Assembly (NCBI RefSeq): GCF_001886735.1
Contig: NZ_CP018080.1
Coordinates: forward strand, 124,001-188,000
Source: Sulfitobacter alexandrii
Lineage (GTDB): Bacteria; Pseudomonadota; Alphaproteobacteria; Rhodobacterales; Rhodobacteraceae
Length of the DNA stretch: 64,000 nucleotides
Direction: 5' to 3'
Every line of letters starts with the position of its first letter. The stretch's first letter is position 1. Shown in pieces: positions 1-64,000 of this stretch. A program made the translations under genes and the position numbers. The notes beneath the pieces were generated by a model that saw only the letters and a list, made by a program, of their open reading frames with translations, made no database searches and was not told the origin of the DNA.

Positions 1-293
1 CGTTCGAGATCATCTTCATCGTGATCCCGATCACCGCGCCTGTCCTGCTTGCCCTCGACGTCGATCCGGTGTGGCTGGGTGTGATCGTCGGCGTCAACCT
101 GCAGACCTCCTTCCTCACACCGCCATTCGGCTTCGCGCTCTTCTATCTCCGGGGTGTCGCGCCGGAGAACCTGCCCACCTCCGCGATCTACAAGGGGATC
201 ATTCCCTTCGTGGGCCTTCAGGTCATCGCGATCGCGGTTCTCTTCGCCTTTCCCGACATCGTCACCTGGTTGCCGCGCCTGATCGCGAATTAA
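1..293 (+). CDS. TRAP transporter large permease (DctM family), C-terminal fragment
   Basis: The reading frame is open from the window edge and ends with TAA at 291-293, giving the last 96 residues of a protein that starts outside. The fragment is hydrophobic and carries the family's C-terminal pattern: VNLQTSFLTPPFG, then an FYLRG segment, a last membrane helix, and the ending TWLPRLIAN. DctM proteins form the 12-helix, sodium-coupled transport channel of TRAP systems for carboxylates and related solutes. The gene converges on a TRAP binding-protein gene on the other strand (445-1539), so the two could belong to one transporter; that is inference. The family is clear and the substrate unknown. 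Confidence 0.9.
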   Translation, partial: FEIIFIVIPITAPVLLALDVDPVWLGVIVGVNLQTSFLTPPFGFALFYLRGVAPENLPTSAIYKGIIPFVGLQVIAIAVLFAFPDIVTWLPRLIAN

Positions 294-303
294 GGCGGCT
301 TGC

Positions 304-326
304 AGCGCCGCCGTTCGGGCGGCGCT
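304..326 (+). terminator. GC-rich hairpin after the TRAP permease gene
   Basis: A perfect 9-bp stem (AGCGCCGCC / GGCGGCGCT) with a 5-nt loop starts 10 nt after the permease stop codon. No T-run follows it, so it is at best a weak or Rho-assisted terminator. The rest of the gap up to 387 shows nothing else. Confidence 0.45.
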
Positions 327-387
327 TGCGACCGGGGCACAAAACCAAGTCTCTGGAAATCCGGTAGCCAGCGCGGCGCAGTCCCGC

Positions 388-421
388 AAAAAAAACGGCT
401 GCCGGAATTTTCCGGCAGCCG
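388..421 (-). terminator. Rho-independent terminator of the minus-strand TRAP binding-protein gene
   Basis: Read on the minus strand, a perfect 12-bp stem (CGGCTGCCGGAA / TTCCGGCAGCCG, 2-nt loop) is followed directly by eight T residues. It sits 23 nt after the stop codon at 445-447. This is the clearest intrinsic terminator in the window. Confidence 0.92.
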
Positions 422-444
422 CTTCGTTTCTATCCCTGAAGGGA

Positions 445-1539
445 TCAGTACTTGAGGTACTTCTGGCGCGCGACCTGGTAGGGCAGATCGACCATTTCCG
501 TCCGCTCGCGCACGAGGTTGAGCGCCTCGATGAAGCTTTCGGTGGTCTTCTTCACCAGCGGATCGTCGCTGCTGCGCAGTTCTTCCACCACTTCCTGCGA
601 TGCCTTGGCACCGGCTTCCATGATGTCGTCGGGGAACTGGCGCACGTTCACACCGTGGTCGTTGACCAGCGTGCGCAGGGCGCGCGGGTCGTTCGCATAG
701 AAGTCCGCTGCAACCTGGTCGTATTCGGCCTGGCAGATGTCCTTGACGATGGCCTGCAGATCGTCCGGCAGTTCCTGGTACTTTGCCTTGTCGACGACAA
801 GCTCCGTTGCCAGGCCGGATTCCACGAAGGACGGCATGTAGTAGTTCTTGGCCACCTGGTGGAAGCCGAGCGCCAGATCGTTGTAGGGGCCGACGAATTC
901 CGCCGCGTCCAGCGTGCCGGATTGCAGGGCCTGGAAGATCTCGCCCGCTGCCATGTTGGTTACGGTGGCGCCGAGTTTCTCCCAGACGCGGCCACCCAGA
1001 CCCGGGGTCCGGAAACGCACGCCTTGCAGGTCGTCCACGCTGGTCAGCTCGTTCTTGAACCAGCCGCCGGCCTGGGTGCCGGTGTTGCCCGACAGGAAGC
1101 CCTGAACGCCGAACTGGTCGTAGATTTCGTCCCAGATTTCCTGACCGCCCATGTAGCGGATCCATGCGGTCAGTTCGGGCGTGGTCATGCCGTACGGCAC
1201 GCCGGTGAAGAACGACAGCGCAGGCGTCTTGTTCTGCCAGTAGTAGGCGGCGCCGTGGCTCATCTCGGCGGTGCCGTCGATCACGGCGTCCAGCGACTGG
1301 AGCGGCGGCACGAGTTCGCCGGCCGAGTAGACCTGAACCGTCAGCCGGCCACCGGACGCCGCGGTGATCCGGTCACCCAGACGCTGGGCGCCGACACCCA
1401 GTCCGGGGAAATTCTTGGGCCACGTTGTGACCATGCGCCAGGTCATGTTGCCCTGCGCCACAGCCGGAGCGGCCAACCCGCCCGCAGCTGCGCCAACGCC
1501 GACGACACTGGCACTTTTCATAAAGGAACGACGATCCAT
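445..1539 (-). CDS. TRAP transporter solute-binding protein (DctP family), Tat-exported
   Basis: Periplasmic binding subunit of a TRAP transporter, 364 aa. The start at 1539 is chosen because GGGAGG lies just upstream and the protein then begins with a twin-arginine signal (RRSFMK, followed by a small hydrophobic stretch ending APAVAQ, about residue 29). A Tat signal suggests export in a folded state. The body shows DctP-family features such as the early MVTTWP segment, the GELVP segment and an FRTPG motif around residue 180. It is transcribed alone, with its own terminator, and converges on a TRAP permease gene at 1-293. The 274-nt gap upstream shows no firm promoter. Family assignment is firm; the substrate is unknown. 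Confidence 0.92.
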   Translation of the reverse strand: MDRRSFMKSASVVGVGAAAGGLAAPAVAQGNMTWRMVTTWPKNFPGLGVGAQRLGDRITAASGGRLTVQVYSAGELVPPLQSLDAVIDGTAEMSHGAAYYWQNKTPALSFFTGVPYGMTTPELTAWIRYMGGQEIWDEIYDQFGVQGFLSGNTGTQAGGWFKNELTSVDDLQGVRFRTPGLGGRVWEKLGATVTNMAAGEIFQALQSGTLDAAEFVGPYNDLALGFHQVAKNYYMPSFVESGLATELVVDKAKYQELPDDLQAIVKDICQAEYDQVAADFYANDPRALRTLVNDHGVNVRQFPDDIMEAGAKASQEVVEELRSSDDPLVKKTTESFIEALNLVRERTEMVDLPYQVARQKYLKY

Positions 1540-1775
1540 GGGACCTCCCGATTTGTAACTGAACTTGCACAAAGACCCGGGCTTTTGCTCCCACCCGGCC
1601 TCTGCGCGCAGCTAACGGGGCGAGACCCGGAATGTCCAGCGCAGGTAGAAAAAATCAACCGGAAATCGGTATTTATCCAGGCCGTTCCTGGCTGGCAGCG
1701 TCACCGATGCGGGCATGGCAACAGGCCCGGAACCCGGTTCCCGACGGCTCGAAACGGTGGCGCCCTGCCCGGGGT

Positions 1776-1801
1776 GTCGAAGGGCCCTCGGGCCCCTCGA
1801 C
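1776..1801 (-). terminator. Hairpin downstream of the sugar-operon binding-protein gene
   Basis: A 12-bp stem with one mismatch and a 2-nt loop (GTCGAAGGGCCC / GGGCCCCTCGAC) lies 12 nt after the stop codon at 1814. No T-run is present. Its position at the end of the long minus-strand operon suggests a terminator, but the evidence is structural only. Confidence 0.5.
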
Positions 1802-1813
1802 GTCATGAGCGGA

Positions 1814-2758
1814 TCAGAACGGGCTATCTTCGTAGTAGAAGTCAGCAGCGTTCTCAGGCGTGATCAGCACCGATCCGATCGTGAAGGTACCGGACACCGG
1901 CGCGGTGGAGGTGAGGCCGACCGCGGTCATCTCGATGGCGGTGGCGATCATGGACGGCGGATAGGTCACGTCCGCCGGGATCATCGGGTCGCCGTCCCGC
2001 ACCTTGGCGACCATCTCCTTCATGCCCGCGCCGCCCAGCACGAACTGGATGTCGTCACGGCCGGACTGTTCGATCGCCGCCAGAACGCCGATAGCCATGT
2101 CGTCGTCCGATGCCCAGACCGCGTCGATCTTGTCGTATTTCGACAGGAAGTCCTGCATCACCGTGAAGCTGTCGTCGCGATTCCAGTTGCCGTGCTCCAT
2201 CGCGAGGATGTTGATGCCCGATCCCTCGATCGCTTCCTGGAAACCTTCCACGCGCTCGTTGTCGATCGTCGTGGGGATCCCGCGGAACACGACGATGTCG
2301 CCACCGTCCGGCATGGCCGAAACCATGTACTCGCCTGAGACCTTGCCGAAGCCGGGGTTGTCGCCCGCGACGTAGAGATCCTCGATGCCCGGTTGTGCAA
2401 GGCCGCGATCCACCACCGTCACCCATGCGCCGCTGTCCGCGACGGCCTTGACCGGGCTGGTCAGCGGCTCGGACTCGAACGGCAGCACGACCAGCGCGCT
2501 GATGTTGCGGGTGGCCAGCATGTCCTCGATATCGTTGACCTGCTTGGCAGGGTCGGACGCCGTGGCAAGAACGAAGTCCAGCTCGGGATAGACTTCCTCG
2601 AGGCGGTCCACCGCCTGCTGTGCATGGAAGTTCATGCCGCCCGCCCAGCCGTGGGTCGCCGCCGGGATCGACACGCCGATCACCTTGGTGTCCTGGGCCA
2701 TCGCGGGCATTGCCAGTGTCGCGGCCAGGGCGGCCGCCGTGATTTTCGTGAATTTCAT
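1814..2758 (-). CDS. Sugar ABC transporter periplasmic binding protein (RbsB/XylF type)
   Basis: Binding subunit of a CUT2 (ribose/xylose-type) ABC importer, 314 aa. The start at 2758 has AGAGGAG upstream and gives a normal Sec signal peptide (MKFTKITAAALAA...AMAQ, cut near residue 22). Typical features of the periplasmic-binding-protein-1 fold follow: GVSIPAATHGW near the N terminus, KQVNDIEDM, a VLPFESEPL strand, and AVWASDDDMAIG in the second lobe. It is the last gene of the operon after the permease (44-nt gap), and its position next to xylose isomerase suggests a pentose or related sugar. The exact sugar cannot be read from sequence. Confidence 0.9.
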   Translation of the reverse strand: MKFTKITAAALAATLAMPAMAQDTKVIGVSIPAATHGWAGGMNFHAQQAVDRLEEVYPELDFVLATASDPAKQVNDIEDMLATRNISALVVLPFESEPLTSPVKAVADSGAWVTVVDRGLAQPGIEDLYVAGDNPGFGKVSGEYMVSAMPDGGDIVVFRGIPTTIDNERVEGFQEAIEGSGINILAMEHGNWNRDDSFTVMQDFLSKYDKIDAVWASDDDMAIGVLAAIEQSGRDDIQFVLGGAGMKEMVAKVRDGDPMIPADVTYPPSMIATAIEMTAVGLTSTAPVSGTFTIGSVLITPENAADFYYEDSPF

Positions 2759-2802
2759 GGCTTTTCTCCTCTGTTTACCATGTCTTTTCCGAAGAGCCGC
2801 TA

Positions 2803-3801
2803 TCAGCTCTCCGCCTTCTTCTCGCGCTGCAGGATGACGGCGAGGATGATGATCACCCCCTGGATCGCCCCGTTGAGATAGGGCGACACGCCATCCGTCA
2901 GGTTCAGGATGTTGTCGATCAGCGACAGGATCAGCACGCCGATCACCGTGCCCCAGACCCGGCCGAAGCCGCCCTTGAGCATGGTGCCGCCGATGATCAC
3001 CGCCGCGATCGCCTCCAGTTCCCACAACACCCCGGTACTGGGCGACGCAGAGCCAAGCCGCGGCACGTACATGATCGTCGCGACGCCCACCAGAATGCCG
3101 AGGAAGACATATGTCAGCATCCGCACCCGGTTCACGTTGACCGACGAATAACGCGCCACCTGGTCGTTCGAGCCGACCGCCGCCGCGTGCCGTCCGAACG
3201 CCGCCCGCCGCATCACCAGCTCGCCCGTGATCGCCACCAGCGCGAAAACGATGATGGGCCAGCTGATCCCCAGTATGCCGTCGAAGTAGATGGGCCGGAT
3301 CACCGACCGCATGCCGAAGTCAAGCGACAGCGTGCCTCCGTCCGCAAGCCAGGTCACGAGGCTGCGGTAGATGCCCATGGTCCCCAGCGTCACGATGAAG
3401 GCTTCGATCCGCATCGTGGTGATGAGAAACCCGTTGACGAAGCCCGCCAGCGTGCCTGCCACCATCGCCGTCAGCATGCCGACGAAAACCAGGGGCCAGC
3501 CCGGCCCCATCATCGGCAGCATCGCGTTCATCACAAGGATCATCAGCCCGGCGATGAAGGCGGCCATGGACCCGACCGACAGGTCGAGCCCGCCGCCGGT
3601 AATGACGAACGTCATGCCCACCGCGATGATCCCGATGAAGGCCGACCGCGACAGCACGTTGGTTATGTTCGCGGCGCTCAGGAAATTGCCGTTCAGCGCG
3701 GCCCCCACGATCACCAGAACGACCAGCGCCAGGATCGGCCCCAGTACCTTCAGGTTCACGCCCCGTCCCACGTTGCGGGTCTGTGTCTCGGTTGCCGTCA
3801 T
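2803..3801 (-). CDS. Sugar ABC transporter permease (RbsC type)
   Basis: Membrane subunit of the CUT2 importer, 332 aa with about ten hydrophobic segments. The family signature TGGGLDLSVGS lies at residues 68-78 and the coupling-loop region GGTMLKGGFG near residue 280. Its ATG overlaps the stop codon of the ATPase gene (ATGA at 3801), so the two are probably translated together. The length matches RbsC/XylH homologues. It would form a homodimeric channel because only one permease gene is present in this operon. Confidence 0.92.
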   Translation of the reverse strand: MTATETQTRNVGRGVNLKVLGPILALVVLVIVGAALNGNFLSAANITNVLSRSAFIGIIAVGMTFVITGGGLDLSVGSMAAFIAGLMILVMNAMLPMMGPGWPLVFVGMLTAMVAGTLAGFVNGFLITTMRIEAFIVTLGTMGIYRSLVTWLADGGTLSLDFGMRSVIRPIYFDGILGISWPIIVFALVAITGELVMRRAAFGRHAAAVGSNDQVARYSSVNVNRVRMLTYVFLGILVGVATIMYVPRLGSASPSTGVLWELEAIAAVIIGGTMLKGGFGRVWGTVIGVLILSLIDNILNLTDGVSPYLNGAIQGVIIILAVILQREKKAES

Positions 3802-5309
3802 CAGCTTGCCTCTTGCCTTTTCGCGCCGAGGCCCATGGCCAGGCGCACGATCTTGTCTTCCGTCATGTCATCGCCGCTGACCTCGCCCGCGATGGCCCCC
3901 AGCCGCATCACGAGAACGCGGTCCGCAAGGCCGATGACTTCCTGCATTTCCGAACTGACCACGATGATGGATTTTCCCGCCGCGGACAGCGCGTGGATGA
4001 ATTCGTAGATCTGCTGCTTCGTCCCGATGTCGATGCCGCGTGTCGGCTCGTCGATGATCACGATCTCGGGGTCGGTCAGCATGATCTTGGCAATCAGCAG
4101 TTTCTGCTGGTTTCCGCCCGAGAGATTGCCCACCAGCACGTCCCGCGTGGGCGCGCGGATATCGAACTCCGCGATCGCGCGGGTCAGCGCGTCCTCTTCG
4201 GCATTCTGGTCGATCAGCCAGTTGGAAAACTCCGGCAGGGATTGCAGCGTCAGGTTCTCGCGCATCCCCTTCTGCAACAGCAGGCCACGTCCCTTTCGGT
4301 CCTCGGTCAGGTAGCAAAGGCCGGCGGCCTGTGCCTGCCCGGGCGACCGCAGGGTGACCGGCTGTCCGTTGATCCGCACCTCGCCGCTGGCGGTGCGCAA
4401 GCCCACCAGACCCTCCATCGTTTCGGTCCGGCCCGACCCGATCAGGCCGGAGATGCCCAGGATCTCGCCCCGCCGCAGGGTGAAGCTCACGTCGCGGGCA
4501 TAGCCCGGCACCGTCAGCCCCCTGACCTCCAGCGCGGCCTCGCCGCCGATCTCGGTGGTCCGGTCCGGATAGAGGGACGAGACGTCGCGCCCCACCATCG
4601 CCTCGGCCATCTGGTCCTCGTCGAACTCCGTCGTCATGCCCTGCGCCACCACGTGGCCGTCCCGCAGCACGGTGATCCGGTCCGAGATGCGCTTCACTTC
4701 GTCCAGCTTGTGCGAGGTGAACAGGATCGCGACCCCCTCCGCCTTCAGCCGGTCCACCTGTTCGAACAGCACTTCGGCCTCGCGTTCCGTCAGCACGGCG
4801 GTCGGCTCGTCCATGATGAGCACCTGCGCCCTGCGCGACAGCGCCTTGGCGATCTCGACCATCTGCTTGTCGGCGTTGGAAATGTCGCGGACCCGCGCAT
4901 CGGGCGACACGTTGCAGTTCAGCCGCTCCAGCAACCGGCGCGTCTCTGCCTGCATCGCCGCCTTGTCGAGGAAAAGTCCCCGCCGTTTCTCGTGGCCCAG
5001 AAAGATGTTCTGCTCCACGCTCAGCTGGTCGGCGAGATTGAACTCCTGATGGATCAGCACCACGCCTTGGGCTTCCGCCTCCTGCGAACCGGCGAACCGG
5101 GCCGGCGTATCGTCCAGCATCACCTGCCCCTTCGTGGGTTCGAGGTACCCCGACATAATCTTCATGGCGGTCGACTTGCCCGCCCCGTTCTCGCCGATCA
5201 GGGCGTGCACCTCTCCGGGGTGCAGGGTCAGATTGATGTCGTGCAGCACCTGCACGGGCCCAAAGCTTCGGCAGACGTCAGCCAGCGTGAGGGCGCGGTT
5301 GTCGCTCAT
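3801..5309 (-). CDS. Sugar ABC transporter ATP-binding protein, two ATPase domains (RbsA/XylG type)
   Basis: Energy-coupling subunit of the importer, 502 aa, the usual length for the double-domain CUT2 ATPases. The first domain has Walker A GENGAGKST at residues 39-47 and an MDEPTAVLT Walker B. The second has the degenerate GLIGSGRTE loop and the signature LSGGNQQK with DEPTRGID, as is normal for this family, in which the two halves are not equivalent. The start overlaps the stop of the Gfo/Idh gene upstream (ATGA) and the end overlaps the permease start. Confidence 0.94.
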   Translation of the reverse strand: MSDNRALTLADVCRSFGPVQVLHDINLTLHPGEVHALIGENGAGKSTAMKIMSGYLEPTKGQVMLDDTPARFAGSQEAEAQGVVLIHQEFNLADQLSVEQNIFLGHEKRRGLFLDKAAMQAETRRLLERLNCNVSPDARVRDISNADKQMVEIAKALSRRAQVLIMDEPTAVLTEREAEVLFEQVDRLKAEGVAILFTSHKLDEVKRISDRITVLRDGHVVAQGMTTEFDEDQMAEAMVGRDVSSLYPDRTTEIGGEAALEVRGLTVPGYARDVSFTLRRGEILGISGLIGSGRTETMEGLVGLRTASGEVRINGQPVTLRSPGQAQAAGLCYLTEDRKGRGLLLQKGMRENLTLQSLPEFSNWLIDQNAEEDALTRAIAEFDIRAPTRDVLVGNLSGGNQQKLLIAKIMLTDPEIVIIDEPTRGIDIGTKQQIYEFIHALSAAGKSIIVVSSEMQEVIGLADRVLVMRLGAIAGEVSGDDMTEDKIVRLAMGLGAKRQEAS

Positions 5310-6439
5310 AGCTTGACCCAGGCCGCATCACGCTTGGACGACCGCACGCAGGCGTCGATAAAGGCAACGCCTTCGAGGCCGTCCTGCACGGTCGGCAACA
5401 GGTGGTCGGGCTTGTTGCCATCACGCGCCGCCACGATCAGGTCGGCAGCTTCGTTGTAGATATTGGCGAAGCCTTCGAGATAGCCCTCGGGATGCCCCCC
5501 CGGAATGCGCGAGGCGCTTTGATTGCCCGCAGTCGCCCCGGCCCCGTTGCGTGTCAGCAGGCGCTTGGGCTCGCCAAACGGCGTGAACCACAGGTAATTC
5601 GGATCCTCTTGGGCCCATTCCAGCCCGCCCTTTTCACCGTAGACCCGCAACTTCAGCGCGTTCTCGTTGCCCGGCGCCACCTGCGAGGACCACAGCATGC
5701 CCCGCGCGCCGCCATCGAACCGCAGCATCACGTGCACGTTGTCATCCAGCCGCCGCCCCTCGACAAACGTGCTGAGATCGGCGGCGAGGCTCTCAAGCTG
5801 CAACCCGGTGACGAAGCGGGCGAGGTTATAGGCGTGGGTGCCGATATCGCCCACGCAACCACCCGCGCCCGACCGCTCGGGGTCGGTTCTCCATTCCGCC
5901 TGCTTGCTGCCGTCGGCTTCTACAGCGTCGGTCAGCCAGTCCTGCGGGTATTCCACCTGCACCACCCGGATCTTTCCGATGTCGCCTTGCCGCACCATCT
6001 CGCGGGCCTGACGGATCATGGGATAGCCCGTGTAATTGTGCGTCAGAACGAACAGGGCGTCGGATTTTTCCGCCGCCGCCACCAGCTTCTTGGCATCCGC
6101 CAGGGACGAGGTCAGCGGCTTGTCGCAGATGACGTGAATGCCGCGCTTGAGGAATTCGCGCGCCGCCGGGTAGTGCACGTGGTTCGGCGTGACGATCGCC
6201 ACCGCCTCCACCCCGTCCTTCAGCCGCGCCTCGCGCTTGGCCATCTCCGTGAAATCGCCGTAGCAACGGTCCTCCGCCAGACCGAGCGCCGCGCCGGAGG
6301 CCTTGGATTTCTCGGCGGTCGAGGACAGCGCCCCGGCGACAAGCTGGAACCGCCCGTCGATCCGCGACGCGATGCGATGCACCCCGCCGATAAAAGCGTC
6401 GTTACCGCCGCCGATCATGCCCAGTCGGATTGGTGCCAT
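5306..6439 (-). CDS. Gfo/Idh/MocA-family sugar oxidoreductase
   Basis: Predicted NAD(P)-dependent sugar or inositol dehydrogenase of 377 aa. The N terminus has the Rossmann motif GMIGGGNDAFIG, followed by VTPNHVHYP and CDKPLTS near residue 100, which corresponds to the family's EKP motif. The C-terminal half is the substrate-binding alpha/beta domain, including GAGGCVGDIGTHAYNL. A GTG lies one codon upstream, but the ATG at 6439 overlaps the upstream stop codon as TGATG and is preferred. The gene sits between a TIM-barrel isomerase and the ABC genes, so it probably oxidises the imported sugar or a derivative. The substrate is unknown. Confidence 0.88.
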   Translation of the reverse strand: MAPIRLGMIGGGNDAFIGGVHRIASRIDGRFQLVAGALSSTAEKSKASGAALGLAEDRCYGDFTEMAKREARLKDGVEAVAIVTPNHVHYPAAREFLKRGIHVICDKPLTSSLADAKKLVAAAEKSDALFVLTHNYTGYPMIRQAREMVRQGDIGKIRVVQVEYPQDWLTDAVEADGSKQAEWRTDPERSGAGGCVGDIGTHAYNLARFVTGLQLESLAADLSTFVEGRRLDDNVHVMLRFDGGARGMLWSSQVAPGNENALKLRVYGEKGGLEWAQEDPNYLWFTPFGEPKRLLTRNGAGATAGNQSASRIPGGHPEGYLEGFANIYNEAADLIVAARDGNKPDHLLPTVQDGLEGVAFIDACVRSSKRDAAWVKL

Positions 6440-7494
6440 CACGAAATCCCCATCATCTTGGCGTTCAGCGCATCATCCGCACCGCCGTCCGCGAAGTCGT
6501 CAAAGGCGCGTTCCGTCACGCGGATGATGTGGTTCTTGACGAACTGCGCCCCTTCGCGCGCGCCGTCCTCCGGATGCTTGAGCGCGCATTCCCATTCCAC
6601 GACGGCCCAGCCGTCGAAGTCGTTCGCCGCCATCTTCGAGAAGACGGCCCCGAAATCGACCTGCCCGTCGCCCGGGCTGCGGAAACGTCCCGCACGGTCG
6701 ACCCAGCTTTGATACCCGCCATAAACACCCTGGCGCCCGGTCGGATTGAACTCCGCATCCTTGACGTGGAACATGCGGATCCGGTCGCGATAGATGTCGA
6801 TGTTGTCGAGGTAGTCGAGACATTGCAGCACGTAGTGCGACGGATCGTACAGCATGTTCGCCCGCGGGTGGTTGCCGGTGCGCTCGAGGAACATCTCGTA
6901 GGTGATCCCGTCGTGCAAATCCTCGCCCGGATGGATCTCATAACAGACGTCGACACCGCAGTCCTCCGCATGATCGAGGATCGGTGTCCAGCGTTTCGCC
7001 AGTTCGTCGAACGCGGTCTCGACCAACCCGACAGGCCGCTGCGGCCAGGGATAGACATAGGGCCAGGCCAGCGCGCCGGAAAATGTCGCATGTGCCGTGA
7101 TGCCCAGATTGGCCGAGGCGGACAGCGCCTTCTTGACCTGGTCAACCGCCCAGGCCTGCCGCGCCTTGGGGTTCCCGCGCACGCTTTCCGCGGCAAACCC
7201 GTCGAACACGTCGTCGTAGGCGGGATTCACCGCCACGAGCTGGCCCTGCAGGTGCGTCGAAAGCTCGGTCACTTCCACGCCGTTCTCGCGCGCTTGTCCT
7301 GCCCATTCCTGGCAGTAGTCCTTCGATTCCGCCGCTTGATCCAGATCGATCATCCGCGCATCCCAGCTGGGCACCTGCACACCCTTGTAGCCGCAGTCGG
7401 CGGCCCACTTGGTGATCGCGTCCCAGGAATTGAATGGCGCCTCATCGCCGGCAAATTGCGCCAGAAACAGCGCCGGGCCCTTGATCGTCTTCAT
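6439..7494 (-). CDS. Sugar phosphate isomerase/epimerase family protein (TIM barrel, IolE/DTE-like)
   Basis: Predicted cytosolic TIM-barrel (xylose-isomerase-like) enzyme of 351 aa. The start at 7494 follows GGGAGGAAG at good spacing. Metal-site-type segments are visible: CYEIHPGED, YDPSHYVLQ, MFHVKDAEF and VVEWECAL, which carry the E, D, H and E expected for the divalent-metal site of this superfamily. It lies 16 nt after xylA and overlaps the dehydrogenase gene. Together with Gfo/Idh this is the common epimerase-dehydrogenase pairing of sugar and inositol operons. The reaction (isomerase, epimerase or dehydratase) cannot be fixed by eye. Confidence 0.85.
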   Translation of the reverse strand: MKTIKGPALFLAQFAGDEAPFNSWDAITKWAADCGYKGVQVPSWDARMIDLDQAAESKDYCQEWAGQARENGVEVTELSTHLQGQLVAVNPAYDDVFDGFAAESVRGNPKARQAWAVDQVKKALSASANLGITAHATFSGALAWPYVYPWPQRPVGLVETAFDELAKRWTPILDHAEDCGVDVCYEIHPGEDLHDGITYEMFLERTGNHPRANMLYDPSHYVLQCLDYLDNIDIYRDRIRMFHVKDAEFNPTGRQGVYGGYQSWVDRAGRFRSPGDGQVDFGAVFSKMAANDFDGWAVVEWECALKHPEDGAREGAQFVKNHIIRVTERAFDDFADGGADDALNAKMMGIS

Positions 7495-7510
7495 CACTTC
7501 CTCCCTTTCG

Positions 7511-8821
7511 TCACACGTATCGATTGACGATGTTCTCGAGTTTTTCCTGCGCGCCGGACCGCGGCTGCGGGTTCGCGCCGCGCGCCTCGGCATCCGCCGC
7601 GATGCCGTCCAAGGTTGCGCCATCGGCCAGCATGGCCCTCGCCGCATCGCTTTCCCAGCCGGCGTAGCGGTCCCGCCGCGGGCCTTCCAGCGCGTCGTCC
7701 TGGATCATCCGCCAGGCAGATTTCAATCCCCGCGCGCAGATGTCCATCGCGCCCACGTGAGACGCGATCAGGTCTTCGGGGTCCAGCGACTGCCGCCGCA
7801 GCTTGGCGTCGAAGTTGGTGCCGCCGGTGGTGAACCCGCCCGCCATCAGAACCTCGTAGTAGGCAAGCGCGGCCTCTGAAGGCGAGTTGGGAAACTGGTC
7901 CGTGTCCCATCCCGACTGGTAGTCGTTGCGGTTCATGTCGATGGACCCGAAAATCCCCAATGTCCGCGCCATCGCCAGCTCATGCTCGAAGGAGTGGCCA
8001 GCGAGAATCGCGTGCCCCTGTTCGACGTTCACCTTCACCTCGTTCTCCAGCCCGAAGCGCTTGAGAAATCCATAGACGGTGGCGACGTCGTAATCGTACT
8101 GGTGCTTGGTCGGTTCCTGCGGTTTCGGCTCGATCAGGATCGCACCCTTGAAGCCGATCTTGTGCTTGTATTCGACCACCATCGAAAGGAACCTGCCCAT
8201 CTGGTCCAACTCCCGGCCCAGGTCGGTGTTGAGCAGTGTCTCGTACCCCTCGCGCCCGCCCCACAGAACGTAATTCTCGCCGTTCAGCCGGTGCGTCACA
8301 TCCATGCAGGCCTTCACGGTGGACGCGCAATAGGCAAACACCTCCGGATCGGGATTGGTGCTCGCCCCGGCCATGTAGCGCCGGTTGGAGAACATGTTCG
8401 CGGTGCCCCACAGCAGCTTGGGGCCGCCATCGGCCATCTTGGTCTCGAAATAGTCGGCCATTTCGTTCAGGCGCTTGTGGCTTTCCGTCAGGCTGTCACC
8501 CTCGGGGCGCACGTCATGATCGTGAAAGCAGAAATAGGGCACGCCGAGGATGCGGAACATGTCGAACGCCGCATCCGCCTTGGCCCGGGCCAGATCCATC
8601 GTGTCCGCCGGAAACCACGGCCGCTCGAAGGTCTGGCCGCCAAAGGGGTCGTTACCCTCCCACACGAAGTTGTGCCAGTAGCACACCGCAAACCGCAGAT
8701 GCTCTTCCATCGTCCGGTCCCCCAGCTTCTCCTTGGGGTCATAGTGACGAAAGGCCAGCGGATTGGCGCTGTCGGCACCTTGATACGTCACCGGGGCGAT
8801 GTCTGCGAAATATTGGCTCAC
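7511..8821 (-). CDS. xylA: Xylose isomerase
   Basis: Interconverts D-xylose and D-xylulose in the cytosol, 436 aa, the normal length of class II xylose isomerases. Characteristic segments are present in order: [12 protein letters not shown] (catalytic His), [23 protein letters not shown] (metal Glu and Lys), NVEQGHA and SFEHE, DMNRND with DTDQFP (metal Asp residues), and GGTNFDAK. The start is a GTG overlapping the stop codon of the LacI gene (GTGA), so regulator and enzyme are translationally coupled. No xylulokinase gene is present in the operon, which is unusual for a pure xylose pathway. Confidence 0.95.
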
Positions 8822-9825
8822 TGTATGTTCTCACGGCTGTAGATGTTCAATTTGATCCTGCCGGCATCGGCAGGGGGCGTGGTGGCTTCGGTCAGGTCGC
8901 GCATGATCCTGACCGCGGCGATAACTCCGGCCCGAATGTCCTGGTCGATCACGAGGTCGAAGGTACCGGTGCGCAGCGCCTCGCGCGAGGTCGGGGTCAG
9001 CTCGTGGACAATGGTCACCGGCTTGGGATCCAGCGTGCCGATGGCCCGTACCAGGCCGCGGTTGCCCGCCCCGATGGCATAGATGCCCGCCAGCGGCTGC
9101 GCCTTCGCGGCATCCAGCACGATCCGTTCCACCCTCTCGGCGTCGTCCGCGCCCTGGCCCGCGGGCAGAAGGGTGCAGCCGCCGTAGCGTTCCTGCATGA
9201 CCATCCGGAACCCCAGCAGGCGCTCGCTGTGATCCCGCGCAGCCAGCGAACCGGCGATCATCAGGATCGTGCCGCGGTTGGCGGTGAACCGGCCCATGAA
9301 CTCCGCCGCCGTGCGGCCCGCCATCACGTTGTCGGGGCCCACGTAGGCATCGCGCCCCGAACTGGGCAGATCCGCGACAAGGCTGAGAACCCTGATCCCC
9401 GAGGTCTTGAGCGCCGCGATCTGTTCGTTGATCTCGGGAGCCTCGTTGGCCATCACCGCGACCGCATCGCAGTCGAGGTCGCGCAGCGCCGCCACCTGAT
9501 CCTCCACGTCGAAGGCCTTGGTCGGAACGATCTGCACAAGCACCTGCTCTTCCATCAGGCGTTGCTGTTCCTGTGCAAGCGCGGCGTGCAGCAGCGCGAC
9601 GAAACCGGTGTCCCCCGACGGCACCACGAAGCAGAAACGGTAGATCCGGCGGCGCGACAGGTTCGCGGCGGCAAGGTTGCGCACGTATCCGGTCTGAGCG
9701 ACGGCGGCTTTCACACGGTCCACGACCTTGGCCGATACGCCGCCACGGTTGTTGAGAACCCGGTCGACGGTCGCAAGGCTGACCTGCGCGACTTGCGCTA
9801 CATCGCGTACCGTTGGTCCGCTCAT
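8818..9825 (-). CDS. LacI-family transcriptional regulator of the sugar operon
   Basis: DNA-binding sugar sensor of 335 aa. Residues about 3-50 form the LacI helix-turn-helix ([20 protein letters not shown], then NNRGGVS), followed by a periplasmic-binding-protein-like sugar domain. The start at 9825 is chosen over an upstream in-frame ATG because it follows GGGAGGA and places the HTH at the N terminus as in the family. It is the first gene of the operon that continues into xylA, so it probably controls its own transcript and answers to the imported sugar. XylR-like function is inference from context. Confidence 0.9.
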
Positions 9826-9903
9826 CCGCCGAATCCTCCCTGTCGCACAAGAATTCAGCAAATTCTGAGGTACGTCAATCAGGTTTCTGCGGGCAACTCC
9901 TCA

Positions 9904-9935
9904 AGCTAGCTGCAAGAATGGATCAATCATATGAT
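9904..9935 (-). promoter_or_regulatory. Candidate promoter/operator region of the LacI-xylA operon
   Basis: Two short palindromes lie upstream of the LacI start: AGCTAGCT (9904-9911) and ATCATATGAT (9926-9935), within the only AT-rich stretch of this gap. On the minus strand the second contains TATGAT, a fair -10 match, but no good -35 is seen. LacI operators are often short palindromes overlapping the -10, so the position fits. This is a weak call. Confidence 0.3.
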
Positions 9936-10007
9936 AATAATGGATAAAAAGGCACAGGCGGGCAGCTTTCGGGGCGTGGCTTCCCGCTGCACACGCAGAA
10001 AGGCGAA

Positions 10008-10039
10008 CCCACCCAGTCTGAGGGTTCAGACCGGGTGGG
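10008..10039 (-). terminator. Hairpin downstream of znuA
   Basis: The arms CCCACCC-A-GTCTGA and TCAGAC-C-GGGTGGG pair over 13 bp with one internal mismatch and a 4-nt loop. On the minus strand it lies 71 nt after the znuA stop and is followed by a broken T-rich stretch (TTCGCCTTTCT). It probably ends the znuA transcript before the LacI-xylA promoter. Confidence 0.5.
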
Positions 10040-10110
10040 CAGAAATTTCAACACATTGAAAACCGGCGCCTGAACGCGGCATTTACCGCGTTGCGATGGC
10101 CGCCGCCCGC

Positions 10111-11142
10111 TCAGAGACAGTCGGCCAGTGCGCGGGCAAGGTTGCGCAGCATGTCGGGATAGAGCATCGGCCCCGGCTCGAGGTCCGATCCCAACGGATC
10201 GAGCACGCCGGTCTCGGCCGCCGTTCCCTCCATGACGGAAGCGACGATGCCGGGGTTGAACTGCGGTTCGGACAGGACGCAGGTGATGTTCTGTTCGGTC
10301 ACCCGCGCCTGAACCTCCGCGATCCTCGCAGGGCTTGGATCCGATGCGTCAGACAGCGAAATCGCGCCCGAGGCGGGCAAGTCGAAAGCGGCCTCGAAAT
10401 ACTGGTAGGCGTCGTGGAAGACGATGAAGTTGCCGTCGCGGACGGGATCGAGGATCGTCTCGATCTCTCCGGTCAGGGCCGCGAGCTCTTGCTGCCCGGC
10501 TGCGGCATTGGCGCGATAGGCCGCTGCATTGTCCGGGTCCGCCTCTGACAGGGTCATGGCAATTGCGTCGAGCCAAGCCGCCCCGTTCTGCGGTGAAAGC
10601 CAGGCATGGGGATCATGCTCGCCCGCGTGGTCATGGTCATGACCTGCGGCGTGGTCGTCTTCGGCGTGGTCGGCATGATCTTCGTGGTCGTGACCCTTGT
10701 GACCGTTCTCCGCATGATCGTGGTCGTCGTGCGCCTCCCCTTCGTGCCCGTCGTCGTGGTGATGCGCTTCAAACAGCGCGTTCTGACGCAGCGGCAACTC
10801 CTGCGTGCCCGGGACGCCCAACAGTTCGACCACCGTCGCCCCGCCTGCGAGGGTTTCCAGCGCGCCGTCCAGCCACGGCGTCAGGTCCGGAGTGACCCAG
10901 AACACCACTCCCGCCTCCTGAAGCGCCGCGGCCTGCGACGGCCTGAGGCTGTAGGCATGCGGGCTGGCCCCCGGCGGCACGATCAGGTCGGGCGTACCGA
11001 CCCCCGCCATCACCCGCGCCACCAACGAATGCACCGGCGCGATATCGGCGGCGACGCGCGGCACCTCGGCGGTCACGGCGGTGCCGGAAAGCAGCGTGGC
11101 CATGACGGTGGCGGCGAAAGGGGAAAGGAGGTTTCTGGACAT
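10111..11142 (-). CDS. znuA: Zinc ABC transporter substrate-binding protein ZnuA
   Basis: Captures Zn(II) in the periplasm for the ZnuBC importer, 343 aa. The ATG at 11142 is preferred to one four codons upstream because GGAG lies 6 nt before it; the Sec signal then ends near residue 26 (TAVTA). Zinc ligands are visible as SPHAYSL (His near 62) and DPHAWLSP (His near 179), with a very His/Asp/Glu-rich loop at about 127-178 between them, the hallmark of ZnuA. It is divergent from zur-znuC-znuB, with Zur-box-like palindromes in the shared promoter region, so zinc-dependent repression is expected. Confidence 0.95.
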   Translation of the reverse strand: MSRNLLSPFAATVMATLLSGTAVTAEVPRVAADIAPVHSLVARVMAGVGTPDLIVPPGASPHAYSLRPSQAAALQEAGVVFWVTPDLTPWLDGALETLAGGATVVELLGVPGTQELPLRQNALFEAHHHDDGHEGEAHDDHDHAENGHKGHDHEDHADHAEDDHAAGHDHDHAGEHDPHAWLSPQNGAAWLDAIAMTLSEADPDNAAAYRANAAAGQQELAALTGEIETILDPVRDGNFIVFHDAYQYFEAAFDLPASGAISLSDASDPSPARIAEVQARVTEQNITCVLSEPQFNPGIVASVMEGTAAETGVLDPLGSDLEPGPMLYPDMLRNLARALADCL

Positions 11143-11151
11143 CTGGCGCTC

Positions 11152-11170
11152 CATGTGATTTTATTACATT
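11152..11170 (-). promoter_or_regulatory. Zur-box-like palindrome on the znuA side
   Basis: Read on the minus strand the site is AATGTAATAAAATCACATG, 19 bp. It agrees at most positions with the enterobacterial Zur consensus core (AATGTTATAATATCACATT, recalled from the literature). It lies 9 nt upstream of the chosen znuA start. Confidence 0.65.
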
Positions 11171-11186
11171 CCCGACCCCCTACAGC

Positions 11187-11203
11187 GAATGTTATATTAT
11201 GAC
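11187..11203 (+). promoter_or_regulatory. Second Zur-box-like palindrome, overlapping the zur start codon
   Basis: The 17-bp sequence GAATGTTATATTATGAC resembles the AT-rich core of Zur boxes (AATGTTATA). The zur ATG (11199-11201) lies inside it, so Zur bound here would sit on the start of its own gene. The overlap also explains why no ribosome-binding site is visible before zur. Confidence 0.55.
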
Positions 11204-11714
11204 AAGACGCGAAAAATCATCCGGTGACACCGCCCGCCCGCTGGGTTTCGAACGGCACGATCACGCGAGTTGCATCGCCACCGCCCTGGCCGAAGCGGAA
11301 TCGAGGTCGCGGCAGGAAGGCCTGCGCTTCACGCCGGTACGGCGCAAGGCGCTCGAGGTGCTGCTGCAGGAACACCGCGCCGTCGGTGCCTACGAGATGC
11401 TGGACCGCCTGCGCGATTCCGGCTTCGGCTCGCAACCGCCGGTGGCCTATCGGGCGCTGGACTTCCTCGTCGCCAACGGCTTCGCGCACAAGATCGAGCG
11501 GCTCAATGCTTTCATCGCCTGCGCGCATCCCGGCGACACGCATTCGCCCGTGTTTATGATCTGCCGCGCCTGCGATTCGGTGGCCGAGACCCACACGACC
11601 CCCGCCCGCGGCGCCCTGGGTGACGCGGCGCGCGCCACCGGCTTCCGCATCGAACGCACGGTGGTGGAAGCACTCGGCCTGTGCCCGGGCTGCGCGGACA
11701 AGGCCGACGCATGA
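11199..11714 (+). CDS. zur: Zinc uptake regulator Zur (Fur family)
   Basis: Zinc-responsive repressor, 171 aa. After a short leader comes FERHDHASC, a winged-helix domain (LRFTPVRRKALEVLL and AYEMLDRLR, about 45-90) and a dimerisation domain. Two cysteine pairs (CRAC near 128 and CPGC near 163) form the structural zinc site, and the CAHPGDTH segment supplies sensing residues. The start has no clear ribosome-binding site and lies in a Zur-like palindrome, so a leaderless or weakly translated transcript is possible. It overlaps znuC (ATGA), a normal alphaproteobacterial order. Fur is unlikely given the znu context. Confidence 0.93.
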   Translation: MTRREKSSGDTARPLGFERHDHASCIATALAEAESRSRQEGLRFTPVRRKALEVLLQEHRAVGAYEMLDRLRDSGFGSQPPVAYRALDFLVANGFAHKIERLNAFIACAHPGDTHSPVFMICRACDSVAETHTTPARGALGDAARATGFRIERTVVEALGLCPGCADKADA

Positions 11715-12463
11715 GCCTCGTCAGCGTCGAGAAGATGAGCGTCGCCTACGGCGCCAATACCGTCCTGCGCGACGTGTCCCTGTCCATCGAACCGGGCGAG
11801 ATCGTGACCGTCGTCGGCCCCAACGGATCGGGCAAGACGACGCTGCTGCGCACCCTGATCGGCGCGGCGCGGCCCACCTCGGGCAGGATCACCACCCGCC
11901 CCGGCCTGCGCATCGGCTACGTGCCGCAGAAACTTCACGTCGACCGGACCCTGCCGATGACCGTGAACCGGTTCCTGCGCCTGCCGGGCGGCACGACCCG
12001 GACGGACGCGGCGGCGGCGCTCGACCGGGCGGGCGTCACCGACCTGTCGCAGCGCCAGATGTCCGCGCTCTCGGGCGGACAGCTTCAGCGCGTGCTGCTG
12101 GCCCGCGCCCTGATGAACCGGCCCGAACTCCTGCTGCTGGACGAGGCGACCCAGGGCCTCGATCAGCCCGGCTCCGCCGCCTTCTATCTCCAGATCGAGG
12201 ACGTCCGCCGCCAGACCGGTTGTGCCGTGATGATGATCAGCCATGAGTTGCACGTGGTCATGAGCGCATCCGACCGGGTGATCTGCCTCAATGGCCATGT
12301 CTGTTGCGAAGGCACGCCCGACATCGTATCGGCCGCCCCGGAGTACCGCGCGCTCTTCGGGACGGGCACGGGCGGCGCGCTTGCGCTCTACCGGCACGAA
12401 CACGACCATGCGCACGATCACGATCACGACCACCATCACGACAAGACAGAGGCTGCGGAATAG
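11711..12463 (+). CDS. znuC: Zinc ABC transporter ATP-binding protein ZnuC
   Basis: Cytoplasmic ATPase of the zinc importer, 250 aa. Walker A GPNGSGKTT is at residues 36-44, the signature is LSGGQLQR, and Walker B is LLLLDEATQGLD. The start overlaps the zur stop (ATGA). The last 25 or so residues are a His/Asp-rich tail (HEHDHAHDHDHDHHHD), which would bind metal on the cytoplasmic side. The classical E. coli protein lacks such a tail, as far as I recall. The stop overlaps the znuB start as TAGTG. Confidence 0.95.
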   Translation: MSLVSVEKMSVAYGANTVLRDVSLSIEPGEIVTVVGPNGSGKTTLLRTLIGAARPTSGRITTRPGLRIGYVPQKLHVDRTLPMTVNRFLRLPGGTTRTDAAAALDRAGVTDLSQRQMSALSGGQLQRVLLARALMNRPELLLLDEATQGLDQPGSAAFYLQIEDVRRQTGCAVMMISHELHVVMSASDRVICLNGHVCCEGTPDIVSAAPEYRALFGTGTGGALALYRHEHDHAHDHDHDHHHDKTEAAE

Positions 12464-13260
12464 TGCTGGATGACTTCATGACCCGCGCCGCACTGGCCGG
12501 CGTCGGCGTCGCCTTTGCGACGGCCCCGCTGGGCAGCTTCGTCGTCTGGCGGCGGATGGCCTATTTCGGCGATGCCACAGCGCACGCCGCGATCCTCGGT
12601 GTCGCGCTGGCGCTCGCCTTGCAGATCTCGATCTTTGCCGGGGCCGTGGCGGTGGCGCTGGTCATGGCGCTGACGGTCACCCTGCTTTCGGGGCGCGGCT
12701 ATGCCATGGACACGTTGCTGGGGGTGCTGGCCCATTCGGCGCTGGCCTTCGGTCTCGTGGCGGTCTCCTTCCTTTCCGGTATCCGCATCGACCTCATGGC
12801 CTATCTCTTTGGCGACATTCTTGCCGTGTCGCGGGCCGACCTCGCGGTGATCTGGGGCGGCGCAGTCGTGGTTGTCGGGTTGATCGCCTGGCGCTGGTCC
12901 GCCCTGCTGACCGCCACCCTGAGCGAAGATCTGGCTTACGCCAGTGGCGTCGATCCCCGGCGCGAGCAGCTCATCCTCACCCTCGCGCTGGCGATCACCG
13001 TCGCCGTGGCCATCAAGGTCGTGGGCGTCCTGCTGATCGCGGCGATGCTCATCATTCCCGCCGCCGCGGCGCGGCCGCTGTCGCAGACCCCGGAGCGCAT
13101 GGCGCTGACCGGTGCCGTGATCGGGGCGCTTTCGGCGCTTGCCGGGCTCAGGGCGGCGTTCGTGTTCGACACGCCCGCGGGCCCCTCGATTGTCTGCGTC
13201 GCGGCGGTGATCTTCGTGGCGACCAGCCTGCTGGACGGGTTGCGGCGCCGTTCTTCCTGA
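12463..13260 (+). CDS. znuB: Zinc ABC transporter permease ZnuB
   Basis: Membrane channel of the zinc importer, 265 aa with about seven to eight hydrophobic helices. Family motifs include WRRMAYFGDATAHAAILG near residue 30 and the conserved HSALAFGL region. The GTG at 12463, overlapping the znuC stop, is chosen because it gives the usual N terminus (LDDFMTRAALAG); an internal ATG at 12478 is the alternative. It is the last gene of zur-znuCB and ends 10 nt before the convergent XRE-cupin gene. Confidence 0.94.
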   Translation: MLDDFMTRAALAGVGVAFATAPLGSFVVWRRMAYFGDATAHAAILGVALALALQISIFAGAVAVALVMALTVTLLSGRGYAMDTLLGVLAHSALAFGLVAVSFLSGIRIDLMAYLFGDILAVSRADLAVIWGGAVVVVGLIAWRWSALLTATLSEDLAYASGVDPRREQLILTLALAITVAVAIKVVGVLLIAAMLIIPAAAARPLSQTPERMALTGAVIGALSALAGLRAAFVFDTPAGPSIVCVAAVIFVATSLLDGLRRRSS

Positions 13261-13270
13261 GGTCGCGGGG

Positions 13271-13891
13271 TCAGTCCTTCCGCGCCTGCTCCGCCCGCAG
13301 ATCCGATGGCATCCGCTGCGGATCGGTGCAGATGCAGATCACCTCGGCCTCTTCCTTTCCAGCGCTCAGATAGGCATGGCCCATCGTGCTGTCGAGATAG
13401 ATGCACTCGCCCTTGTTCAGTGTCACGGGCGCATAGAATTCGCTGTGGACCTCGACGCTGCCTTCCAGCACCACCAGGAACTCCTCGCCGCCATGCTGTT
13501 CCAGCGGGCCGAAGCGGTGAATATCGCTCGTCTTGATCCGCGCGCGGATCGGCATCATCCGCTTGTTGGTCAGTTCGGAGCACAGGTAGCGATACTCGTA
13601 ATTCTGGGTGTCGATGACGATCCCGTCCTCCAGCCGCGCGGGCACCATCCGGCTGTTCGGCGCGGGCTTGTCGAAATCGCTCTGCTCGTCGCCGATCAGC
13701 TGGCCGATGGACAGCTCCAGCCCCTCGGCAAGTCGCAGGACCTTGTCGAGCGTCGGCGACAGGCTGCCGTTTTCGATCTTGGAAATGGTCGAGACTGACA
13801 CGCCCGACAACGCGCCGAGCGTGCTGAGCGTCAGCTGTCTGGATTTGCGCAAGTGCCTGAGCCGCGCACCAAGCGCCTGTGCCGTGGTCAT
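13271..13891 (-). CDS. XRE-family regulator with C-terminal cupin domain
   Basis: Predicted transcription factor of 206 aa. Residues about 5-62 are an XRE helix-turn-helix (LGARLRHLRKSRQLTLSTLG, then SVSTISKIENG), and about 110-195 a cupin barrel (FGPLEQHGGEEFLVVLEG) that would sense a small ligand. It is divergent from the D-amino-acid operon, with two inverted repeats in the 143-nt gap. This architecture commonly controls amino-acid, polyamine or taurine catabolism, and regulation of the 14035-21858 operon is the likely role. The ligand is unknown. Confidence 0.9.
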   Translation of the reverse strand: MTTAQALGARLRHLRKSRQLTLSTLGALSGVSVSTISKIENGSLSPTLDKVLRLAEGLELSIGQLIGDEQSDFDKPAPNSRMVPARLEDGIVIDTQNYEYRYLCSELTNKRMMPIRARIKTSDIHRFGPLEQHGGEEFLVVLEGSVEVHSEFYAPVTLNKGECIYLDSTMGHAYLSAGKEEAEVICICTDPQRMPSDLRAEQARKD

Positions 13892-13908
13892 GTGATCCGG
13901 ATCTCCGA

Positions 13909-13937
13909 AATACGGTGCCGGAGAGATAGACCGTATT
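13909..13937. promoter_or_regulatory. Inverted repeat AATACGG-N15-CCGTATT
   Basis: Two perfect 7-nt arms (13909-13915 and 13931-13937) flank a 15-nt spacer just upstream of the XRE-cupin start. The spacing suggests either a pair of half-sites or a leader hairpin. Autoregulation by the XRE-cupin protein is possible. Confidence 0.4.
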
Positions 13938-13954
13938 ACCCTAAAAGGAAATTG

Positions 13955-13970
13955 TTTTCGTATACGAAAA
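13955..13970. promoter_or_regulatory. Perfect 16-bp palindrome TTTTCGTATACGAAAA, candidate operator
   Basis: A gap-free perfect palindrome in the AT-rich centre of the divergent promoter region between the XRE-cupin gene and the D-amino-acid operon. Size and symmetry suit a dimeric XRE regulator. It lies about 64 nt upstream of both start codons, so it could control both directions. Confidence 0.6.
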
Positions 13971-14034
13971 TTTTTTCTTGCATCCTCTCAGGACTTGCCT
14001 AGCCTGCAGAGATGGAATCGAGGAAACCGCACTG

Positions 14035-15180
14035 ATGGCCGACACCGAAAACCATTTCGACGCGATCGTGATCGGCGCGGGCATCGCAGGCGCGTCCGTG
14101 GCCGCCCATCTGGCGGCCGACATGCGGGTCGCCGTGCTCGAGATGGAAAGCCAGCCCGGCTATCACACCACGGGTCGGTCCGCCGCCGTCTTTGCCCCCA
14201 GCTATGGCCCCGAGGGCGTTCGCGCGCTTACCCGGGCCTCACGCCCGTTCTTCGACACCCCGCCGAACGGCTTTGTCGACGCGCCCCTGCTGACCCCGCG
14301 CGAGATCCTGATGATCGCCCGCGCAGACCAGACCGATGCGCTGGACGCGCTCATCGCGTCGGTCGCGCCCGGCGCGCATGTCGAACGACTGACCGCGTCG
14401 GCGCTGCATGACCATCAGCCGTTGCTCCGCGAGGGCTACGCGGTGGCGGGAATGCTGGATCGCGGCGGTCAGGACATCGATGTCGCCGCCTTGCATCAAG
14501 GGTATCTGCGGCTACTGCGCGCGCGGGGTGGCACCGTCCGCACGAACGCGGCAGTCCATGACATCGCACGTTTGTCCGGGACTTGGACCGTCAGCACCGA
14601 CCGGGGTGGCGCGCTGACGGCGGACACCCTCGTCAATGCGGCGGGGGCATGGGCTGGGCACGTGGGTCGCATGGCGGGGGCCGAGGAAATCGGCCTCGTC
14701 CCCAAGCGTCGCACCGCGCTGATGGTGGCGGAACCGGCGGGATTTACCCGGCGCGACGCGCCGATCACCATCGACGTGCAAGAGGAGTTCTACCTCAAGC
14801 CCGACGCGGGCCGCCTGCTGATCTCCCCCGCCGACGAGACGCCCACGGATCCCTGCGATGCCCAGCCGGACGAGATGGACGTGGCGATCTGCGCCGACCG
14901 GATCATGACCGCCTTCGAGCTCGACATCCGCCGGATCGAGAACAAGTGGGCTGGCCTGCGCAGCTTCGTCGCCGACAAGGAACCCGTGATCGGCTATTCC
15001 GATGTGGCCGAGGGCTTTTTCTGGATGGCCGGCCAGGGCGGCTACGGGATTCAATCCTCCCCTGCGGCATCCGAACTCGCGGCGGCACTCGTGCGGGGCA
15101 GACCGGTCCCGCAGGCCATTGCGGACACCGGCTTCGATACCGCCCGGGTGTCGCCCGGACGGCTGGCGGTCGCGGCATGA
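14035..15180 (+). CDS. dauA: FAD-dependent D-amino-acid dehydrogenase, DauA-like
   Basis: Oxidative deamination of D-amino acids to 2-oxo acids; 381 aa, DAO family. The FAD-binding motif VIGAGIAGAS is at 12-21, and the C-terminal FAD segment MAGQGGYGIQSS follows near 350. From memory, the stretch QPGYHTTGRSAA, the FFDTPP-GF segment, the PKRR segment and the FYLKPDAG segment closely match the D-arginine dehydrogenase DauA of Pseudomonas aeruginosa, including the His and Thr of its active-site loop. The start at 14035 follows GAGGAA. It overlaps the TRAP permease gene (ATGA). The D-aminoacylase-type gene downstream supports D-amino-acid specificity. Substrate range is inferred. Confidence 0.82.
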   Translation: MADTENHFDAIVIGAGIAGASVAAHLAADMRVAVLEMESQPGYHTTGRSAAVFAPSYGPEGVRALTRASRPFFDTPPNGFVDAPLLTPREILMIARADQTDALDALIASVAPGAHVERLTASALHDHQPLLREGYAVAGMLDRGGQDIDVAALHQGYLRLLRARGGTVRTNAAVHDIARLSGTWTVSTDRGGALTADTLVNAAGAWAGHVGRMAGAEEIGLVPKRRTALMVAEPAGFTRRDAPITIDVQEEFYLKPDAGRLLISPADETPTDPCDAQPDEMDVAICADRIMTAFELDIRRIENKWAGLRSFVADKEPVIGYSDVAEGFFWMAGQGGYGIQSSPAASELAAALVRGRPVPQAIADTGFDTARVSPGRLAVAA

Positions 15181-16460
15181 TCTGGCTCGCGCCTCTCGCC
15201 GCGGCGGCCTTTCTCGGCTGCGGGCTCGCGCTGGCCTATGTCATCGGCGGCGCGGCGGTCCTCAGCTTCATCATCTCGGACAATACCCGATACCTCGCGG
15301 TGCTGCCGCAAAAGGTGTTCTCGCAGATCAGCGTCTTCTCCCTGCTGGCGATGCCCCTTTTCATCCTCGCGGGCGAACTGATGAACCGCGGCGGGGTGAC
15401 CCGGTCGCTGATCGACCTGTCCATGGCCCTCATCGGGCGCCTGCGGGGCGGGCTGGGGCACGTCAACATCATGACCTCCGTGTTCTTCGCCGGCATCTCG
15501 GGCTCCGCCGTGGCGGACGCGGCGGCGCTCTCGAACACGCTGGTGCCCGCGATGCGCGAACGCGGCTACACCGCGGAATACGCCGGCGCCATCACCGCCG
15601 CCTCCTCGATCATCGGCCCCATCGTGCCGCCCTCGATCATCCTGATCTTCTATGGCGCGCTGATGCAGACCTCGGTCGCGGCGCTTTTCGTGGCGGGCAT
15701 CCTGCCGGGACTCGTGCTCGCGGCGGCCCTTTTCGCGGTCAACGGCTTCTACGCGTGGCGCGACGACCACCCCCGCGTGGAAAAGGGAGAGGCCCCGCCC
15801 CTCGGCCGGGCGATCATCGCCGCCCTGCCCGCCCTCTGCCTGCCGATCATCATCGTCGGCGGCATCGTCCTGGGCTGGATGACCCCGACCGAGGCCGCCT
15901 CCGTCGCGGTGCTCGCCGCGGTGATCGCCGCCCTGTTCTACTCGCCCCTGACATTAGACGACCTGTGGCAAAGCTTCTCGCGCACGGCCGTGCTCACCGG
16001 GTCGATCTTCATGATCCTCTGCGCCGTGGCCGCCTTCGGCCACCTTGCCGCGCTGGAACGCATCCCGCAGGCCATCGCCGGTCTGGTGGACCAGATGGGC
16101 CTCGGTCCCGTCGGTTTCCTGCTGGTGATGAACCTGCTCTTCATCATCGCGGGCATGGTGATGGACGTTCCCGTCGCCCTCGCCCTGCTGGTGCCGCTGC
16201 TGGCGCCCGTTGCGCTGGCCAACGGGGCGGACCCCGTCCACCTCGGCATTGTGATCTGCTTCAACCTGTGCATCGGTCTCGTCTCGCCCCCGCTGGGTGG
16301 CTGCCTGCTCATCGTTTCCACCGTCACCGGCGTGAACTACTGGCGGCTCGCCCGCGCGGTAATGCCTTTCGTCGTGGCCGAAATCATCGTTCTGGGCGTG
16401 CTGGTCTTCACGCCCGAAATCAGCCTCTGGCTGCCCCGCACACTGGGGCTCTGGCGGTAA
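15177..16460 (+). CDS. TRAP transporter large permease (DctM family)
   Basis: Sodium-coupled transport subunit, 427 aa with many hydrophobic helices. Family segments are present: FILAGELMNRGGVT, SVFFAGISGSAVADAAALS, PAMRERGYTAEYAGAI, IIGPIVPPSI and GLVSPPLGGCL near the end. The start overlaps the dehydrogenase stop. The three TRAP genes occur here as large permease, binding protein, small permease, rather than the more usual order starting with the binding protein. It would import substrate for the D-amino-acid enzymes. Confidence 0.93.
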   Translation: MIWLAPLAAAAFLGCGLALAYVIGGAAVLSFIISDNTRYLAVLPQKVFSQISVFSLLAMPLFILAGELMNRGGVTRSLIDLSMALIGRLRGGLGHVNIMTSVFFAGISGSAVADAAALSNTLVPAMRERGYTAEYAGAITAASSIIGPIVPPSIILIFYGALMQTSVAALFVAGILPGLVLAAALFAVNGFYAWRDDHPRVEKGEAPPLGRAIIAALPALCLPIIIVGGIVLGWMTPTEAASVAVLAAVIAALFYSPLTLDDLWQSFSRTAVLTGSIFMILCAVAAFGHLAALERIPQAIAGLVDQMGLGPVGFLLVMNLLFIIAGMVMDVPVALALLVPLLAPVALANGADPVHLGIVICFNLCIGLVSPPLGGCLLIVSTVTGVNYWRLARAVMPFVVAEIIVLGVLVFTPEISLWLPRTLGLWR

Positions 16461-16492
16461 CAGGGACCGAACCAACAAGGGAAGGAAACAAC

Positions 16493-17464
16493 ATGAAACT
16501 CACACCGATACTATCCGCCACAGCCGTGGCCACGGCGCTTGCCCTGCCCGCGCAGGCAGAGGTCAAGATCGCGCTCGACAGCCCCCCCGACCTGGAGAAG
16601 TCCGGCACCTACATGTGGGCGCATACCTTCGGCGAATATCTCAATGCCAACGGCATGGAAGCCGTCGAATACGAACGCAACTCCCTCGGCGAAGAGGCGG
16701 AACGCCTCGACCAGGTCAGCCAGGGCCTGCTCGAGGTCTCCATGTCGGATGCCAAGTCGGCGGGCACGCTCGACGCCACCATCAACGGGTCCATGATGCC
16801 CTACTTCTTCGACGACATGGCGCAGCTCGACACGGCGCTGGATGAAGGCGGCATGCTGGAGAAGATAAACGAGGGCACGACGCCCAAGGGCGTCCGGGTG
16901 CTTGACATCGTGTACACCGGCACCCCCACCGGGATCTTCACCACCGAAACCCCGATCCGCACCTTCGAGGATCTGGCGGGCGTGCGGATGCGCGCGCTGG
17001 ACGAGGTGCAGATCAACACCTTCGAGAACTGGGGCGCCAAGGGAACGATCGTCTCCTGGTCCGAGGTTCCGAACGCCCTTCAGACCGGCGTGGCCGGCGG
17101 CTACATCAACCCCGCGTTCGTGCCGCTGACCTACGGGCACACGTCCTTCATCAATTACTTCACCAATGCGAGGATGAGCCCTTCGGTCCGCGTCGCCATC
17201 GCGTCCGAGGACTGGTACCAGAGCCTGACGGACGAGGAACGCGCAACCGTGCAGGAAGCGGTCGACGCCGCGCATGCCGCGAACCGCAAGCTGGTTTCGG
17301 ATGACGCCGCGGTCCTGAAAGAGCTGGAGGAAGCGGGCATCGAGGTGATCGAACTGTCGCCCGAGGAGCGCCAGAAGTTCCGCGACGCGAGCCAGCCGAT
17401 CTACGAGTCGACGCCGATGCCCGAAGGCGCGCTCGACGCCTGGAACGCGGCGGTCGGACGCTGA
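16493..17464 (+). CDS. TRAP transporter solute-binding protein (DctP family)
   Basis: Periplasmic binding subunit, 323 aa. The ATG at 16493 follows GAAGGAA, and the protein begins with a Sec signal peptide cut near residue 22 (LALPAQA). The RMRALDEVQ segment near residue 165 matches the conserved Arg region that binds the substrate carboxylate in DctP proteins. It lies 32 nt after the permease gene and 4 nt before the small-subunit gene. Given the operon, a D-amino acid, an N-acyl amino acid or another carboxylated compound is the likely cargo; that is inference. Confidence 0.92.
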   Translation: MKLTPILSATAVATALALPAQAEVKIALDSPPDLEKSGTYMWAHTFGEYLNANGMEAVEYERNSLGEEAERLDQVSQGLLEVSMSDAKSAGTLDATINGSMMPYFFDDMAQLDTALDEGGMLEKINEGTTPKGVRVLDIVYTGTPTGIFTTETPIRTFEDLAGVRMRALDEVQINTFENWGAKGTIVSWSEVPNALQTGVAGGYINPAFVPLTYGHTSFINYFTNARMSPSVRVAIASEDWYQSLTDEERATVQEAVDAAHAANRKLVSDDAAVLKELEEAGIEVIELSPEERQKFRDASQPIYESTPMPEGALDAWNAAVGR

Positions 17465-17468
17465 TCCC

Positions 17469-17993
17469 GTGCGGGCGGTGGCATCCCTGCTGGACCGGCT
17501 GTCAGGCGGCCTGAACCGTGCGGCGCTGATCGGCGCCGCCCTGGCCGTCGCGATCATGCTCTTTGCCGCCGGCTGGCAGGTCATCGCCCGCTACCTGCTC
17601 AACCAGCCCCCGATCTGGACAGAGGAGCTTGCCCGCTTCTCGATGGTCTGGGGCGGGCTTCTGGGCGCGACATGCGCCTTCCGATTCCGCAGCGATCCGA
17701 CGCTGTTTCCCGAGGCGCTCAAGGTAACGGGCGGTCGTGGCCTCTTGTTCACACTGGTCCGCGCCTTCGGCGTGCTCTGCTTCATCCTGCCGATCCTGTG
17801 GTTCAGCGTGTTCGGACCGGGCGCGAACCCCGCGCGCGGCTACCTCGCCCGGCTGGCCGGGCGGCAAACCGAAACGATGGATTTGCCGATGATCGTGTTC
17901 GGGGTCGCGATCCCCCTCGCATTCACGCTGATCCTGCTGCACGTGCTGGCGGACATCGCCCGCGCCATCGCCGATCTCAAGGAACCCCGATGA
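17469..17993 (+). CDS. TRAP transporter small permease (DctQ family)
   Basis: Small membrane subunit of 174 aa with four hydrophobic segments and the family motif RYLLNQPPIWTEELARF near residue 41. It starts with GTG four bases after the binding-protein gene and overlaps the metallopeptidase gene by ATGA. It completes the TRAP transporter of the operon. Confidence 0.9.
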   Translation: MRAVASLLDRLSGGLNRAALIGAALAVAIMLFAAGWQVIARYLLNQPPIWTEELARFSMVWGGLLGATCAFRFRSDPTLFPEALKVTGGRGLLFTLVRAFGVLCFILPILWFSVFGPGANPARGYLARLAGRQTETMDLPMIVFGVAIPLAFTLILLHVLADIARAIADLKEPR

Positions 17994-19441
17994 AACTCTT
18001 CATGGCCTCGCTGGCGACCGAAACCAATTCCTTCTCTCCCATTCCGACCGGTTGGAGCGGGTTCAGGGAACACCTCTACACCAAGGAAGCATCGCGCGGC
18101 GAGGCCGGGCTCTATGCCGCCGCCGTGACCCTCTGGCGCCGGCGGGCCGAGGCATTGGGATGGGAGGTGGTCGAAGGTCTGTCCACCTACGCCCAGCCCG
18201 CGGGGCCGACCGTGCGCGAGGTCTACGAAACGATGCGCGACGACATCCTGAACGACCTGAAGGCGGCGATGCCGGTGGACGTCGTGCTGCTGTCCATGCA
18301 TGGCGCGATGATCGCGCAGGGCTACGACGACTGCGAGGGCGATCTGCTCGCCCGGGCGCGCGCCATCATCGGGCCCGATGCCAAGCTGGGACTGGAGGTC
18401 GATCCCCATTGCCACCTGACCGAGGCGATGCTGGAAAACGCGACGGCGATCATCTGCTACAAGGAATATCCCCACATCGACGTGCCCGAGCGCGCGGACG
18501 AGTTGTTCACGATCTGCGCCGACGCGGCAGCGGGCCGGACCGATCCGGTCATGCGCGACTACGACTGCCGGATGATGGCCATGTACCACACGCCGTTCGA
18601 ACCCGTACGCAGCTACGTCGACCGGATGTCGGCGATGGAAGGCAGGGACGGCATCCTGTCGGTCTCCCTCGCGCACGGCTTTCCCTGGGGCGACAATCCG
18701 CGCTGCGGCACCCGTACACTGGTCATCACGGATGCCGACGCCCGCCTTGCCGCCGACCGGGCCGAGGCACTGGGTCGGGAACTGTGGGACATGCGTGACG
18801 ACCTGCGGCGCTTTCCCCCCATGGACGAAGGACTGGACCGCGCTGTCGCCTCCAACGCCGCACCGGTGGTGCTGGCGGACTTCGCGGACAACGCGGGCGG
18901 CGGCGCCCCTTCCGATTCCACCTACGTGCTGCGCGCGATCATGGAGCGCGGACTGCGTGACGTCGCGATCGGCACCTTCTGGGATCCGGTCCTCGTGGGC
19001 ATGTGCATGGACGCGGGCGTGGGTGCCGTCATGGACGTTCGCGTCGGCGGCAAGATCGGCCCCATGTCGGGCGATCCCGTGGATCTGACCGTCACCGTGC
19101 GCGGCATCGTCCGTGACGCGATACAGCATCTGGGCAAGGCCGAGATGAACATGGGCGACTGTGTCTGGCTCGAAACGTCCGAAGGCATTCACTTGGTGAT
19201 GAACACCCGCCGCACCCAGACCTTCCACCCGGAGGCCTTCGAGAACCTCGGGCTCGACCTGTCGGGGATGAAATACGTGGTGGTGAAGTCCTCCCAGCAT
19301 TTCTACGACGGTTTCGCCCCCATGGCGGGCGAAGTCATCCACCTCGGCACGCCCGGCGCCATCACGCCCGACTTCGCCAACCTGCCGTTGACCAAACGGG
19401 ACGGCAATTACTGGCCCCGGGTCGACAATCCCTTTGAATAG
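17990..19441 (+). CDS. M81-family metallopeptidase, MlrC-like
   Basis: Predicted cytosolic zinc hydrolase of 483 aa, with an N-terminal M81 catalytic domain and a C-terminal MlrC domain. The metal-binding pattern D138-x-H140 (VDPHCH) with H162 (YPHID) keeps the same spacing as the zinc residues described for microcystin-degrading MlrC. ETNSFSP at residues 11-17 and SMHGAM at 102-107 are family motifs. MlrC cleaves linear peptides containing D-amino acids, which suits its place between the TRAP and D-aminoacylase genes. Microcystin itself is not implied. Start and stop sit tightly in the operon. Confidence 0.85.
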   Translation: MKLFMASLATETNSFSPIPTGWSGFREHLYTKEASRGEAGLYAAAVTLWRRRAEALGWEVVEGLSTYAQPAGPTVREVYETMRDDILNDLKAAMPVDVVLLSMHGAMIAQGYDDCEGDLLARARAIIGPDAKLGLEVDPHCHLTEAMLENATAIICYKEYPHIDVPERADELFTICADAAAGRTDPVMRDYDCRMMAMYHTPFEPVRSYVDRMSAMEGRDGILSVSLAHGFPWGDNPRCGTRTLVITDADARLAADRAEALGRELWDMRDDLRRFPPMDEGLDRAVASNAAPVVLADFADNAGGGAPSDSTYVLRAIMERGLRDVAIGTFWDPVLVGMCMDAGVGAVMDVRVGGKIGPMSGDPVDLTVTVRGIVRDAIQHLGKAEMNMGDCVWLETSEGIHLVMNTRRTQTFHPEAFENLGLDLSGMKYVVVKSSQHFYDGFAPMAGEVIHLGTPGAITPDFANLPLTKRDGNYWPRVDNPFE

Positions 19442-19456
19442 ACAGGACGGAACGAC

Positions 19457-20959
19457 ATGGCAGACACCCCCGACCTCGTGATCCGCAACGGCCGCGTGAT
19501 GGACCCCGAAACCGGACTGGACAGGATCTGCGACATCGCCATCACCGGCGACAGGATCACGCGGGTCGGGGACGTACCGGAAGCCGGAACCCGCGAGATC
19601 GACGCGACCGGCCTCGTCGTGGCACCCGGTTTCGTCGACATCCACGCGCACGGCCAATCCGTCGCCGCGGACCGGATGCAGGCTTTCGACGGCGTGACCA
19701 CTTCCCTCGAACTCGAGGTCGGGGCCCTGCCCGTCGCCGGATGGTACGAGCGGCAGGCAGGCATCCCGCGCGCGCTCAACTACGGGACCGCCGCCGCGTG
19801 GATCTTCGGGCGCAAGGCCGCGATGGGCGCGCTGGAACTCGACGCGGACATGCATCCGATCGACCAGATGGGTGCGGGCGCCGACGACATGCGCTGGTCG
19901 GTCGACGCGGCGGACGCGGACCAGACGGCACAGATCGTCGCCCATGTCCGGCAGGGCCTGGACGAAGGCGCCATCGGCATCGGCATCCCCAACGGTTATG
20001 CCCCCGGCGCAGGGGTCAAGGAGATGTCCGAGATCTGCGATCTCGCCTTCGAATACGGGACGCCCACGTTCACCCACATCGCCTATCTCAGCAACATCGA
20101 CCCGCAAAGCTCGGTGGACAGCTACGTCCGGCTCATCGGGCTGGCCGGTGCCACGGGCGCGCACATGCACATCTGTCACCTCAACTCCACCTCGCTGATG
20201 GACATCGACCGGGTGACCCAACTGGTGGCGAAAGCGCAGGCGCAGGGTCTGCCCGTCACGACAGAGGCCTATCCCTACGGCACAGGGTCCACCGTGGTGA
20301 GCGCCGGCTTCTTCCGGGATCCCGACTTCACCAAACGGACCGGCAGCGACTACTCCGCCGTCGAACTGGTGCACAACCACCACCGCTTCACCGGCCGCGA
20401 GGACATCGAGCGGGCCCGCGCGGAAGCGCCCGCCGACCTTGTCATGTGGCATTTCCTCGACGTGGAGGTGAACGATGAACACCGCCGGCTGCTCGATCTT
20501 TCGGTCACCTATCCCGGCGGCTCCATCGCGTCCGACGCGATGCCCTGGATCGAGGAGGACGGCAGCATCTACGAGGGCACCGAATGGCCCCTGCCCGACC
20601 GGCTTTCGGCGCACCCGAGGTCTTCGGCGACCTTCACCCGCTTCCTCGCGAGCTACGTCCGCGACCGTGGCCTTGTCCCCCTGATGGAAGGGCTGGCCAA
20701 ATGCACCATCCTGCCCTGCCGCGTGATCGAAGGCTGCGCCCCGCAGATGCGCCGCAAGGCCCGTCTGCAGGAAGGCTGCGACGCGGACATCACCGTCTTT
20801 GACCTCGACACGCTGCAGGACCGCGCCACCTTCACCGCAATGAACCGCCCTTCCGAAGGCGTCCGCCACCTGATCGTCAACGGCACCCCCGTCATCTCGG
20901 ACGGGGCCCTGCTGCCGGACGCCGCGCCGGGCCGCCCGATCCGCCGCACCCCGACGTGA
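19457..20959 (+). CDS. D-aminoacylase / N-acyl-D-amino-acid deacylase family amidohydrolase
   Basis: Predicted metal-dependent hydrolase of 500 aa that would release D-amino acids from N-acyl or N-carbamoyl forms. The N-terminal small beta-domain is followed by GFVDIHAHG (metal His 63 and 65), GVTTSLELEVGA (79-90), HMHICHLNSTS, TTEAYPYG and IASDAMPW (catalytic Asp). In classical D-aminoacylases a Cys in GVTT-x-GNCG helps hold the metals; here that place has Glu, so specificity may differ. It starts 15 nt after the MlrC gene and overlaps the COG0523 gene (GTGA). The DauA-like enzyme upstream supports the D-amino-acid role. Confidence 0.82.
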   Translation: MADTPDLVIRNGRVMDPETGLDRICDIAITGDRITRVGDVPEAGTREIDATGLVVAPGFVDIHAHGQSVAADRMQAFDGVTTSLELEVGALPVAGWYERQAGIPRALNYGTAAAWIFGRKAAMGALELDADMHPIDQMGAGADDMRWSVDAADADQTAQIVAHVRQGLDEGAIGIGIPNGYAPGAGVKEMSEICDLAFEYGTPTFTHIAYLSNIDPQSSVDSYVRLIGLAGATGAHMHICHLNSTSLMDIDRVTQLVAKAQAQGLPVTTEAYPYGTGSTVVSAGFFRDPDFTKRTGSDYSAVELVHNHHRFTGREDIERARAEAPADLVMWHFLDVEVNDEHRRLLDLSVTYPGGSIASDAMPWIEEDGSIYEGTEWPLPDRLSAHPRSSATFTRFLASYVRDRGLVPLMEGLAKCTILPCRVIEGCAPQMRRKARLQEGCDADITVFDLDTLQDRATFTAMNRPSEGVRHLIVNGTPVISDGALLPDAAPGRPIRRTPT

Positions 20960-21858
20960 GCGTTCCCGTCCTTCTTGTGACCGGCTTTCTCGGTGCGGGG
21001 AAGACGACCCTGATCAACGCGCTGCTGCAGGCGGACCACGGGCTGCGCATCGCCGCCATCGTCAATGACTTCGGCGCCATCAATATCGACGCAGCGCTTG
21101 TCGGCCCGTCCGCCGACGGGGTCATCGGCCTGCGCAACGGCTGCATCTGCTGCTCGTTGCAAGGCGACCTGCTGCGCACCTTGAAGATCGTGCTCGGCCA
21201 GTCGCCCTCGCCCGAGCTCATCGTGATAGAGGCCAGCGGCGTGGCCGATCCCGCTGGCATAACCCGGTCGCTCACCGATCCGGTGATCTGGAATGCCGCG
21301 CGGCTTCAGACCGTGGCCTGCGTGATCGACGCCACCGATGCAGCAAGGCGGCGCGACGATCCGTTGTGGCAGGCGCAGGCGCGTGGCTCGGACATGCTGC
21401 TTCTGGCCAAGTCCGGACTTGTCGACATGGCCGCCCGCGACCGACTTTCGCTGTCGCTCGCGGCGGCCTTCCGCCAGCGCCTGCTGGACCTTGAGAGCGG
21501 CCTGCCCCTGCCCGCCCTGCTGGACCCGGACGGCCCCACCCTGCGCGCATCCTCGCCCACGCCATTGCGCGACGATCGTTTCGTCCATCTCGACTGGACG
21601 TGCGACGGCCCGGTCCCGCTCGACGCCTTCCAGCGCGTGATGGGCCGCCTGGCGCCAGATCTGCTTCGGGCCAAGGGCTTTCTGCGCCTCAAGGGACGCG
21701 AGACGCGCGTCCTCTTCCAGCTTTCCGGCCAACGCGCCACGCTCTCCGCTGCCGAAGAGGACGGGGCCGAGGGCTGCCAGCTTGTCCTGATCGGGCAGAA
21801 GGACAGCTTTGACCCCGATGCGGCACGCATCGAACTGGACGCTCTGGCCAGAGCGTAG
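20956..21858 (+). CDS. COG0523 (CobW/ZNG1-type) metal-chaperone GTPase
   Basis: Predicted G3E GTPase of 300 aa. Walker A GFLGAGKTT is at residues 9-17, the metal-binding motif CICC (RNGCICCS) near 58-61, EASGVADP near 96 and a CobW C-terminal domain after about 195. Proteins of this group insert metals into client enzymes, zinc in the ZNG1 case. It is the last gene of an operon with two predicted metallohydrolases and lies 8 kb from zur-znuCBA, so a chaperone role for the D-aminoacylase or MlrC protein is plausible but inferred. It starts with GTG. Confidence 0.85.
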   Translation: MSVPVLLVTGFLGAGKTTLINALLQADHGLRIAAIVNDFGAINIDAALVGPSADGVIGLRNGCICCSLQGDLLRTLKIVLGQSPSPELIVIEASGVADPAGITRSLTDPVIWNAARLQTVACVIDATDAARRRDDPLWQAQARGSDMLLLAKSGLVDMAARDRLSLSLAAAFRQRLLDLESGLPLPALLDPDGPTLRASSPTPLRDDRFVHLDWTCDGPVPLDAFQRVMGRLAPDLLRAKGFLRLKGRETRVLFQLSGQRATLSAAEEDGAEGCQLVLIGQKDSFDPDAARIELDALARA

Positions 21859-21894
21859 AGCCCGGGAAAGCGGCGTCTGGACCGGAAGGCGCGT

Positions 21895-22353
21895 TCACAG
21901 CCCCGAGCGCACCCCCCCTGCGTCGAGATCTGCCGCGAGGCGCGCCACGGCCGCGACGTTGCGGCTGAATTGCACATCCGGAGACGCGAGCGACGACAGG
22001 TCGAACCAGCGCGCTTCCAGTGCGTCGTCCCCGGCCACCGGCACGCCGGATCTGTAGCGGCATAGAACCGCGATGAGGACGAAATGACGCCGCAGACCCC
22101 CGTCTTCCCCCCGGTCGAAGACGTCCAGCGCCGTGAACGGGTGAACGGGCTCGGCGACCACCGCGGTTTCCTCGAATAGTTCCCTGACGGCAGCATCTGT
22201 GACGGTTTCGCCCGGTTCCATCTTGCCGCCGGGAAACCCCCAGTATCCCGCGTCGGGCGGGTTCGCGCGCCGCACGAGGAGAAACCGGTCTTCGTGCTGC
22301 ATGACGGCAAGCACAGCGGGGATCGGGCGCCGGTCGGGCGAAGCGGTTTTCAT
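21895..22353 (-). CDS. Nudix hydrolase
   Basis: Small cytosolic pyrophosphohydrolase of 152 aa. The Nudix box is nearly canonical: GG then KMEPGETVTDAAVRELFEET, with Ala in place of the last Gly. The ATG at 22353 fits the fold best, but no ribosome-binding site precedes it; an in-frame GTG at 22401 would add 16 residues. It is isolated between the D-amino-acid operon (convergent) and the Liv operon, separated from the latter by 127 nt. The substrate cannot be predicted (MutT-like or NADH/ADP-ribose-like). Confidence 0.87.
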   Translation of the reverse strand: MKTASPDRRPIPAVLAVMQHEDRFLLVRRANPPDAGYWGFPGGKMEPGETVTDAAVRELFEETAVVAEPVHPFTALDVFDRGEDGGLRRHFVLIAVLCRYRSGVPVAGDDALEARWFDLSSLASPDVQFSRNVAAVARLAADLDAGGVRSGL

Positions 22354-22480
22354 GGAGACGACTTTCGAAGTGTGAGGCTGCGGCCAATCGCCCGGCAGCA
22401 CGGGCCGCGGAGGATCATCCTAGCAGCCTGCCCGCGGGTTTCAATTCGCCCGGTTGTCCGCAGAAGCGCGCGGCGCGCGC

Positions 22481-23425
22481 TCAGCGCAGACCGACCGCAA
22501 GCGTTGCCGCCCCGTCGATGGCCGCGCGATACTCCGCCACCAGCTTGGCGCACAGATCGGCTGTTGCCGGCACGTCGCGGATCGCGCCGATGCCCTGCCC
22601 CGCCGCCCAGATGTCGCGCCATGGCTTGAGGTTGCCGGTGGTGCCGAAATTGCGCTCCGCCGGAGGTTCGCCGCTGTCCGGGTCGATGCCCGCCGCCGAC
22701 AGGCTGGCGCGCAGGAAGTTGGCGGGGATGCCGCTGACGCCGGGCGACAGGGCGATGTCCTCGGCGTGGCCCGCGACGATCATGTCCAGGTGTCCCTGCA
22801 GCGCGCTGGTCTCCTTGGTGGCAAGAAACCGCGTGCCGAGATAGGCCAGATCCGCCCCCGCCATCTGCGCCGCCGCGACCTGCGCGCCGGTGGAAAGCGC
22901 GCCGCCCAGGACCAAGGGGCCGTCAAATACCGCGCGCAGCTCGGTCAGGATCGCAAAGGGATTGATTGCGCCTGCGTGGCCACCCGCGCCCTGGCTGACC
23001 GCGATCAGCCCGTCGACGCCCGCCGCGATGGCGCGTTCGGCAAAACGCCGGTTGGTCACGTCGTGGAACACCAGCCCACCGTAGGCATGCACCGCCTCTA
23101 TGACCGCCGGATCGACACCGAGCGAGGTCACGACCAGCGGAACGCGATGCGTCACCGTGGCGGCGAGGTCCGCCTCCAGCCGCGCGTTGGAGCCGTGCAC
23201 GACGAGGTTCACCCCGAAAGGCGCGTCCTGCGGCCCCAGCGCCTCGCTCACCTCGGCCAGCCAGTCGGCATAGCCTTCGGTGCTCCGCTGGTTCAGTGCC
23301 GGGAAGGTGCCCGCCACGCCATTGCGGCAGCAGGCGATCACCTGCGCGGGCGTCGAGATCAGGAACATCGGCGCGGCGATCACGGGAAGGGCCAGTCGCC
23401 CCCGCCATGCTTCGGGCAAAGCCAT
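22481..23425 (-). CDS. Nitronate monooxygenase family protein (2-nitropropane dioxygenase-like, FMN)
   Basis: Predicted FMN-dependent TIM-barrel oxidase of 314 aa. Motifs include LPVIAAPMFL at the N terminus, HDVTNRRFAERA near 125, SQGAGGHAG near 150 and GADLAYLGTRFLAT near 200. The ATG at 23425 is chosen over one two codons upstream because GGAG then has normal spacing. It lies 60 nt after the Liv-type binding-protein gene and closes that operon. Many members act on nitronates, but several related enzymes are enoyl reductases or unassigned, so the reaction in this CoA-linked context is open. Confidence 0.85.
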   Translation of the reverse strand: MALPEAWRGRLALPVIAAPMFLISTPAQVIACCRNGVAGTFPALNQRSTEGYADWLAEVSEALGPQDAPFGVNLVVHGSNARLEADLAATVTHRVPLVVTSLGVDPAVIEAVHAYGGLVFHDVTNRRFAERAIAAGVDGLIAVSQGAGGHAGAINPFAILTELRAVFDGPLVLGGALSTGAQVAAAQMAGADLAYLGTRFLATKETSALQGHLDMIVAGHAEDIALSPGVSGIPANFLRASLSAAGIDPDSGEPPAERNFGTTGNLKPWRDIWAAGQGIGAIRDVPATADLCAKLVAEYRAAIDGAATLAVGLR

Positions 23426-23485
23426 CGTCATTCTCCGGGAAAAATTGGATGGGGCGCGCGATGCACGCGCGCCCCCGGGGAGCAC

Positions 23486-24652
23486 TCAGTAGTCGATAAA
23501 GTCGGTCTTCTGAGTGAAGGTCTTGGTCTCGGCGTCGAGCTGATAGACGGCCAGCGCGGTGCCCGACAGCTGCAGGTCGTTGTTGAAGCTCAGCGGGGCG
23601 ACGATGCCGCCGACGTCGAAATTCTCCATCGCGCGCAGGTTGTCGATGGTGCACTGCCGGGTCAGGTCCTCGCCGCAGCCGCGCATCGCCTCGGCCATCG
23701 CCATCAGCGAGGCATAGGTGACGTAGGTATAGCGGTTCATCGCCCCGAGGTCGTCCTCCGTCACGTATTTGGCCGCCTTCTCGCGGAAGGCCTCGTTGGC
23801 CTCGCCCACCAGCGCCACGTAGTCCGCCACGTAGTAGTTGTAGCCCGCTTCGGCGGCGAGGTTCACCGAAAGCGGCATGTCCTCGGACCAGACCTGCGCC
23901 GACTGGAGGTCGAGCCCCAGCTTGCGCGCCTCGGACAGGATGTTGGCCGCCCCCGAGATGATCCCGCCGTTGGCCAGCACGTTGACCCCGGCCGACCTAA
24001 ACTGCACCACTTCGGCGGCGAAGTTGGACGTCCCCTTCTTGAAGGCCACCCGGGCGCCGTCCGTCACGCCGAATTCCTCGATCGCGCGGTCGTAGCCGTG
24101 TTCCACCGCCACGCCAAAGTCGTCGTCCTGACGGATGAGCCCGTAGACGGCGTTCTCCGGCTCGGCGTTCTCGTGGATGTACTTGAGCTGCGCGTAGAAG
24201 GCGTCGGAATAGCTGGCGCCAAGGGTAAAGACCGACGGCCGGACCGGATCGTAGACCAGTTCGTTCGGCGCGGTCGAGACGATGGTCGGCAGGTTGTTCT
24301 CCTCGATCAGCGGCATCATGGCGAGCACGTTGGCGGTGCCCGACGTGCCGTTGAGTGCGAAGATCTCGTCGACCTCGATCAGCTTGGTCAGCGCCTGGAA
24401 GGACCGGGCCGGAACATAGCCGTCATCCTCGGTCACGATGGTGATCTGGCGCCCGTTCACGCCACCGTTCTCGTTGATCTCGGCGGCGGCGATCTTGGAT
24501 CCGATCGACACCGCGCGCCCGATGAAGGACGCGGGCCCGGTCATGATGTTCACGTCGCCGATCTTGATCTCGGTGTCCGTGACGCCCGGGTCCGCGGCCA
24601 TCGCCGTGGTGCCGAGCAGTGCCGCGAGTGCGGCGCAGGCAAATGTTTTCAT
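23486..24652 (-). CDS. Liv-type ABC transporter substrate-binding protein
   Basis: Periplasmic binding protein of the branched-chain amino acid/amide (HAAT) family, 388 aa. It has a Sec signal cut near residue 20 (TTAMAAD), then the family opening TDTEIKIGDVNIMTGP and the AEINENGGVNGR segment. The permease gene precedes it by 26 nt in the operon. An acyl-CoA synthetase gene lies in the same operon, so a carboxylic acid (aromatic, fatty or branched) is as likely as an amino acid. Confidence 0.92.
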   Translation of the reverse strand: MKTFACAALAALLGTTAMAADPGVTDTEIKIGDVNIMTGPASFIGRAVSIGSKIAAAEINENGGVNGRQITIVTEDDGYVPARSFQALTKLIEVDEIFALNGTSGTANVLAMMPLIEENNLPTIVSTAPNELVYDPVRPSVFTLGASYSDAFYAQLKYIHENAEPENAVYGLIRQDDDFGVAVEHGYDRAIEEFGVTDGARVAFKKGTSNFAAEVVQFRSAGVNVLANGGIISGAANILSEARKLGLDLQSAQVWSEDMPLSVNLAAEAGYNYYVADYVALVGEANEAFREKAAKYVTEDDLGAMNRYTYVTYASLMAMAEAMRGCGEDLTRQCTIDNLRAMENFDVGGIVAPLSFNNDLQLSGTALAVYQLDAETKTFTQKTDFIDY

Positions 24653-24678
24653 GTCTTCCTCCCGTTGAAAGCCGCAGG

Positions 24679-25725
24679 TCAGTATGCCAGCGGCCAGTTG
24701 CTCCAGAATTTCTTCTGGTCACGCCAAAGCCCGATGAGCCCATCGGGCTTGAAACGCAGGAACGCGACGATCACGGCCCCGTAGGCCACGCCGCGAATTT
24801 CGTAGACGTAAGTGGAATAGAACGCCGACCCCGGCTCGAGGATCAGGTTGAAGAAGATTCGGATCGCCTCCGGCAGGAGGGTCAGAAAGACCGCGCCCAG
24901 CACCGCCCCCGCCACCGACCCGAGTCCGCCGAGGATGATGATCGCCAGCGCCTCGATCGACAGGATCAGCGCGAAGACGTCGATGTTGATGAAGCGGATC
25001 TGCAGCGACATCAGCCCGCCCGCGATGCCGACGATGAACGACGACGCGACAAAGGCCAGCAGCTTGTAGCGCGTGAGGTCGATGCCCATGGCGCGGGCCG
25101 CGATGTCGTGGTCGCGGATCGCGAGCCACGCTCGCCCGATGCGGGTGCGCTGCATGTTCAGCACCATCAGGATCACCGCCACGGCGACCCCCAGCGCGAG
25201 GTAATAGAGCGGCGCGCCCTTCTGGACGTTCACGCCAAAGAGCGTCGCCCCGTTCACGAAGATGCCGTTCGGCCCGTGGGTGATCGGCTCGGCGTAAAGG
25301 ATGACGTGGCTGACGATGAAGGAAAACGCCAGCGTGGTGATGGCGAGGTACAGCCCCTTGAGCCGCAGCGAGGGCACGCCCACCAGCAGGCTGATCAACC
25401 CCGCGACCACGCCGCCCGCGGGCAGCGACAGCCAGACCGGCCAGCCGTAATCCGTCAGCAGCACCGCGTTGCCGTAGGCCCCGACGGCGAGGAAGCCCGC
25501 CTGCCCGAGCGAGATCAGCCCGGTGGTCCCGGTCAGCAGGTTGAGACCCACCGCCCCCACGACGGCGATCAGCACCGTGACCATCAGGGTCAGCGTGTAG
25601 TTCCCCACCAGCAGCGGGGCCAGCAGCAAGGCGATCATCAAAACGGCCAGCCAGCTCAGCGTGACCCGGTTGTCGGTGAGGGCGATAAGCTGCCCGGTGG
25701 TTTCCTGGAAGTGACCGGTACGCAT
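24679..25725 (-). CDS. Liv-type ABC transporter permease (LivM family)
   Basis: Membrane subunit of 348 aa with about ten hydrophobic helices. Recognisable LivM segments are LTGTTGLISLGQAGFLAVGAYG near residue 70 (Gln-Ala-Gly-Phe core), PSLRLKGLYLAITTLAF near 130, and ILGGLGSVAGAVLGA near 260. It starts 1 nt after the LivH-type gene. The length is normal for the family. Confidence 0.93.
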   Translation of the reverse strand: MRTGHFQETTGQLIALTDNRVTLSWLAVLMIALLLAPLLVGNYTLTLMVTVLIAVVGAVGLNLLTGTTGLISLGQAGFLAVGAYGNAVLLTDYGWPVWLSLPAGGVVAGLISLLVGVPSLRLKGLYLAITTLAFSFIVSHVILYAEPITHGPNGIFVNGATLFGVNVQKGAPLYYLALGVAVAVILMVLNMQRTRIGRAWLAIRDHDIAARAMGIDLTRYKLLAFVASSFIVGIAGGLMSLQIRFINIDVFALILSIEALAIIILGGLGSVAGAVLGAVFLTLLPEAIRIFFNLILEPGSAFYSTYVYEIRGVAYGAVIVAFLRFKPDGLIGLWRDQKKFWSNWPLAY

Positions 25726-25726
25726 G

Positions 25727-26599
25727 TCAGACCCTCTCGATGTCCTTGTCGCCGAACAGCCCGTAGGGCCTGACCATCAGCACGATGACGATGACGATGA
25801 AGCCCGAGATCTCGCGCAATCCCTGGCCGATGTAGCCCTGTGACATCATCTCGATGATGCCGATGACCAGCCCCGCCAGAGCCGACCCGAGGATCGAATC
25901 CAGCCCGCCGAGAATGACCGCCGGGAAGGATTTCAGCCCCTGGAACCACAGGTCGGGCGCCAGCTTGAAGTTCATGGCGAAGAGCACCCCCGCCACCGCA
26001 GCCAGCGCCGAGGACAGCGCCCAGGCCATCGCGTGGACACCCTTCACCGAGATGCCGACCAGCAGCGCCGCGGTTTCATGCGCCGCGACGGCGCGCATGG
26101 CGATCCCGATGCGCGAAAAGCGCAGGAACGCCCAGGCCGCCACCATGCAGATCGCCAGCGCCGCGATGGACATCAGCTGCGCGGCGTAAAACGGCAGGTT
26201 GCCGATCATGATCACCTGCGTCGTGACCCCCGCCGTGAGGTTGTGCGGATCCGGTCCCCAGATCATGATCGTGATACCCCGCAGCATGACCGCAAGCCCG
26301 ATCGTCACCATCACGATGGAAAACACCGGCTCGCCCAGCATCGGGCGGATGAACAGCCGCTCCAGCGTCAGGCCGATCACCATGGCGATGGGAATGGTCA
26401 GCAGCATCAGCGGAACGAAGGAAAGATCGAATGTCGTGGTCAGGGTGAACGCGACGTAGGCCGTCAGCATCACCAGCTCGCCATGGGCGAAGTTGACCAC
26501 GCCCGTGGCCTTGTAGACCAGCGCGAAACCCATCGCGATCAACCCGTAGGAGGCACCGATCACAAGGCCGGTCGACAGCAGGAGCAAGAAGTAGTCCAT
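25727..26599 (-). CDS. Liv-type ABC transporter permease (LivH family)
   Basis: Second membrane subunit, 290 aa. It has the LivH opening GLVIGASYGLIAMGFALVYK, the VNFAHGELVML motif near residue 40 and FPAVILGGLDSILGSALAG near 230. Its ATG overlaps the stop codon of the acyl-CoA synthetase gene, so transporter and enzyme are translationally coupled. With the LivM-type protein it forms the channel. Confidence 0.93.
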   Translation of the reverse strand: MDYFLLLLSTGLVIGASYGLIAMGFALVYKATGVVNFAHGELVMLTAYVAFTLTTTFDLSFVPLMLLTIPIAMVIGLTLERLFIRPMLGEPVFSIVMVTIGLAVMLRGITIMIWGPDPHNLTAGVTTQVIMIGNLPFYAAQLMSIAALAICMVAAWAFLRFSRIGIAMRAVAAHETAALLVGISVKGVHAMAWALSSALAAVAGVLFAMNFKLAPDLWFQGLKSFPAVILGGLDSILGSALAGLVIGIIEMMSQGYIGQGLREISGFIVIVIVLMVRPYGLFGDKDIERV

Positions 26600-28446
26600 C
26601 AGGCAGCATCCCCGTAGATCGTCTGTATCTCGTCGGCGAACTTGGCCTCGATGGCCTTGCGGCGCACCTTCATGGTCGCCGTCAACTCGCCATCGTCGTG
26701 GTCGAGTTCCTTGCGCAGGATCTCGAACTTGCGGATGTTCTCGACCCGGGCAAAGCGGTCGTTGACGCGGGCCACCTCACCCGCGATCAACTCGCGCACC
26801 TTGGGGTTCTCGGCCAGCGTGCGGTAGGTCGTGTACTGCACGTCATTGGCCTGCGCCCACTTGCCCGTCGTCTCGAGGTCGATCTGCAACAGGGCCGAGA
26901 GAAACTTGCGCCCGTCACCCAGCAGGATCGCCTCGCGGATATAGGGGCTGTCCTTGAGCGCGTTCTCGATCAGGCTGGGGGTGATGTTCTTGCCCCCCGA
27001 GGTGATGAGGATGTCCTTCTTGCGGTCCATCACCCGCAACTCGCCGCCGTCCTCGATCTGGACGATGTCGCCGGTGTGCAGCCAGCCATCGGCATAGGCC
27101 GCCTCGGTCGCCTCGTCGTTGAAGAGATAGCCCTGAAAACAGGCCTCGCCCCGGATCAGCAGCTCGCCATCCTCGGCCAGTTTCTGTTCGAACACGCCCA
27201 GGAGCGGGCCGGAGGTGCCCAGCGAGGTCGCCCCGGGCCGCTGCGAGTGGGAGGCACCGGCACATTCGGTCATGCCATAGATCTGGTAGACCGGCACGCC
27301 GAGCGTCCAGAAGAACAGCAGCACCTCCTCGGAAATCGAGGCCCCGCCGCAGAAGGCGGTCCGCACCCGGTTCAGCCCGAGGTATTTCTGCAAGGCACGC
27401 AGACACACCAGCCAGAGCAGGCCGAACATCACCCGATCCCCACCGGATGCAAAGCGTCCGCCGTTCGCCAGCCGCCGCCGCGCGATCTGCTTGCCCCGCG
27501 CAATGGCAAAGTTGAAGACACGGCGCTGCAGCGGCGTGGTGTCCTGCACGCGGTAGTCGATGCTCTGCTGCATCTTCTCCCAGATGCGCGGCACGCCGAG
27601 GAACCCCAGCGGCGCGATCTCGCGCAGGTTGGGCACCACGGTGTCCACGCTTTCGGCGAAGGAGACCGTGCAGCCGGTCACGATCTGCTGGACGAGCGAG
27701 AAGCTGCGTTCGGCCACGTGGCACAGCGGCAGGTAGCACAACACAGAATAGCTGCGGGCGTCGAGCCCGTGGATGCGGGCGATGTCGCAGGCGTTGGACA
27801 GCATGTTGCGATGGCTCAGCATCGCGCCCTTGGGCATGCCCGTCGTGCCCGAGGTATAGACGATGATCGCGGTATCCTCGGGTTGGCCCGCGTCGATCAG
27901 CCGGTCCACCTCGGCACCCAGTTCGGCCTCCCGCTCGCGCCCCAGCGCCAGCAGATCGTCGAAACCCATCAGGCCCTCGCGGGAATAGGCGCGCATGCCC
28001 TTCATGTCGACGCAGATGAGCTGTTGAAGGTCCGGCAGCCCACCCTCGTTCGCCTGCGCATCCAGAACCTTGTCGGTCTGTTCCTGGTCACCCGCGACGA
28101 CGAACCGCGCCTTGGAGTGGCGGACGATATACTGCAGTTCCGGCCAGGGGTTCGTCGGATAGATGCCCAGCCCCGCGCCGCCCAGCATCTGTGCCGCGAG
28201 GTCCGAGAAATACCACTGCGGGGTATCGTCGCTGGCAATGGCCAGCCGGTCGCCGGGGCGGAACCCCAGGGCATAGAGACCGATCGCGGTCAGGCGCGCC
28301 TGTTCGTAGTAGTCGGCCCAGGTCGTCCGCTGCCAGAGCCCGCGCACCTTTTCGCGCAGGGCAAGGTCGGACCCGTGCAGCCGGGCCCGCTCTCGCAGCA
28401 CCTGCGGCATGGTCATGCCGGGGATGGCGTCGAGTTTCAGGCTCAT
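26599..28446 (-). CDS. AMP-dependent acyl-CoA synthetase, long-chain (FAA1/FadD15-like)
   Basis: ATP-dependent activation of a carboxylic acid to its CoA thioester, 615 aa. The P-loop YTSGTTGMPKGAMLSH is near residue 200, IYGMTECAG near 395, GWLHTGDIV near 465 and DRKKDILITSGGKNI near 482. The length and the GASISEEVLLFF segment fit the long-chain FAA1-type group rather than the shorter ligases at 31745 and 42300. The gene lies inside the Liv-type transporter operon, between the LivG and LivH genes with overlaps at both ends. This suggests the imported acid is trapped as CoA ester on entry. Chain length is unknown. Confidence 0.9.
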   Translation of the reverse strand: MSLKLDAIPGMTMPQVLRERARLHGSDLALREKVRGLWQRTTWADYYEQARLTAIGLYALGFRPGDRLAIASDDTPQWYFSDLAAQMLGGAGLGIYPTNPWPELQYIVRHSKARFVVAGDQEQTDKVLDAQANEGGLPDLQQLICVDMKGMRAYSREGLMGFDDLLALGREREAELGAEVDRLIDAGQPEDTAIIVYTSGTTGMPKGAMLSHRNMLSNACDIARIHGLDARSYSVLCYLPLCHVAERSFSLVQQIVTGCTVSFAESVDTVVPNLREIAPLGFLGVPRIWEKMQQSIDYRVQDTTPLQRRVFNFAIARGKQIARRRLANGGRFASGGDRVMFGLLWLVCLRALQKYLGLNRVRTAFCGGASISEEVLLFFWTLGVPVYQIYGMTECAGASHSQRPGATSLGTSGPLLGVFEQKLAEDGELLIRGEACFQGYLFNDEATEAAYADGWLHTGDIVQIEDGGELRVMDRKKDILITSGGKNITPSLIENALKDSPYIREAILLGDGRKFLSALLQIDLETTGKWAQANDVQYTTYRTLAENPKVRELIAGEVARVNDRFARVENIRKFEILRKELDHDDGELTATMKVRRKAIEAKFADEIQTIYGDAA

Positions 28447-29213
28447 GCCGCCCGGCTCCCGCCCAGGTAGGCCTCGATCACCTCCGGGTCGGCCGACACC
28501 TCCGCTGGCGTGCCTTCCGCGATCTTAGCGCCATGGTGCATGACGCAAACCCGGTCCGAAATGTCCATCACGATGCCCATGTCGTGTTCGACCATCAGCA
28601 CGGTCATACCCAGTTCCTCCTTCAGGTCCAGGACGAAGCGCCCGATGTCCTCGCGCTCCTCCTGGTTCATGCCCGACACCATCTCGTCCAGCAGCAGCAG
28701 CTTCGGCTCCACCGCCAGCGCGCGGCCCAGCTCCACCCGTTTCTGCTGCCCGTAGGACAGGGTGCCCACGGGCAGGTCGCGCAGGTCCTCGATCTCGAGG
28801 AAGTCGATGATCTCTTCCGCCCGCTCGCGCGCCCAGAGTTCCTCGCGGCGCGCGCGGCCCCAGAACACCGCCGCGGACAACGGATCGGTGCGCAGGCGGG
28901 AATGAAGGCCGGTCAGGATGTTGTTCACCACGCTCTCGTGCTTGAAAACGGCGAGGTTCTGGAACGTCCGCGCCATGCCGAGCTTTGCCATCGCGTGGGT
29001 CGGTGTGCGGGTGATGTCCTGCCCGTCGAACGTGATCCGCCCTGCGCTGACCGGCAGAACCGACGAGATCAGGTTGAACAGTGTCGTCTTGCCCGCGCCG
29101 TTCGGCCCGATCAGGCTGTAGATCTGGCCGCGTTCGACGGTCATGTCGATCTCGCTGACCGCGGTCAGGCCGCCGAACCGCTTGGTCACGCCCTCCAGCT
29201 TCAGGAAACTCAT
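28443..29213 (-). CDS. Liv-type ABC transporter ATP-binding protein (LivG family)
   Basis: ATPase subunit of 256 aa. Walker [10 protein letters not shown] near 38, signature [15 protein letters not shown] near 150, Walker [12 protein letters not shown], and the LivG-type insertion with [11 protein letters not shown] near 85. The ATG at 29213 overlaps the stop of the LivF-type gene (ATGA); a GTG three codons upstream is less likely. It overlaps the acyl-CoA synthetase gene at its end. Confidence 0.93.
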
Positions 29214-29998
29214 GACAGCCACCGCTTGCGGCGCTTGTAGTGCTTGACGTCGCGCATCGACCGCCGCTCGCCCTTTGCCATGCCAAGGTAGAATTCCTGC
29301 ACATCCGCATTGCGGCGCAGATCCTCGGACGCGCCGTCCAGCACGATGCGCCCATTCTCGATGATGTAACCGCGCGATGTCACCTCCAGCGCCAGCTGGG
29401 CGTTCTGTTCGACCAGCAGCACGGTCACACCGGCATCGCGGTTCAGCGCCACCACGGCCGAGAAGATGTCCTCGATGATCTGCGGTGCCAGGCCCAGCGA
29501 GGGTTCGTCCAGCATCAGCACCTTCGGCTCGGCCATCAGCGCGCGCCCGATGGCGACCATCTGCTGTTCCCCGCCCGACAGGTAGCCCGCGATCTGGTGA
29601 CGCCGCTCGCGCACCTTGGGAAACAGGTCATAGACCCGCTCGATCCCCTCCTTCGCGGCGGACCTCGACCGGGTGAATCCCCCCATCAGCAGGTTCTCCT
29701 CCACCGTCAGGGGGGCAAAGAGCGCGCGGCCCTCGGGCACCTGGATGATGCCGCGCCGCACGATGTCGCGGGGGGCGGACCCGCCCAGTGGCTTGCCGTC
29801 AAACATCACCGATCCCGCGACGACCTCGCCATCCTCCTGGGTCAGAACGCCGCTGATCGCCTTGAGAATCGTGGACTTTCCCGCCCCGTTGGAGCCCAGC
29901 AGGGCCACCATCGCGCCATCGGGCACGCTCAAGGACACATCGCGCACCGCCTCGATGGCACGATCATAGAGAACCTGAACGTTTCGCAGCTCAAGCAT
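29210..29998 (-). CDS. Liv-type ABC transporter ATP-binding protein (LivF family)
   Basis: Second ATPase of the transporter, 262 aa. Walker A GSNGAGKST near 34, IIQVPEGRALFAPLTVEENL near 83 (family-specific), signature LSGGEQQM, and LDEPSLGLAP. It is the first gene of the seven-gene operon reaching 22481. The C-terminal tail is basic (KHYKRRKRW), longer than in typical LivF. A TTGACA -35 and a 21-bp palindrome lie upstream near 30.2 kb. Confidence 0.92.
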   Translation of the reverse strand: MLELRNVQVLYDRAIEAVRDVSLSVPDGAMVALLGSNGAGKSTILKAISGVLTQEDGEVVAGSVMFDGKPLGGSAPRDIVRRGIIQVPEGRALFAPLTVEENLLMGGFTRSRSAAKEGIERVYDLFPKVRERRHQIAGYLSGGEQQMVAIGRALMAEPKVLMLDEPSLGLAPQIIEDIFSAVVALNRDAGVTVLLVEQNAQLALEVTSRGYIIENGRIVLDGASEDLRRNADVQEFYLGMAKGERRSMRDVKHYKRRKRWLS

Positions 29999-30171
29999 CG
30001 GCGGCGCGATCCGCGAAAAGGTGAGGTTGACTTATTTGCGCAGCAAACGCGCGGCCAAGATCTACGCCATGGCACGAATCAGCTACGAAAACTGAAAATT
30101 GGCGCATTTTCCCCTCCCTTATACACAAAGCAGCAAGTGGCTTTCATTTTTGACTTGCCGAAGTGCTCACC

Positions 30172-30216
30172 TTAATGAACTGTATTCATTAATATGATGC
30201 GGCAACCGGCTGTCAA
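30172..30216 (-). promoter_or_regulatory. Divergent promoter region with 21-bp palindrome (site 1)
   Basis: A perfect inverted repeat TTAATGAA-CTGTA-TTCATTAA occupies 30172-30192. On the minus strand TTGACA (30216-30211) with TATTAA 16 nt further (30194-30189) makes a fair promoter for the Liv-type operon, and the palindrome overlaps its -10. The same pattern recurs near 48.5 and 52.6 kb. A TetR-family repressor is the likely binder. Confidence 0.65.
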
Positions 30217-30246
30217 CGGTTTTCCGCGCAGCGAAGGGAGGCCCCC

Positions 30247-31062
30247 ATGACCGAAACCGCCAAAGACCACGTCACCACGGAAGAGGTGCGGCCCGGCATC
30301 CTGCGCCTGACGCTGGCGCAGGGCGCCCGGATGAACACGCTCACCTGGGAAATGCTCGACAGCCTGCTCGCCACCTTCCGAAGCCTGCGTGCCGACCCGC
30401 CGCGCGCGCTGATCGTGACCGGGCAGGACCGTGTCTTTTGCGGCGGCGCGCACCTCAAGTATTTCGTCGATCCGGAGTCGGGGCTGGCGGACAACCCCCG
30501 CGCCGCCCGCGACCCCTACGTGCACCGCATCCTCGAAGTCTTCGACACGGTGCAATGGCTTCCCTGTCCGACCATCGCCGCCATCAACGGTCATGCGCTG
30601 GGGGGCGGCATGGAACTCGCGCTCGCCTGCGACTTCCGGCTGATGTCCGCCTCCGCCCGGATCGGCCAACCCGAGGTGCGGCACGGACTCGTGCCGGGGG
30701 GCAACGGCATACAGCAGCTCATCCGCCTGATCGGGCGCGAAGCCGCGCTCGACATGCTGATGTCGGGCGATGCCCTCGACGGAGAGGCGGCGCTGGCGCG
30801 GGGCCTCGTGAGCCGCGTGGTCGCACCCGACGCGCTGGCGGCCGAGGCCGAAACCTTCGCCGCGCGTTTCCTCATGTGCGGCCCCGATGCCGTGGCCCTG
30901 ACCAAGCGCGCCGCCCTGCGCGCCGCCGACGTGCCGCTGGCCGAGGCCAACCGCATCGCGCTCGACGCGGTCTTCGACGCCTTCTCCAACCCCGAATCGC
31001 GCGAAGGCATCACCGCCTTCGTAGAGAAGCGCAAACCTTCCTACTACGTGGCGGACGAATGA
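30247..31062 (+). CDS. Enoyl-CoA hydratase (crotonase family)
   Basis: Predicted hydration of 2-enoyl-CoA in a beta-oxidation-like route, 271 aa. The oxyanion-hole segments are FCGGAHLK near 63 and GHALGGGMELA near 120. Both catalytic Glu positions of rat crotonase are kept: Glu in GGGMEL and Glu in IGQPEV. It is therefore the only one of the three crotonases here with a full hydratase site. A GGGAGG site precedes the ATG. It overlaps the TetR gene (ATGA) and is divergent from the Liv-type operon. Confidence 0.9.
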   Translation: MTETAKDHVTTEEVRPGILRLTLAQGARMNTLTWEMLDSLLATFRSLRADPPRALIVTGQDRVFCGGAHLKYFVDPESGLADNPRAARDPYVHRILEVFDTVQWLPCPTIAAINGHALGGGMELALACDFRLMSASARIGQPEVRHGLVPGGNGIQQLIRLIGREAALDMLMSGDALDGEAALARGLVSRVVAPDALAAEAETFAARFLMCGPDAVALTKRAALRAADVPLAEANRIALDAVFDAFSNPESREGITAFVEKRKPSYYVADE

Positions 31063-31721
31063 CCGCCCGGGCGCCCCGCACCGCACGATTGTCGCGCGAG
31101 GTCCGCGAGGCGCAGATCCTCGCCGCCGCAACCGAGGAATTCCGCCTTGCCGGTTTCGACGGCGCGTCGATGTCCTCCATCGCTGCCCGCGCCGGCATGG
31201 TCGAAGGCAGCATCTACCGCTTCTTCGACGGCAAGGCAGCGCTTCTGACACGTACCATCGAAACATGGTACGAAGGCATGCTGCACAGCTATGCGCAGGA
31301 ACTGGCGGGGATCGAGGGCACCCGCCCGCGCCTGCGTTTCATGGTCTGGCGCCACCTGCAGACCGTCTTCGAGGAGCCGGAACTCTGCCGGCTGATGTTC
31401 AACCACGTGCGCGGCAGCGCAGGCTACCGCGACACGCAGGTCTATCGGCTGAACAGCCTTTATACCGCCCGCACGCTGGAGATCATCCGCGACGGCATCG
31501 CCGCCGGTGAAATCCGCGCAGGCGACGACCTGCGGCTGGTGCGCGACCTGATATACGGGGGCGTCGAACATGCCATCTGGGGTTACCTCTGGGGCGGCGG
31601 TACACTGGACCCGGATGCGCTGGCCGATGCGATGGTGGAGATCGTGATGGGCGGCATCGCGGCGCCGGATCCGGTGGCGGCACGGCTGTCGGCACTGGCC
31701 GAGTCGCTGGAGAGACACTGA
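31059..31721 (+). CDS. TetR-family transcriptional regulator (paralogue of 59569-60237)
   Basis: Predicted ligand-responsive repressor of 220 aa. The N-terminal HTH covers about 15-62 (FDGASMSSIAARAGMVEGSI, then YRFF). The ligand domain shares the RHLQ and YRDT segments, the GIA-GEIR segment and the LVRD-I-GG-EH segment with the TetR protein at 59569, so the two are paralogues. It is co-transcribed between an enoyl-CoA hydratase and an acyl-CoA ligase, and an acyl-CoA ligand is plausible. It may bind the TTAwTGAr palindromes; that is inference. Confidence 0.9.
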   Translation: MTARAPRTARLSREVREAQILAAATEEFRLAGFDGASMSSIAARAGMVEGSIYRFFDGKAALLTRTIETWYEGMLHSYAQELAGIEGTRPRLRFMVWRHLQTVFEEPELCRLMFNHVRGSAGYRDTQVYRLNSLYTARTLEIIRDGIAAGEIRAGDDLRLVRDLIYGGVEHAIWGYLWGGGTLDPDALADAMVEIVMGGIAAPDPVAARLSALAESLERH

Positions 31722-31744
31722 ACCGCGATCGGGGAGGAAAGCGG

Positions 31745-33289
31745 ATGCTGGAAGGAACTTCGGGTAGCGGCAAGGCGAGCGTCTTCGACCTGTTCCGCGC
31801 GACCGTGCGGCGGTCGCCGGACAAGGTGGCGATCACCTCGCTTGCGGGCGATGTCACCTACCGCGCGCTTGAAGGTCGCGTGCTTGCGCTGGCCGGCGCG
31901 CTGGCCACGCGGGGATTGCAGGCGGGCGACCGGGTGGCGCTGCTGTCGGAGAACCGGCAGGAGTACGCCGAGCTCGAACTCGCCGCCGCCGCGCTCGGCC
32001 TGATCGTCGCCTGCCAGAACTGGCGGTTGGAGCGGGCCGAGCTGACCCATTGCATCCAGCTGGTCGAACCCGCACTCGTCATCGCCTCCGCCCGCCATGC
32101 CTCAGCCTATGCCGAGACCGGCCATGACGCGCCCCTGCTGGTGATCGAGGACGACTGGCCCGCCCTGACCGCGCACGACCCCCTGCCCGCGCTGCCGCAG
32201 GTCGACCCCGAGGCCGGGCTCATCATCCTCTATACCTCCGGCACCACCGGCCTGCCCAAGGGCGCGCTCATCAGCCACCGGGCCGAGATCGCGCGCATGT
32301 GCGCCTACCGCATGGATCTGAACGTCACGCCCGAGGACGACTTCATCGCCTGGGCGCCGATGTTCCATATGGGCTCGACCGACCAAGTGCTGGCGACGCT
32401 GATGATGGGTGCCTGTGTGCACATCCTCGACGGCTACGACGCGCGCGCCATCGTCGACATTATGGCGCGCCAGACGCTGGGCTGGCTGCTGCTGATGCCC
32501 GGCACGATCGAGCCGGTGGTGGAGATCCTGCGCGCCGAGCGCCCGCAGGTCGCCGGCGTGCGCGCCATCGGCGCGATGATCGACCTCGTGCCGCGCGATC
32601 TCGCCGCCGACCTCGCGCGGCTGTCGGGGTCGGGCTACCTCAACAGCTTCGGCTCGACCGAGACCGGTCTGCCGCCCGGATCGGCGCGCACCATGACGCC
32701 GGAGGAACTGTTGCAGGGCAACCTGTCCAAACGCCTGTCGATGCTGGTGGACGCGATCCTCGTGGACGCGGAGGGCAACGAGGTCCCCGACGGCACGCCC
32801 GGAGAGATGGCGGTGCGCGGCCCGACGATCTTTTCCGGCTATTGGAACGCGCCAGAGACCAACGCCAAGGATTTCCGCGGCGGACGGTTCCGCATGGGCG
32901 ACATGTTCGTCCGCCACGCCGACGGCACCTTCGATTTCGTGGACCGCGCCAAGTACATGATCAAGTCCGGCGGCGAGAACATCTATCCCGCCGAGATCGA
33001 GCGCGTGCTGCTGGCCGACCCGCGCATCCGCGACGCGGTCATCGTGCGCAAGGCGGACGCCCACTGGGGCGAGGTGCCGGTCGCCTTCGTCGCGCGCAAG
33101 GGCAGCGATCTGGACGAAGCGGGGATCGAGGCGCTCTGCCGCGTCGAACTCGCCGGGTACAAGCGCCCGAAGGAGGTGCATTTCGTCGACTACGACGACC
33201 TGCCACGCTTCACCACCGGCAAGATCATGCGGCATGAACTGGAGGCGCGGCTGCGCGACGGCGCCTTCAGTGCACCGCCGCGAACATGA
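31745..33289 (+). CDS. AMP-dependent acyl-CoA ligase (class I adenylate-forming)
   Basis: Predicted carboxylate-CoA ligase of 514 aa. P-loop ILYTSGTTGLPKGALIS near 160, FGSTETGLPPG near 300, FRMGDMFVRH near 385, and the C-terminal DRAKYMIKSGGENIYPAEIE with the catalytic Lys in TTGKIMRHEL near 495. The start follows GGGGAGGAAA. It ends in a 23-bp overlap with the convergent ABC ATPase gene. It probably feeds the hydratase in the same operon; the acid is unknown. Confidence 0.9.
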   Translation: MLEGTSGSGKASVFDLFRATVRRSPDKVAITSLAGDVTYRALEGRVLALAGALATRGLQAGDRVALLSENRQEYAELELAAAALGLIVACQNWRLERAELTHCIQLVEPALVIASARHASAYAETGHDAPLLVIEDDWPALTAHDPLPALPQVDPEAGLIILYTSGTTGLPKGALISHRAEIARMCAYRMDLNVTPEDDFIAWAPMFHMGSTDQVLATLMMGACVHILDGYDARAIVDIMARQTLGWLLLMPGTIEPVVEILRAERPQVAGVRAIGAMIDLVPRDLAADLARLSGSGYLNSFGSTETGLPPGSARTMTPEELLQGNLSKRLSMLVDAILVDAEGNEVPDGTPGEMAVRGPTIFSGYWNAPETNAKDFRGGRFRMGDMFVRHADGTFDFVDRAKYMIKSGGENIYPAEIERVLLADPRIRDAVIVRKADAHWGEVPVAFVARKGSDLDEAGIEALCRVELAGYKRPKEVHFVDYDDLPRFTTGKIMRHELEARLRDGAFSAPPRT

Positions 33290-34760
33290 TCTGCTCCTCG
33301 GTCGCCTCCAGCGGATCGAACTCCTCCACCACCCGACCCGCGCGGCAGACGAGGATGCGGTCCGAGATCGACATGATCTCGGGCAGGTAGGAGGAGATCA
33401 CCACCACCGCCAGCCCCTCGTCCGCCAGCCGGTTGATCAGCTGGTGGATCTCCGCGATGGCGCCCACGTCCACGCCGCGCGTCGGTTCGTCGAAGATCAC
33501 GATGCGCGGTCGCTGCGCCAGCGACTTGGCGATCACCACCTTCTGCTGGTTGCCGCCCGACAATTCGATCACCCGCGCATCGCTGTCGATGGCCTTGATG
33601 TTCAGCTGCTTCGTCCATTCCGCCGCCAGCGCCGACATTTCGCTGCGCGTCACCACCGCGGCCTTGTTCAGCCCCGCCGTCTGCACCCCCATGGAGATGT
33701 TCTCGGCGATCGACATGGTCTCGAAGAAGCCCTCGGCCTTGCGGTCCTCGGTGACGTAGACGATCCCGTCCTCCATCGCGCTGCGCGGCACGCGGTAGCG
33801 GACGGACCGGTCGTCGAGCCAGATTTCCCCGCCGTTGAGGAAGTTGCGCTTGACCACGCCCGCGATGATCTTGGCGACCTCGGTGCGGCCCGACCCGATC
33901 AGCCCGAACATGCCGGTGATCTGGCCCGAGTACACCGAGAAGGAAGTGTTGCGCACGATGGTGCCCATCGACACGTTCTGCACCGACAGCACCCGTTCCT
34001 GCCCCTGCCGGACCGACCGGCGCTTGACCCCGTGTGTCGAATTCTCGATCGACCGGCCGACCATCGCCTTGATGATCCGGTCGCGGTCAAAACTCTTGGC
34101 CGGCGCCGTCTCGATCAGCGCGCCGTCGCGCAGGACGGTGATGTTGTCGCCGATCTGCAGCGCCTCTTCCAGCGCGTGCGAGATGAAGATGATCGATACG
34201 CCGCGTTCCTTCAGCCGTGCGACCAGCGAGAAGAAGTGGTGCTTTTCCTCCGGCGTGAGCGCGGCGGTCGGTTCGTCGAAGATGATGATCCGCACGTTCT
34301 TACGCACCGCGCGGGCGATCTCCACCATCTGCTTGTGCGCGGCGCCAAGGCTGCTGACCGTCGCGGTCGGGTTCACGTTGAAGTTCAACGACTGAAGGAA
34401 GGTCTGCGCCGCGATGTTCAGCCCCCGGATGCGGTTGAACAGCTTCTCGTCACCCAGGTAGAGATTCTGCGCCACGGTCATCGATGGCACGAGGCTGGTT
34501 TCCTGGAAGACCATCGCCACCCCGTGTTCCAGCGCCTCGGCCGGCGTCTGGAAGTTGACCGGCTTGCCGTCGAGGAGTATCTCCCCCCGCGTCGCCTGCG
34601 TCACGCCGCACATCATCTTGGTCAGCGTCGACTTCCCCGCGCCGTTCTCTCCCAGAAGGGCGTGGACCTCGCCCTGTTGCAGGCGGAAATCCACGTCCGT
34701 GATGGCCGGAACGCCCCGGTATTCCTTGGTGACGTTGCGCATTTCCAGCAAGGCGCTCAT
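33267..34760 (-). CDS. CUT2 ABC transporter ATP-binding protein, two ATPase domains
   Basis: Energy subunit of a ribose-type importer, 497 aa. First-domain Walker A is GENGAGKST near 37 and Walker B FDEPTAAL; the second domain has the degenerate GLIGSGRTE and then LSGGNQQKV with DEPTRGVD. The start overlaps the stop of the propeller gene (ATGA). It is the last gene of the 13-gene operon, and its end overlaps the convergent ligase gene by 23 bp. CUT2 systems usually carry sugars, but the Lsr system of this class carries the furanone-type signal AI-2, so a non-sugar cargo is possible here. Confidence 0.93.
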   Translation of the reverse strand: MSALLEMRNVTKEYRGVPAITDVDFRLQQGEVHALLGENGAGKSTLTKMMCGVTQATRGEILLDGKPVNFQTPAEALEHGVAMVFQETSLVPSMTVAQNLYLGDEKLFNRIRGLNIAAQTFLQSLNFNVNPTATVSSLGAAHKQMVEIARAVRKNVRIIIFDEPTAALTPEEKHHFFSLVARLKERGVSIIFISHALEEALQIGDNITVLRDGALIETAPAKSFDRDRIIKAMVGRSIENSTHGVKRRSVRQGQERVLSVQNVSMGTIVRNTSFSVYSGQITGMFGLIGSGRTEVAKIIAGVVKRNFLNGGEIWLDDRSVRYRVPRSAMEDGIVYVTEDRKAEGFFETMSIAENISMGVQTAGLNKAAVVTRSEMSALAAEWTKQLNIKAIDSDARVIELSGGNQQKVVIAKSLAQRPRIVIFDEPTRGVDVGAIAEIHQLINRLADEGLAVVVISSYLPEIMSISDRILVCRAGRVVEEFDPLEATEEQIMFAAVH

Positions 34761-35827
34761 ACCCCGGCCCTCCCCTTCGTCATGTCCAGCGCGAGGATCA
34801 CGTCGCCGCCCTTTGACGCGGCGTAGACGCGCCCGCCCGCCTCGACCACGCTGGTGATCCCGTGCCGCCGCCCGTCCGCGCGGCTGTGCTGGCTGAAGAG
34901 CGGGTGCAGTTTCTCGTCCAGCCGGATCACCAGCCCGTAGGACTGCGTCGGCGCCCAGGGTTTCACCACGCCCAGATGCTTCTGCGCACCGCCCTGCAAG
35001 GGGCGCATGAAGCTGTCGGTCGCCTCCAGCGCGGGGGCGGCCCAGAAGGCCGGGTCGATCTCGGCCATCATCCGGGCGCGAAAGGCAGGTTCGCGCAGGA
35101 TGAACTCCGTCAGCTGGTTGCGCGGCGCGAAGACCGCCAGCCACCAGCCGCCGTCCCCGCTCGGCGCGATGCGCGCGGGGTAGCCAGGCAGGTCGGCCAG
35201 CGGATAGGTGACGCTGCCATCCGGGCAGCGCAGGGAAACGCGGTGCCGCCACGCCTCCGTCAGGATCAGCCCCTGCGGCGACAGCCCCAGCCCGAAGGGC
35301 CAGGCAAGCGCGTCCATGACCCGCTCGGCCTTGCCGCCCGCGAGGTCCACCCGCCAGACGCTGCCCGATGCGCCCCGGCTCATCAGGTCATGCTTCCAGT
35401 GGTCGGGCGCGCGATCCTGCGAGCCGTTCGCGATCCACAGCGTTCCGGCCCCGTCGAAGAGCAGCGCGGTCGGGCAAGGGTATGGCCCGCCCGGCACCCC
35501 GCCCGCATGCGGCCCGCCGACGATCCGCACCCCGCCGTCGTTCAGCCCCACGGCCAGCACTTCCTCCGGCCCCGCCGCCAGCGCGCTCACGTCGCTGTCG
35601 AAGCGGTGCACCTCCGTCCCGTCGAGCGCGTGCACCGCAGGCCCGGCGGCATAGAGAACCCGCTCCCCCGCCACCGCCAGCACATCCGGCGCGCGCACCT
35701 CGCGCACCGCCTCCGCCCGGTCGAGCAACTGGTTCGGCCGCAGCGCCCCGTCCAGCGAGGGCACGGTCACCGCCGCCTCCCCGCTGCCCCGGATATGGTC
35801 GAGCCGGCGTTTCAGAAAAGCGATCAT
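34757..35827 (-). CDS. Strictosidine-synthase/SMP-30-like beta-propeller protein
   Basis: Predicted six-bladed propeller of 356 aa without a signal peptide. Recognisable repeats include WPFGLGLSPQGLILTEAW, ADLPGYPARIAPSGDGGWW and HGITSVVEAGGRVYAASKGG, which parallel the C-terminal domain of the upstream fusion protein, so this is a tandem relative. Members of this superfamily are lactonases, arylesterases or, in plants, strictosidine synthase. A cytosolic lactone- or ester-opening role fits the CoA-ligase operon. It overlaps genes on both sides by ATGA. Metal ligands could not be fixed by eye. Confidence 0.78.
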   Translation of the reverse strand: MIAFLKRRLDHIRGSGEAAVTVPSLDGALRPNQLLDRAEAVREVRAPDVLAVAGERVLYAAGPAVHALDGTEVHRFDSDVSALAAGPEEVLAVGLNDGGVRIVGGPHAGGVPGGPYPCPTALLFDGAGTLWIANGSQDRAPDHWKHDLMSRGASGSVWRVDLAGGKAERVMDALAWPFGLGLSPQGLILTEAWRHRVSLRCPDGSVTYPLADLPGYPARIAPSGDGGWWLAVFAPRNQLTEFILREPAFRARMMAEIDPAFWAAPALEATDSFMRPLQGGAQKHLGVVKPWAPTQSYGLVIRLDEKLHPLFSQHSRADGRRHGITSVVEAGGRVYAASKGGDVILALDMTKGRAGV

Positions 35828-37947
35828 GACTTCTTGCCCCAATAGGAGTCGTAGGAGGTCCACTCCGGGTCCGCCCCCGGGATGCGGTAGCGCCCGACGC
35901 GGTTGTTGTAGATCCCGCCGAGGTAGAGGTACCCCTTGTGCTCGCGGATCGAGGTGATCATCGGATGCGCTTCGCCGCCGAGATCCCAGAGCACGTCCAG
36001 CACGTTGCCCTCGGCATCGAACTTGATGACGCAGCCGGTGTTCATGTTCGGGTACAGCCAGTCGTCCCGCGCCACCGCCTGCACCATCCGGCGGCGGAAG
36101 CCCGGCATCTCCTGCGCGAGGTCGAAGACCGGAGAGCGCATCCCGCAGAGCGCGCACCAGTAGGTCCCGTCCGAGGCGCGGTTGATGTTGTCGGGATAGC
36201 CCGGCAGGTTGTCGATCACGACCTCGGTCTGGCCCTTTTTCGGCCCGTCGAACCAGTAGCGGGTGATCCGGCAACCCCATGTCTCGGCGTAAAGCAGCGA
36301 CTGGCCTTCGAACTCCACGCAGATGCCGTTGGGCAACTGCTTGTTCGGCACGACGGTGCGCGATGTGTCGGTCCTGGGGTCGTAGCAGATGATCCGGCCG
36401 TTGCCCCGGGCCTCCAGCGCGTCGACCATCCAGTCGTACATCTCGTAGCGCACCGTCGCCTCGGAGAAGAACACGCGGCCGTCCGGAGCGATGTCGAGGT
36501 CGTCGGCCAGCCGCAACCGGCTGTCATCGACGATGGAGGTCCAGGTGCGGTTGGTCTCGTCCGACAGCTTGGTCACGGTCCGGTCCGGCGCAATCCTGAA
36601 CAGCCCCATGCCACCGACGCAGACATGCAGGTTATCCTCCGCGTCGAAGGCCATGCCCAGCGGGTGCCCGCCGATATGGGCGAAGACCTCAACCTGTTTG
36701 TAATCCGGCGCGAGGATGCGCATCACGTCGCCGTGGCGGCTGCCGCAGTACATGTTGTCCTCGCGGTCGAAGATCATGTCCTCCGGCCCGTCGAGCTCGC
36801 CCAGGCCGATGGCCTCGACCCCGCGCAGCCGGTCGTTCAGGGCATAGTCGCTGCCCGAGCCCTGCGCCGTCTCCGGCAGAGGCGGCAGCTTAAAGAAGGT
36901 GGGCGAGACATAGGCCCGCGCCAGCACCTTGTGTCGGTTCTTGACCCAGCGCACGTCGATGGCCACCGCCGCCAGCAGCACGCAGCCGAGGATCAGCGAG
37001 GAGGTGCCCGACAGGAACCCCATCTGGATCAGGCTGTTCTGCACCAGCAGGATGATGAGCGTCCCGAGGGCCGCCTTCACCACCGACCCGCGCCCGCCGC
37101 CGAGGCTGATGCCGCCCAGCACCACGGCGGTCAGGATCGTGACCTCGAGCCCCCGGCCCACGTCCGCGCTCGCGCTCGACAGGCGCGCAGCGTAGAAACA
37201 GGCCGCCAGCCCGCAGAGCGCGCCCGACAGGACGTAGGTCAGGCAGACCGTCCGCTTCACCTTGATGCCTGCGTTGAAGGCCGAGCGACGCGAGCCGCCC
37301 ACCGCCATGACGTGCCAGCCGAAGCGCAGCCGCGTCAGCGTGACATGCGCCGCGATGGCCACCGCGATGGCCGCCAGCAGGCTTGCCGGGATCCCAAAGA
37401 AGGATCCGAGCGCCATGAACTCCCAGACGGTCGACATGTTGAACCCGCGTCCGATGATCATGGCGTAGTCCAGCAGCAGCATGTCCACCACCGCGCGCAC
37501 GATGATCAGCATGACCAGCGTGGTCAAAAAGGCGCGCAACCGCAGGTAGCCGATGAGGATGCCGTTGATCAGCCCGACGAGCGCGCCGACGGCCACGACC
37601 AGCACCATGCCAAGGGCGATGTTCCATTCAAGGTAGTTGATCAGTGACAGGGCGACGAAGTTGCACAGCGCAAAGATCGACCCCACCGACAGGTCGATGC
37701 CGCCCGCCATCATCACCACGGTCAGCCCGATGGCGATGAACAGGTATTCCCCGTAGATGCGCCCGATGTCCGACAGGTTCGCCGCCGACAGGAAGGTCGG
37801 CATCTGCGTGCCGAAGACCACCAGCACGACGGCGAGAAAGAAGGCCGGTATCAGCGTGTCGATCCAGTTCTTCGACAGGATCTCGCCGATGGCCTTGTCG
37901 GGGACGTAACGATAACGCCACCGGATCATGCTCTCGGAAAGGGACAT
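35824..37947 (-). CDS. Fusion: CUT2 ABC permease plus strictosidine-synthase/SMP-30-like propeller
   Basis: A 707-aa two-part protein. Residues 1-340 are an RbsC-type permease (about ten helices, AGGIDLSVGS at 81-90, VVLGGISLGGGRGS near 276). After a linker, 375-707 form a beta-propeller: GELDGPEDMIFD near 384, LADDLDIAPDGRVFF near 480, and NLPGYPDNINRASDG near 580, as in strictosidine-synthase-like/APMAP proteins. The propeller should face the cytoplasm if the permease has its usual topology. The frame is continuous with no sign of error. The ATG at 37947 is chosen over a TTG because GGAG then has correct spacing. The operon also has a normal permease (39087), so a heterodimer channel is likely. 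Confidence 0.88.
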   Translation of the reverse strand: MSLSESMIRWRYRYVPDKAIGEILSKNWIDTLIPAFFLAVVLVVFGTQMPTFLSAANLSDIGRIYGEYLFIAIGLTVVMMAGGIDLSVGSIFALCNFVALSLINYLEWNIALGMVLVVAVGALVGLINGILIGYLRLRAFLTTLVMLIIVRAVVDMLLLDYAMIIGRGFNMSTVWEFMALGSFFGIPASLLAAIAVAIAAHVTLTRLRFGWHVMAVGGSRRSAFNAGIKVKRTVCLTYVLSGALCGLAACFYAARLSSASADVGRGLEVTILTAVVLGGISLGGGRGSVVKAALGTLIILLVQNSLIQMGFLSGTSSLILGCVLLAAVAIDVRWVKNRHKVLARAYVSPTFFKLPPLPETAQGSGSDYALNDRLRGVEAIGLGELDGPEDMIFDREDNMYCGSRHGDVMRILAPDYKQVEVFAHIGGHPLGMAFDAEDNLHVCVGGMGLFRIAPDRTVTKLSDETNRTWTSIVDDSRLRLADDLDIAPDGRVFFSEATVRYEMYDWMVDALEARGNGRIICYDPRTDTSRTVVPNKQLPNGICVEFEGQSLLYAETWGCRITRYWFDGPKKGQTEVVIDNLPGYPDNINRASDGTYWCALCGMRSPVFDLAQEMPGFRRRMVQAVARDDWLYPNMNTGCVIKFDAEGNVLDVLWDLGGEAHPMITSIREHKGYLYLGGIYNNRVGRYRIPGADPEWTSYDSYWGKKS

Positions 37948-38015
37948 CTTCTGCAACTCCAGGAAACGAGATAGGCACGGCCCGCCGCAGCGGACCGCGC
38001 GGTGTCACGGGCGGG

Positions 38016-39044
38016 TCAGCCGCCGTTGGCCTTCAACTCGTCCAGCGTCCAGCACGAGGAAGCGGTCATGTTCTCCTTCGTGATGTACTTGAGCGGCGTG
38101 TAGAGCGCGAAGGGCGCGGACCCCGGCTCGGGATCGGTCTGCAGCAGGATCTTCACCGCCGAGTTCAGGTCACGCGCCTGTCCGGGCACGTCGTAGCTGT
38201 AGTAGGCGTCGAAGTTGCCGTTCTCGATGTTGTCGCAGGCCGCCGACTGGTTGCCGCCGCCCGAGGTGACAAGGAACACCTGGTCCTGCACCCCGGCCTC
38301 GCGGATCGCCGCCGCGGTGCCGATGTCCTGCCCGTCCCAGAGCCCGAGGATCCCACAAAGATCCGGGTGCTGCTTGAGAATGGTCGAGGTGATGGCCTGC
38401 GCCTTGGACGCATCCCAGTCCGCCGCCTGCGTGGCGACGACCTCGATCTCGGGATGCTGATCGAAGACGTCCTGCGCCCCCTGCCCCGAGATCGTGGCGG
38501 TCGGCGTCGCCAGCATGCCCTGCACGAAGGCGATCTTGCCGTTCCCGCCCGAGCCTTCGCCGCAGGCATCGACCACGGCCTGCGCCTGCTTCTGGCCCAT
38601 CTCGTACCAGTCGGTCCCGACATAGACATCGCCATTGGTCACCGACTTCAGGTTGACCTGGATCACGTTGATGCCCGATGCCATCGCCTTCTGCACCGTC
38701 CGGTTATAGGCCTGCATGTCCAGCGGATGCAGGATCAGCACGTCCGGCTGCTCCGCGATCAGCCCGTTTGCCGCCTGCACGCCGGCCTCGGTGTTCCAGT
38801 TCGGGTCGCGGATCGTGACCTCGTATCCCAGCGCCTCGGCCTGGTTCTGCAGGCCCGCGTTCCAGCCCTCGGTCAGGTCGAAGCCCATCGACAGCGGCAC
38901 GAAGCCGACCTTCTTGCCGGTCAGCTTTTCGTAGTAGGTCTTGGACTGTCCGTCGTCGAAGGGCTCCGCCAGCGATGCGGTCGCGAGACCGGCGATGGCT
39001 GTTGCCACGGCGGCAGCGGCCGCCAGGATCTTTCTCGTCTTCAT
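38016..39044 (-). CDS. CUT2 ABC transporter substrate-binding protein
   Basis: Periplasmic binding protein of 342 aa. The ATG at 39044 follows AGGAGG at 7 nt; one two codons upstream is too close to it. The Sec signal ends near residue 26 (ATASLAEP). The fold is RbsB-like: GKKVGFVPLSMGFDLTEGW, VLILHPLDMQAYN, and ILGLWDGQDIGTAAAI. Two Cys in the C-terminal half (AACDN and SSCW) could form a disulfide. It sits between the two permease genes with gaps of 42 and 68 nt. The ligand is unknown. Confidence 0.9.
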   Translation of the reverse strand: MKTRKILAAAAAVATAIAGLATASLAEPFDDGQSKTYYEKLTGKKVGFVPLSMGFDLTEGWNAGLQNQAEALGYEVTIRDPNWNTEAGVQAANGLIAEQPDVLILHPLDMQAYNRTVQKAMASGINVIQVNLKSVTNGDVYVGTDWYEMGQKQAQAVVDACGEGSGGNGKIAFVQGMLATPTATISGQGAQDVFDQHPEIEVVATQAADWDASKAQAITSTILKQHPDLCGILGLWDGQDIGTAAAIREAGVQDQVFLVTSGGGNQSAACDNIENGNFDAYYSYDVPGQARDLNSAVKILLQTDPEPGSAPFALYTPLKYITKENMTASSCWTLDELKANGG

Positions 39045-39086
39045 GGTCATTCCTCCTCGTTGACCCGTTCTTGTTATGACCGCGCG

Positions 39087-40064
39087 TCAGATGTCGCCGT
39101 GCTGCGCGGTCTGCTCATCCCTCGGGTTCAGCATCGTGTCGATCACGATGGCGGCCAGAAGGATCACGCTCTTGAAGATGTTCTGGGTGGTGTAACCCAG
39201 GTTCATGATGGTCATGCCGTTCAGCAGGATGCCGATCAGGATGGTGCCCACGATCACGTTGCGCACCCCGCCCTTGCCGCCCGACAGGCCGATGCCCCCC
39301 AGCACCACGACGAGGATCACGTCGTAGACCTGCGTCGACAGCGCCAGCCGCGTGTTCATCGAGGTCACGGCAGTCGCGACAACGATGCCCGCCACGACGG
39401 CGATCACCGCGATCAGCACGTATTGCGCGAGGATCACCGGCCGCGCCGGCACCCCCGTGATGCGCGCCGTGGCGACGTTGTTGCCGATGGCATAGACGTA
39501 GCGCCCGACCTTGGTGAACTTCAGGAACAATGCGGCCACCAGCGCCACCAGCGCAAAGGCGATCACCGGGTTCGGGATCCCCGCGACCTGCCCGCTGCCG
39601 ATCCGGTAGAACCAGCTTTCCCCCTGCGGCAGATAGACGACGTCCTGCCCGATCATGAAGGACTTACCGAAGCCGTAGACCACGATCCCCATTGCCAGGG
39701 TGGCAAAGATCGCGGGCACCTCGACATAGGCGATCAGGAAACCGTTCACGAGCCCGACGATCACGGCGAACCCGAAAGCCAGCGCCACGGCGAGCCAGAG
39801 GTGCGTGCCGTCGTTCACCATGACCAGCATCCATGCGACCGAGATCACCATGGTCGAGACCATCGACAGGTCGATCCCCCGCCCGATGATGCCGATCGCC
39901 ATGCCGATCCCGAGGATGCCGAGGATCGACACGTTCTGGATCAGCGACAGGATGTTGGCGCCGCCCAGGAATCCCGGCAGCCCGATGGCGAAACCCACGA
40001 ACAGCAGCACGGCGATCACGCCGACGATGCGCTCCTGGTTCAGGCCTTTCAGCATGGTGGTCAC
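39087..40064 (-). CDS. CUT2 ABC transporter permease (RbsC type)
   Basis: Membrane subunit of 325 aa with about ten helices; IIGRGIDLSMVST near 59-71 is the family motif and VVVLGGIGLSGGKGG near 250 the coupling region. The GTG at 40064 overlaps the stop of the AttH/CrtC-like gene (GTGA). It would pair with the permease half of the fusion protein encoded downstream. Confidence 0.92.
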   Translation of the reverse strand: MTTMLKGLNQERIVGVIAVLLFVGFAIGLPGFLGGANILSLIQNVSILGILGIGMAIGIIGRGIDLSMVSTMVISVAWMLVMVNDGTHLWLAVALAFGFAVIVGLVNGFLIAYVEVPAIFATLAMGIVVYGFGKSFMIGQDVVYLPQGESWFYRIGSGQVAGIPNPVIAFALVALVAALFLKFTKVGRYVYAIGNNVATARITGVPARPVILAQYVLIAVIAVVAGIVVATAVTSMNTRLALSTQVYDVILVVVLGGIGLSGGKGGVRNVIVGTILIGILLNGMTIMNLGYTTQNIFKSVILLAAIVIDTMLNPRDEQTAQHGDI

Positions 40065-41068
40065 AGCGGATACCCGACCGGCTGTCCGTCGATCATGCGC
40101 TCGATGTACTCGGTCATGCCGTAGCCTTCGCGCCCGTCCCAGGTGAAACGGGAATACCCTTCGGCGATGCGCGAGATCAGCACCTCGTCCTCGACCTTGC
40201 GCCGATTGCGCAGGGGCGCCAGCGTCAGCACCTCGACGTCGATGATCGCCCGGCGTTTCGCCGTGGCGACCCCCAGCTTCACCCGTGCGGGGTCCTGCTG
40301 CTCAGTCCAGTCGGTGATGATGTTGAGGTCGGTGATCTCCTCGTAGTCGCCGTTAACCAGCAGCACGCCGGGCCGCCGGGTCTTGCCCTCGGCATCCGTG
40401 ATCCGCAGCAGCATGAAACCGTCGCCGTTCTCGAAATTGCCGATGAACAGCCGGTAGTAATGGATCGCCTGCCAGTAGCGCGGTCCCCAGCTGTGGTCGC
40501 GCCAGCCGCGCCCGTCGATCTGCCAGCTTTCATCGCCCACCCGGACAAGCCCCGTCACGCGCCCGTGCTGGTTGAAATGCCCGCGCGAGAAATCGCGGCC
40601 GTACATCGTCTCCGTCACGTCGTCCTGCGGCTCTCCGCCGTGGACGGGCGAGGACGCGCGATGCTCGAACCGCACCTCGGCACCGGCGCGCGGCCCTTCC
40701 GCGAACAGCTTCTGCGGTTCGCGCAGGTCATCGGGGTTCTCGACGATGATGACCTCGCCCTCGAAGCGCATGTTCATCGCCTTGAACGGCTCGACCACCT
40801 CGTAGGACAACCCGCCCGCGTCGAAGGCCTCGTTGTGGCTGATCGGCGGACGCTGGAACTGGCAGGCGACCCGGCCGTCCGGCAGGTAGAGGCAGACCGA
40901 CAACTCGGCCCGGCCCTCGTTCACCCGGTTGCCCAGCCGCATCCAGCCACCGACGCGCTGCCGGAAGTCGAAGCCGTTGACGTAGACGCTTTCATTGAAG
41001 TTAGAAACCGCGTCTGGGGTGTGCGGGTATTCGTCCTCGGGCCGCATCAGGAAGGTGTCGTCTTTCAT
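40061..41068 (-). CDS. AttH/CrtC (carotenoid hydratase)-like lipocalin-fold protein, DUF7064-type
   Basis: A soluble protein of 335 aa with no signal peptide. The motif DGRGWRDHSWGPR near residues 184-196 is the mark of the AttH/CrtC-like superfamily of lipocalin-fold proteins, some of which hydrate isoprenoid double bonds. The rest is beta-rich without other known motifs. It overlaps the acyl-CoA dehydrogenase gene (ATGA) and the permease gene, so it belongs to the same pathway. A hydratase or a carrier for a hydrophobic CoA-linked intermediate are both possible. The family call is from the motif only. Confidence 0.65.
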   Translation of the reverse strand: MKDDTFLMRPEDEYPHTPDAVSNFNESVYVNGFDFRQRVGGWMRLGNRVNEGRAELSVCLYLPDGRVACQFQRPPISHNEAFDAGGLSYEVVEPFKAMNMRFEGEVIIVENPDDLREPQKLFAEGPRAGAEVRFEHRASSPVHGGEPQDDVTETMYGRDFSRGHFNQHGRVTGLVRVGDESWQIDGRGWRDHSWGPRYWQAIHYYRLFIGNFENGDGFMLLRITDAEGKTRRPGVLLVNGDYEEITDLNIITDWTEQQDPARVKLGVATAKRRAIIDVEVLTLAPLRNRRKVEDEVLISRIAEGYSRFTWDGREGYGMTEYIERMIDGQPVGYPL

Positions 41069-42291
41069 TGCTCGGTCTCCTTTTCTCGCGTTGCTGCCCG
41101 CTTCAGCTCGGCCCGGGCCAGCGCCTCGCGGTGCACCTCGTCCGGCCCGTCGCCGATCCGCAGGAAGCGTGTCTCGGCGAAGGCGGCGGCGAGGAAGAAA
41201 TCCTCCGACAGGCCGCCGCCGCCGTGCACCTGGATCGCCCGATCGATGATCTGGCCGGTCACGGTGGGCACGAATATCTTGGCCATCGCGATCTCGTTGC
41301 GCGCCGCCTTGTTGCCGTGGCGGTCCATCGCCCAGGCCGCCTTCAGCGTCATCAGCCGCGCCGCCTCAAGCTCGGTCCGGCACTGGCCGATCACCTGCCG
41401 CACGCCGCCCATCTCGGACAGGCGGCTGCCGAATGCGGTGCGGCTGGCGGCCCGCGCGCACATCTCCTCGATGGCGCGCTCGGCCAGCCCGATGAAGCGC
41501 ATGCAGTGATGGATGCGTCCCGGCCCGAGCCTGCCCTGCGCGATCTCGAAGCCGCGCCCCTCGCCCAGCAGCATGTTGTCTGCCCCCACCCGCGCGCCGT
41601 CAAAGACGACCTCGGCATGGCCCAATGGCGGATGCTGGAAGCCGTAGACCGACAGCGGGCGTTCGACCGTCACGCCGGGCGTGTCCATCGGGACAAGGAT
41701 CATCGACTGCTGCTGGTGCTTCGGCGCGTCGGGGTCGTTCTTGCCCATGACGATGGCGACCTTGCAGTCCTCGGCCATGGCGCCGGTGATCCACCACTTG
41801 CGGCCCGTTACCACATAGCCGTCGCCGTCCCGCTCGATCCGGGTCTCGACGTTGGTGGCGTCCGACGAGGCGACCGCGGGCTCCGTCATGGCAAAGCAGG
41901 ACCGGATCTCCGCCGCCAGCAGCGGTTTCAGCCAGCGTTCCTTCTGCGCCTCCGTGCCGTAGGTGGCGAGAATCTCCATGTTGCCCACGTCGGGCGCGTT
42001 GCAGTTGAAGATCTCGGGTGCCGCCAGCGACCGCCCGAGGATCTCGCACAGGTGCGTGTACTGGTAGTTCGACAGCCCCTGCCCTTCCGGGCCGTGATGA
42101 TAGAACAGGTTCCACAGCCCCTGCGCCCGCGCCTTCTCCTGCAACGCACGCATCAGCGGCGTGTGGCGCCAGCGGTTCTCCACCCGGCCCTCGTCCAGCA
42201 GTTCGCCTTCGTTGGGATAGACATGCTCCGCCATGAAGGCGGTCAGCTTGTCCTTCAGATCGCGTGTCTTGTCGTCGAGTTCTGCAAACAT
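41065..42291 (-). CDS. Acyl-CoA dehydrogenase, ACAD10/ACAD11 (LvaC-like) type
   Basis: FAD-dependent dehydrogenase of 408 aa. FNCNAPDVGNMEILATYG near 93, IRSCFAMTEPAVASSDATN near 126 and the C-terminal QVHGGGGLSEDF with IGDGPDEVHREALAR are typical of the dehydrogenase half of ACAD10/11. In mammals those proteins join a kinase-like APH domain with the dehydrogenase and process 4-hydroxyacyl-CoA; in the bacterial Lva pathway LvaC does the same after LvaA phosphorylates the substrate. The APH-type gene lies three genes upstream. The start at 42291 lacks a strong ribosome-binding site but agrees with the family N terminus. Confidence 0.88.
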   Translation of the reverse strand: MFAELDDKTRDLKDKLTAFMAEHVYPNEGELLDEGRVENRWRHTPLMRALQEKARAQGLWNLFYHHGPEGQGLSNYQYTHLCEILGRSLAAPEIFNCNAPDVGNMEILATYGTEAQKERWLKPLLAAEIRSCFAMTEPAVASSDATNVETRIERDGDGYVVTGRKWWITGAMAEDCKVAIVMGKNDPDAPKHQQQSMILVPMDTPGVTVERPLSVYGFQHPPLGHAEVVFDGARVGADNMLLGEGRGFEIAQGRLGPGRIHHCMRFIGLAERAIEEMCARAASRTAFGSRLSEMGGVRQVIGQCRTELEAARLMTLKAAWAMDRHGNKAARNEIAMAKIFVPTVTGQIIDRAIQVHGGGGLSEDFFLAAAFAETRFLRIGDGPDEVHREALARAELKRAATREKETEQ

Positions 42292-42299
42292 GGCCTGCC

Positions 42300-43910
42300 T
42301 TACGTGTTCAGTTTCTCGCGCTTGATGGTGATGCCGGCGGCCTCGCGGTCCCAGGTGTCGGGGGTCAGCCCGGCCTCGCGCAGTTCGACCTTGCGGATCT
42401 TCGCGGTCGGCGTGCGCGGCAGTTCGGGAACGAAGCGCAGGTAGCGGGGCACCATGAAATGCGCCATGCGGGGGCGCAGAAACTCGATCAGGTCGGCGGG
42501 GTCCAGCACCTCTCCGGCACGCAGGGCGACGATGCCCATGACCTCGTCCTCGGCCACCTCGCTCCTGACCGCGACGACGGCGGCCTCCTGCACCGCCGGA
42601 TGCGCCGCGATCTCGCTCTCCACCTCGAAGGAAGAGATGTTCTCGCCCCGCCGGCGGATCGCGTCCTTTATCCGGTCGCAGAAATAGAAGTTGCCGTCGG
42701 CATCCTTGCGGAACCCGTCGCCGGTGTGGAACCAGCCGTTGCGCCACGCCTCGGCCGTCGCCTCCGGGTTGGCGGCATAGCCGTGGTTCATCGCCCAGGG
42801 ACAGTCGGTGCGCACGATCAGCTCGCCCATCTCGCCCACCGGCACCTCGCAGTCGTTGGCATCGACGATGCGCACCTCGACCCCCTTGCGCGGCCGCCCG
42901 GCGCTGCCCATCGCGGTCGGGTTCGGGTCCGACACGATCGGCATGGAGATTTCGGTCATGTTGAAATGCGTGTGCACGTCGGTGGCGAAACGTTCGTGGA
43001 ACCGCACCGCGCTTTCGTTCATCGGCACGTAGGTGCAGCTGCGCAGACTGTGGTCGCGGTCGTCGTCGCGCACCGGTTGCTTGATGAGGAAGCTGCCCAT
43101 CACCCCCAGCAGGATCGCGGTGGTGATACCCGTCTCGCGCACGACATCCCAGAAAGCGTCGGTCTTGAAGCTTTCGACCATCGCGATCGACCCGCCGTGG
43201 ATCAGCATCGCCGTCACCGGCATCACCCCGCCCGAATGGAACAGCGGCAGGTTGATCATGTAGCGGTCGTCGGCATCGAGAAACGGCGCCGACAGCGCCA
43301 TGAAGTAGAGATGGCAGTAGGAGGACATGACCCCCTTCGACGGCCCCGTGGTGCCCGAGGTAAAGATGATCGACTGCAACTCGCGCGGGTGCATCGGTTC
43401 GTCCAGCGGGATCGGATCTTTCGCCTCGCTCTCCAGTACCTCCGCGCCGTGGACGGTCAGCCCCGGCAAGGCGCAGGGTGTGCCCATCAGCACCACGACC
43501 TCCGCCACCTGCCCCGGCGTCACGTCGCCAAGGTGCGGCGCAAGCTCCGCGTGGACGATGGCCAGCCGCGCCTCGGACAAGGTGGCGGCATGGGCCAGAA
43601 GGGTGCCGCGGTAGGCGGTGTTCATCGGCACGAAGACGGCACCGAGGTAGTTCAGCCCGAACCAGACCCGCAGCGCCTCGGCGCAGTTGGGCATCCAGAC
43701 CAGCACCCGGTCGCCGCGTTTCACCCCCAGTGCGCGGAGGGCATGAGCGGTGCGGATGGTCAGCGCCAGCGTCTCGGCATAGGTCCATGTGCCACCATCC
43801 GGCCAGACGGCAAAGACCTTGTCGGGTTGCGTAGCGGCGTGCCGTTCCAGCAGGTGCCGCTGGATGCAGTCTTCCGCCGCCGGCATCCGGGGATCGACGT
43901 GAACGCTCAT
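42300..43910 (-). CDS. AMP-dependent acyl-CoA ligase (LvaE-like position)
   Basis: Predicted carboxylate-CoA ligase of 536 aa. P-loop IIFTSGTTGPSKGVMSS near 177, FNMTEISMP near 320, GWFHTGDGFRKDADG near 395, DRIKDAIRRRGENISSFEVE, and a late catalytic Lys in TPTAKIRKVEL near 510. It lies 8 nt before the dehydrogenase gene and overlaps the DUF6285-like gene. Its place between the kinase pair and the ACAD suggests it activates the hydroxy acid that the kinase then phosphorylates. Confidence 0.9.
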   Translation of the reverse strand: MSVHVDPRMPAAEDCIQRHLLERHAATQPDKVFAVWPDGGTWTYAETLALTIRTAHALRALGVKRGDRVLVWMPNCAEALRVWFGLNYLGAVFVPMNTAYRGTLLAHAATLSEARLAIVHAELAPHLGDVTPGQVAEVVVLMGTPCALPGLTVHGAEVLESEAKDPIPLDEPMHPRELQSIIFTSGTTGPSKGVMSSYCHLYFMALSAPFLDADDRYMINLPLFHSGGVMPVTAMLIHGGSIAMVESFKTDAFWDVVRETGITTAILLGVMGSFLIKQPVRDDDRDHSLRSCTYVPMNESAVRFHERFATDVHTHFNMTEISMPIVSDPNPTAMGSAGRPRKGVEVRIVDANDCEVPVGEMGELIVRTDCPWAMNHGYAANPEATAEAWRNGWFHTGDGFRKDADGNFYFCDRIKDAIRRRGENISSFEVESEIAAHPAVQEAAVVAVRSEVAEDEVMGIVALRAGEVLDPADLIEFLRPRMAHFMVPRYLRFVPELPRTPTAKIRKVELREAGLTPDTWDREAAGITIKREKLNT

Positions 43911-44380
43911 GTCCCGCTCTCCTTTCCGCTGGCCCCGCCCTTCGCGATCTCGGCGAAGGAGGGGCGGTGCGTCAGTTTCATGTCCTCGCGCAGCTCGTCG
44001 TGCATGTGGCGGCGCAGCCGGGCGACGGCGGCCTCGGCCCCCGCGCCCTCGGCCATCCAGCCCAGCAGCCGCTCCGATATCTGCCGGTCCAGTTCCGCAG
44101 CCTCGGCCAGCAAAGCCGTGCTTTGTGGCACCTCGACCGTGCCCGTGACTGCCCCGGAGCCGCCCGCCAGCGCCTCCGCCTCGGCCAGTGCCGCCCGCTT
44201 GGCCGCGATCTGGCCCGCGATCTGCACGCCGTCCCAGTCCAGCCGCGCGCCGTAGTTGTTCAGCAGGTCGATCACCCCCAGCGCCTGACCGCGGGCGTAT
44301 CCGTCACCGACATGCGGGATCACGTCGTCGCGCAGCGTCTCCACGATCCCCTGCATCATCCGCGCCACCGAAGGTTTCAT
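43907..44380 (-). CDS. DUF6285-like small protein (LvaB-like partner of the kinase)
   Basis: A 157-aa helical, soluble protein. It begins KPSVARMMQGIVETLRDDVI, contains NNYGARLDWDG, and ends with many charged residues. It overlaps the phosphotransferase gene upstream and the ligase gene downstream. DUF6285 proteins are regularly encoded next to APH-fold kinases; in Pseudomonas putida the small LvaB protein is needed for LvaA activity. I recognise the family by context and general look, not by a catalytic motif. A role as obligatory kinase partner is inferred. Confidence 0.7.
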   Translation of the reverse strand: MKPSVARMMQGIVETLRDDVIPHVGDGYARGQALGVIDLLNNYGARLDWDGVQIAGQIAAKRAALAEAEALAGGSGAVTGTVEVPQSTALLAEAAELDRQISERLLGWMAEGAGAEAAVARLRRHMHDELREDMKLTHRPSFAEIAKGGASGKESGT

Positions 44381-45429
44381 GCCGCCGCCTCCAATGCCCG
44401 TTCCACCTGCAAAAGAAGGCGCGGTATCTGCGCCCCCATCCCGGCCATCCGCATGTCGTTGAACCCCCGCCGGTTGAAGCAGTCGAAGGCGCCGAGGTGC
44501 ATCACAGCCAGCTTGAACGTCCCGAACGCCTCGAAATAGGCCAGCCGCTTCGGCGCAACCTCCAGCCCCGTGCGCGCGACGTAACGGTCGACCAGCTCCT
44601 CCCGCGTGAGCAGGTGGCACATGTACTGCGACTTCCCCCGCCATGCCCGCAGGCAGGTCCAGCCCAAGTCCTCCAGCGGGTCGCCCAGATGCACCGTCTC
44701 CCAGTCGAGGAACGCCTGAATGTCGCCGTCCACCTCAAGGAAGTTGCCGATGCGGAAATCGCCGTGGATCACGCTGATCCGCTCCGCTTCGGGCGCATGT
44801 TCGCGGAACCATTCCGCCGCCCATTCCAGCATCGGGATGCGTTGGTCCGACCACTCGTGCATCCGCGCGACCCAGTGGTCGATCTGGCGCACCGTCGCGT
44901 TCCGAGCCGTCACGCCGGGGTCGAGGTCGGCCACCGGGGTGCTGCGCCAGTCAAAATTGTGCAGATCACCAAGGATGTCGAAGAACTGGTGCCCCAGCCG
45001 CTTGCGCATCACCTCGTCGAAGGCCGGGCCGCCGTCCGCCGTCCACGGGATCGGCACCTCGCCCGCCACCCGGTCGCAGATGAAGAAGGGCGCACCGAAG
45101 ACCGCGCCGCTGTCGTCGTACCAGTAGACTCCCGGCACCGGCAGCCCGGCCTCCTTCAACGCGCCCAGCACCACGAACTCCGGCTTGGCCCGGTAGGGGC
45201 CGAAGATGCCGTTCGGCGGGCCGACGCGCAGGATCAGCTCTCGCGTCTCGCCTCCCCAACGGGCGGTGAACCCGTAAGTCACCCACGAGAAGCCGACGGT
45301 GAAGCGGTTGAGCCGGCCCACCTCCACCGGTCCACCAGTGCGGCGTTCGAGAAAGTCGGTCAGCTCCCCCTGCACACGCGCGCTGTCGAAAGGGTCGAAG
45401 GGCCGAATATCGTTGAGCGTATCAGCCAT
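44377..45429 (-). CDS. APH-fold phosphotransferase (LvaA/ACAD10-11 kinase-like)
   Basis: Predicted cytosolic kinase of 350 aa. The catalytic loop HGDFRIGNF is at 222-230 and the metal-binding LDWE at 241-244. The N-lobe has GFSWVTYGF and an LILRVGPP strand, and LGDPLEDLGW follows. This is the aminoglycoside-phosphotransferase fold as used by ACAD10/11 and LvaA to phosphorylate the 4-hydroxyl of 4-hydroxyacyl-CoA. No resistance role is suggested: all neighbours are CoA-ester genes. It overlaps the TRAP small-permease gene by 8 nt and the DUF6285-like gene by 4 nt. Confidence 0.88.
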   Translation of the reverse strand: MADTLNDIRPFDPFDSARVQGELTDFLERRTGGPVEVGRLNRFTVGFSWVTYGFTARWGGETRELILRVGPPNGIFGPYRAKPEFVVLGALKEAGLPVPGVYWYDDSGAVFGAPFFICDRVAGEVPIPWTADGGPAFDEVMRKRLGHQFFDILGDLHNFDWRSTPVADLDPGVTARNATVRQIDHWVARMHEWSDQRIPMLEWAAEWFREHAPEAERISVIHGDFRIGNFLEVDGDIQAFLDWETVHLGDPLEDLGWTCLRAWRGKSQYMCHLLTREELVDRYVARTGLEVAPKRLAYFEAFGTFKLAVMHLGAFDCFNRRGFNDMRMAGMGAQIPRLLLQVERALEAAA

Positions 45430-45931
45430 CGGCCTGCCCCGTCAGCCGCCGCAGGTCCACCCAGATCACCCGCAGCATCTCGATCACCATCAAGCCGAAG
45501 GCGAAGGGCACGAAGATCACCACCGGCCAAAGCGGCCAGAATCCGGTGCCCACCTGCATCTGCCGCCCCGTCTGAATCGCATCCACCGCGAACCAGAACA
45601 CGAACCACACCAGCACGGCGTAGATCGCCAGTTCCACCAGCAGCACGAAGACCGACACCGCCGCGGCACCGCGCGCCGGCAGGGAATCGGCCAGCAGTTC
45701 CAGCCGGGGGAACAACGATTCGCGGTGCGCCGCGGGCAGCGCCCAGAACACCAGCAGCGGAAAGATCACCCGCTCGATGATGTTGTAGGCGCCCGGGATC
45801 AGGTCGGTGTGCAACACGTAGCGCCCGACCACGCTGGCGACCGAGATCAGCATCATCAGCGTCAGGGCCGTGCCCGCGCCGATGGCGGCGAGGCGATGCT
45901 CGAAAAGACCGAGGGATGAACGGAAACTCAT
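45422..45931 (-). CDS. TRAP transporter small permease (DctQ family)
   Basis: Four-helix membrane subunit of 169 aa, with VVGRYVLHTDLIPGAYNIIERV near residue 33 as the family segment and a WF-rich third helix. It lies 10 nt after the large permease gene and overlaps the phosphotransferase gene. It links the TRAP transporter physically to the kinase/ligase genes. Confidence 0.88.
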   Translation of the reverse strand: MSFRSSLGLFEHRLAAIGAGTALTLMMLISVASVVGRYVLHTDLIPGAYNIIERVIFPLLVFWALPAAHRESLFPRLELLADSLPARGAAAVSVFVLLVELAIYAVLVWFVFWFAVDAIQTGRQMQVGTGFWPLWPVVIFVPFAFGLMVIEMLRVIWVDLRRLTGQADG

Positions 45932-45941
45932 GACGACACCC

Positions 45942-47255
45942 TCACATCAGCCCGGGCAGCCAGGTCACGATGCCCGGCAGCAGGATCATCACCAGCCCGC
46001 AGACCAGCGCCGCCAGCAGCGCGAAGGGAAAGGCACCCCGGAACACCGGGCCCACGGGCACCTTGCCCGCCGCGGCGGCGGCATAGACGGCCAGCCCCAC
46101 CGGCGGCGTCAGCAGCCCGACCGATATCATCAGCATCGCCATCACCCCGAACCACAGCGGGTCGATCTGCGCGGCGTCGATGATCGGCATCAGGATGGGC
46201 ACCATCAGCACGATGACTGCCGCGCTTTCGAGAAACATGCCCGCGACGAAGATGATGGCCAGCAGCAGCGCGATCAGCAGGCTGGGCTGCGCCAGCAGAG
46301 GCTCCGTGACTTCCAGCAGCATCCGCGGCACACGCGAAAAGGACAGGAAGCGGGCGAAGATCTGCGCGCCGATCACCAGCATCATCAGCATGGCGGTGAC
46401 CTTGACGCTTTCGGCCAGCGCCTCGCCGAAGCCCGCCAGTGTGACGCGGCGCATCGCGAACATGCCGACGACCGACAGGAAGGCCCCCAGCGCACCCGCC
46501 TCGCCCACCGTGACGATCCCGCCGTAGATCGTGCCGAATACCGTGACCATCAGGAAGACGACGAAGCCCGTCGCGGTCAGCGTCCGCCCTGTCACCCGGT
46601 CGTCCACAGCCTCGCCCCCCGCCTTCATGCCGTCCACCGCGCCGGGCTGGACACGCGCGAAAAGCCGCAGGCACAGCATGTAGACCAGGATGCAGACCAG
46701 CGCCGGCCCCAGCGCCCCGATGAACATGTGCCCGATCGGCACCAGCGTGAGCGAGCCGTAGATGATGAAGACGATGCTGGGCGGAATGATCGCGGACAGC
46801 GACCCCGACACGGCGGCCAGCGAGACGGAGAAGGCGCGCGTATAGCCGACCCGCTCCAGCTCCGGCCCCGCGAGAGAGGCAAGCGCCGCCGACGAGGCCG
46901 AGGCCGACCCAGAAACGGCGCCCAGCATCCCGCCCGTGATCAGCGTGGCGACCCCCAGCGGATAGCGCCGGTAGCCCACGATCCGGTGTCCAACGCGGAA
47001 CAAGTCGAGGATGACACCGCCCCGCACCAGCATCTGCGCCATCAGAAGGTACAGCGGGATGATCGACAGCGAGTAGGTCGAGGTGGTGTAGAAGACGTCG
47101 CCGCCGATGATCCCCGACAGCACCCGGAACCCGTCGGTCCAGAGAACGATGCCGACGATACCGGCGCCCAGGAGGCAACTTGCCACCGCCTGCCCCAGCA
47201 CGAGGAAGGCAAGGAACCAGCCCAGCACGAACCATATGATGACGACTTGGGACAT
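45942..47255 (-). CDS. TRAP transporter large permease (DctM family)
   Basis: Sodium-coupled channel subunit of 437 aa with about twelve helices. Family segments: LLMAQMLVRGGVI, GSASASSAALASLAGPEL, AIIPPSIVFIIYGSLT and SVGLLTPPVGLAVY. It follows the binding-protein gene by 59 nt. With the ABC transporter this gives one operon two different uptake systems, perhaps for two forms of the substrate (for example a closed lactone and an open hydroxy acid). Confidence 0.92.
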   Translation of the reverse strand: MSQVVIIWFVLGWFLAFLVLGQAVASCLLGAGIVGIVLWTDGFRVLSGIIGGDVFYTTSTYSLSIIPLYLLMAQMLVRGGVILDLFRVGHRIVGYRRYPLGVATLITGGMLGAVSGSASASSAALASLAGPELERVGYTRAFSVSLAAVSGSLSAIIPPSIVFIIYGSLTLVPIGHMFIGALGPALVCILVYMLCLRLFARVQPGAVDGMKAGGEAVDDRVTGRTLTATGFVVFLMVTVFGTIYGGIVTVGEAGALGAFLSVVGMFAMRRVTLAGFGEALAESVKVTAMLMMLVIGAQIFARFLSFSRVPRMLLEVTEPLLAQPSLLIALLLAIIFVAGMFLESAAVIVLMVPILMPIIDAAQIDPLWFGVMAMLMISVGLLTPPVGLAVYAAAAAGKVPVGPVFRGAFPFALLAALVCGLVMILLPGIVTWLPGLM

Positions 47256-47314
47256 CTCTGCTCAGGTGTTCGGGGTGCAGGAGTGGCGGGCGCGGGATGC
47301 GCCCGCCGGTGCGA

Positions 47315-48409
47315 TCACTCGGCCAGGTACTCGGCCACGCCCTCGGGCAGGCTGCCGCCCTCGGCCTGGATCAGTTCGGCATAGAGCCTTGCCGTGGCGC
47401 GCGCGGGATGGCCCGCGGCCTCGGTCTTCTCGATCCAGTCGACCCATGTCTGCCGCCCGGCTTCGGCGATATGGTCCTGCATCTCCTGCGACAGGTCGTT
47501 GATCGACACGAAGCTGCCGCCGTCGTCGGCTTCGGAAGTCTCTTGCACCGAAACCCCGTTCTCGACCCACTTGTCCGCGTTGGTCAGCGCGATCTCGCGC
47601 GCTGTCTCGTCAAAGAGCTTCCGGTTCTCCTCGCTCATCTCGTTCCAGGCCTGGTCGGAAATGGCGAGGTAGCTTTCCCAGTGCCCGATCGACAGGTTCA
47701 CGATGGAATGGCGCAGCAGTTCCTGGATCGAATAGGACGGCCAGTCCGAGATCGAGATGATGATCCCGTCGATGGTCTTTCGAGACAGCGCCTCGTAGGC
47801 CTGCGGGCCGGGCAGGGTCACGGGCGTGGCACCAAGGTTCTCCAGCACGATGGTATGCAGCGCCGATCCCGCGCGCAGCGGCGTGCCGGTAAAGTCGGCA
47901 GGCTCCGCCAGCACCTTCTCGGTGGTCGAGATGGAGTAGGGTCCGGTGGCCCCCAGCGCCCAGACGCGGATGTTCTTGTCGGTGATCTCGTACTCGTAGA
48001 AGGTCTTGCCGTCCGCCAGTTCCACATCGGAGTCGAGCAGCGCCTGGAAAGCGCGCGTCACCATCGGGGAGTCGGTGCCGTAGGTCGGCAGTTGGGTCAC
48101 GTCCGACAGCGGGAAACGGCCCTCGTGGTAGGGTGCCAGCAGCGGCGAGGCAATGTCGATCACACCTGTCTGCAGGCTGTCCAGCGACCGGCCCACGCCG
48201 GCCAGCTCGCCACCGTAGAACTTGGTAAAGGTCACCTCACCACCGGTCTTCTCCTCCATCGCGGCGGCAAAGGGTTCCATGTGCCAGGCGGTCCACATAT
48301 GCGGCTGGCCGAGCCCGGTGGACATGGTGAAGTTCTGTGCCAGCGCCGGGGCCGCAAGGGCGCCGAACGCCGCGAGTCCCAGGCCGAATGTCCTGTTGAT
48401 GAATGTCAT
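47315..48409 (-). CDS. TRAP transporter solute-binding protein (DctP family)
   Basis: Periplasmic binding subunit of 364 aa. The start at 48409 follows GGGAGGAG, and a Sec signal is cut near residue 24 (AAPALAQ). Residues HMWTAWHMEPFAAAMEEKTGG and FTKFYGGELAG are typical early segments, and GTPLRAGSA near 160 contains the substrate-carboxylate Arg region. It is the first gene of the 13-gene minus-strand operon, with site 2 of the shared palindrome 74 nt upstream. Confidence 0.92.
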   Translation of the reverse strand: MTFINRTFGLGLAAFGALAAPALAQNFTMSTGLGQPHMWTAWHMEPFAAAMEEKTGGEVTFTKFYGGELAGVGRSLDSLQTGVIDIASPLLAPYHEGRFPLSDVTQLPTYGTDSPMVTRAFQALLDSDVELADGKTFYEYEITDKNIRVWALGATGPYSISTTEKVLAEPADFTGTPLRAGSALHTIVLENLGATPVTLPGPQAYEALSRKTIDGIIISISDWPSYSIQELLRHSIVNLSIGHWESYLAISDQAWNEMSEENRKLFDETAREIALTNADKWVENGVSVQETSEADDGGSFVSINDLSQEMQDHIAEAGRQTWVDWIEKTEAAGHPARATARLYAELIQAEGGSLPEGVAEYLAE

Positions 48410-48482
48410 GTCGCTCCTCCCAAAGCAGATCAGAGCGGTCCTTCCCCCATCTTTCCGGGCGCCAAGGCGACACCCGTGGGCA

Positions 48483-48503
48483 TTATTGAGTCCCACTCAT
48501 TAA
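48483..48503. promoter_or_regulatory. 21-bp palindrome (site 2), TTATTGAG-N5-CTCATTAA
   Basis: Same arm sequence and 5-nt spacer as site 1 at 30172, with one arm mismatch. It lies in the divergent region between the TRAP/ABC operon and a TetR gene, closer to the operon. A TetR-type dimer is the likely ligand. Confidence 0.62.
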
Positions 48504-48541
48504 TTGAAAGGCTAAGTCAGCGTCTGCCGATTCGTAAACAA

Positions 48542-48572
48542 AAAAATGAATGTCGAATCAAAATTCATTTTT
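48542..48572 (+). promoter_or_regulatory. Inverted repeat AAAAATGAAT-N11-ATTCATTTTT before the TetR gene
   Basis: Perfect 10-nt arms in an AT-rich block 39 nt upstream of the TetR start at 48611. It shares the ATGAA/TTCAT core with the 21-bp palindromes but has an 11-nt spacer. It may be the autoregulatory site or part of the promoter. Confidence 0.5.
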
Positions 48573-48610
48573 CATTGACGGGACGGGCCCGACCGGTGTA
48601 GCGAGTTCTC

Positions 48611-49288
48611 ATGAACCAGGCCCTTCACACCCCTTCCGCGGCGCCCGCGAAAGGCAAGACGCCAGCGAAACCCCGGCTCTCCCGGGCCGAGAAAGCGCGT
48701 GAAACAAGGGCCAACCTGATGGCTGCCGCGATCGAAGCGGTCGGCGAATACGGCTTTGCCGGGGCCACGATCGCCCGCATCGCCGAAGGCGCGGGCGTGG
48801 CGCATGGCACCTTCTACACCTACTTCGAGTCACGGCAGGCCTTGCTGGACCAGCTCCTGCCCGACATTTCGGTCGAGTTGCTGAACCACATTCGCGAAAA
48901 GGTCCTGGAGGCCCCCGACGACCCCATCGCGCGCGAACGCGCCCGGATCGAGGGGTTCTTCGAATTCCTCCGCGACACGCCGCATCTCTTCACCATGCTG
49001 CACGAAGGCGAGTTCCACACCCGCGCGGGCTTCCATCGCCACGTCGAGATGCAGACGGAAAGCTACCTGCGCGCGATGCGTTACGAGGCCCGGCAGGGAA
49101 ACCTCCGGGTCGAGGACCCCGAAGAGCTGCAGGTCGTCTGCCGGATGCTCATGGCCTCGCGCGACTACATCTCGAACCATTATTGCATGCGCGACGGCAA
49201 GGTCGTCGCACCCCCGCCCCACGTCGTCGACAGCTACATGAACTTCGCCGTCGCGGGGCTGTTCAAGCCACCGGGAGAACGGGCATGA
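48611..49288 (+). CDS. TetR-family transcriptional regulator
   Basis: Predicted repressor of 225 aa. A charged, Pro/Ala-rich leader of about 25 residues precedes the HTH (GFAGATIARIAEGAGVAHGT, then FYTYF, about 48-75). The ligand domain differs from the other two TetR proteins here, so it belongs to another subgroup. It overlaps a crotonase gene (ATGA) and is divergent from the 13-gene operon, which it probably controls. No strong ribosome-binding site is visible. Confidence 0.9.
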   Translation: MNQALHTPSAAPAKGKTPAKPRLSRAEKARETRANLMAAAIEAVGEYGFAGATIARIAEGAGVAHGTFYTYFESRQALLDQLLPDISVELLNHIREKVLEAPDDPIARERARIEGFFEFLRDTPHLFTMLHEGEFHTRAGFHRHVEMQTESYLRAMRYEARQGNLRVEDPEELQVVCRMLMASRDYISNHYCMRDGKVVAPPPHVVDSYMNFAVAGLFKPPGERA

Positions 49289-50049
49289 GCGACATCGAAT
49301 GGACCATCGACGCGGACGTCGTCACGCTGACGATCAACCGCCCCGACAAGCTGAACGCCCTTTCCAACGCCACCGCCGACGAACTTCGCGCGGCGGTGGG
49401 CGAGATCGAGGCCCACCCGGACGCCCGCGCCGTCGTGCTGACCGGCGCCGGGCGCGGCTTCGGCGCAGGTTACGATCTGCCGGCGGTGGATCTGACCAAG
49501 ACGCCACAGCTCGACGACGTGCTCAACACCCACTTCAACCCCTTGGTGCGCCAGATGCGCCAAAGCCGCCTGCCCTTCGTCGCAGCGGTCAATGGTCCCT
49601 GCGCCGGCGGTTCCATCGGCGTGGCGCTATCGGCGGACATCGTGATCGCCGGGCGCTCCGCCTTCTTCTACGAGCCCTTCATCGGCCTCGGCCTCGTGCC
49701 GGACGTGGGGAACACGATCTTCATGACCCGTCTCGCTGGGCGCATCCGCGCCAGCGCCGCCATGCTGCTGGGCGACCGGATCACGGCGGAAGAGGCGCGC
49801 GAGTGGGGCCTTGTCTGGAAGGTCACGGACGACGACACGCTGATGCAAGAGGCCACCGCCACCGCCCGCCGCCTTGCCAGCGGCTCCGCCGACGCCATCG
49901 CCGCGACCAAGGCGCTGATCCACGCGGCCTCCGATCCGGACCTCAGCGCCATGCTCGACCGCGAAAGCGCGGCACAGGGCATCCTCGGGCGGGGCGAGGA
50001 AATGCGCGCCGCCTTCGCCGCCTTCGCGGCCAAGGCGAAGAAGGCCTAG
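49285..50049 (+). CDS. Crotonase family, probable enoyl-CoA isomerase (PaaG-like)
   Basis: A 254-aa crotonase. The oxyanion-hole segment is PCAGGSIGVAL near 112. At the two Glu positions of true hydratases it has Gly (GGSIGV) and Phe (YEPFIGLG). It has GLVPDVGNT instead, whose Asp matches the catalytic Asp of PaaG-type delta3-delta2-enoyl-CoA isomerases. The start overlaps the TetR stop. Its stop codon shares bases with the convergent MaoC gene's stop (50046-50049). Confidence 0.82.
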   Translation: MSDIEWTIDADVVTLTINRPDKLNALSNATADELRAAVGEIEAHPDARAVVLTGAGRGFGAGYDLPAVDLTKTPQLDDVLNTHFNPLVRQMRQSRLPFVAAVNGPCAGGSIGVALSADIVIAGRSAFFYEPFIGLGLVPDVGNTIFMTRLAGRIRASAAMLLGDRITAEEAREWGLVWKVTDDDTLMQEATATARRLASGSADAIAATKALIHAASDPDLSAMLDRESAAQGILGRGEEMRAAFAAFAAKAKKA

Positions 50050-50471
50050 TCCATGCGGACCACGACGACCAGCCGCCCGGTCTGCACCGTATCGCCACGC
50101 TGGTTGATGACGGTGAAAGTATAGGTCGCCACACCGCGCCCCGGCTTGGACGAGCGGCGCACCTCGGTGATCTCCACCTCGCCATGGATCGTGTCGCCGA
50201 TCCGCACACCACCGTGAAAATCCCAGTTCAGGTTCACCAGCCCGATCACCCGGTCCCCGAAGATGCCGAGATGCGTGGCCATCCCCACGGCCGTCGACAG
50301 CACCAGCGGCCCGTGCGCCACCCGCTCCCCGTGGGGGGTGGTGGCCGCAAAGGACGCATCGACGTGGATCGGCGTGAAATCCCCGGACAGGCCGGCAAAG
50401 GCGACGATGTCGGCCTCGGTGATGGTTCGCCCCTGCGTCTTGTGGCGCGCGCCTTCGACCAGTTCGATCAT
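50046..50471 (-). CDS. MaoC-family hot-dog dehydratase
   Basis: Predicted (R)-specific enoyl-CoA hydratase of 141 aa. The hydratase-2 motif is seen as AFAGLSGDFTPIHVDASFA near 31-49 (catalytic Asp and His) with ERVAHGPLVLS following. It overlaps the SDR gene upstream (ATGA), and its stop codon abuts the crotonase stop from the other strand. The fold would dimerise. Substrate is unknown but CoA-linked. Confidence 0.88.
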   Translation of the reverse strand: MIELVEGARHKTQGRTITEADIVAFAGLSGDFTPIHVDASFAATTPHGERVAHGPLVLSTAVGMATHLGIFGDRVIGLVNLNWDFHGGVRIGDTIHGEVEITEVRRSSKPGRGVATYTFTVINQRGDTVQTGRLVVVVRMD

Positions 50472-51337
50472 GCCTTGTCCTCCGTCCTGAAATAGTCTGG
50501 CTTGCCCGTGGTCCAGGTCTCGCCCCAGTGCTGCCCGCCGCCGTCCACCGTCAGCACCTCGCCGGTGACGTAGCCGCCCGAGGGCGCGGCAAGGTAGCCG
50601 CAGGCCTCCGCGATGTCCCATGCGCTGCCGACCCGCATCATCGGGTTGGTCTTGGGATAGGTCGCGCGCGCCGCCTCGGTATAGACGTTCCAGCCTTCGG
50701 TCTCGATCGCGCCGGGCGCGACACAGTTCACGCGGATGCCCAGCGGCGCCCATTCGACGGCGACCGACTTGCTCAGCCCGATGACGCCCGACCGCGCCGC
50801 GATGGTATGCGCCACGCCATAGAGACCATGGGTCGTCACCACCACGATGTTGACGATGTTGCCCCCCTTGCCTGCGTCGCGCCAGCGCTGCGCGGCGGCC
50901 TGCATCATGTGCCAGGTGCCGTTCAGGTTGGTATTGATGACGGCGTCCCAGCCCTTGGGGGAGAAGTCGATGGCCGCCTGCGGAAACTGCCCGCCCGCGC
51001 TGTTCACCAGCGTATCGACCCGGCCTTCCGCCTCCCAGACGCGGGTCCAGAAGGCATCCACCGACTCGCGGCTGCGCACGTCCAGCACCTCGCCCCGCGC
51101 GGCATGGCCCGCCTCGGTCAGCGCCGCGACCAGTGCGTCCAGCTTCTCCTGCTTGCGGCCCGTGACGACCACGCGTGCGCCCATCCGGGCATAGAGCCAT
51201 GCGACAGCCCGCCCGATCCCGCCGGCCCCGCCGGAGATCACGGCGACCTGCCCCTCCATGGCATCGCCGGCAAAAACCGTCCGGTGCGCCGCCAGCTCCG
51301 CGTCGCTTAACCCGAAGCGCTGGCCGTCCTCAGCCAC
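50468..51337 (-). CDS. Short-chain dehydrogenase/reductase without the canonical Ser-Tyr-Lys triad
   Basis: Rossmann-fold protein of 289 aa. SGGAGGIG at 35-42 and NSAGG at 112-116 are normal, and VDGGGQHWG closes the fold. In the active-site region (AHTIAARSGVIGLSKS, 176-191) the usual Tyr and Lys positions are Thr178 and Arg182, and the usual Ser is Val165, by eye alignment. Related CoA-acting SDRs of the 2,4-dienoyl-CoA-reductase or Atu type can depart from the triad. The GTG at 51337, after AAGGA, keeps a conserved N-terminal extension; an ATG at 51259 is the alternative. It overlaps the dehydrogenase gene by 8 nt. Confidence 0.8.
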   Translation of the reverse strand: MAEDGQRFGLSDAELAAHRTVFAGDAMEGQVAVISGGAGGIGRAVAWLYARMGARVVVTGRKQEKLDALVAALTEAGHAARGEVLDVRSRESVDAFWTRVWEAEGRVDTLVNSAGGQFPQAAIDFSPKGWDAVINTNLNGTWHMMQAAAQRWRDAGKGGNIVNIVVVTTHGLYGVAHTIAARSGVIGLSKSVAVEWAPLGIRVNCVAPGAIETEGWNVYTEAARATYPKTNPMMRVGSAWDIAEACGYLAAPSGGYVTGEVLTVDGGGQHWGETWTTGKPDYFRTEDKA

Positions 51338-52526
51338 GGGGCATGTCCTTCAGAAGCTCGCCGGAAATGATCATCTTGCGCACCTCGGTCGTGCCCGCCC
51401 CGATCTCCAGCAGCTTGGTGGAGCGGAACAGGCGGTTGATCTCCGATTCCCAGATATACCCCGCCCCGCCGTGCAATTGCACCGCGAGGTCCAGCACCTT
51501 GTTCACCGTCTGCGCGGCGTACATGACGGAGGCGGCGGTCAGCATGTGGATGTCCCCGCGCCCGCCCTCGCCGATCTCCATCCGCGCGCCCGCCGAGAGG
51601 ACACGGTAGGTGAAGGTGCGCATCGTCTCGACGTGGACGTACATCTCGGCCAGCATCGACTGCACCATCTGGAAACTGCCGATGGCACGGCCGAACTGCT
51701 TGCGGGTCTGGACGTAATCCGTGGACAGCTCCAGCGCCCGCTCCGCGATGCCGAGGCACAGGGGCGAGATCATCGCGCGTTCGAGGTCCAGACCGCTCAT
51801 CACGATACCGACGCCCTCGTTCTCTGCCCCGACGAGGTTCTCGGCCGGCACGCGGCAATCCTCGAAGACCAGTTCGGCGGTCTGGCTCCCCCGATAGCCC
51901 ATCTTCGTCAGCTTCTGCGCCACCTTGAAGCCCGGCGTGTCGGTTTCCACGATGAACGCGGAAATGCCCTTCGGCCCCTTCTCCGGGTCCGTCTTGGCAT
52001 AGACCAGCACGATGTCGGCCACCGGGCCGTTGGTGATATAGATCTTGGCCCCGTTCAGCACGTAGTGGTCACCGTCCCGCTTCGCCACGGTGCGCATCGA
52101 CCCCAGCGCGTCCGACCCGGCTCCCGGCTCCGTCAGACCCAGCGCGCCGATCTTCGATCCGTCGCAGAGGCCGGGCAGGTACTTGCGCTTCTGCTCCTCG
52201 TTGCCGTTGCGGTAGATGTTGTTGGCGCACAGGTTGTCGTGGGCGACCACCGACAGCGCCATGGCGTGGTTCCAGCGCGAAAACCCCTGCAGCACCAGCC
52301 CTGCGTCCAGCAGATCCATGCCGGCCCCGCCATACTCCTCGGAAACGGTCGCCCCCAGGAACCCCGCCGCGCCGATGGCGCGAAAGGCATCGTCGGGCCA
52401 CCATTCTTCGGCGTCCATGCGTTCTGACAGCGGGTAAAGTTCATTGCGCCCATAGCGGTCCGCCTGGTGCAGAATCTCGCGCTGATCCGAATCCAGTTCG
52501 AAAAAGTCCGGTGCGTTGCTCGACAT
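51330..52526 (-). CDS. Acyl-CoA dehydrogenase, isovaleryl-/citronellyl-CoA type
   Basis: FAD enzyme of 398 aa. GALGLTEPGAGSDALGSM near 127 and KIYITNGPVADI near 161 are the flavin-site segments. The catalytic Glu is in GLDLERAM at residue 249, the place used by isovaleryl-CoA dehydrogenase and AtuD-like enzymes instead of the C-terminal Glu of straight-chain enzymes. QLHGGAGYIWESEINRLFR follows. It starts the minus-strand operon with the SDR and MaoC genes, divergent from the crotonase-AtuA operon. Substrates with a branched chain are likely. Confidence 0.9.
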   Translation of the reverse strand: MSSNAPDFFELDSDQREILHQADRYGRNELYPLSERMDAEEWWPDDAFRAIGAAGFLGATVSEEYGGAGMDLLDAGLVLQGFSRWNHAMALSVVAHDNLCANNIYRNGNEEQKRKYLPGLCDGSKIGALGLTEPGAGSDALGSMRTVAKRDGDHYVLNGAKIYITNGPVADIVLVYAKTDPEKGPKGISAFIVETDTPGFKVAQKLTKMGYRGSQTAELVFEDCRVPAENLVGAENEGVGIVMSGLDLERAMISPLCLGIAERALELSTDYVQTRKQFGRAIGSFQMVQSMLAEMYVHVETMRTFTYRVLSAGARMEIGEGGRGDIHMLTAASVMYAAQTVNKVLDLAVQLHGGAGYIWESEINRLFRSTKLLEIGAGTTEVRKMIISGELLKDMPRG

Positions 52527-52559
52527 GTTTCATCTCCTCCGCGTGCGGGTTAGCGCCCT

Positions 52560-52580
52560 TGCGTGAACCCAACTCATTAC
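52560..52580 (-). promoter_or_regulatory. Degenerate 21-bp palindrome (site 4) before the acyl-CoA dehydrogenase gene
   Basis: TGCGTGAA-N5-CTCATTAC keeps one good arm (7 of 8) and a weak arm (5 of 8) with the same 5-nt spacer. It lies 34 nt upstream of the 52526 start. It may be a low-affinity site; alone it would not be called. Confidence 0.35.
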
Positions 52581-52672
52581 CTAATTTCGACGCTGCGTTT
52601 GGGGAAAACAAGTAAAAAATGAGACCTGCGCCGAAATTCCAGACAGCAAGGCTTGCACGAAGCCCAACACTA

Positions 52673-52702
52673 TTGACAGATTTATTGAGTTTGTTTCATT
52701 AG
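52673..52702 (+). promoter_or_regulatory. Promoter with palindrome (site 3) between -35 and -10
   Basis: A consensus -35 TTGACA (52673-52678) is followed after 17 nt by TCATTA (52696-52701), a poor -10. TTATTGAG-N5-TTCATTAG occupies 52682-52702, exactly across the spacer and -10. A bound repressor would block RNA polymerase. The crotonase start is at 52752 with GGGGAGGAAA before it. Confidence 0.62.
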
Positions 52703-52751
52703 TGAGGCAGGCGCCACGCATCGCAAGCGGGCCAGACCGGGGAGGAAAGCC

Positions 52752-53534
52752 ATGAACGACACCGTCTCGATCCAGCGGCAGGAGGCCGTTCTCACGGTCA
52801 CCATCACCCGCGAATCGCGCCGCAACGCGCTGAACGAGGATGTCGCGGCAGGCATCGCGCAGGCGCTGGACCAGGCGGAGGGCGACCATTCGATCCGCGC
52901 CGTGGTGCTGACGGGTGCGGGCGACAAGGCGTTCTGCGCCGGCGGCGACCTGCAACCCAATGCCGAGGGCACGCCCTTCACCATCGACGCCGCCGACCCC
53001 GACCACTACGTCGCGCGGCTGTTCCGCCGGATGAATGCGACCCGCGTGCCGCTGATCGCACGGGTCAACGGCCACGCGCTGGCGGGCGGGTTCGGGCTGG
53101 TCTGCGGCTGCGACCTCGTGGTCGCGCGCGACGACGCGATGATCGGCGTGACGGAAACGCGCGTGGGTCTGTTTCCGATGATGATCCTGCCTTTCCTGAT
53201 GCGCAACACGCCGAATCGCCTGCTGATGGAGATGTGCCTGACCGGCGATCCCATCACCGCCGCCGAAGGGCTGAAGCACGATCTCGTCAACTACGCCGTT
53301 CCCGCCGACGAACTGGACGCCAAGACCGACTGGCTGGTCCAGCGCGTCACTACGCGGTCGCCCACCGGCATCCGGCTGGGCAAGCAGGCACTGTCCCGCA
53401 TCCGCGAGATGAGCTTCGACGCCGCCCTCGAATACGCGCCCTTCATGCTGGCCAACATGGCCCGGACGGAGGACGCCCGCGAGGGCTTTGCCGCCTTCCA
53501 GCAGAAGCGCGACGTCAACTGGACGGGGCGCTGA
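52752..53534 (+). CDS. Enoyl-CoA hydratase/isomerase family (AtuE/LiuC-like position)
   Basis: A 260-aa crotonase. CAGGDLQPN near 62 and GHALAGGFGLV near 104 form the oxyanion hole. Of the two hydratase Glu positions only the second is kept (GVTETRVG); the first is Gly (AGGFGL). It precedes the AtuA gene by 1 nt and the carboxylase genes follow, so hydration of a glutaconyl-type CoA after carboxylation is a reasonable guess. The start has a strong GGAGGAAA site. Confidence 0.85.
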   Translation: MNDTVSIQRQEAVLTVTITRESRRNALNEDVAAGIAQALDQAEGDHSIRAVVLTGAGDKAFCAGGDLQPNAEGTPFTIDAADPDHYVARLFRRMNATRVPLIARVNGHALAGGFGLVCGCDLVVARDDAMIGVTETRVGLFPMMILPFLMRNTPNRLLMEMCLTGDPITAAEGLKHDLVNYAVPADELDAKTDWLVQRVTTRSPTGIRLGKQALSRIREMSFDAALEYAPFMLANMARTEDAREGFAAFQQKRDVNWTGR

Positions 53535-53535
53535 G

Positions 53536-55344
53536 ATGAAAGCCTCGGTGCGCATCGGCGGCGGCGGCGGGTTCTGGGGCGACAGCCCCGAAGGCGCGCG
53601 CCAGATCGTCGAAAAGGGCGAGGTCGATTACCTCGTCATGGATTTCCTGGCCGAGATCACCATGTCGATCCTCGCCCGGATGAAGGCCAAGTCGCCGGAC
53701 CTCGGCTATACCCCCGACTTCGTGACCAAGGTGATGAAGCCGCTCGCAGGCCAGATCGCCGCGCAGCGGATCAAGGTCGTCACCAACGCGGGCGGCATGA
53801 ACGTGGATGCCTGCCGCGACGCGCTGGCCGCGGTGTTCGAGGAGGCGGGCGTGGACCTCTCCATCGCCGTGGTGCGCGGCGACGACATCTCGGCCCAGGC
53901 CGATGCCCTGCGCGAGGCCGGCACGACCGAAATGTTCTCGGGCGCGCCCATGCCCGCGAAACTGTCGAGCATGAACGCCTACCTCGGCGCCCGCGCCATC
54001 GCTCGCGCCTTGTCGGAGGGGGCCGACGTCGTGCTGACGGGCCGCGTGGTGGACAGCGCCACGGTGCTGGGCCCGCTGATGCACGAATTCGGCTGGGCAG
54101 ACACCGACTATGACCTTCTGTCCGCGGGCAGCCTCGCCGGTCACCTGCTGGAATGTGGCCCGCAGGTCACGGGCGGCATCTTCACCGACTGGCGCGATGT
54201 GCCCGGCTGGGAGGACATGGGTTTTCCCATCGCCGTCTGCCGCCCCGACGGCAGCTTCGACATCACCAAGCCCGAAGGCACCGGCGGCCTCGTCTCTCCG
54301 GCCACGGTGGGCGAGCAGATGTGTTACGAGGTGGGCGACCCGACTGCCTATGCCCTGCCCGACGTGACCTGCGACTGGTCCGGCGTGACGCTGGCGCAGG
54401 CAGGTGAAAACGTGGTCACCGTCACCGGCGCCAAGGGCCGCGCGCCCTCCCCCGACCTCAAGGTCAGCGCGACATGGCCCGACGGCTACCGCTCTGCCGT
54501 GACCATGATGATCGCGGGCCGCGACGCGGGCTCCAAGGCGCAGGCGACAGGAGAGGCGATTCTCAAGCGCATCGCCCGCCTGGTGGAGCAGGCGGGCCTG
54601 CCCCCCTTTCCAGAGACGATGATCGAGGTGCTGGGCGCCGACAGCAACTACGGCACCGACCCCGCCAGATCCCCGGCGCGCGAGGTGGTGCTGAAGCTCG
54701 CCGCGCGCCACCCCGACAAGCAGGCGCTGGAGATATTCGCTGGCGAAATCTATCCCGCCGCCTGTTCCATGGCGCAGGGCATCACCGGCTTCGCCGGCGG
54801 CCGCCCCGCCCCGCAGCCGGTGATCCGCCTGTTTTCCTGCCTCGTGCCCAAGGCGTGCGTGCCCATGACGCTGGACGTGGAGGGCCGAACGATCGAGATC
54901 GGCCACGGCCCCACCGGCAACAGCGCCCCCGCGACCCTGCCCGCCGGAGAGGTCGCGACACCGCAAGGCCGGACGGCCACGCTCCCCCTCATCGCGCTGG
55001 CCCACGGGCGCAGCGGCGACAAGGGCGACAAGGCCAATATCGGCATCCTCGCCCGCGATCCCGCCTACCTGCCGTGGATCCGCCGCGCCCTGACGCCGAA
55101 GGCCATCGCGGACTGGTTCGCGCACTTCGTGCAGGGCGAGGTCACGATCTACGAATGGCCCGGGATCGACGGGCTCAACATCCTGATGGACCGCGCCCTC
55201 GGCGGCGGCGGCGTCGCCTCCCTCCGCCACGACCCGCAGGGCAAGGCGCTGGCGCAGATCCTGCTCGACATGCCTGTCGAGGTGCCCGCCGAATGGGCCG
55301 ACAAACCCGCGTTCGCCGCCCTTGCATCGGAAGCCACAGCATGA
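53536..55344 (+). CDS. atuA: Acyclic terpene utilisation AtuA family protein (DUF1446) with fused C-terminal domain
   Basis: A 602-aa soluble protein. The AtuA core runs from RIGGGGGFWGDSPEGA at the N terminus through KVVTNAGGMN, LTGRVVDSATVLGPL and AGSLAGHLLECGPQVTGG to about residue 450. A C-terminal domain (about 495-600, LIALAHGRSGDKGDKANIGI) corresponds to the small AtuA-associated domain found separately in other bacteria. AtuA is required for citronellol/geraniol catabolism in Pseudomonas, but its reaction is not settled as far as I know. It overlaps the biotin carboxylase gene (ATGA). Confidence 0.88.
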   Translation: MKASVRIGGGGGFWGDSPEGARQIVEKGEVDYLVMDFLAEITMSILARMKAKSPDLGYTPDFVTKVMKPLAGQIAAQRIKVVTNAGGMNVDACRDALAAVFEEAGVDLSIAVVRGDDISAQADALREAGTTEMFSGAPMPAKLSSMNAYLGARAIARALSEGADVVLTGRVVDSATVLGPLMHEFGWADTDYDLLSAGSLAGHLLECGPQVTGGIFTDWRDVPGWEDMGFPIAVCRPDGSFDITKPEGTGGLVSPATVGEQMCYEVGDPTAYALPDVTCDWSGVTLAQAGENVVTVTGAKGRAPSPDLKVSATWPDGYRSAVTMMIAGRDAGSKAQATGEAILKRIARLVEQAGLPPFPETMIEVLGADSNYGTDPARSPAREVVLKLAARHPDKQALEIFAGEIYPAACSMAQGITGFAGGRPAPQPVIRLFSCLVPKACVPMTLDVEGRTIEIGHGPTGNSAPATLPAGEVATPQGRTATLPLIALAHGRSGDKGDKANIGILARDPAYLPWIRRALTPKAIADWFAHFVQGEVTIYEWPGIDGLNILMDRALGGGGVASLRHDPQGKALAQILLDMPVEVPAEWADKPAFAALASEATA

Positions 55345-56822
55345 CCTATCCCTTTACCCGCATCCTGATCGCCAACCGGGGCGAGATCGCCTGCCGCGTG
55401 ATCCGCGCCGTGCAGCAGATGGGCCTGACCGCCATCGCCACCTACCACGCCGTCGAAGCGAGCGCCCGCCACGTCCGCGAGGCCGACGAAGCGGTGGAAC
55501 TGAAGGGCGACACGCCCGTCGCCGCCCACCTCGACATCGCGGGCATCATCGAAGCCGCCCGCGCCACGGGGGCCGAGGCGATCCATCCCGGCTACGGTTT
55601 CGTGTCGGAAAACGCCGCCTTCGCCCGCGCGGTGGAGGACGCGGGCCTCACCTTCATCGGTCCCGCTGCCGACACCATCGCGCTGATGGGCGACAAGATT
55701 TCCTCCCGCGATTTCGCCCGCGACCACGGCGTGCCCGTCGCCCCTTCGGTCATGCCGACGGAAGACCTCGACGCCTTTGCCGAGGAAGCGGGCAGGATCG
55801 GCTTCCCCCTGCTCATCAAGGCCTCCGCCGGGGGCGGCGGCAAGGGCATGTCCATCGTCCGCGAAGCCTCCGAGCTGCGCGAGGCCGCGCGCCATGCCTC
55901 TTCCGAGGCGCAGCGCTATTTCGGCGACGGGCGGGTCTACGCCGAACTCTACGTCGAACGCCCCCGGCACATCGAGGTGCAGGTGCTGGGCGACGGTGAG
56001 GGCGAGGTCATCCATCTGTTCGAGCGCGACTGTTCCGTCCAGCGCCGGTTCCAGAAGATCATCGAGGAAGCCCCCTCCGCCGGCCTGCCCGGCAATCTGG
56101 CGACCGAGATCTGCGAGGCTGCCGTGCGTCTGGCCAAGGCCGCCAACTACCGCAACGCCGGGACGGTGGAGTTCATCCTCGGCCAGGACGGGCGGTATTT
56201 CTTCCTCGAGATGAACACGCGCCTTCAGGTGGAACACCCGGTGACCGAGATGATCACCGGCATCGACCTCGTCCGCGCGCAGATCGACGTGGCCGCCGGA
56301 CGCGGGCTACCCTGTACGCAGGCCGAGCTGACCCGGACCGGCCATTCGATCGAATGCCGCATCTGTGCCGAGAACGCGGAGGCCGATTTCAGACCCGAAA
56401 CCGGGCGGATCGCCTACCTTTCGATGCCCGAAGCGCCCTGGCTGCGGATGGAACACGCGCTGGACGACGGCCAGAAGGTAACCGCCGATTTCGACCCCAT
56501 GCTGGCGAAACTGGTGGTCCACGGCGACACCCGCGCGCAGGCCATCGACCGTGCGATCGACGCCCTGTCGGACCTGTCGATCCTCGGCGTGACCACCAAC
56601 ATAGATTACCTTGCCCGCGTGCTGGGCACCGCCGCCTTCCGCGAGGGCGCGCTTCACACCGCCTTCGTGCAGGAACAGGCCGACAACCTCGCCCCGCCTG
56701 AACTCGGGCAGGGCGAGCAGGACCGCGTGCTGATCGCCGCGGCGCTCGGCTTCCACGAATTCCGGCAACTCGTCTTCGACGTCCCCGATCTTCAGGCCGC
56801 CATCGGCCACTGGAGGAACTGA
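55341..56822 (+). CDS. Acyl-CoA carboxylase, biotin carboxylase subunit
   Basis: ATP-dependent carboxylation of biotin, 493 aa. The opening ILIANRGEIACRVIRA, the ATP-grasp glycine loop KASAGGGGKGM near 162, HIEVQVLGD near 210, FLEMNTRLQVEHPVTEMITG near 290 and the ECRICAEN segment near 340 are all present. The protein ends before any biotinyl domain, unlike the about 650-residue fused subunits of methylcrotonyl- and geranyl-CoA carboxylases; the carrier is the next gene. It overlaps atuA. Confidence 0.93.
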   Translation: MTYPFTRILIANRGEIACRVIRAVQQMGLTAIATYHAVEASARHVREADEAVELKGDTPVAAHLDIAGIIEAARATGAEAIHPGYGFVSENAAFARAVEDAGLTFIGPAADTIALMGDKISSRDFARDHGVPVAPSVMPTEDLDAFAEEAGRIGFPLLIKASAGGGGKGMSIVREASELREAARHASSEAQRYFGDGRVYAELYVERPRHIEVQVLGDGEGEVIHLFERDCSVQRRFQKIIEEAPSAGLPGNLATEICEAAVRLAKAANYRNAGTVEFILGQDGRYFFLEMNTRLQVEHPVTEMITGIDLVRAQIDVAAGRGLPCTQAELTRTGHSIECRICAENAEADFRPETGRIAYLSMPEAPWLRMEHALDDGQKVTADFDPMLAKLVVHGDTRAQAIDRAIDALSDLSILGVTTNIDYLARVLGTAAFREGALHTAFVQEQADNLAPPELGQGEQDRVLIAAALGFHEFRQLVFDVPDLQAAIGHWRN

Positions 56823-56823
56823 C

Positions 56824-57333
56824 ATGCCCTTCCGCATCATCCTCGACGGCACGGAACGCGAGATCGACATCATCCGCCGGCGGCCACACCTCGTCGTTGC
56901 CATCGACGGGCGCGAACACACGGTTCAGGACACCGGCACCGCCGGCGCAGGCCAGGGAACGCTGACCATCGGCGACACCCCCCTGCCCTACGCCCGGGTA
57001 GAGACGCCGGGCGGCGTCGTGCTGCGCAGCGGCGGCCGGACCTATACCGCCAACCTGTTGGCCGAGGGTGAGGACGCCGCAGGCGGTGGCGCGTCGGAGG
57101 TCCGCGCGCCGATGCCCGGCGCCGTCATCTCGGTGGCCGTCGCGGCGGGCGACACGGTCACGGCCGGAACGCCGGTGCTGACCATCGAAAGCATGAAGCT
57201 GGAAACCGTCCTGCTCGCGCCGCGCGACGGGACGATTGCCGAGGTACTGGTGAGCCAGGGCGACGCCTTTGAAAAGGATCAGGTTCTGGCCCGGCTGGAA
57301 GAAGATGCAGGAGAGAACGATGCGCAGGATTGA
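56824..57333 (+). CDS. Biotin carboxyl carrier protein of an acyl-CoA carboxylase
   Basis: A 169-aa protein. The C-terminal biotinyl domain (about 93-162) starts EVRAPMPGAVISV and has the biotin site ESMKLE with Lys125. The N-terminal 80 residues form a small beta-rich region. It follows the biotin carboxylase gene by 1 nt and overlaps the carboxyltransferase gene by 14 nt. It represents the C-terminal part of what is one long subunit in LiuD/AtuF-type enzymes. Confidence 0.9.
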   Translation: MPFRIILDGTEREIDIIRRRPHLVVAIDGREHTVQDTGTAGAGQGTLTIGDTPLPYARVETPGGVVLRSGGRTYTANLLAEGEDAAGGGASEVRAPMPGAVISVAVAAGDTVTAGTPVLTIESMKLETVLLAPRDGTIAEVLVSQGDAFEKDQVLARLEEDAGENDAQD

Positions 57334-58927
57334 AAGCCGGATCAACGCCAACGCGCCGGATTTCCGCGCCAACGCCGCGCATAACCGCGCGCTGATCGCC
57401 GAGTTCCGCGAAAAGCAGGAAGCGGCGCGCCACACCCGCCCGCAACGGGATCTCGACCGGCTGACCAAGGCCGGCAAGATGACCCCGCGCCAGCGGATCG
57501 AGATGCTGCTCGACCCGGGCACACCGTTCCTTGAACTGTCTTCGCTGGCCGGAAACAGGGCCTACGATGGCGACAGTCCCTCTGCCAGCAGCATCGTGGG
57601 CATCGGCACCGTGTCGGGCCGCGAGGTCATCATCCGCGCCGACGATCCCACCGTGAAGGGCGGCGCATGGTATCCGCTGACGGTGAAAAAGATCGTCCGC
57701 GCGCTCGACATCGCGATGGAGAACCACCTGCCGGTGATCCACCTTTGCGACAGCGCGGGAGGATTCCTGCAACTTCAGAGCGACGTGTTCCCCGACAAGT
57801 TCGCAGCCGGACGCATCTTCCGGAACCAGTCGATCCTGTCCAAGAAGGGCATCAAGCAGCTTGCCCTCGTCTTTGGGCACTGCACCGCCGGGGGCGCCTA
57901 TATTCCCGGCCTCTCCGATTACTCCGTGATCGTGCGCGGCACCGGCGCGGTCTTCCTCGGCGGCCCGCCGTTGGTCAAGGCCGCCACGGGCGAGGAGGTG
58001 ACGGTCGAGGAGCTTGGCGGCGCGGAAATGCACACCTCCGTCTCCGGCACCTGCGACTACCCCGCCCGGGACGAAGCCGACGCCATCCGCATCGGGCGCG
58101 AGATCGTCTCGCAATGGGACCGGCCTCGGAAATGGGCCTTCCAGCAGGAAACGCCCGAACCCCCGGCCTACGACCCGGAGGAGCTGTACGGGATCATCCC
58201 GAACGACATCAAGAAACAGTTCGACATCCGCGAGGTCATCGCGCGGCTGGTCGATGGCTCGCGCTTTCACGAATACCAGCCGAACTACGGACAGACCCTG
58301 ATCTGCGGTTTCGCGAACATCTGGGGCATGAAGGTCGGCATCCTCGGCAACAACGGGGTGCTCTTCAACGAAAGCTCGCTCAAGGGCGCGCACTTCATCG
58401 AACTGTGCAACCAGAACAACACCCCGCTGCTGTTCCTGCAGAACATAACCGGCTACATGATCGGGCGCGAATACGAACGCCGCGGGATCACCAAGGACGG
58501 GGCAAAGATGATCATGGCGCAGTCCTGCTCCCGCGTGCCCAAGTTCACCGTGATGTGCAACGGCAGCTTCGGCGCGGGCAATTACGGCATGTGCGGCCGC
58601 GCCTTCGACGGGCGGTTCCTGTTCACCTGGCCGAACCACCAGATCGGCGTGATGGGCGGCGACCAGGCCGCGAACACGCTGGCCGACGTGAAAGCCGCCC
58701 AGATGCGGCGCAACGGCGAAACGGTGGACGACGACGTGATCCGCGCGCTCTGGGAGGAAACCCGCCGCGCCTACGAAGATCAGCTTTCGGCCTACTACTC
58801 GACCTCCGAGCTTTGGGACGACGGCATCATCGACCCGGTGGATACGCGCAACGCGCTGGCCATCGCCATGTCGGCGGCGATGAACGCGCCGCTGGGGGAC
58901 GAGGGCTATGGCGTCTTCCGGTTCTGA
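57320..58927 (+). CDS. Acyl-CoA carboxylase, carboxyltransferase subunit (MCC/GCC beta-like)
   Basis: Transfers CO2 from biotin to an acyl-CoA, 535 aa. Segments include GKMTPRQRIEMLLDPGTPFLE near 53, CTAGGAYIPGLSDYSVIV near 190, NNGVLFNESSLKGAHFIELC near 350, FLQNITGYMIGREYE near 380 and GAGNYGMCGRAF near 420, as in methylcrotonyl- and geranyl-CoA carboxylases. The ATG at 57320 follows GGAGAG. Which of the two substrates, or another, cannot be decided by eye; the atuA neighbour slightly favours a terpenoid or long branched acyl-CoA. Confidence 0.92.
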   Translation: MRRIESRINANAPDFRANAAHNRALIAEFREKQEAARHTRPQRDLDRLTKAGKMTPRQRIEMLLDPGTPFLELSSLAGNRAYDGDSPSASSIVGIGTVSGREVIIRADDPTVKGGAWYPLTVKKIVRALDIAMENHLPVIHLCDSAGGFLQLQSDVFPDKFAAGRIFRNQSILSKKGIKQLALVFGHCTAGGAYIPGLSDYSVIVRGTGAVFLGGPPLVKAATGEEVTVEELGGAEMHTSVSGTCDYPARDEADAIRIGREIVSQWDRPRKWAFQQETPEPPAYDPEELYGIIPNDIKKQFDIREVIARLVDGSRFHEYQPNYGQTLICGFANIWGMKVGILGNNGVLFNESSLKGAHFIELCNQNNTPLLFLQNITGYMIGREYERRGITKDGAKMIMAQSCSRVPKFTVMCNGSFGAGNYGMCGRAFDGRFLFTWPNHQIGVMGGDQAANTLADVKAAQMRRNGETVDDDVIRALWEETRRAYEDQLSAYYSTSELWDDGIIDPVDTRNALAIAMSAAMNAPLGDEGYGVFRF

Positions 58928-59519
58928 TCGCGACGCGCTGACCTTCTTCTTCGACTTCGCGTCACCTTACGCCTATTTCGCCTTCGACCGGGTCATCGCC
59001 CTGGCCGAAGAACACGCCGTGCCCCTTCACCTGCGCCCCGCGCTTGTCTGGGCCATCCTCAAGGAGCAGGGCATCCCCCCTCCCCTCGACAGCCCGGCGC
59101 GCGATGCCTATTTCCGCGCCGACATGCCGCGCTCCGCCGCTTTTCATGGAGTCGCGTACAATCATCCGCCCGACATGCCGATTTCGGCCCACCTGGCGGC
59201 GCAGCTCTGGCTGGGGCACCCGGAGGCGGTGCGGATCGACCTCGCGCGCAGGATCTTCCGCGCCCGCTTTGTCGACGGCAGGGACATCCGCGATCGCAAC
59301 ACTCTTGTGGCTCTATCCGGCGCATTAGGCACGTCGCAGGCGGATGCGCTGTCGTTCATGGATGCTGACACCAACCGGGCCGATCTGGCCCGCGGTGTTG
59401 CCGATGCCGTCGCTGCCGGGGCTCCCGGCATCCCGTTCCTCATCTGGCGGGGCGAAGGTTTCTTCGGCGCCGACCGCCTGCCCCAGCTGCGGTGGCGGCT
59501 GGAGCATACGTTGACTTGA
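58908..59519 (+). CDS. 2-hydroxychromene-2-carboxylate isomerase-like protein (DsbA/GST-kappa fold)
   Basis: A 203-aa thioredoxin-fold protein. FFFDFASPYAYFAFDRV at the N terminus has the Ser-Pro-Tyr active site of HCCA isomerases in place of the Cys pair of DsbA; GAPGIPFLIWRGEGFFGADRL near 172 gives the cis-Pro region. HCCA isomerases use glutathione in aromatic-ring degradation, but many homologues occur in other CoA-catabolic operons with unknown roles. It overlaps the carboxyltransferase gene by 20 nt and uses the GAGG inside it. Confidence 0.82.
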   Translation: MASSGSDRDALTFFFDFASPYAYFAFDRVIALAEEHAVPLHLRPALVWAILKEQGIPPPLDSPARDAYFRADMPRSAAFHGVAYNHPPDMPISAHLAAQLWLGHPEAVRIDLARRIFRARFVDGRDIRDRNTLVALSGALGTSQADALSFMDADTNRADLARGVADAVAAGAPGIPFLIWRGEGFFGADRLPQLRWRLEHTLT

Positions 59520-59534
59520 CCGCCGGTTCCGCTA

Positions 59535-59551
59535 TCGGTTTCCTGAACCGA
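59535..59551 (+). promoter_or_regulatory. Inverted repeat TCGGTT-N5-AACCGA before the TetR gene
   Basis: Perfect 6-nt arms with a 5-nt spacer, 17 nt upstream of the TetR start at 59569 and 15 nt after the previous stop codon. A TTGACT at 59511-59516 could be a -35. The arms differ from the 21-bp palindromes, so this would be a separate, perhaps autoregulatory, site. Confidence 0.45.
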
Positions 59552-59568
59552 ACAACGACGGAAACCGC

Positions 59569-60237
59569 ATGACCACCAAGCGCCGCGCCAGCCGACTGTC
59601 GCCAGAGGAACGCACCTCGGGAATCCTGGAAGCGGCGCGGGCGGTCTTTGCCGAACGCGGCTTTTCCGACACCGTGATGAGCGAGATCGCGGAACGCGCC
59701 GGCGTGGTCGAAGGCAGCATCTATCGCTATTTCCGCAACAAGCGCGAATTGCTTTTCCGCATGGCGGAGGAATGGTTCGAAGAAATGATCGCCGGAGACG
59801 AAACGACCCTGCGGGCGGTTTCGGGCAGCCGCAATCAGCTCCGGTTCATCGTGCACCGCCATCTTCAGTCGATCCACGACCACCCCGACCTCAGCCGTCT
59901 GGTGTTCCAGCACCTGCGCCCTGAACCCGACTACCGGGACACCCGGCTGTTCGCGCTGAACCGCGAATACGCCGCGAGGGTGGTCGATGTGGTCAGCCGC
60001 GGAATCGCCAGCGGCGAGATCAGGCAGGGCGTCTCGCCCTCACTGGTGCGCGACATCATCTTCGGCAGCATCGAACACCGGACATGGGCCTTCCTGCGCG
60101 ACGAGGGCGACTTCGACGTGGACCGGCTGGCGGACGAGGTGGTCTCTCTGGTCTGGGAGGGGCTCGCGGCCGCACCGGGAGAGCAGGACATGCGCGAGAT
60201 CCTTGGGCGGATCGAAGGTCACCTCTTGCGGGAGTGA
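59569..60237 (+). CDS. TetR-family transcriptional regulator (paralogue of 31059-31721)
   Basis: A 222-aa predicted repressor. The HTH (GFSDTVMSEIAERAGVVEGS, then IYRYF) spans about 33-57. Along the ligand domain it shares the RHLQ and YRDT segments, the GIASGEIR segment and the LVRD segment with the regulator at 31059. It lies 49 nt after the AtuA/carboxylase operon, so it may be its last gene or have its own promoter. It converges on cls with a 40-nt gap holding a weak GC hairpin (60246-60273). Confidence 0.9.
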   Translation: MTTKRRASRLSPEERTSGILEAARAVFAERGFSDTVMSEIAERAGVVEGSIYRYFRNKRELLFRMAEEWFEEMIAGDETTLRAVSGSRNQLRFIVHRHLQSIHDHPDLSRLVFQHLRPEPDYRDTRLFALNREYAARVVDVVSRGIASGEIRQGVSPSLVRDIIFGSIEHRTWAFLRDEGDFDVDRLADEVVSLVWEGLAAAPGEQDMREILGRIEGHLLRE

Positions 60238-60277
60238 GCCGGCTTGCGGGGTCGTCGCATCATGCGCCCCCGCGCCG

Positions 60278-61711
60278 TCAAAGCACGGGACCGATCGTGG
60301 CAATGACATTGTTCCAGATGCGCCGGTGCCGCGGCCATGCCGAAACCTGATCCAGGGTCACCGGATCCGATCCGGCGACATAGTGCTGCTGGCGCTCCCG
60401 GACGGCACGCGTCACATCCTCGTCCTGCAGCAGGATATTGTTCTCGTAATTCAGATCGAAGCTGCGCAGATCAAGGTTCGACGATCCGACGAGGGCCACC
60501 TTGCCATCCACCGTCAGCGTCTTGGCATGCAGAAGACCGCCCTTGAATTCATGTATCTCGCATCCTGCCGACAGAAGCCTGCGATAATAGCTCCGACTGG
60601 CGGCCGCGACGAACCAGCTGTCGTTGACCTTGGGAAAGATCAGCGTCACGGCAACGCCGCGATGCGCGGCGGAACACAGGGCTTCCAGAACCGTCGCGTC
60701 CGGGACGAAATAAGGGGTCGAAAGCATCAGGTCTTTCCGGGCACATCCGATGAGAGCGGAGAAGAGCTGCGGAGTGGCGCCGCGTCTTTCGGTCGGCCCG
60801 TCCCCCATCACCTGTGCCGCAAAGCCGCCTTCGATCGGGTATGAGGCCAAGGTGAACCGGTCGAGGTTGTCCCCGGTCGCCTGCATCCAGTCGCTCAGGA
60901 ACAACAGTTCGTTCTGTGCGACAATCGCCCCTTCGAACCGCAGCATGATATCGACCCAAGGTGCGTATCTGGCTTTGACAAGGAACTCGGGATCGGCGGA
61001 GTTCCGGCTGCCGCAATAGGTGATCCTGCCGTCGATGACCGTGATCTTGCGATGATTGCGCAGATCGATGCGACTGGTCAGCATCGTGCGAAGCGGCTTG
61101 TCCATCGGCAACGCCACGGCCAGCCGGACACCCGCATCTTCCATCTCCTGCCAAAGCGGTGACTTGATCAGGCCCCGCGATCCGAGGCCATCCGCCATCG
61201 CCCGGCATGTCACGCCGCGCCGTGCCGCCCGCATGAGAGCCTGCGCCACATCCGTGCCGGTCCGGTCGTCCAGCCAAATGTAGTAGAGCACGTGGACATG
61301 GCTTTGGGCCGCGTCGATATCCGCGATCAGCTGCGCGTTCGTGGCCGCCGCATCGGTCATCAAATCCGCGCGGCTTCCGGCGACCGGATGAAACCCGTTG
61401 ATCGACCCCGCATAGCGAAAGGCGGTCAGGTAGAGCGGATCGATCAGTCTTTCGGTCTCCTCCGGCGCTCCCATCAGATGCGACGCCTTGCTGCGGATCT
61501 GGTCGAAAACCTCCTTGTGACGTCTGTTCGCGCGGTTCCCGAGGTCGATCTCGCCGAACAGGAAATAGATAAAGCTGCCGACATAGGGCAGCACGGCCAG
61601 GATGATGAACCACGCCAGCCGCGCCTGCGGCGACAGATCATCGCGCAGCAGAATGCGCAGCGTGAACCCGATGACGATCAGCACATGAAGTGCGAGCAAC
61701 AGCGTCGCCAT
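60278..61711 (-). CDS. cls: Cardiolipin synthase (phospholipase D family)
   Basis: Membrane enzyme making cardiolipin from phosphatidylglycerol, 477 aa. Two N-terminal helices (about 3-22 and 35-52, LAWFIILAVLPYVGSFIYFL) are followed by two HKD motifs: HRKITVIDGRITYCGSRNSAD near 235 and HAKTLTVDGKVALVGSSNLD near 413. Length and order match bacterial ClsA-type enzymes. The start at 61711 is followed upstream by a short palindrome (61792-61806). It is unrelated to the catabolic operons. Confidence 0.93.
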   Translation of the reverse strand: MATLLLALHVLIVIGFTLRILLRDDLSPQARLAWFIILAVLPYVGSFIYFLFGEIDLGNRANRRHKEVFDQIRSKASHLMGAPEETERLIDPLYLTAFRYAGSINGFHPVAGSRADLMTDAAATNAQLIADIDAAQSHVHVLYYIWLDDRTGTDVAQALMRAARRGVTCRAMADGLGSRGLIKSPLWQEMEDAGVRLAVALPMDKPLRTMLTSRIDLRNHRKITVIDGRITYCGSRNSADPEFLVKARYAPWVDIMLRFEGAIVAQNELLFLSDWMQATGDNLDRFTLASYPIEGGFAAQVMGDGPTERRGATPQLFSALIGCARKDLMLSTPYFVPDATVLEALCSAAHRGVAVTLIFPKVNDSWFVAAASRSYYRRLLSAGCEIHEFKGGLLHAKTLTVDGKVALVGSSNLDLRSFDLNYENNILLQDEDVTRAVRERQQHYVAGSDPVTLDQVSAWPRHRRIWNNVIATIGPVL

Positions 61712-61791
61712 CAGTGCGCCTTGGTCGATGAAATGGCGGCAACAAGGGGCATAGGCGTCAGACGATCCGAAGTTGGGAGCAATATCAATGT

Positions 61792-61806
61792 ATTATCGGT
61801 GATAAT
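61792..61806. promoter_or_regulatory. Inverted repeat ATTATC-N3-GATAAT upstream of cls
   Basis: Perfect 6-nt arms around a 3-nt spacer in the AT-rich part of the 171-nt gap between cls and the next gene. It could be a regulator site or part of a promoter; nothing more can be said. Confidence 0.35.
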
Positions 61807-61882
61807 CCCGCCTCGCCAGCCTTTTCGAGGCGCCAGCGGCCGTCATAAGTTCGGAACACGAAGGCGAGCGACACGCGAAAGG

Positions 61883-62545
61883 TCATTCGGTGTCGAAGTC
61901 CAGCACGATCGGCAAGTGGTCCGAGGCCCGCGCCGCGAGGGCCGAACGGTGCACGCGCGCCGCGCCCGTGCGCAACGGCCCGAAGATCAGGAAGCGGTCA
62001 AGCGCCGCCACCGGCCGCGCGCTGTGAAAGCTCTTGCCCGGAATGATCGCGCGCGCCCCGGCGGGGACATCGCCATTGCGCCATTCATTGAAATCGCCGG
62101 CAACGATGAGCGGCGTCCGCGCTGCCGCACCATGCGCCCCAAGCACCGCCATCTGGCGCCGCCGGACAGACCCCGTCAGCGCGAGGTGAACGCCGATCAC
62201 CCCAAGCCCGGGCCGGTCGAACTGGGCGCGCACCGCCCCGCGCGGCTCAAGCGCCGGCAGCTCCACCCGACCGGTGTCGGCCAGCGACAGCGCGTCCCGG
62301 TAAAGGATGACGTTGCCGTGCCAGCCGTGGCTGTCCGGTCGCAGGGCCACGTCCGCGATACGGTAGCCCGCCCGGGCCAGGTTGCCCTTGGCCAGCACAC
62401 CGGCCCGCCGCCCGACCCGCTTGTCGGCTTCCTGCAAGACCACGATGTCGGCATCGATCTCGGCCAGCACCGCGAGGATTCGCGCGGGGTCGCGGCGCCA
62501 GTCCAGCCCGACTGCCTTGCGGATATTGTAGCTGGCGAGCCTCAT
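61883..62545 (-). CDS. Endonuclease/exonuclease/phosphatase family protein
   Basis: A 220-aa metal-dependent phosphoesterase. The family pattern is complete: ASYNIRKAVG at the N terminus, VVLQEADKRVG near 40, HGNVILYR, GVHLALTG near 105, GDFNEW near 142 and the final catalytic ARASDHLPIVLD near 205. The ATG at 62545 starts directly at the fold but has no ribosome-binding site. Substrates in this family range from DNA to phospholipids; the adjacent cls could hint at lipid metabolism but the spacing (171 nt) is loose. Confidence 0.85.
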   Translation of the reverse strand: MRLASYNIRKAVGLDWRRDPARILAVLAEIDADIVVLQEADKRVGRRAGVLAKGNLARAGYRIADVALRPDSHGWHGNVILYRDALSLADTGRVELPALEPRGAVRAQFDRPGLGVIGVHLALTGSVRRRQMAVLGAHGAAARTPLIVAGDFNEWRNGDVPAGARAIIPGKSFHSARPVAALDRFLIFGPLRTGAARVHRSALAARASDHLPIVLDFDTE

Positions 62546-62738
62546 TGATCGCGCGCTGCGTTGCAACAAGGTGGCGCCGGGGCCGCTGCGGCGGCGAAGT
62601 CACGAAAGGCGGTCTGGCACACGGGCATCTGCTCATCTCTTGCCGAAGGGTTGAGCGGAGGATGATAGTGCAGCCGGGCCGCGCGGGAAATGCGCTTTCG
62701 CCCGCCCTACGGCGACGGTCCCCGACCGCTGCGCCTTT

Positions 62739-63353
62739 TCAGCCAGAGCCGGCTTGCGCCGGTTGCCCCGTGATACCCGCATCGTCCAGCTGTTCCCGCT
62801 CTGGCAGATCTGCAAGCGATGTCATGTCGAAGGCCACCAGGAACTGCTCGGTCGTCACGAACGTATAAGGCGCGCCGCGCTGCGGAGACCGGGGCCCTGT
62901 CCCGATCAGGTCCCGCCCATGCAGCCGCCCGATCAGGTCGCGACTGATCTCCTTCCCGAAGATGTCCTTCAGCCCGTCGCGCGTGATCGGCTGGTGATAG
63001 GCGATGGCCGCCAGAACCGCGACGTCGAATTCACTCAGATCGAGCAGCTGGCCCCCGACGTCAGCCGCTGCGCGGACCGCAGGGGCGTAGGCGGGGCGCG
63101 TCCGGAACATCCAGCCGCCCGCCACCTGCGCAACCTCGAAGGCCCTTCCCTCCAGACTGGCGGCGAGGTCCTCGACCAGCAGCTCAACCGGGGCCCCTTG
63201 CCCTACCACGCGGGCCAGGTCCTCGCGCGACACCGGCGAGGCAGAGGCAAAGAGCACCGCCTCGATCCGCTGCATCCACTCGCGCCAGCGCACCTCCGGC
63301 GGCAGGTCGGCCAACTCCCGGTCGAGGTCCGGTTCCCGGCGTGCCCTTGCCAT
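62739..63353 (-). CDS. scpB: Segregation and condensation protein ScpB
   Basis: Predicted subunit of the SMC-ScpAB chromosome-compaction complex, 204 aa. Two winged-helix domains are suggested: WMQRIEAVLFASASPVSRED near 27 and LSEFDVAVLAAIAYHQPITR near 105, followed by the ScpB-typical LIGRLHGRDLIGTGPRS. It lies 2 nt after a DUF1403-like gene, not after scpA as in most genomes. The 193-nt gap downstream to the phosphoesterase gene shows no convincing feature. Confidence 0.9.
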   Translation of the reverse strand: MARARREPDLDRELADLPPEVRWREWMQRIEAVLFASASPVSREDLARVVGQGAPVELLVEDLAASLEGRAFEVAQVAGGWMFRTRPAYAPAVRAAADVGGQLLDLSEFDVAVLAAIAYHQPITRDGLKDIFGKEISRDLIGRLHGRDLIGTGPRSPQRGAPYTFVTTEQFLVAFDMTSLADLPEREQLDDAGITGQPAQAGSG

Positions 63354-63355
63354 CC

Positions 63356-64000
63356 CTACACCCCGTAGAGCCGGAAGGTATCGCGTCCCGTCAGTTCGCG
63401 CACGGCGCCGAGGGTCACCAGCCGGTCGCAGAGCCGCCGCGCGGCGCGGTCCGGCAGGGGCAGGGCCATGGGTGCCACGGCATCGCGGGTCAGGAACATC
63501 TCCACCGCATCACCCGCCTTCTTGGCCCGCAGTTTCGGTGCCACCGCTTTCAAATGCGCCACCCGCCGCGCAAGGTCGGCGGCCTGCCGACCGGCCTCGA
63601 TTGCAGAAGAAATGAGGGCGTGGTGACAGGCCATTGCAAGGTCGTCCCCGCGTTTGCGAAGGTCGGGGCGTTTCAGGCCGATGGCCAGAAGCGGCACCAA
63701 CCGGTCCCATCCGAGCGCAAGGGCAAGAGCCGCATCCGCGAGGATCAATGCCGCCACATCGGCACGCGGCGCTTCGGTCAGCACCGTCTCCAGTACCGTC
63801 GCGGCGCGTCCCACGGGGCTTCCCCGCACATCGAGCAGGCCCGCAATCCGTTCGGCCTCAATCGAGCCTGATGCGCGGTGCAGGGCCTTTGGGGTCAATG
63901 GCCCACCAACGGCACCTCGCCATTTCTGATGGATCTCCCCCGCCGGGCCGGGCAGATCGCCGGGCCGGGCCAGATGGACCGCATCGCGCAAGTCCCCTGC
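63356..64000 (-). CDS. DUF1403-like protein, truncated by the window edge
   Basis: The frame is open to the window edge, so the true start is outside; 214 residues are visible. The protein is Ala/Leu-rich and helical, with KWRGAVGGPLTPKALHRASG, AALILADAALALALGWDRLVPLL and a C-terminal DRLVTLGAVRELTGRDTFRL segment that recalls DUF1403. It does not look like ScpA. It is 2 nt upstream of scpB, so the two are co-transcribed. Function is unknown; pairing with ScpB suggests a role in SMC-complex or replicon maintenance, which is inference. Confidence 0.65.
   Translation of the reverse strand, partial: AGDLRDAVHLARPGDLPGPAGEIHQKWRGAVGGPLTPKALHRASGSIEAERIAGLLDVRGSPVGRAATVLETVLTEAPRADVAALILADAALALALGWDRLVPLLAIGLKRPDLRKRGDDLAMACHHALISSAIEAGRQAADLARRVAHLKAVAPKLRAKKAGDAVEMFLTRDAVAPMALPLPDRAARRLCDRLVTLGAVRELTGRDTFRLYGV

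What the first reader, a model, noticed from the sequence alone, without database searches (positions are those of the whole stretch)
33267..48409. Possible gamma-lactone / 4-hydroxy-acid utilisation operon built on Lva-type chemistry
Thirteen tightly packed minus-strand genes combine an APH-fold kinase, a DUF6285-like protein, an acyl-CoA ligase and an ACAD10/11-type dehydrogenase. These are four of the parts of the Pseudomonas putida levulinate (Lva) pathway: LvaA, LvaB, LvaE and LvaC. In that pathway and in mammalian ACAD10/11 the 4-hydroxyl of a 4-hydroxyacyl-CoA is phosphorylated and then eliminated. The same operon carries two strictosidine-synthase/SMP-30-like propellers, a superfamily that includes lactonases, plus ABC and TRAP uptake systems. 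A route lactone to 4-hydroxy acid to CoA ester to 4-phosphoacyl-CoA to beta-oxidation would use every enzyme. The Lva reductase (LvaD) is missing from the operon, which fits a substrate already at the hydroxy level.
Basis: partly seen in the sequence, partly recalled or inferred. Interest (0 to 1): 0.9.

Follow-up and report, generated by a model that had tools for sequence, protein, structure and literature searches.

The report
Kinase-driven branched hydroxy-acid breakdown island
A set of neighbouring genes, found together in several distantly related bacteria, looks like a pathway that takes up a branched, terpene-like hydroxy acid (perhaps as its lactone), removes the hydroxyl by phosphorylating it and then expelling the phosphate, and feeds the rest into carbon metabolism.

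Summary
In detail: thirteen packed minus-strand genes, 33267-48409, with the parts named. The ACAD is firmly of ACAD10/11-LvaC type: 426 bits to ACAD11 against 139 to the next kind, with the phosphate-pocket residues. The kinase groups with DUF6285-linked (LvaA-like) kinases, bootstrap 100, not with the ACAD11 kinase domain. The "DUF6285-like" protein has no Pfam match; it is a narrow family, remotely related to DUF6285. Three things change the picture. (2) The operon is the core of a conserved island (about 23.5-60.2 kb) with AtuA, a carboxylase of MCC/GCC type, MaoC, SDR and a second ACAD, which suggests 3-methyl-branched, terpenoid acids. (3) The ABC-propeller cassette is a separable module; one propeller keeps the lactonase-type residues, the other has lost two of three. 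Best reading: ATP-dependent dehydration of a branched hydroxyacyl-CoA, probably 4-hydroxy, feeding an Atu-type pathway. A lactone substrate is plausible, not shown.

The parts
47315..48409 (-). TRAP solute-binding protein DctP
   Evidence: Pfam PF03480; start refined; TRAP genes absent from 4 of 11 related loci
45942..47255 (-). TRAP large permease DctM
   Evidence: PF06808, 234 bits; TIGR00786 just below its cut-off
45422..45931 (-). TRAP small permease DctQ
   Evidence: PF04290
44377..45429 (-). APH-fold kinase of the DUF6285-linked (LvaA-like) clade
   Evidence: PF01636; HGD[FY]R[IV]GN and DWE motifs in 14 of 14 family members; trees
43907..44380 (-). 157-aa helical partner of the kinase (LvaB-like), remote relative of DUF6285
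   Evidence: no Pfam match; 14 proteins found, itself included; profile comparison; AF2 all helical, pLDDT 77
42300..43910 (-). acyl-CoA ligase (AMP-binding)
   Evidence: PF00501/PF13193; nearest NCBIfam model PRK06155, 505 bits, below its cut-off of 722
41065..42303 (-). ACAD10/11-LvaC-type phosphate-eliminating acyl-CoA dehydrogenase
   Evidence: ACAD11 425.6 bits, next kind 138.7; GRLGPGRIHHCMR and catalytic Asp
40061..41068 (-). DUF7064/DUF7065 protein, candidate phosphate lyase related to 25-phosphosteroid lyase
   Evidence: Pfam; AF2 pLDDT 91.5; best Foldseek matches 25-PSL; RDxSWGxR motif; a 25-PSL piece matches DUF7065 weakly
39087..40064 (-). RbsC-type ABC permease 1 of the ABC-propeller cassette
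   Evidence: PF02653; conserved cassette
38016..39050 (-). RbsB-type ABC binding protein of the cassette
   Evidence: PF13407
35824..37947 (-). ABC permease fused to a strictosidine-synthase/SMP-30-type propeller with metal-site residues E389, N540, D586
   Evidence: PF02653, PF20067, PF03088, PF08450; residues invariant in 112 of 112
34757..35827 (-). second propeller, two of three metal-site residues lost (probable non-catalytic partner)
   Evidence: Asn kept in 0 of 16, Asp in 0 of 16; Glu replaced by Asp in 16 of 16
33267..34760 (-). RbsA-type ABC ATPase of the cassette
   Evidence: PF00005; XylG/AraG/RbsA-type models, those listed all below cut-off
48611..49288 (+). TetR regulator
   Evidence: PF00440; conserved next to the operon in 8 of 11 loci
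49285..50049 (+). enoyl-CoA hydratase
   Evidence: PF00378
50046..50471 (-). MaoC-type hydratase; in several rhizobial loci its homologue sits inside the kinase operon
   Evidence: PF01575
50468..51337 (-). SDR oxidoreductase
   Evidence: PF13561; conserved in 7 of 11 loci
51330..52526 (-). second acyl-CoA dehydrogenase (AtuD-like role inferred)
   Evidence: PF00441; 77-90% in 7 related loci
52752..53534 (+). enoyl-CoA hydratase 2 (AtuE-like role inferred)
   Evidence: PF00378; 69-87% in 6 loci
53488..55344 (+). AtuA (acyclic terpene utilisation protein)
   Evidence: PF07287, 464 bits; conserved in 6 loci
55341..56822 (+). biotin carboxylase (start not fixed; the open frame begins at 55074)
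   Evidence: PF00289/PF02786/PF02785
56824..57333 (+). biotin carrier protein
   Evidence: PF00364
57269..58927 (+). carboxyltransferase nearest to MCC, related to GCC, with Ala at the MCC Phe191 position (open-frame start; true start may lie inside)
   Evidence: PF01039; PDB alignment; residue
58908..59519 (+). DSBA-fold protein
   Evidence: PF01323; conserved beside the carboxylase
59569..60237 (+). TetR regulator 2
   Evidence: PF00440
31745..33289 (+). acyl-CoA ligase, conserved island neighbour
   Evidence: PF00501; 61-64% in three related loci
30247..31062 (+). enoyl-CoA hydratase 3
   Evidence: PF00378
23486..29998 (-). LIV-type ABC importer with an embedded AMP-ligase (26599-28446)
   Evidence: same order at 67-87% in L141, L064 and L071/L144

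Best explanation
The thirteen genes are the core of a catabolic island (about 23.5-60.2 kb of the window) for a branched, isoprenoid-type hydroxy acid. Proposed flow. The acid or its lactone is imported (TRAP, the Rbs-type ABC-propeller, the LIV-type ABC). If a lactone, it is opened by the propeller fused to the ABC permease. The ligase makes the CoA ester. The kinase, helped by its small LvaB-like partner, phosphorylates a hydroxyl, most likely at C4. The phosphate is expelled by the ACAD10/11-type flavoenzyme and/or by the DUF7064 protein, a 25-phosphosteroid-lyase-like enzyme, giving an enoyl-CoA. If that is a 3-methyl-2-enoyl-CoA, the island's carboxylase, hydratases and AtuA remove the methyl branch as in acyclic terpene utilisation, and beta-oxidation finishes. 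Shown: gene content, order, conservation, motifs, clades, fold match. Inferred: every reaction step, the 4-position, the branched substrate and the lactone.
For: ACAD similarity and active-site residues (residues from PMC12440821, passages). Kinase clade with DUF6285-linked kinases, UFBoot 100. A kinase match ends 93-280 bp before the DUF6285 domain on the same strand in 31 of 31 loci examined, five of them in one open frame, and a kinase gene precedes the LvaB-like protein in 4 of 4 and 11 of 11 loci. LvaB-like to DUF6285: direct profile score 25.7 against 12.2 +/- 2.9 for 100 shuffles, maximum 24.5. DUF7064 protein: the five best Foldseek matches are 25-PSL, E 1.4e-12 to 7.8e-12; sequence profile E 0.0028 with RDxSWGxR in register; a 41-aa piece of 25-PSL matches only DUF7065 in Pfam, E 0.0048, below cut-off. 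A kinase-family gene lies directly beside DUF7064 in 6 of 14 regions, on the same strand in 5, twice as DUF7064-kinase-DUF6285. Island conservation with AtuA and the carboxylase; a kinase-LvaB-like-ACAD cluster elsewhere in the family lies beside the same carboxyltransferase at 86-87% (L059). MCC Phe191 replaced by Ala (rule from PMC4673880, passages), which argues for an acyl group larger than methylcrotonyl.
Confidence: 0.58

Rival explanations
1. One reading: an operon for simple gamma-lactones or straight 4-hydroxy acids. Propeller lactonases open the lactone, Lva-type enzymes dehydroxylate, ordinary beta-oxidation follows; the Atu genes are unrelated neighbours.
For: ACAD10/11-type enzyme and kinase with partner; fused propeller with Glu, Asn and Asp in 112 of 112; the ABC-propeller cassette overlaps the end of a degradative HMG-CoA reductase gene in one locus and lies about 3 kb downstream of one in another, and mevalonate has a lactone form; three loci without adjacent Atu genes.
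Against: AtuA and hydratase 2 are conserved beside the operon in 6 of 9 evaluable loci, and the carboxylase goes with a kinase-LvaB-like-ACAD cluster even where the cassette and DUF7064 are missing (L059). The cassette is not adjacent in 4 of 10 evaluable loci. The DUF7064 enzyme is unexplained.
Confidence: 0.2
2. The kinase works with the DUF7064 lyase on a tertiary alcohol (as 25-hydroxysteroid kinase and lyase do in sterol side chains), not on a 4-hydroxyacyl-CoA; the ACAD10/11-type enzyme serves a second hydroxyl or an alternative substrate.
For: Fold, profile and motif match to 25-PSL. DUF7064 is kept in 10 of 10 evaluable loci, the ACAD in 8; Bradyrhizobium jicamae and a Hyphomicrobiales MAG keep kinase, partner and DUF7064, while the best matches to the window ACAD in their genomes are only 59% and 61% identical, against 75-86% in the other seven genomes searched. 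Isoprenoid context.
Against: One genome has kinase, partner and orthologous ACAD (77%) but no DUF7064 match at E 1e-10 (G235), so the kinase product also suits the ACAD. The MAG may be incomplete. No steroid-ring genes were noticed among the families scanned in the window.
Confidence: 0.3
3. The DUF7064 protein is a hydratase, isomerase or carrier of the AttH/CrtC lipocalin-like superfamily and has nothing to do with phosphate.
Against: The sequence profile finds 25-PSL first and AttH third; both Arg and the Asp of RDxSWGxR are shared with 25-PSL, AttH keeps the Asp and Trp but not the Arg; linkage to kinase genes.
Confidence: 0.2

Closest known systems
Pseudomonas putida Lva (levulinate) pathway, LvaA-E
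   Same: Kinase followed by a small partner, LvaC/ACAD10-11-type dehydrogenase, CoA ligase; hydroxyl removed through a phosphate ester
   Different: Partner protein not matched by Pfam DUF6285; added DUF7064 protein; carboxylase and AtuA beside it; different transport; LvaA-E sequences themselves were not compared
Mammalian ACAD10/ACAD11
   Same: ACAD domain with the phosphate-pocket residues, 426 bits to mouse ACAD11
   Different: Kinase is a separate protein of another clade; this genome also carries two kinases of the ACAD11 type elsewhere (L001, L002)
25-hydroxysteroid kinase / 25-phosphosteroid lyase of Sterolibacterium denitrificans
   Same: Kinase plus a protein with the 25-PSL fold and RDxSWGxR motif
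   Different: Remote similarity only (19% identity over 276 aligned residues); no steroid genes noticed; ACAD10/11-type enzyme also present; 25-HSK sequence not compared by name
Atu (acyclic terpene utilisation) pathway of Pseudomonas
   Same: AtuA, carboxylase, hydratase, ACAD, SDR, ligase and TetR genes in one island
   Different: Separate biotin carboxylase and carrier genes; carboxyltransferase nearer MCC; kinase and phosphate-elimination module and three importers added
RbsABC-type importers with SMP-30/strictosidine-synthase permease fusion
   Same: Five-gene cassette in the same order as stand-alone cassettes in Rhizobium, Salipiger, Paraburkholderia, Pantoea and others
   Different: Here it sits inside the kinase island

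Membership tests
LvaC / ACAD10-11 dehydrogenases | Clear separation from ordinary ACADs in similarity | tested here: met
   Three ACAD11 chains and 4hr3 (putative ACAD) at 414-426 bits, next chain 139 bits
LvaC / ACAD10-11 dehydrogenases | Arg626, His634, Arg637 (HCMR) and catalytic Asp753 | tested here: met
   Aligned to mouse ACAD11; motif and Asp in 9 of 9 operon ACADs and in L059
ACAD10-11 kinase domains | Same clade as the ACAD11 kinase domain | tested here: not met
   ACAD11 kinase, 3dxp, 9o56 and two own kinases form one clade (UFBoot 100); the window kinase is in another
LvaA-like, DUF6285-linked kinases | Groups with kinases whose gene precedes DUF6285 | tested here: met
   UFBoot 100 for 47 of 55 sequences; LvaA itself not included
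DUF6285 / LvaB | Match to PF19802 | tested here: not met
   No Pfam match listed up to E 10; no PF19802 match in the genome
DUF6285 / LvaB | Remote profile relation | tested here: inconclusive
   Direct score above 100 of 100 shuffles, but by a small margin (25.7, maximum 24.5), and hhalign probability about 10%
DUF6285 / LvaB | Gene directly behind an APH-fold kinase of that clade | tested here: met
LvaE | Sequence relation to LvaE | not tested
   No LvaE sequence at hand; generic AMP-ligase
SMP-30/gluconolactonase-type lactonases | Metal-site Glu, Asn, Asp in the fused propeller | tested here: met
   E389, N540, D586 in 112 of 112; residue roles recalled
SMP-30/gluconolactonase-type lactonases | Metal-site residues in the second propeller | tested here: not met
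   Asn and Asp in 0 of 16; an Asp stands for the Glu in 16 of 16
25-phosphosteroid lyase | Fold | tested here: met
25-phosphosteroid lyase | RDxSWGxR with the Asp that reads Asn in the product-bound entry | tested here: met
   R190, D191, S193, W194, G195, R197 invariant in 46 of 46; 9fzn RDRSWGVR, 9g4c RNRSWGVR
25-phosphosteroid lyase | Phosphate release from a phosphorylated alcohol | not testable with these tools
   needs an assay
Geranyl-CoA carboxylase (AtuC/F) | Small residue at MCC Phe191 | tested here: met
   Ala in window, L059, L064; another carboxyltransferase of this genome (L130) has Phe; position counted by eye
Geranyl-CoA carboxylase (AtuC/F) | Lacks three residues before that position; best match GCC | tested here: not met
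   No gap in the alignment to MCC; MCC 599, GCC 474 bits
AtuA | Match to PF07287 over its cut-off | tested here: met
   463.9 bits against 22.8

The most novel reading that the evidence does not exclude
An APH-fold kinase and a DUF7064/7065 protein form a general bacterial ATP-dependent dehydration module (kinase plus lipocalin-fold phosphate lyase). In this island it works side by side, or interchangeably, with an ACAD10/11-type flavin enzyme: two unrelated phosphate-eliminating enzymes fed by one kinase, feeding a terpene-type gamma-carboxylase. This would give a large unassigned family a reaction and define a new branched hydroxy-acid (or terpenoid lactone) pathway.
Probability: 0.4. Interest if true: 0.85.

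Novelty: new variant of a known kind. Interest (0 to 1): 0.74.

Why it matters
Phosphorylate-then-eliminate is a little-known way to remove a hydroxyl; the cases I met here are Lva, ACAD10/11 and the anaerobic sterol side chain. If the island works as proposed it joins these with the Atu pathway, gives DUF7064/7065 (5763 homologues at E 0.001 or better among the 8000 candidates scored) a testable reaction, shows that LvaB-like kinase partners reach beyond DUF6285, and suggests a function for a permease-propeller fusion found on Rhizobiales and Rhodobacterales plasmids.

Tried and rejected
Identity of the 157-aa protein by structure: AF2 from 14 sequences gave an all-helical model (pLDDT 77, pTM 0.54) with no PDB match at E 0.001 or better; uninformative. 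Of nine non-self hits of its profile in 289 genomes, three (L049, L051, L054) follow a kinase and six do not and look like chance.

TRAP as an essential part: rejected, absent in L064, L068, L069, L072. ABC-propeller cassette as essential: rejected, absent between DUF7064 and the next conserved genes in L064 and L071, and not adjacent in L063 and L068 (in L068 only 1.7 kb could be read). Missing LvaD as an argument: weakened because an SDR is co-conserved in 7 of 11 loci.

Results against the island: no adjacent Atu genes around L065, L069, L070, and no LIV-type importer in the downstream stretches L140 (one 30% ATPase match only), L142 (only TetR2 and hydratase 3) and L143.

Literature: searches for a permease-lactonase link (0 papers), a mevalonate-ABC link (1 paper, unrelated by its title), gamma-valerolactone catabolism (1 paper, not opened). 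One search (LvaA, LvaB, DUF6285) held 88 papers, 20 listed, none of the 20 with DUF6285. For DUF7064, DUF7065, Rv3169 or 25-PSL one search found 15 papers, 12 listed, none of the 12 with DUF7064 or DUF7065. PMC8449060 calls the lyase gene unknown and PMC11061730 putative (passages). The paper behind the 25-PSL structures was not found. Papers were seen as passages (PMC12440821, PMC11342911, PMC8449060, PMC11061730, PMC4673880, PMC4847356) or as listing abstracts; none was read whole.

Limits of counts: the kinase tree has 55 sequences; three of six own-genome paralogues (L004, L006, L007) were not extracted by my script, and L054 fell outside the 47-sequence clade. DUF6285 loci examined are 31 of 37 matches. 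DUF7064: 14 regions for 15 non-self matches; in L123, L124 and L127 my own profile did not re-find the gene (it rests on Pfam, in L127 below cut-off and on the strand opposite to the kinase), and in L120 the kinase is in two overlapping frames. Propeller counts use 111 of the 120 listed of 4340 homologues. The NCBIfam model Rv3169_fam matches the DUF7064 protein at 40.5 bits, below its cut-off of 150.

Full report
Observation. Pfam and NCBIfam confirm TRAP DctP/M/Q, an APH-fold kinase, an AMP-forming ligase, an acyl-CoA dehydrogenase, a DUF7064/7065 protein and an Rbs-type ABC importer in which one permease carries a strictosidine-synthase/SMP-30 propeller. The second propeller and the "DUF6285-like" protein have no Pfam match over threshold.

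The flavoenzyme. Against all PDB chains the dehydrogenase scores 414-426 bits to three ACAD11 chains and to 4hr3, a putative ACAD, and 139 to the next ACAD. PMC12440821 (passages seen) names Arg626, His634, Arg637 (the HCMR motif) and Asp753 of ACAD11 as the phosphate pocket and catalytic base. The window protein carries all of them in register, as do 9 of 9 operon ACADs, the window's included, and that of L059. So the phosphate-eliminating type is well supported by sequence.

The kinase and its partner. A tree of 55 kinases places the window kinase and its 13 relatives with 31 kinases linked to DUF6285, and with two preceding an intermediate family (UFBoot 100 for these 47). The ACAD11 kinase domain, 3dxp, 9o56 and two other kinases of this genome form a different clade (UFBoot 100). 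In 31 of 31 DUF6285 loci examined (of 37 matches) a kinase match ends 93-280 bp before the DUF6285 domain on the same strand, in five of them in one open frame. The 157-aa protein of the window stands in the same place. It is a narrow family (14 proteins with itself among 5.8 billion) and matches DUF6285 only remotely. The direct profile score is 25.7, against 12.2 +/- 2.9 for 100 column shuffles (maximum 24.5), with hhalign P 0.003 local and 0.0009 global and a probability of only about 10%. An intermediate family of three (found with the LvaB-like profile, so not independent) gives P 1.8e-8 to it and 3e-5 to DUF6285, probability about 50% for the latter. I read it as an LvaB-like kinase partner. 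That LvaB is DUF6285 and needed by LvaA is recalled or from the finding, not tested.

Two eliminating enzymes, separable. Kinase, partner and DUF7064 occur in 10 of 10 evaluable loci (loci were picked by the partner) and the orthologous ACAD in 8 of them. It is missing beside the kinase in Bradyrhizobium jicamae (L064) and a Hyphomicrobiales MAG (L068). In those two genomes the best match to the window ACAD is 59% or 61% identical, against 75-86% in the other seven genomes searched; the MAG may be incomplete. Conversely a genome of the window's family (G235) has kinase, partner and ACAD (77%) but no DUF7064 match at E 1e-10. So either enzyme can go with the kinase, and the window has both.

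The island. A scan of genome contigs with the 157-aa family gave 11 named loci in Rhodobacterales and Rhizobiales. Mapping shows the operon order conserved, with ACAD2 and SDR upstream in 7 of 11 and, in several rhizobia, MaoC inside the operon. Further out, the window holds hydratase 2, AtuA (464 bits), biotin carboxylase, carrier and carboxyltransferase, a DSBA-fold protein and a TetR. AtuA and hydratase 2 are conserved in 6 of 9 evaluable loci, and the carboxylase in all five of these that could be read further, one only in part. On the other side a ligase, hydratase 3 and a LIV-type ABC importer recur at 48-87% in Tianweitania, B. jicamae and one Mesorhizobium MAG (L141, L064, L071/L144), but the importer was not found in the stretches L140, L142 and L143. 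In L059 the carboxyltransferase lies at 86-87% identity beside kinase, partner and ACAD without the ABC cassette. PMC4847356 (passages) gives the Atu enzymes: citronellyl-CoA dehydrogenase, geranyl-CoA carboxylase, isohexenyl-glutaconyl-CoA hydratase, and AtuA as the acetate-cleaving lyase. Of the nine best PDB chains for the carboxyltransferase five are named MCC (best 599 bits), one GCC (474), and the others AccD1, propionyl-CoA carboxylase beta and carboxyl transferase. The Phe191 that PMC4673880 (passages) says blocks large acyl groups in MCC is, by my count in the alignment, Ala here and in L059 and L064, Phe in another carboxyltransferase of this genome (L130) and Gly in a third (L129).

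The propellers. The fused propeller keeps Glu389, Asn540 and Asp586 in 112 of 112 sequences. The rice relative 8kg3 has all three in the printed alignment, plant strictosidine synthases lack the Asn and Asp (the Glu is not covered). Their role as a metal site is recalled from SMP-30 and PON1. The second propeller has neither Asn nor Asp in 16 of 16 sequences, and Asp for Glu in all 16; it is probably not catalytic. The five-gene cassette also stands alone: in ten annotated plasmid regions no APH-type kinase is annotated; ACADs are annotated in one (L095), type not checked. In 17 further cassette regions of the family, one (G029) has an ACAD10/11-type gene 5 kb away and a distant kinase piece. 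A degradative HMG-CoA reductase gene overlaps the cassette in one locus and lies about 3 kb upstream in another, which fits a hydroxy-acid or lactone importer in general.

Interpretation. One reading uses nearly all genes. A 4-hydroxy-3-methylacyl-CoA (from a branched lactone or acid) is phosphorylated at C4. Elimination by the ACAD10/11-type enzyme gives directly the 3-methyl-2-enoyl-CoA that a gamma-carboxylase needs; hydratase and AtuA then remove the branch. The DUF7064 enzyme could do the same on related or tertiary alcohols, as 25-PSL does in the sterol side chain (PMC8449060 and PMC11061730, passages). No step is measured; position, branching and lactone are inferences.

Scores. Interest 0.74: a specialist would find the kinase-DUF7064 link and the union of Lva, ACAD11, 25-PSL and Atu chemistry surprising and directly testable. 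Novelty: new variant of a known kind.

Noticed in passing
window 35824-37947 and loci L018-L020, L089-L112: A five-gene ABC cassette with a permease-propeller fusion and a second, degenerate propeller occurs on plasmids and chromosomes of Rhizobiales, Rhodobacterales and a few others; carboxymuconolactone-decarboxylase-family genes lie near it in 6 of 17 family regions.
   Followed up: partly
L115 and L118 (G426, G315): DUF7064, kinase and DUF6285 genes lie in one row in two other genomes, which ties the candidate lyase to LvaA/LvaB-type pairs.
   Followed up: partly
L026, L029, L030, L034, L041: Kinase match and DUF6285 domain lie in one open frame in 5 of 31 loci, so the two may be fused there.
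   Followed up: no
G000 contig C6, 171297-182099: The same genome has a second AtuA with carboxyltransferases at 65% and 45% identity nearby, and no APH-family match on that contig.
   Followed up: no
L049, L051, L054: Small proteins directly behind APH-fold kinases, related by profile to the LvaB-like protein, suggest that kinase partners are more diverse than DUF6285.
   Followed up: partly
window 58908-59519: A DSBA-fold protein is conserved beside the carboxylase; its role in the pathway is unknown.
   Followed up: no
window 26599-28446: An AMP-ligase gene is embedded in the LIV-type ABC operon and this order is conserved in Tianweitania, B. jicamae and a Mesorhizobium MAG.
   Followed up: no
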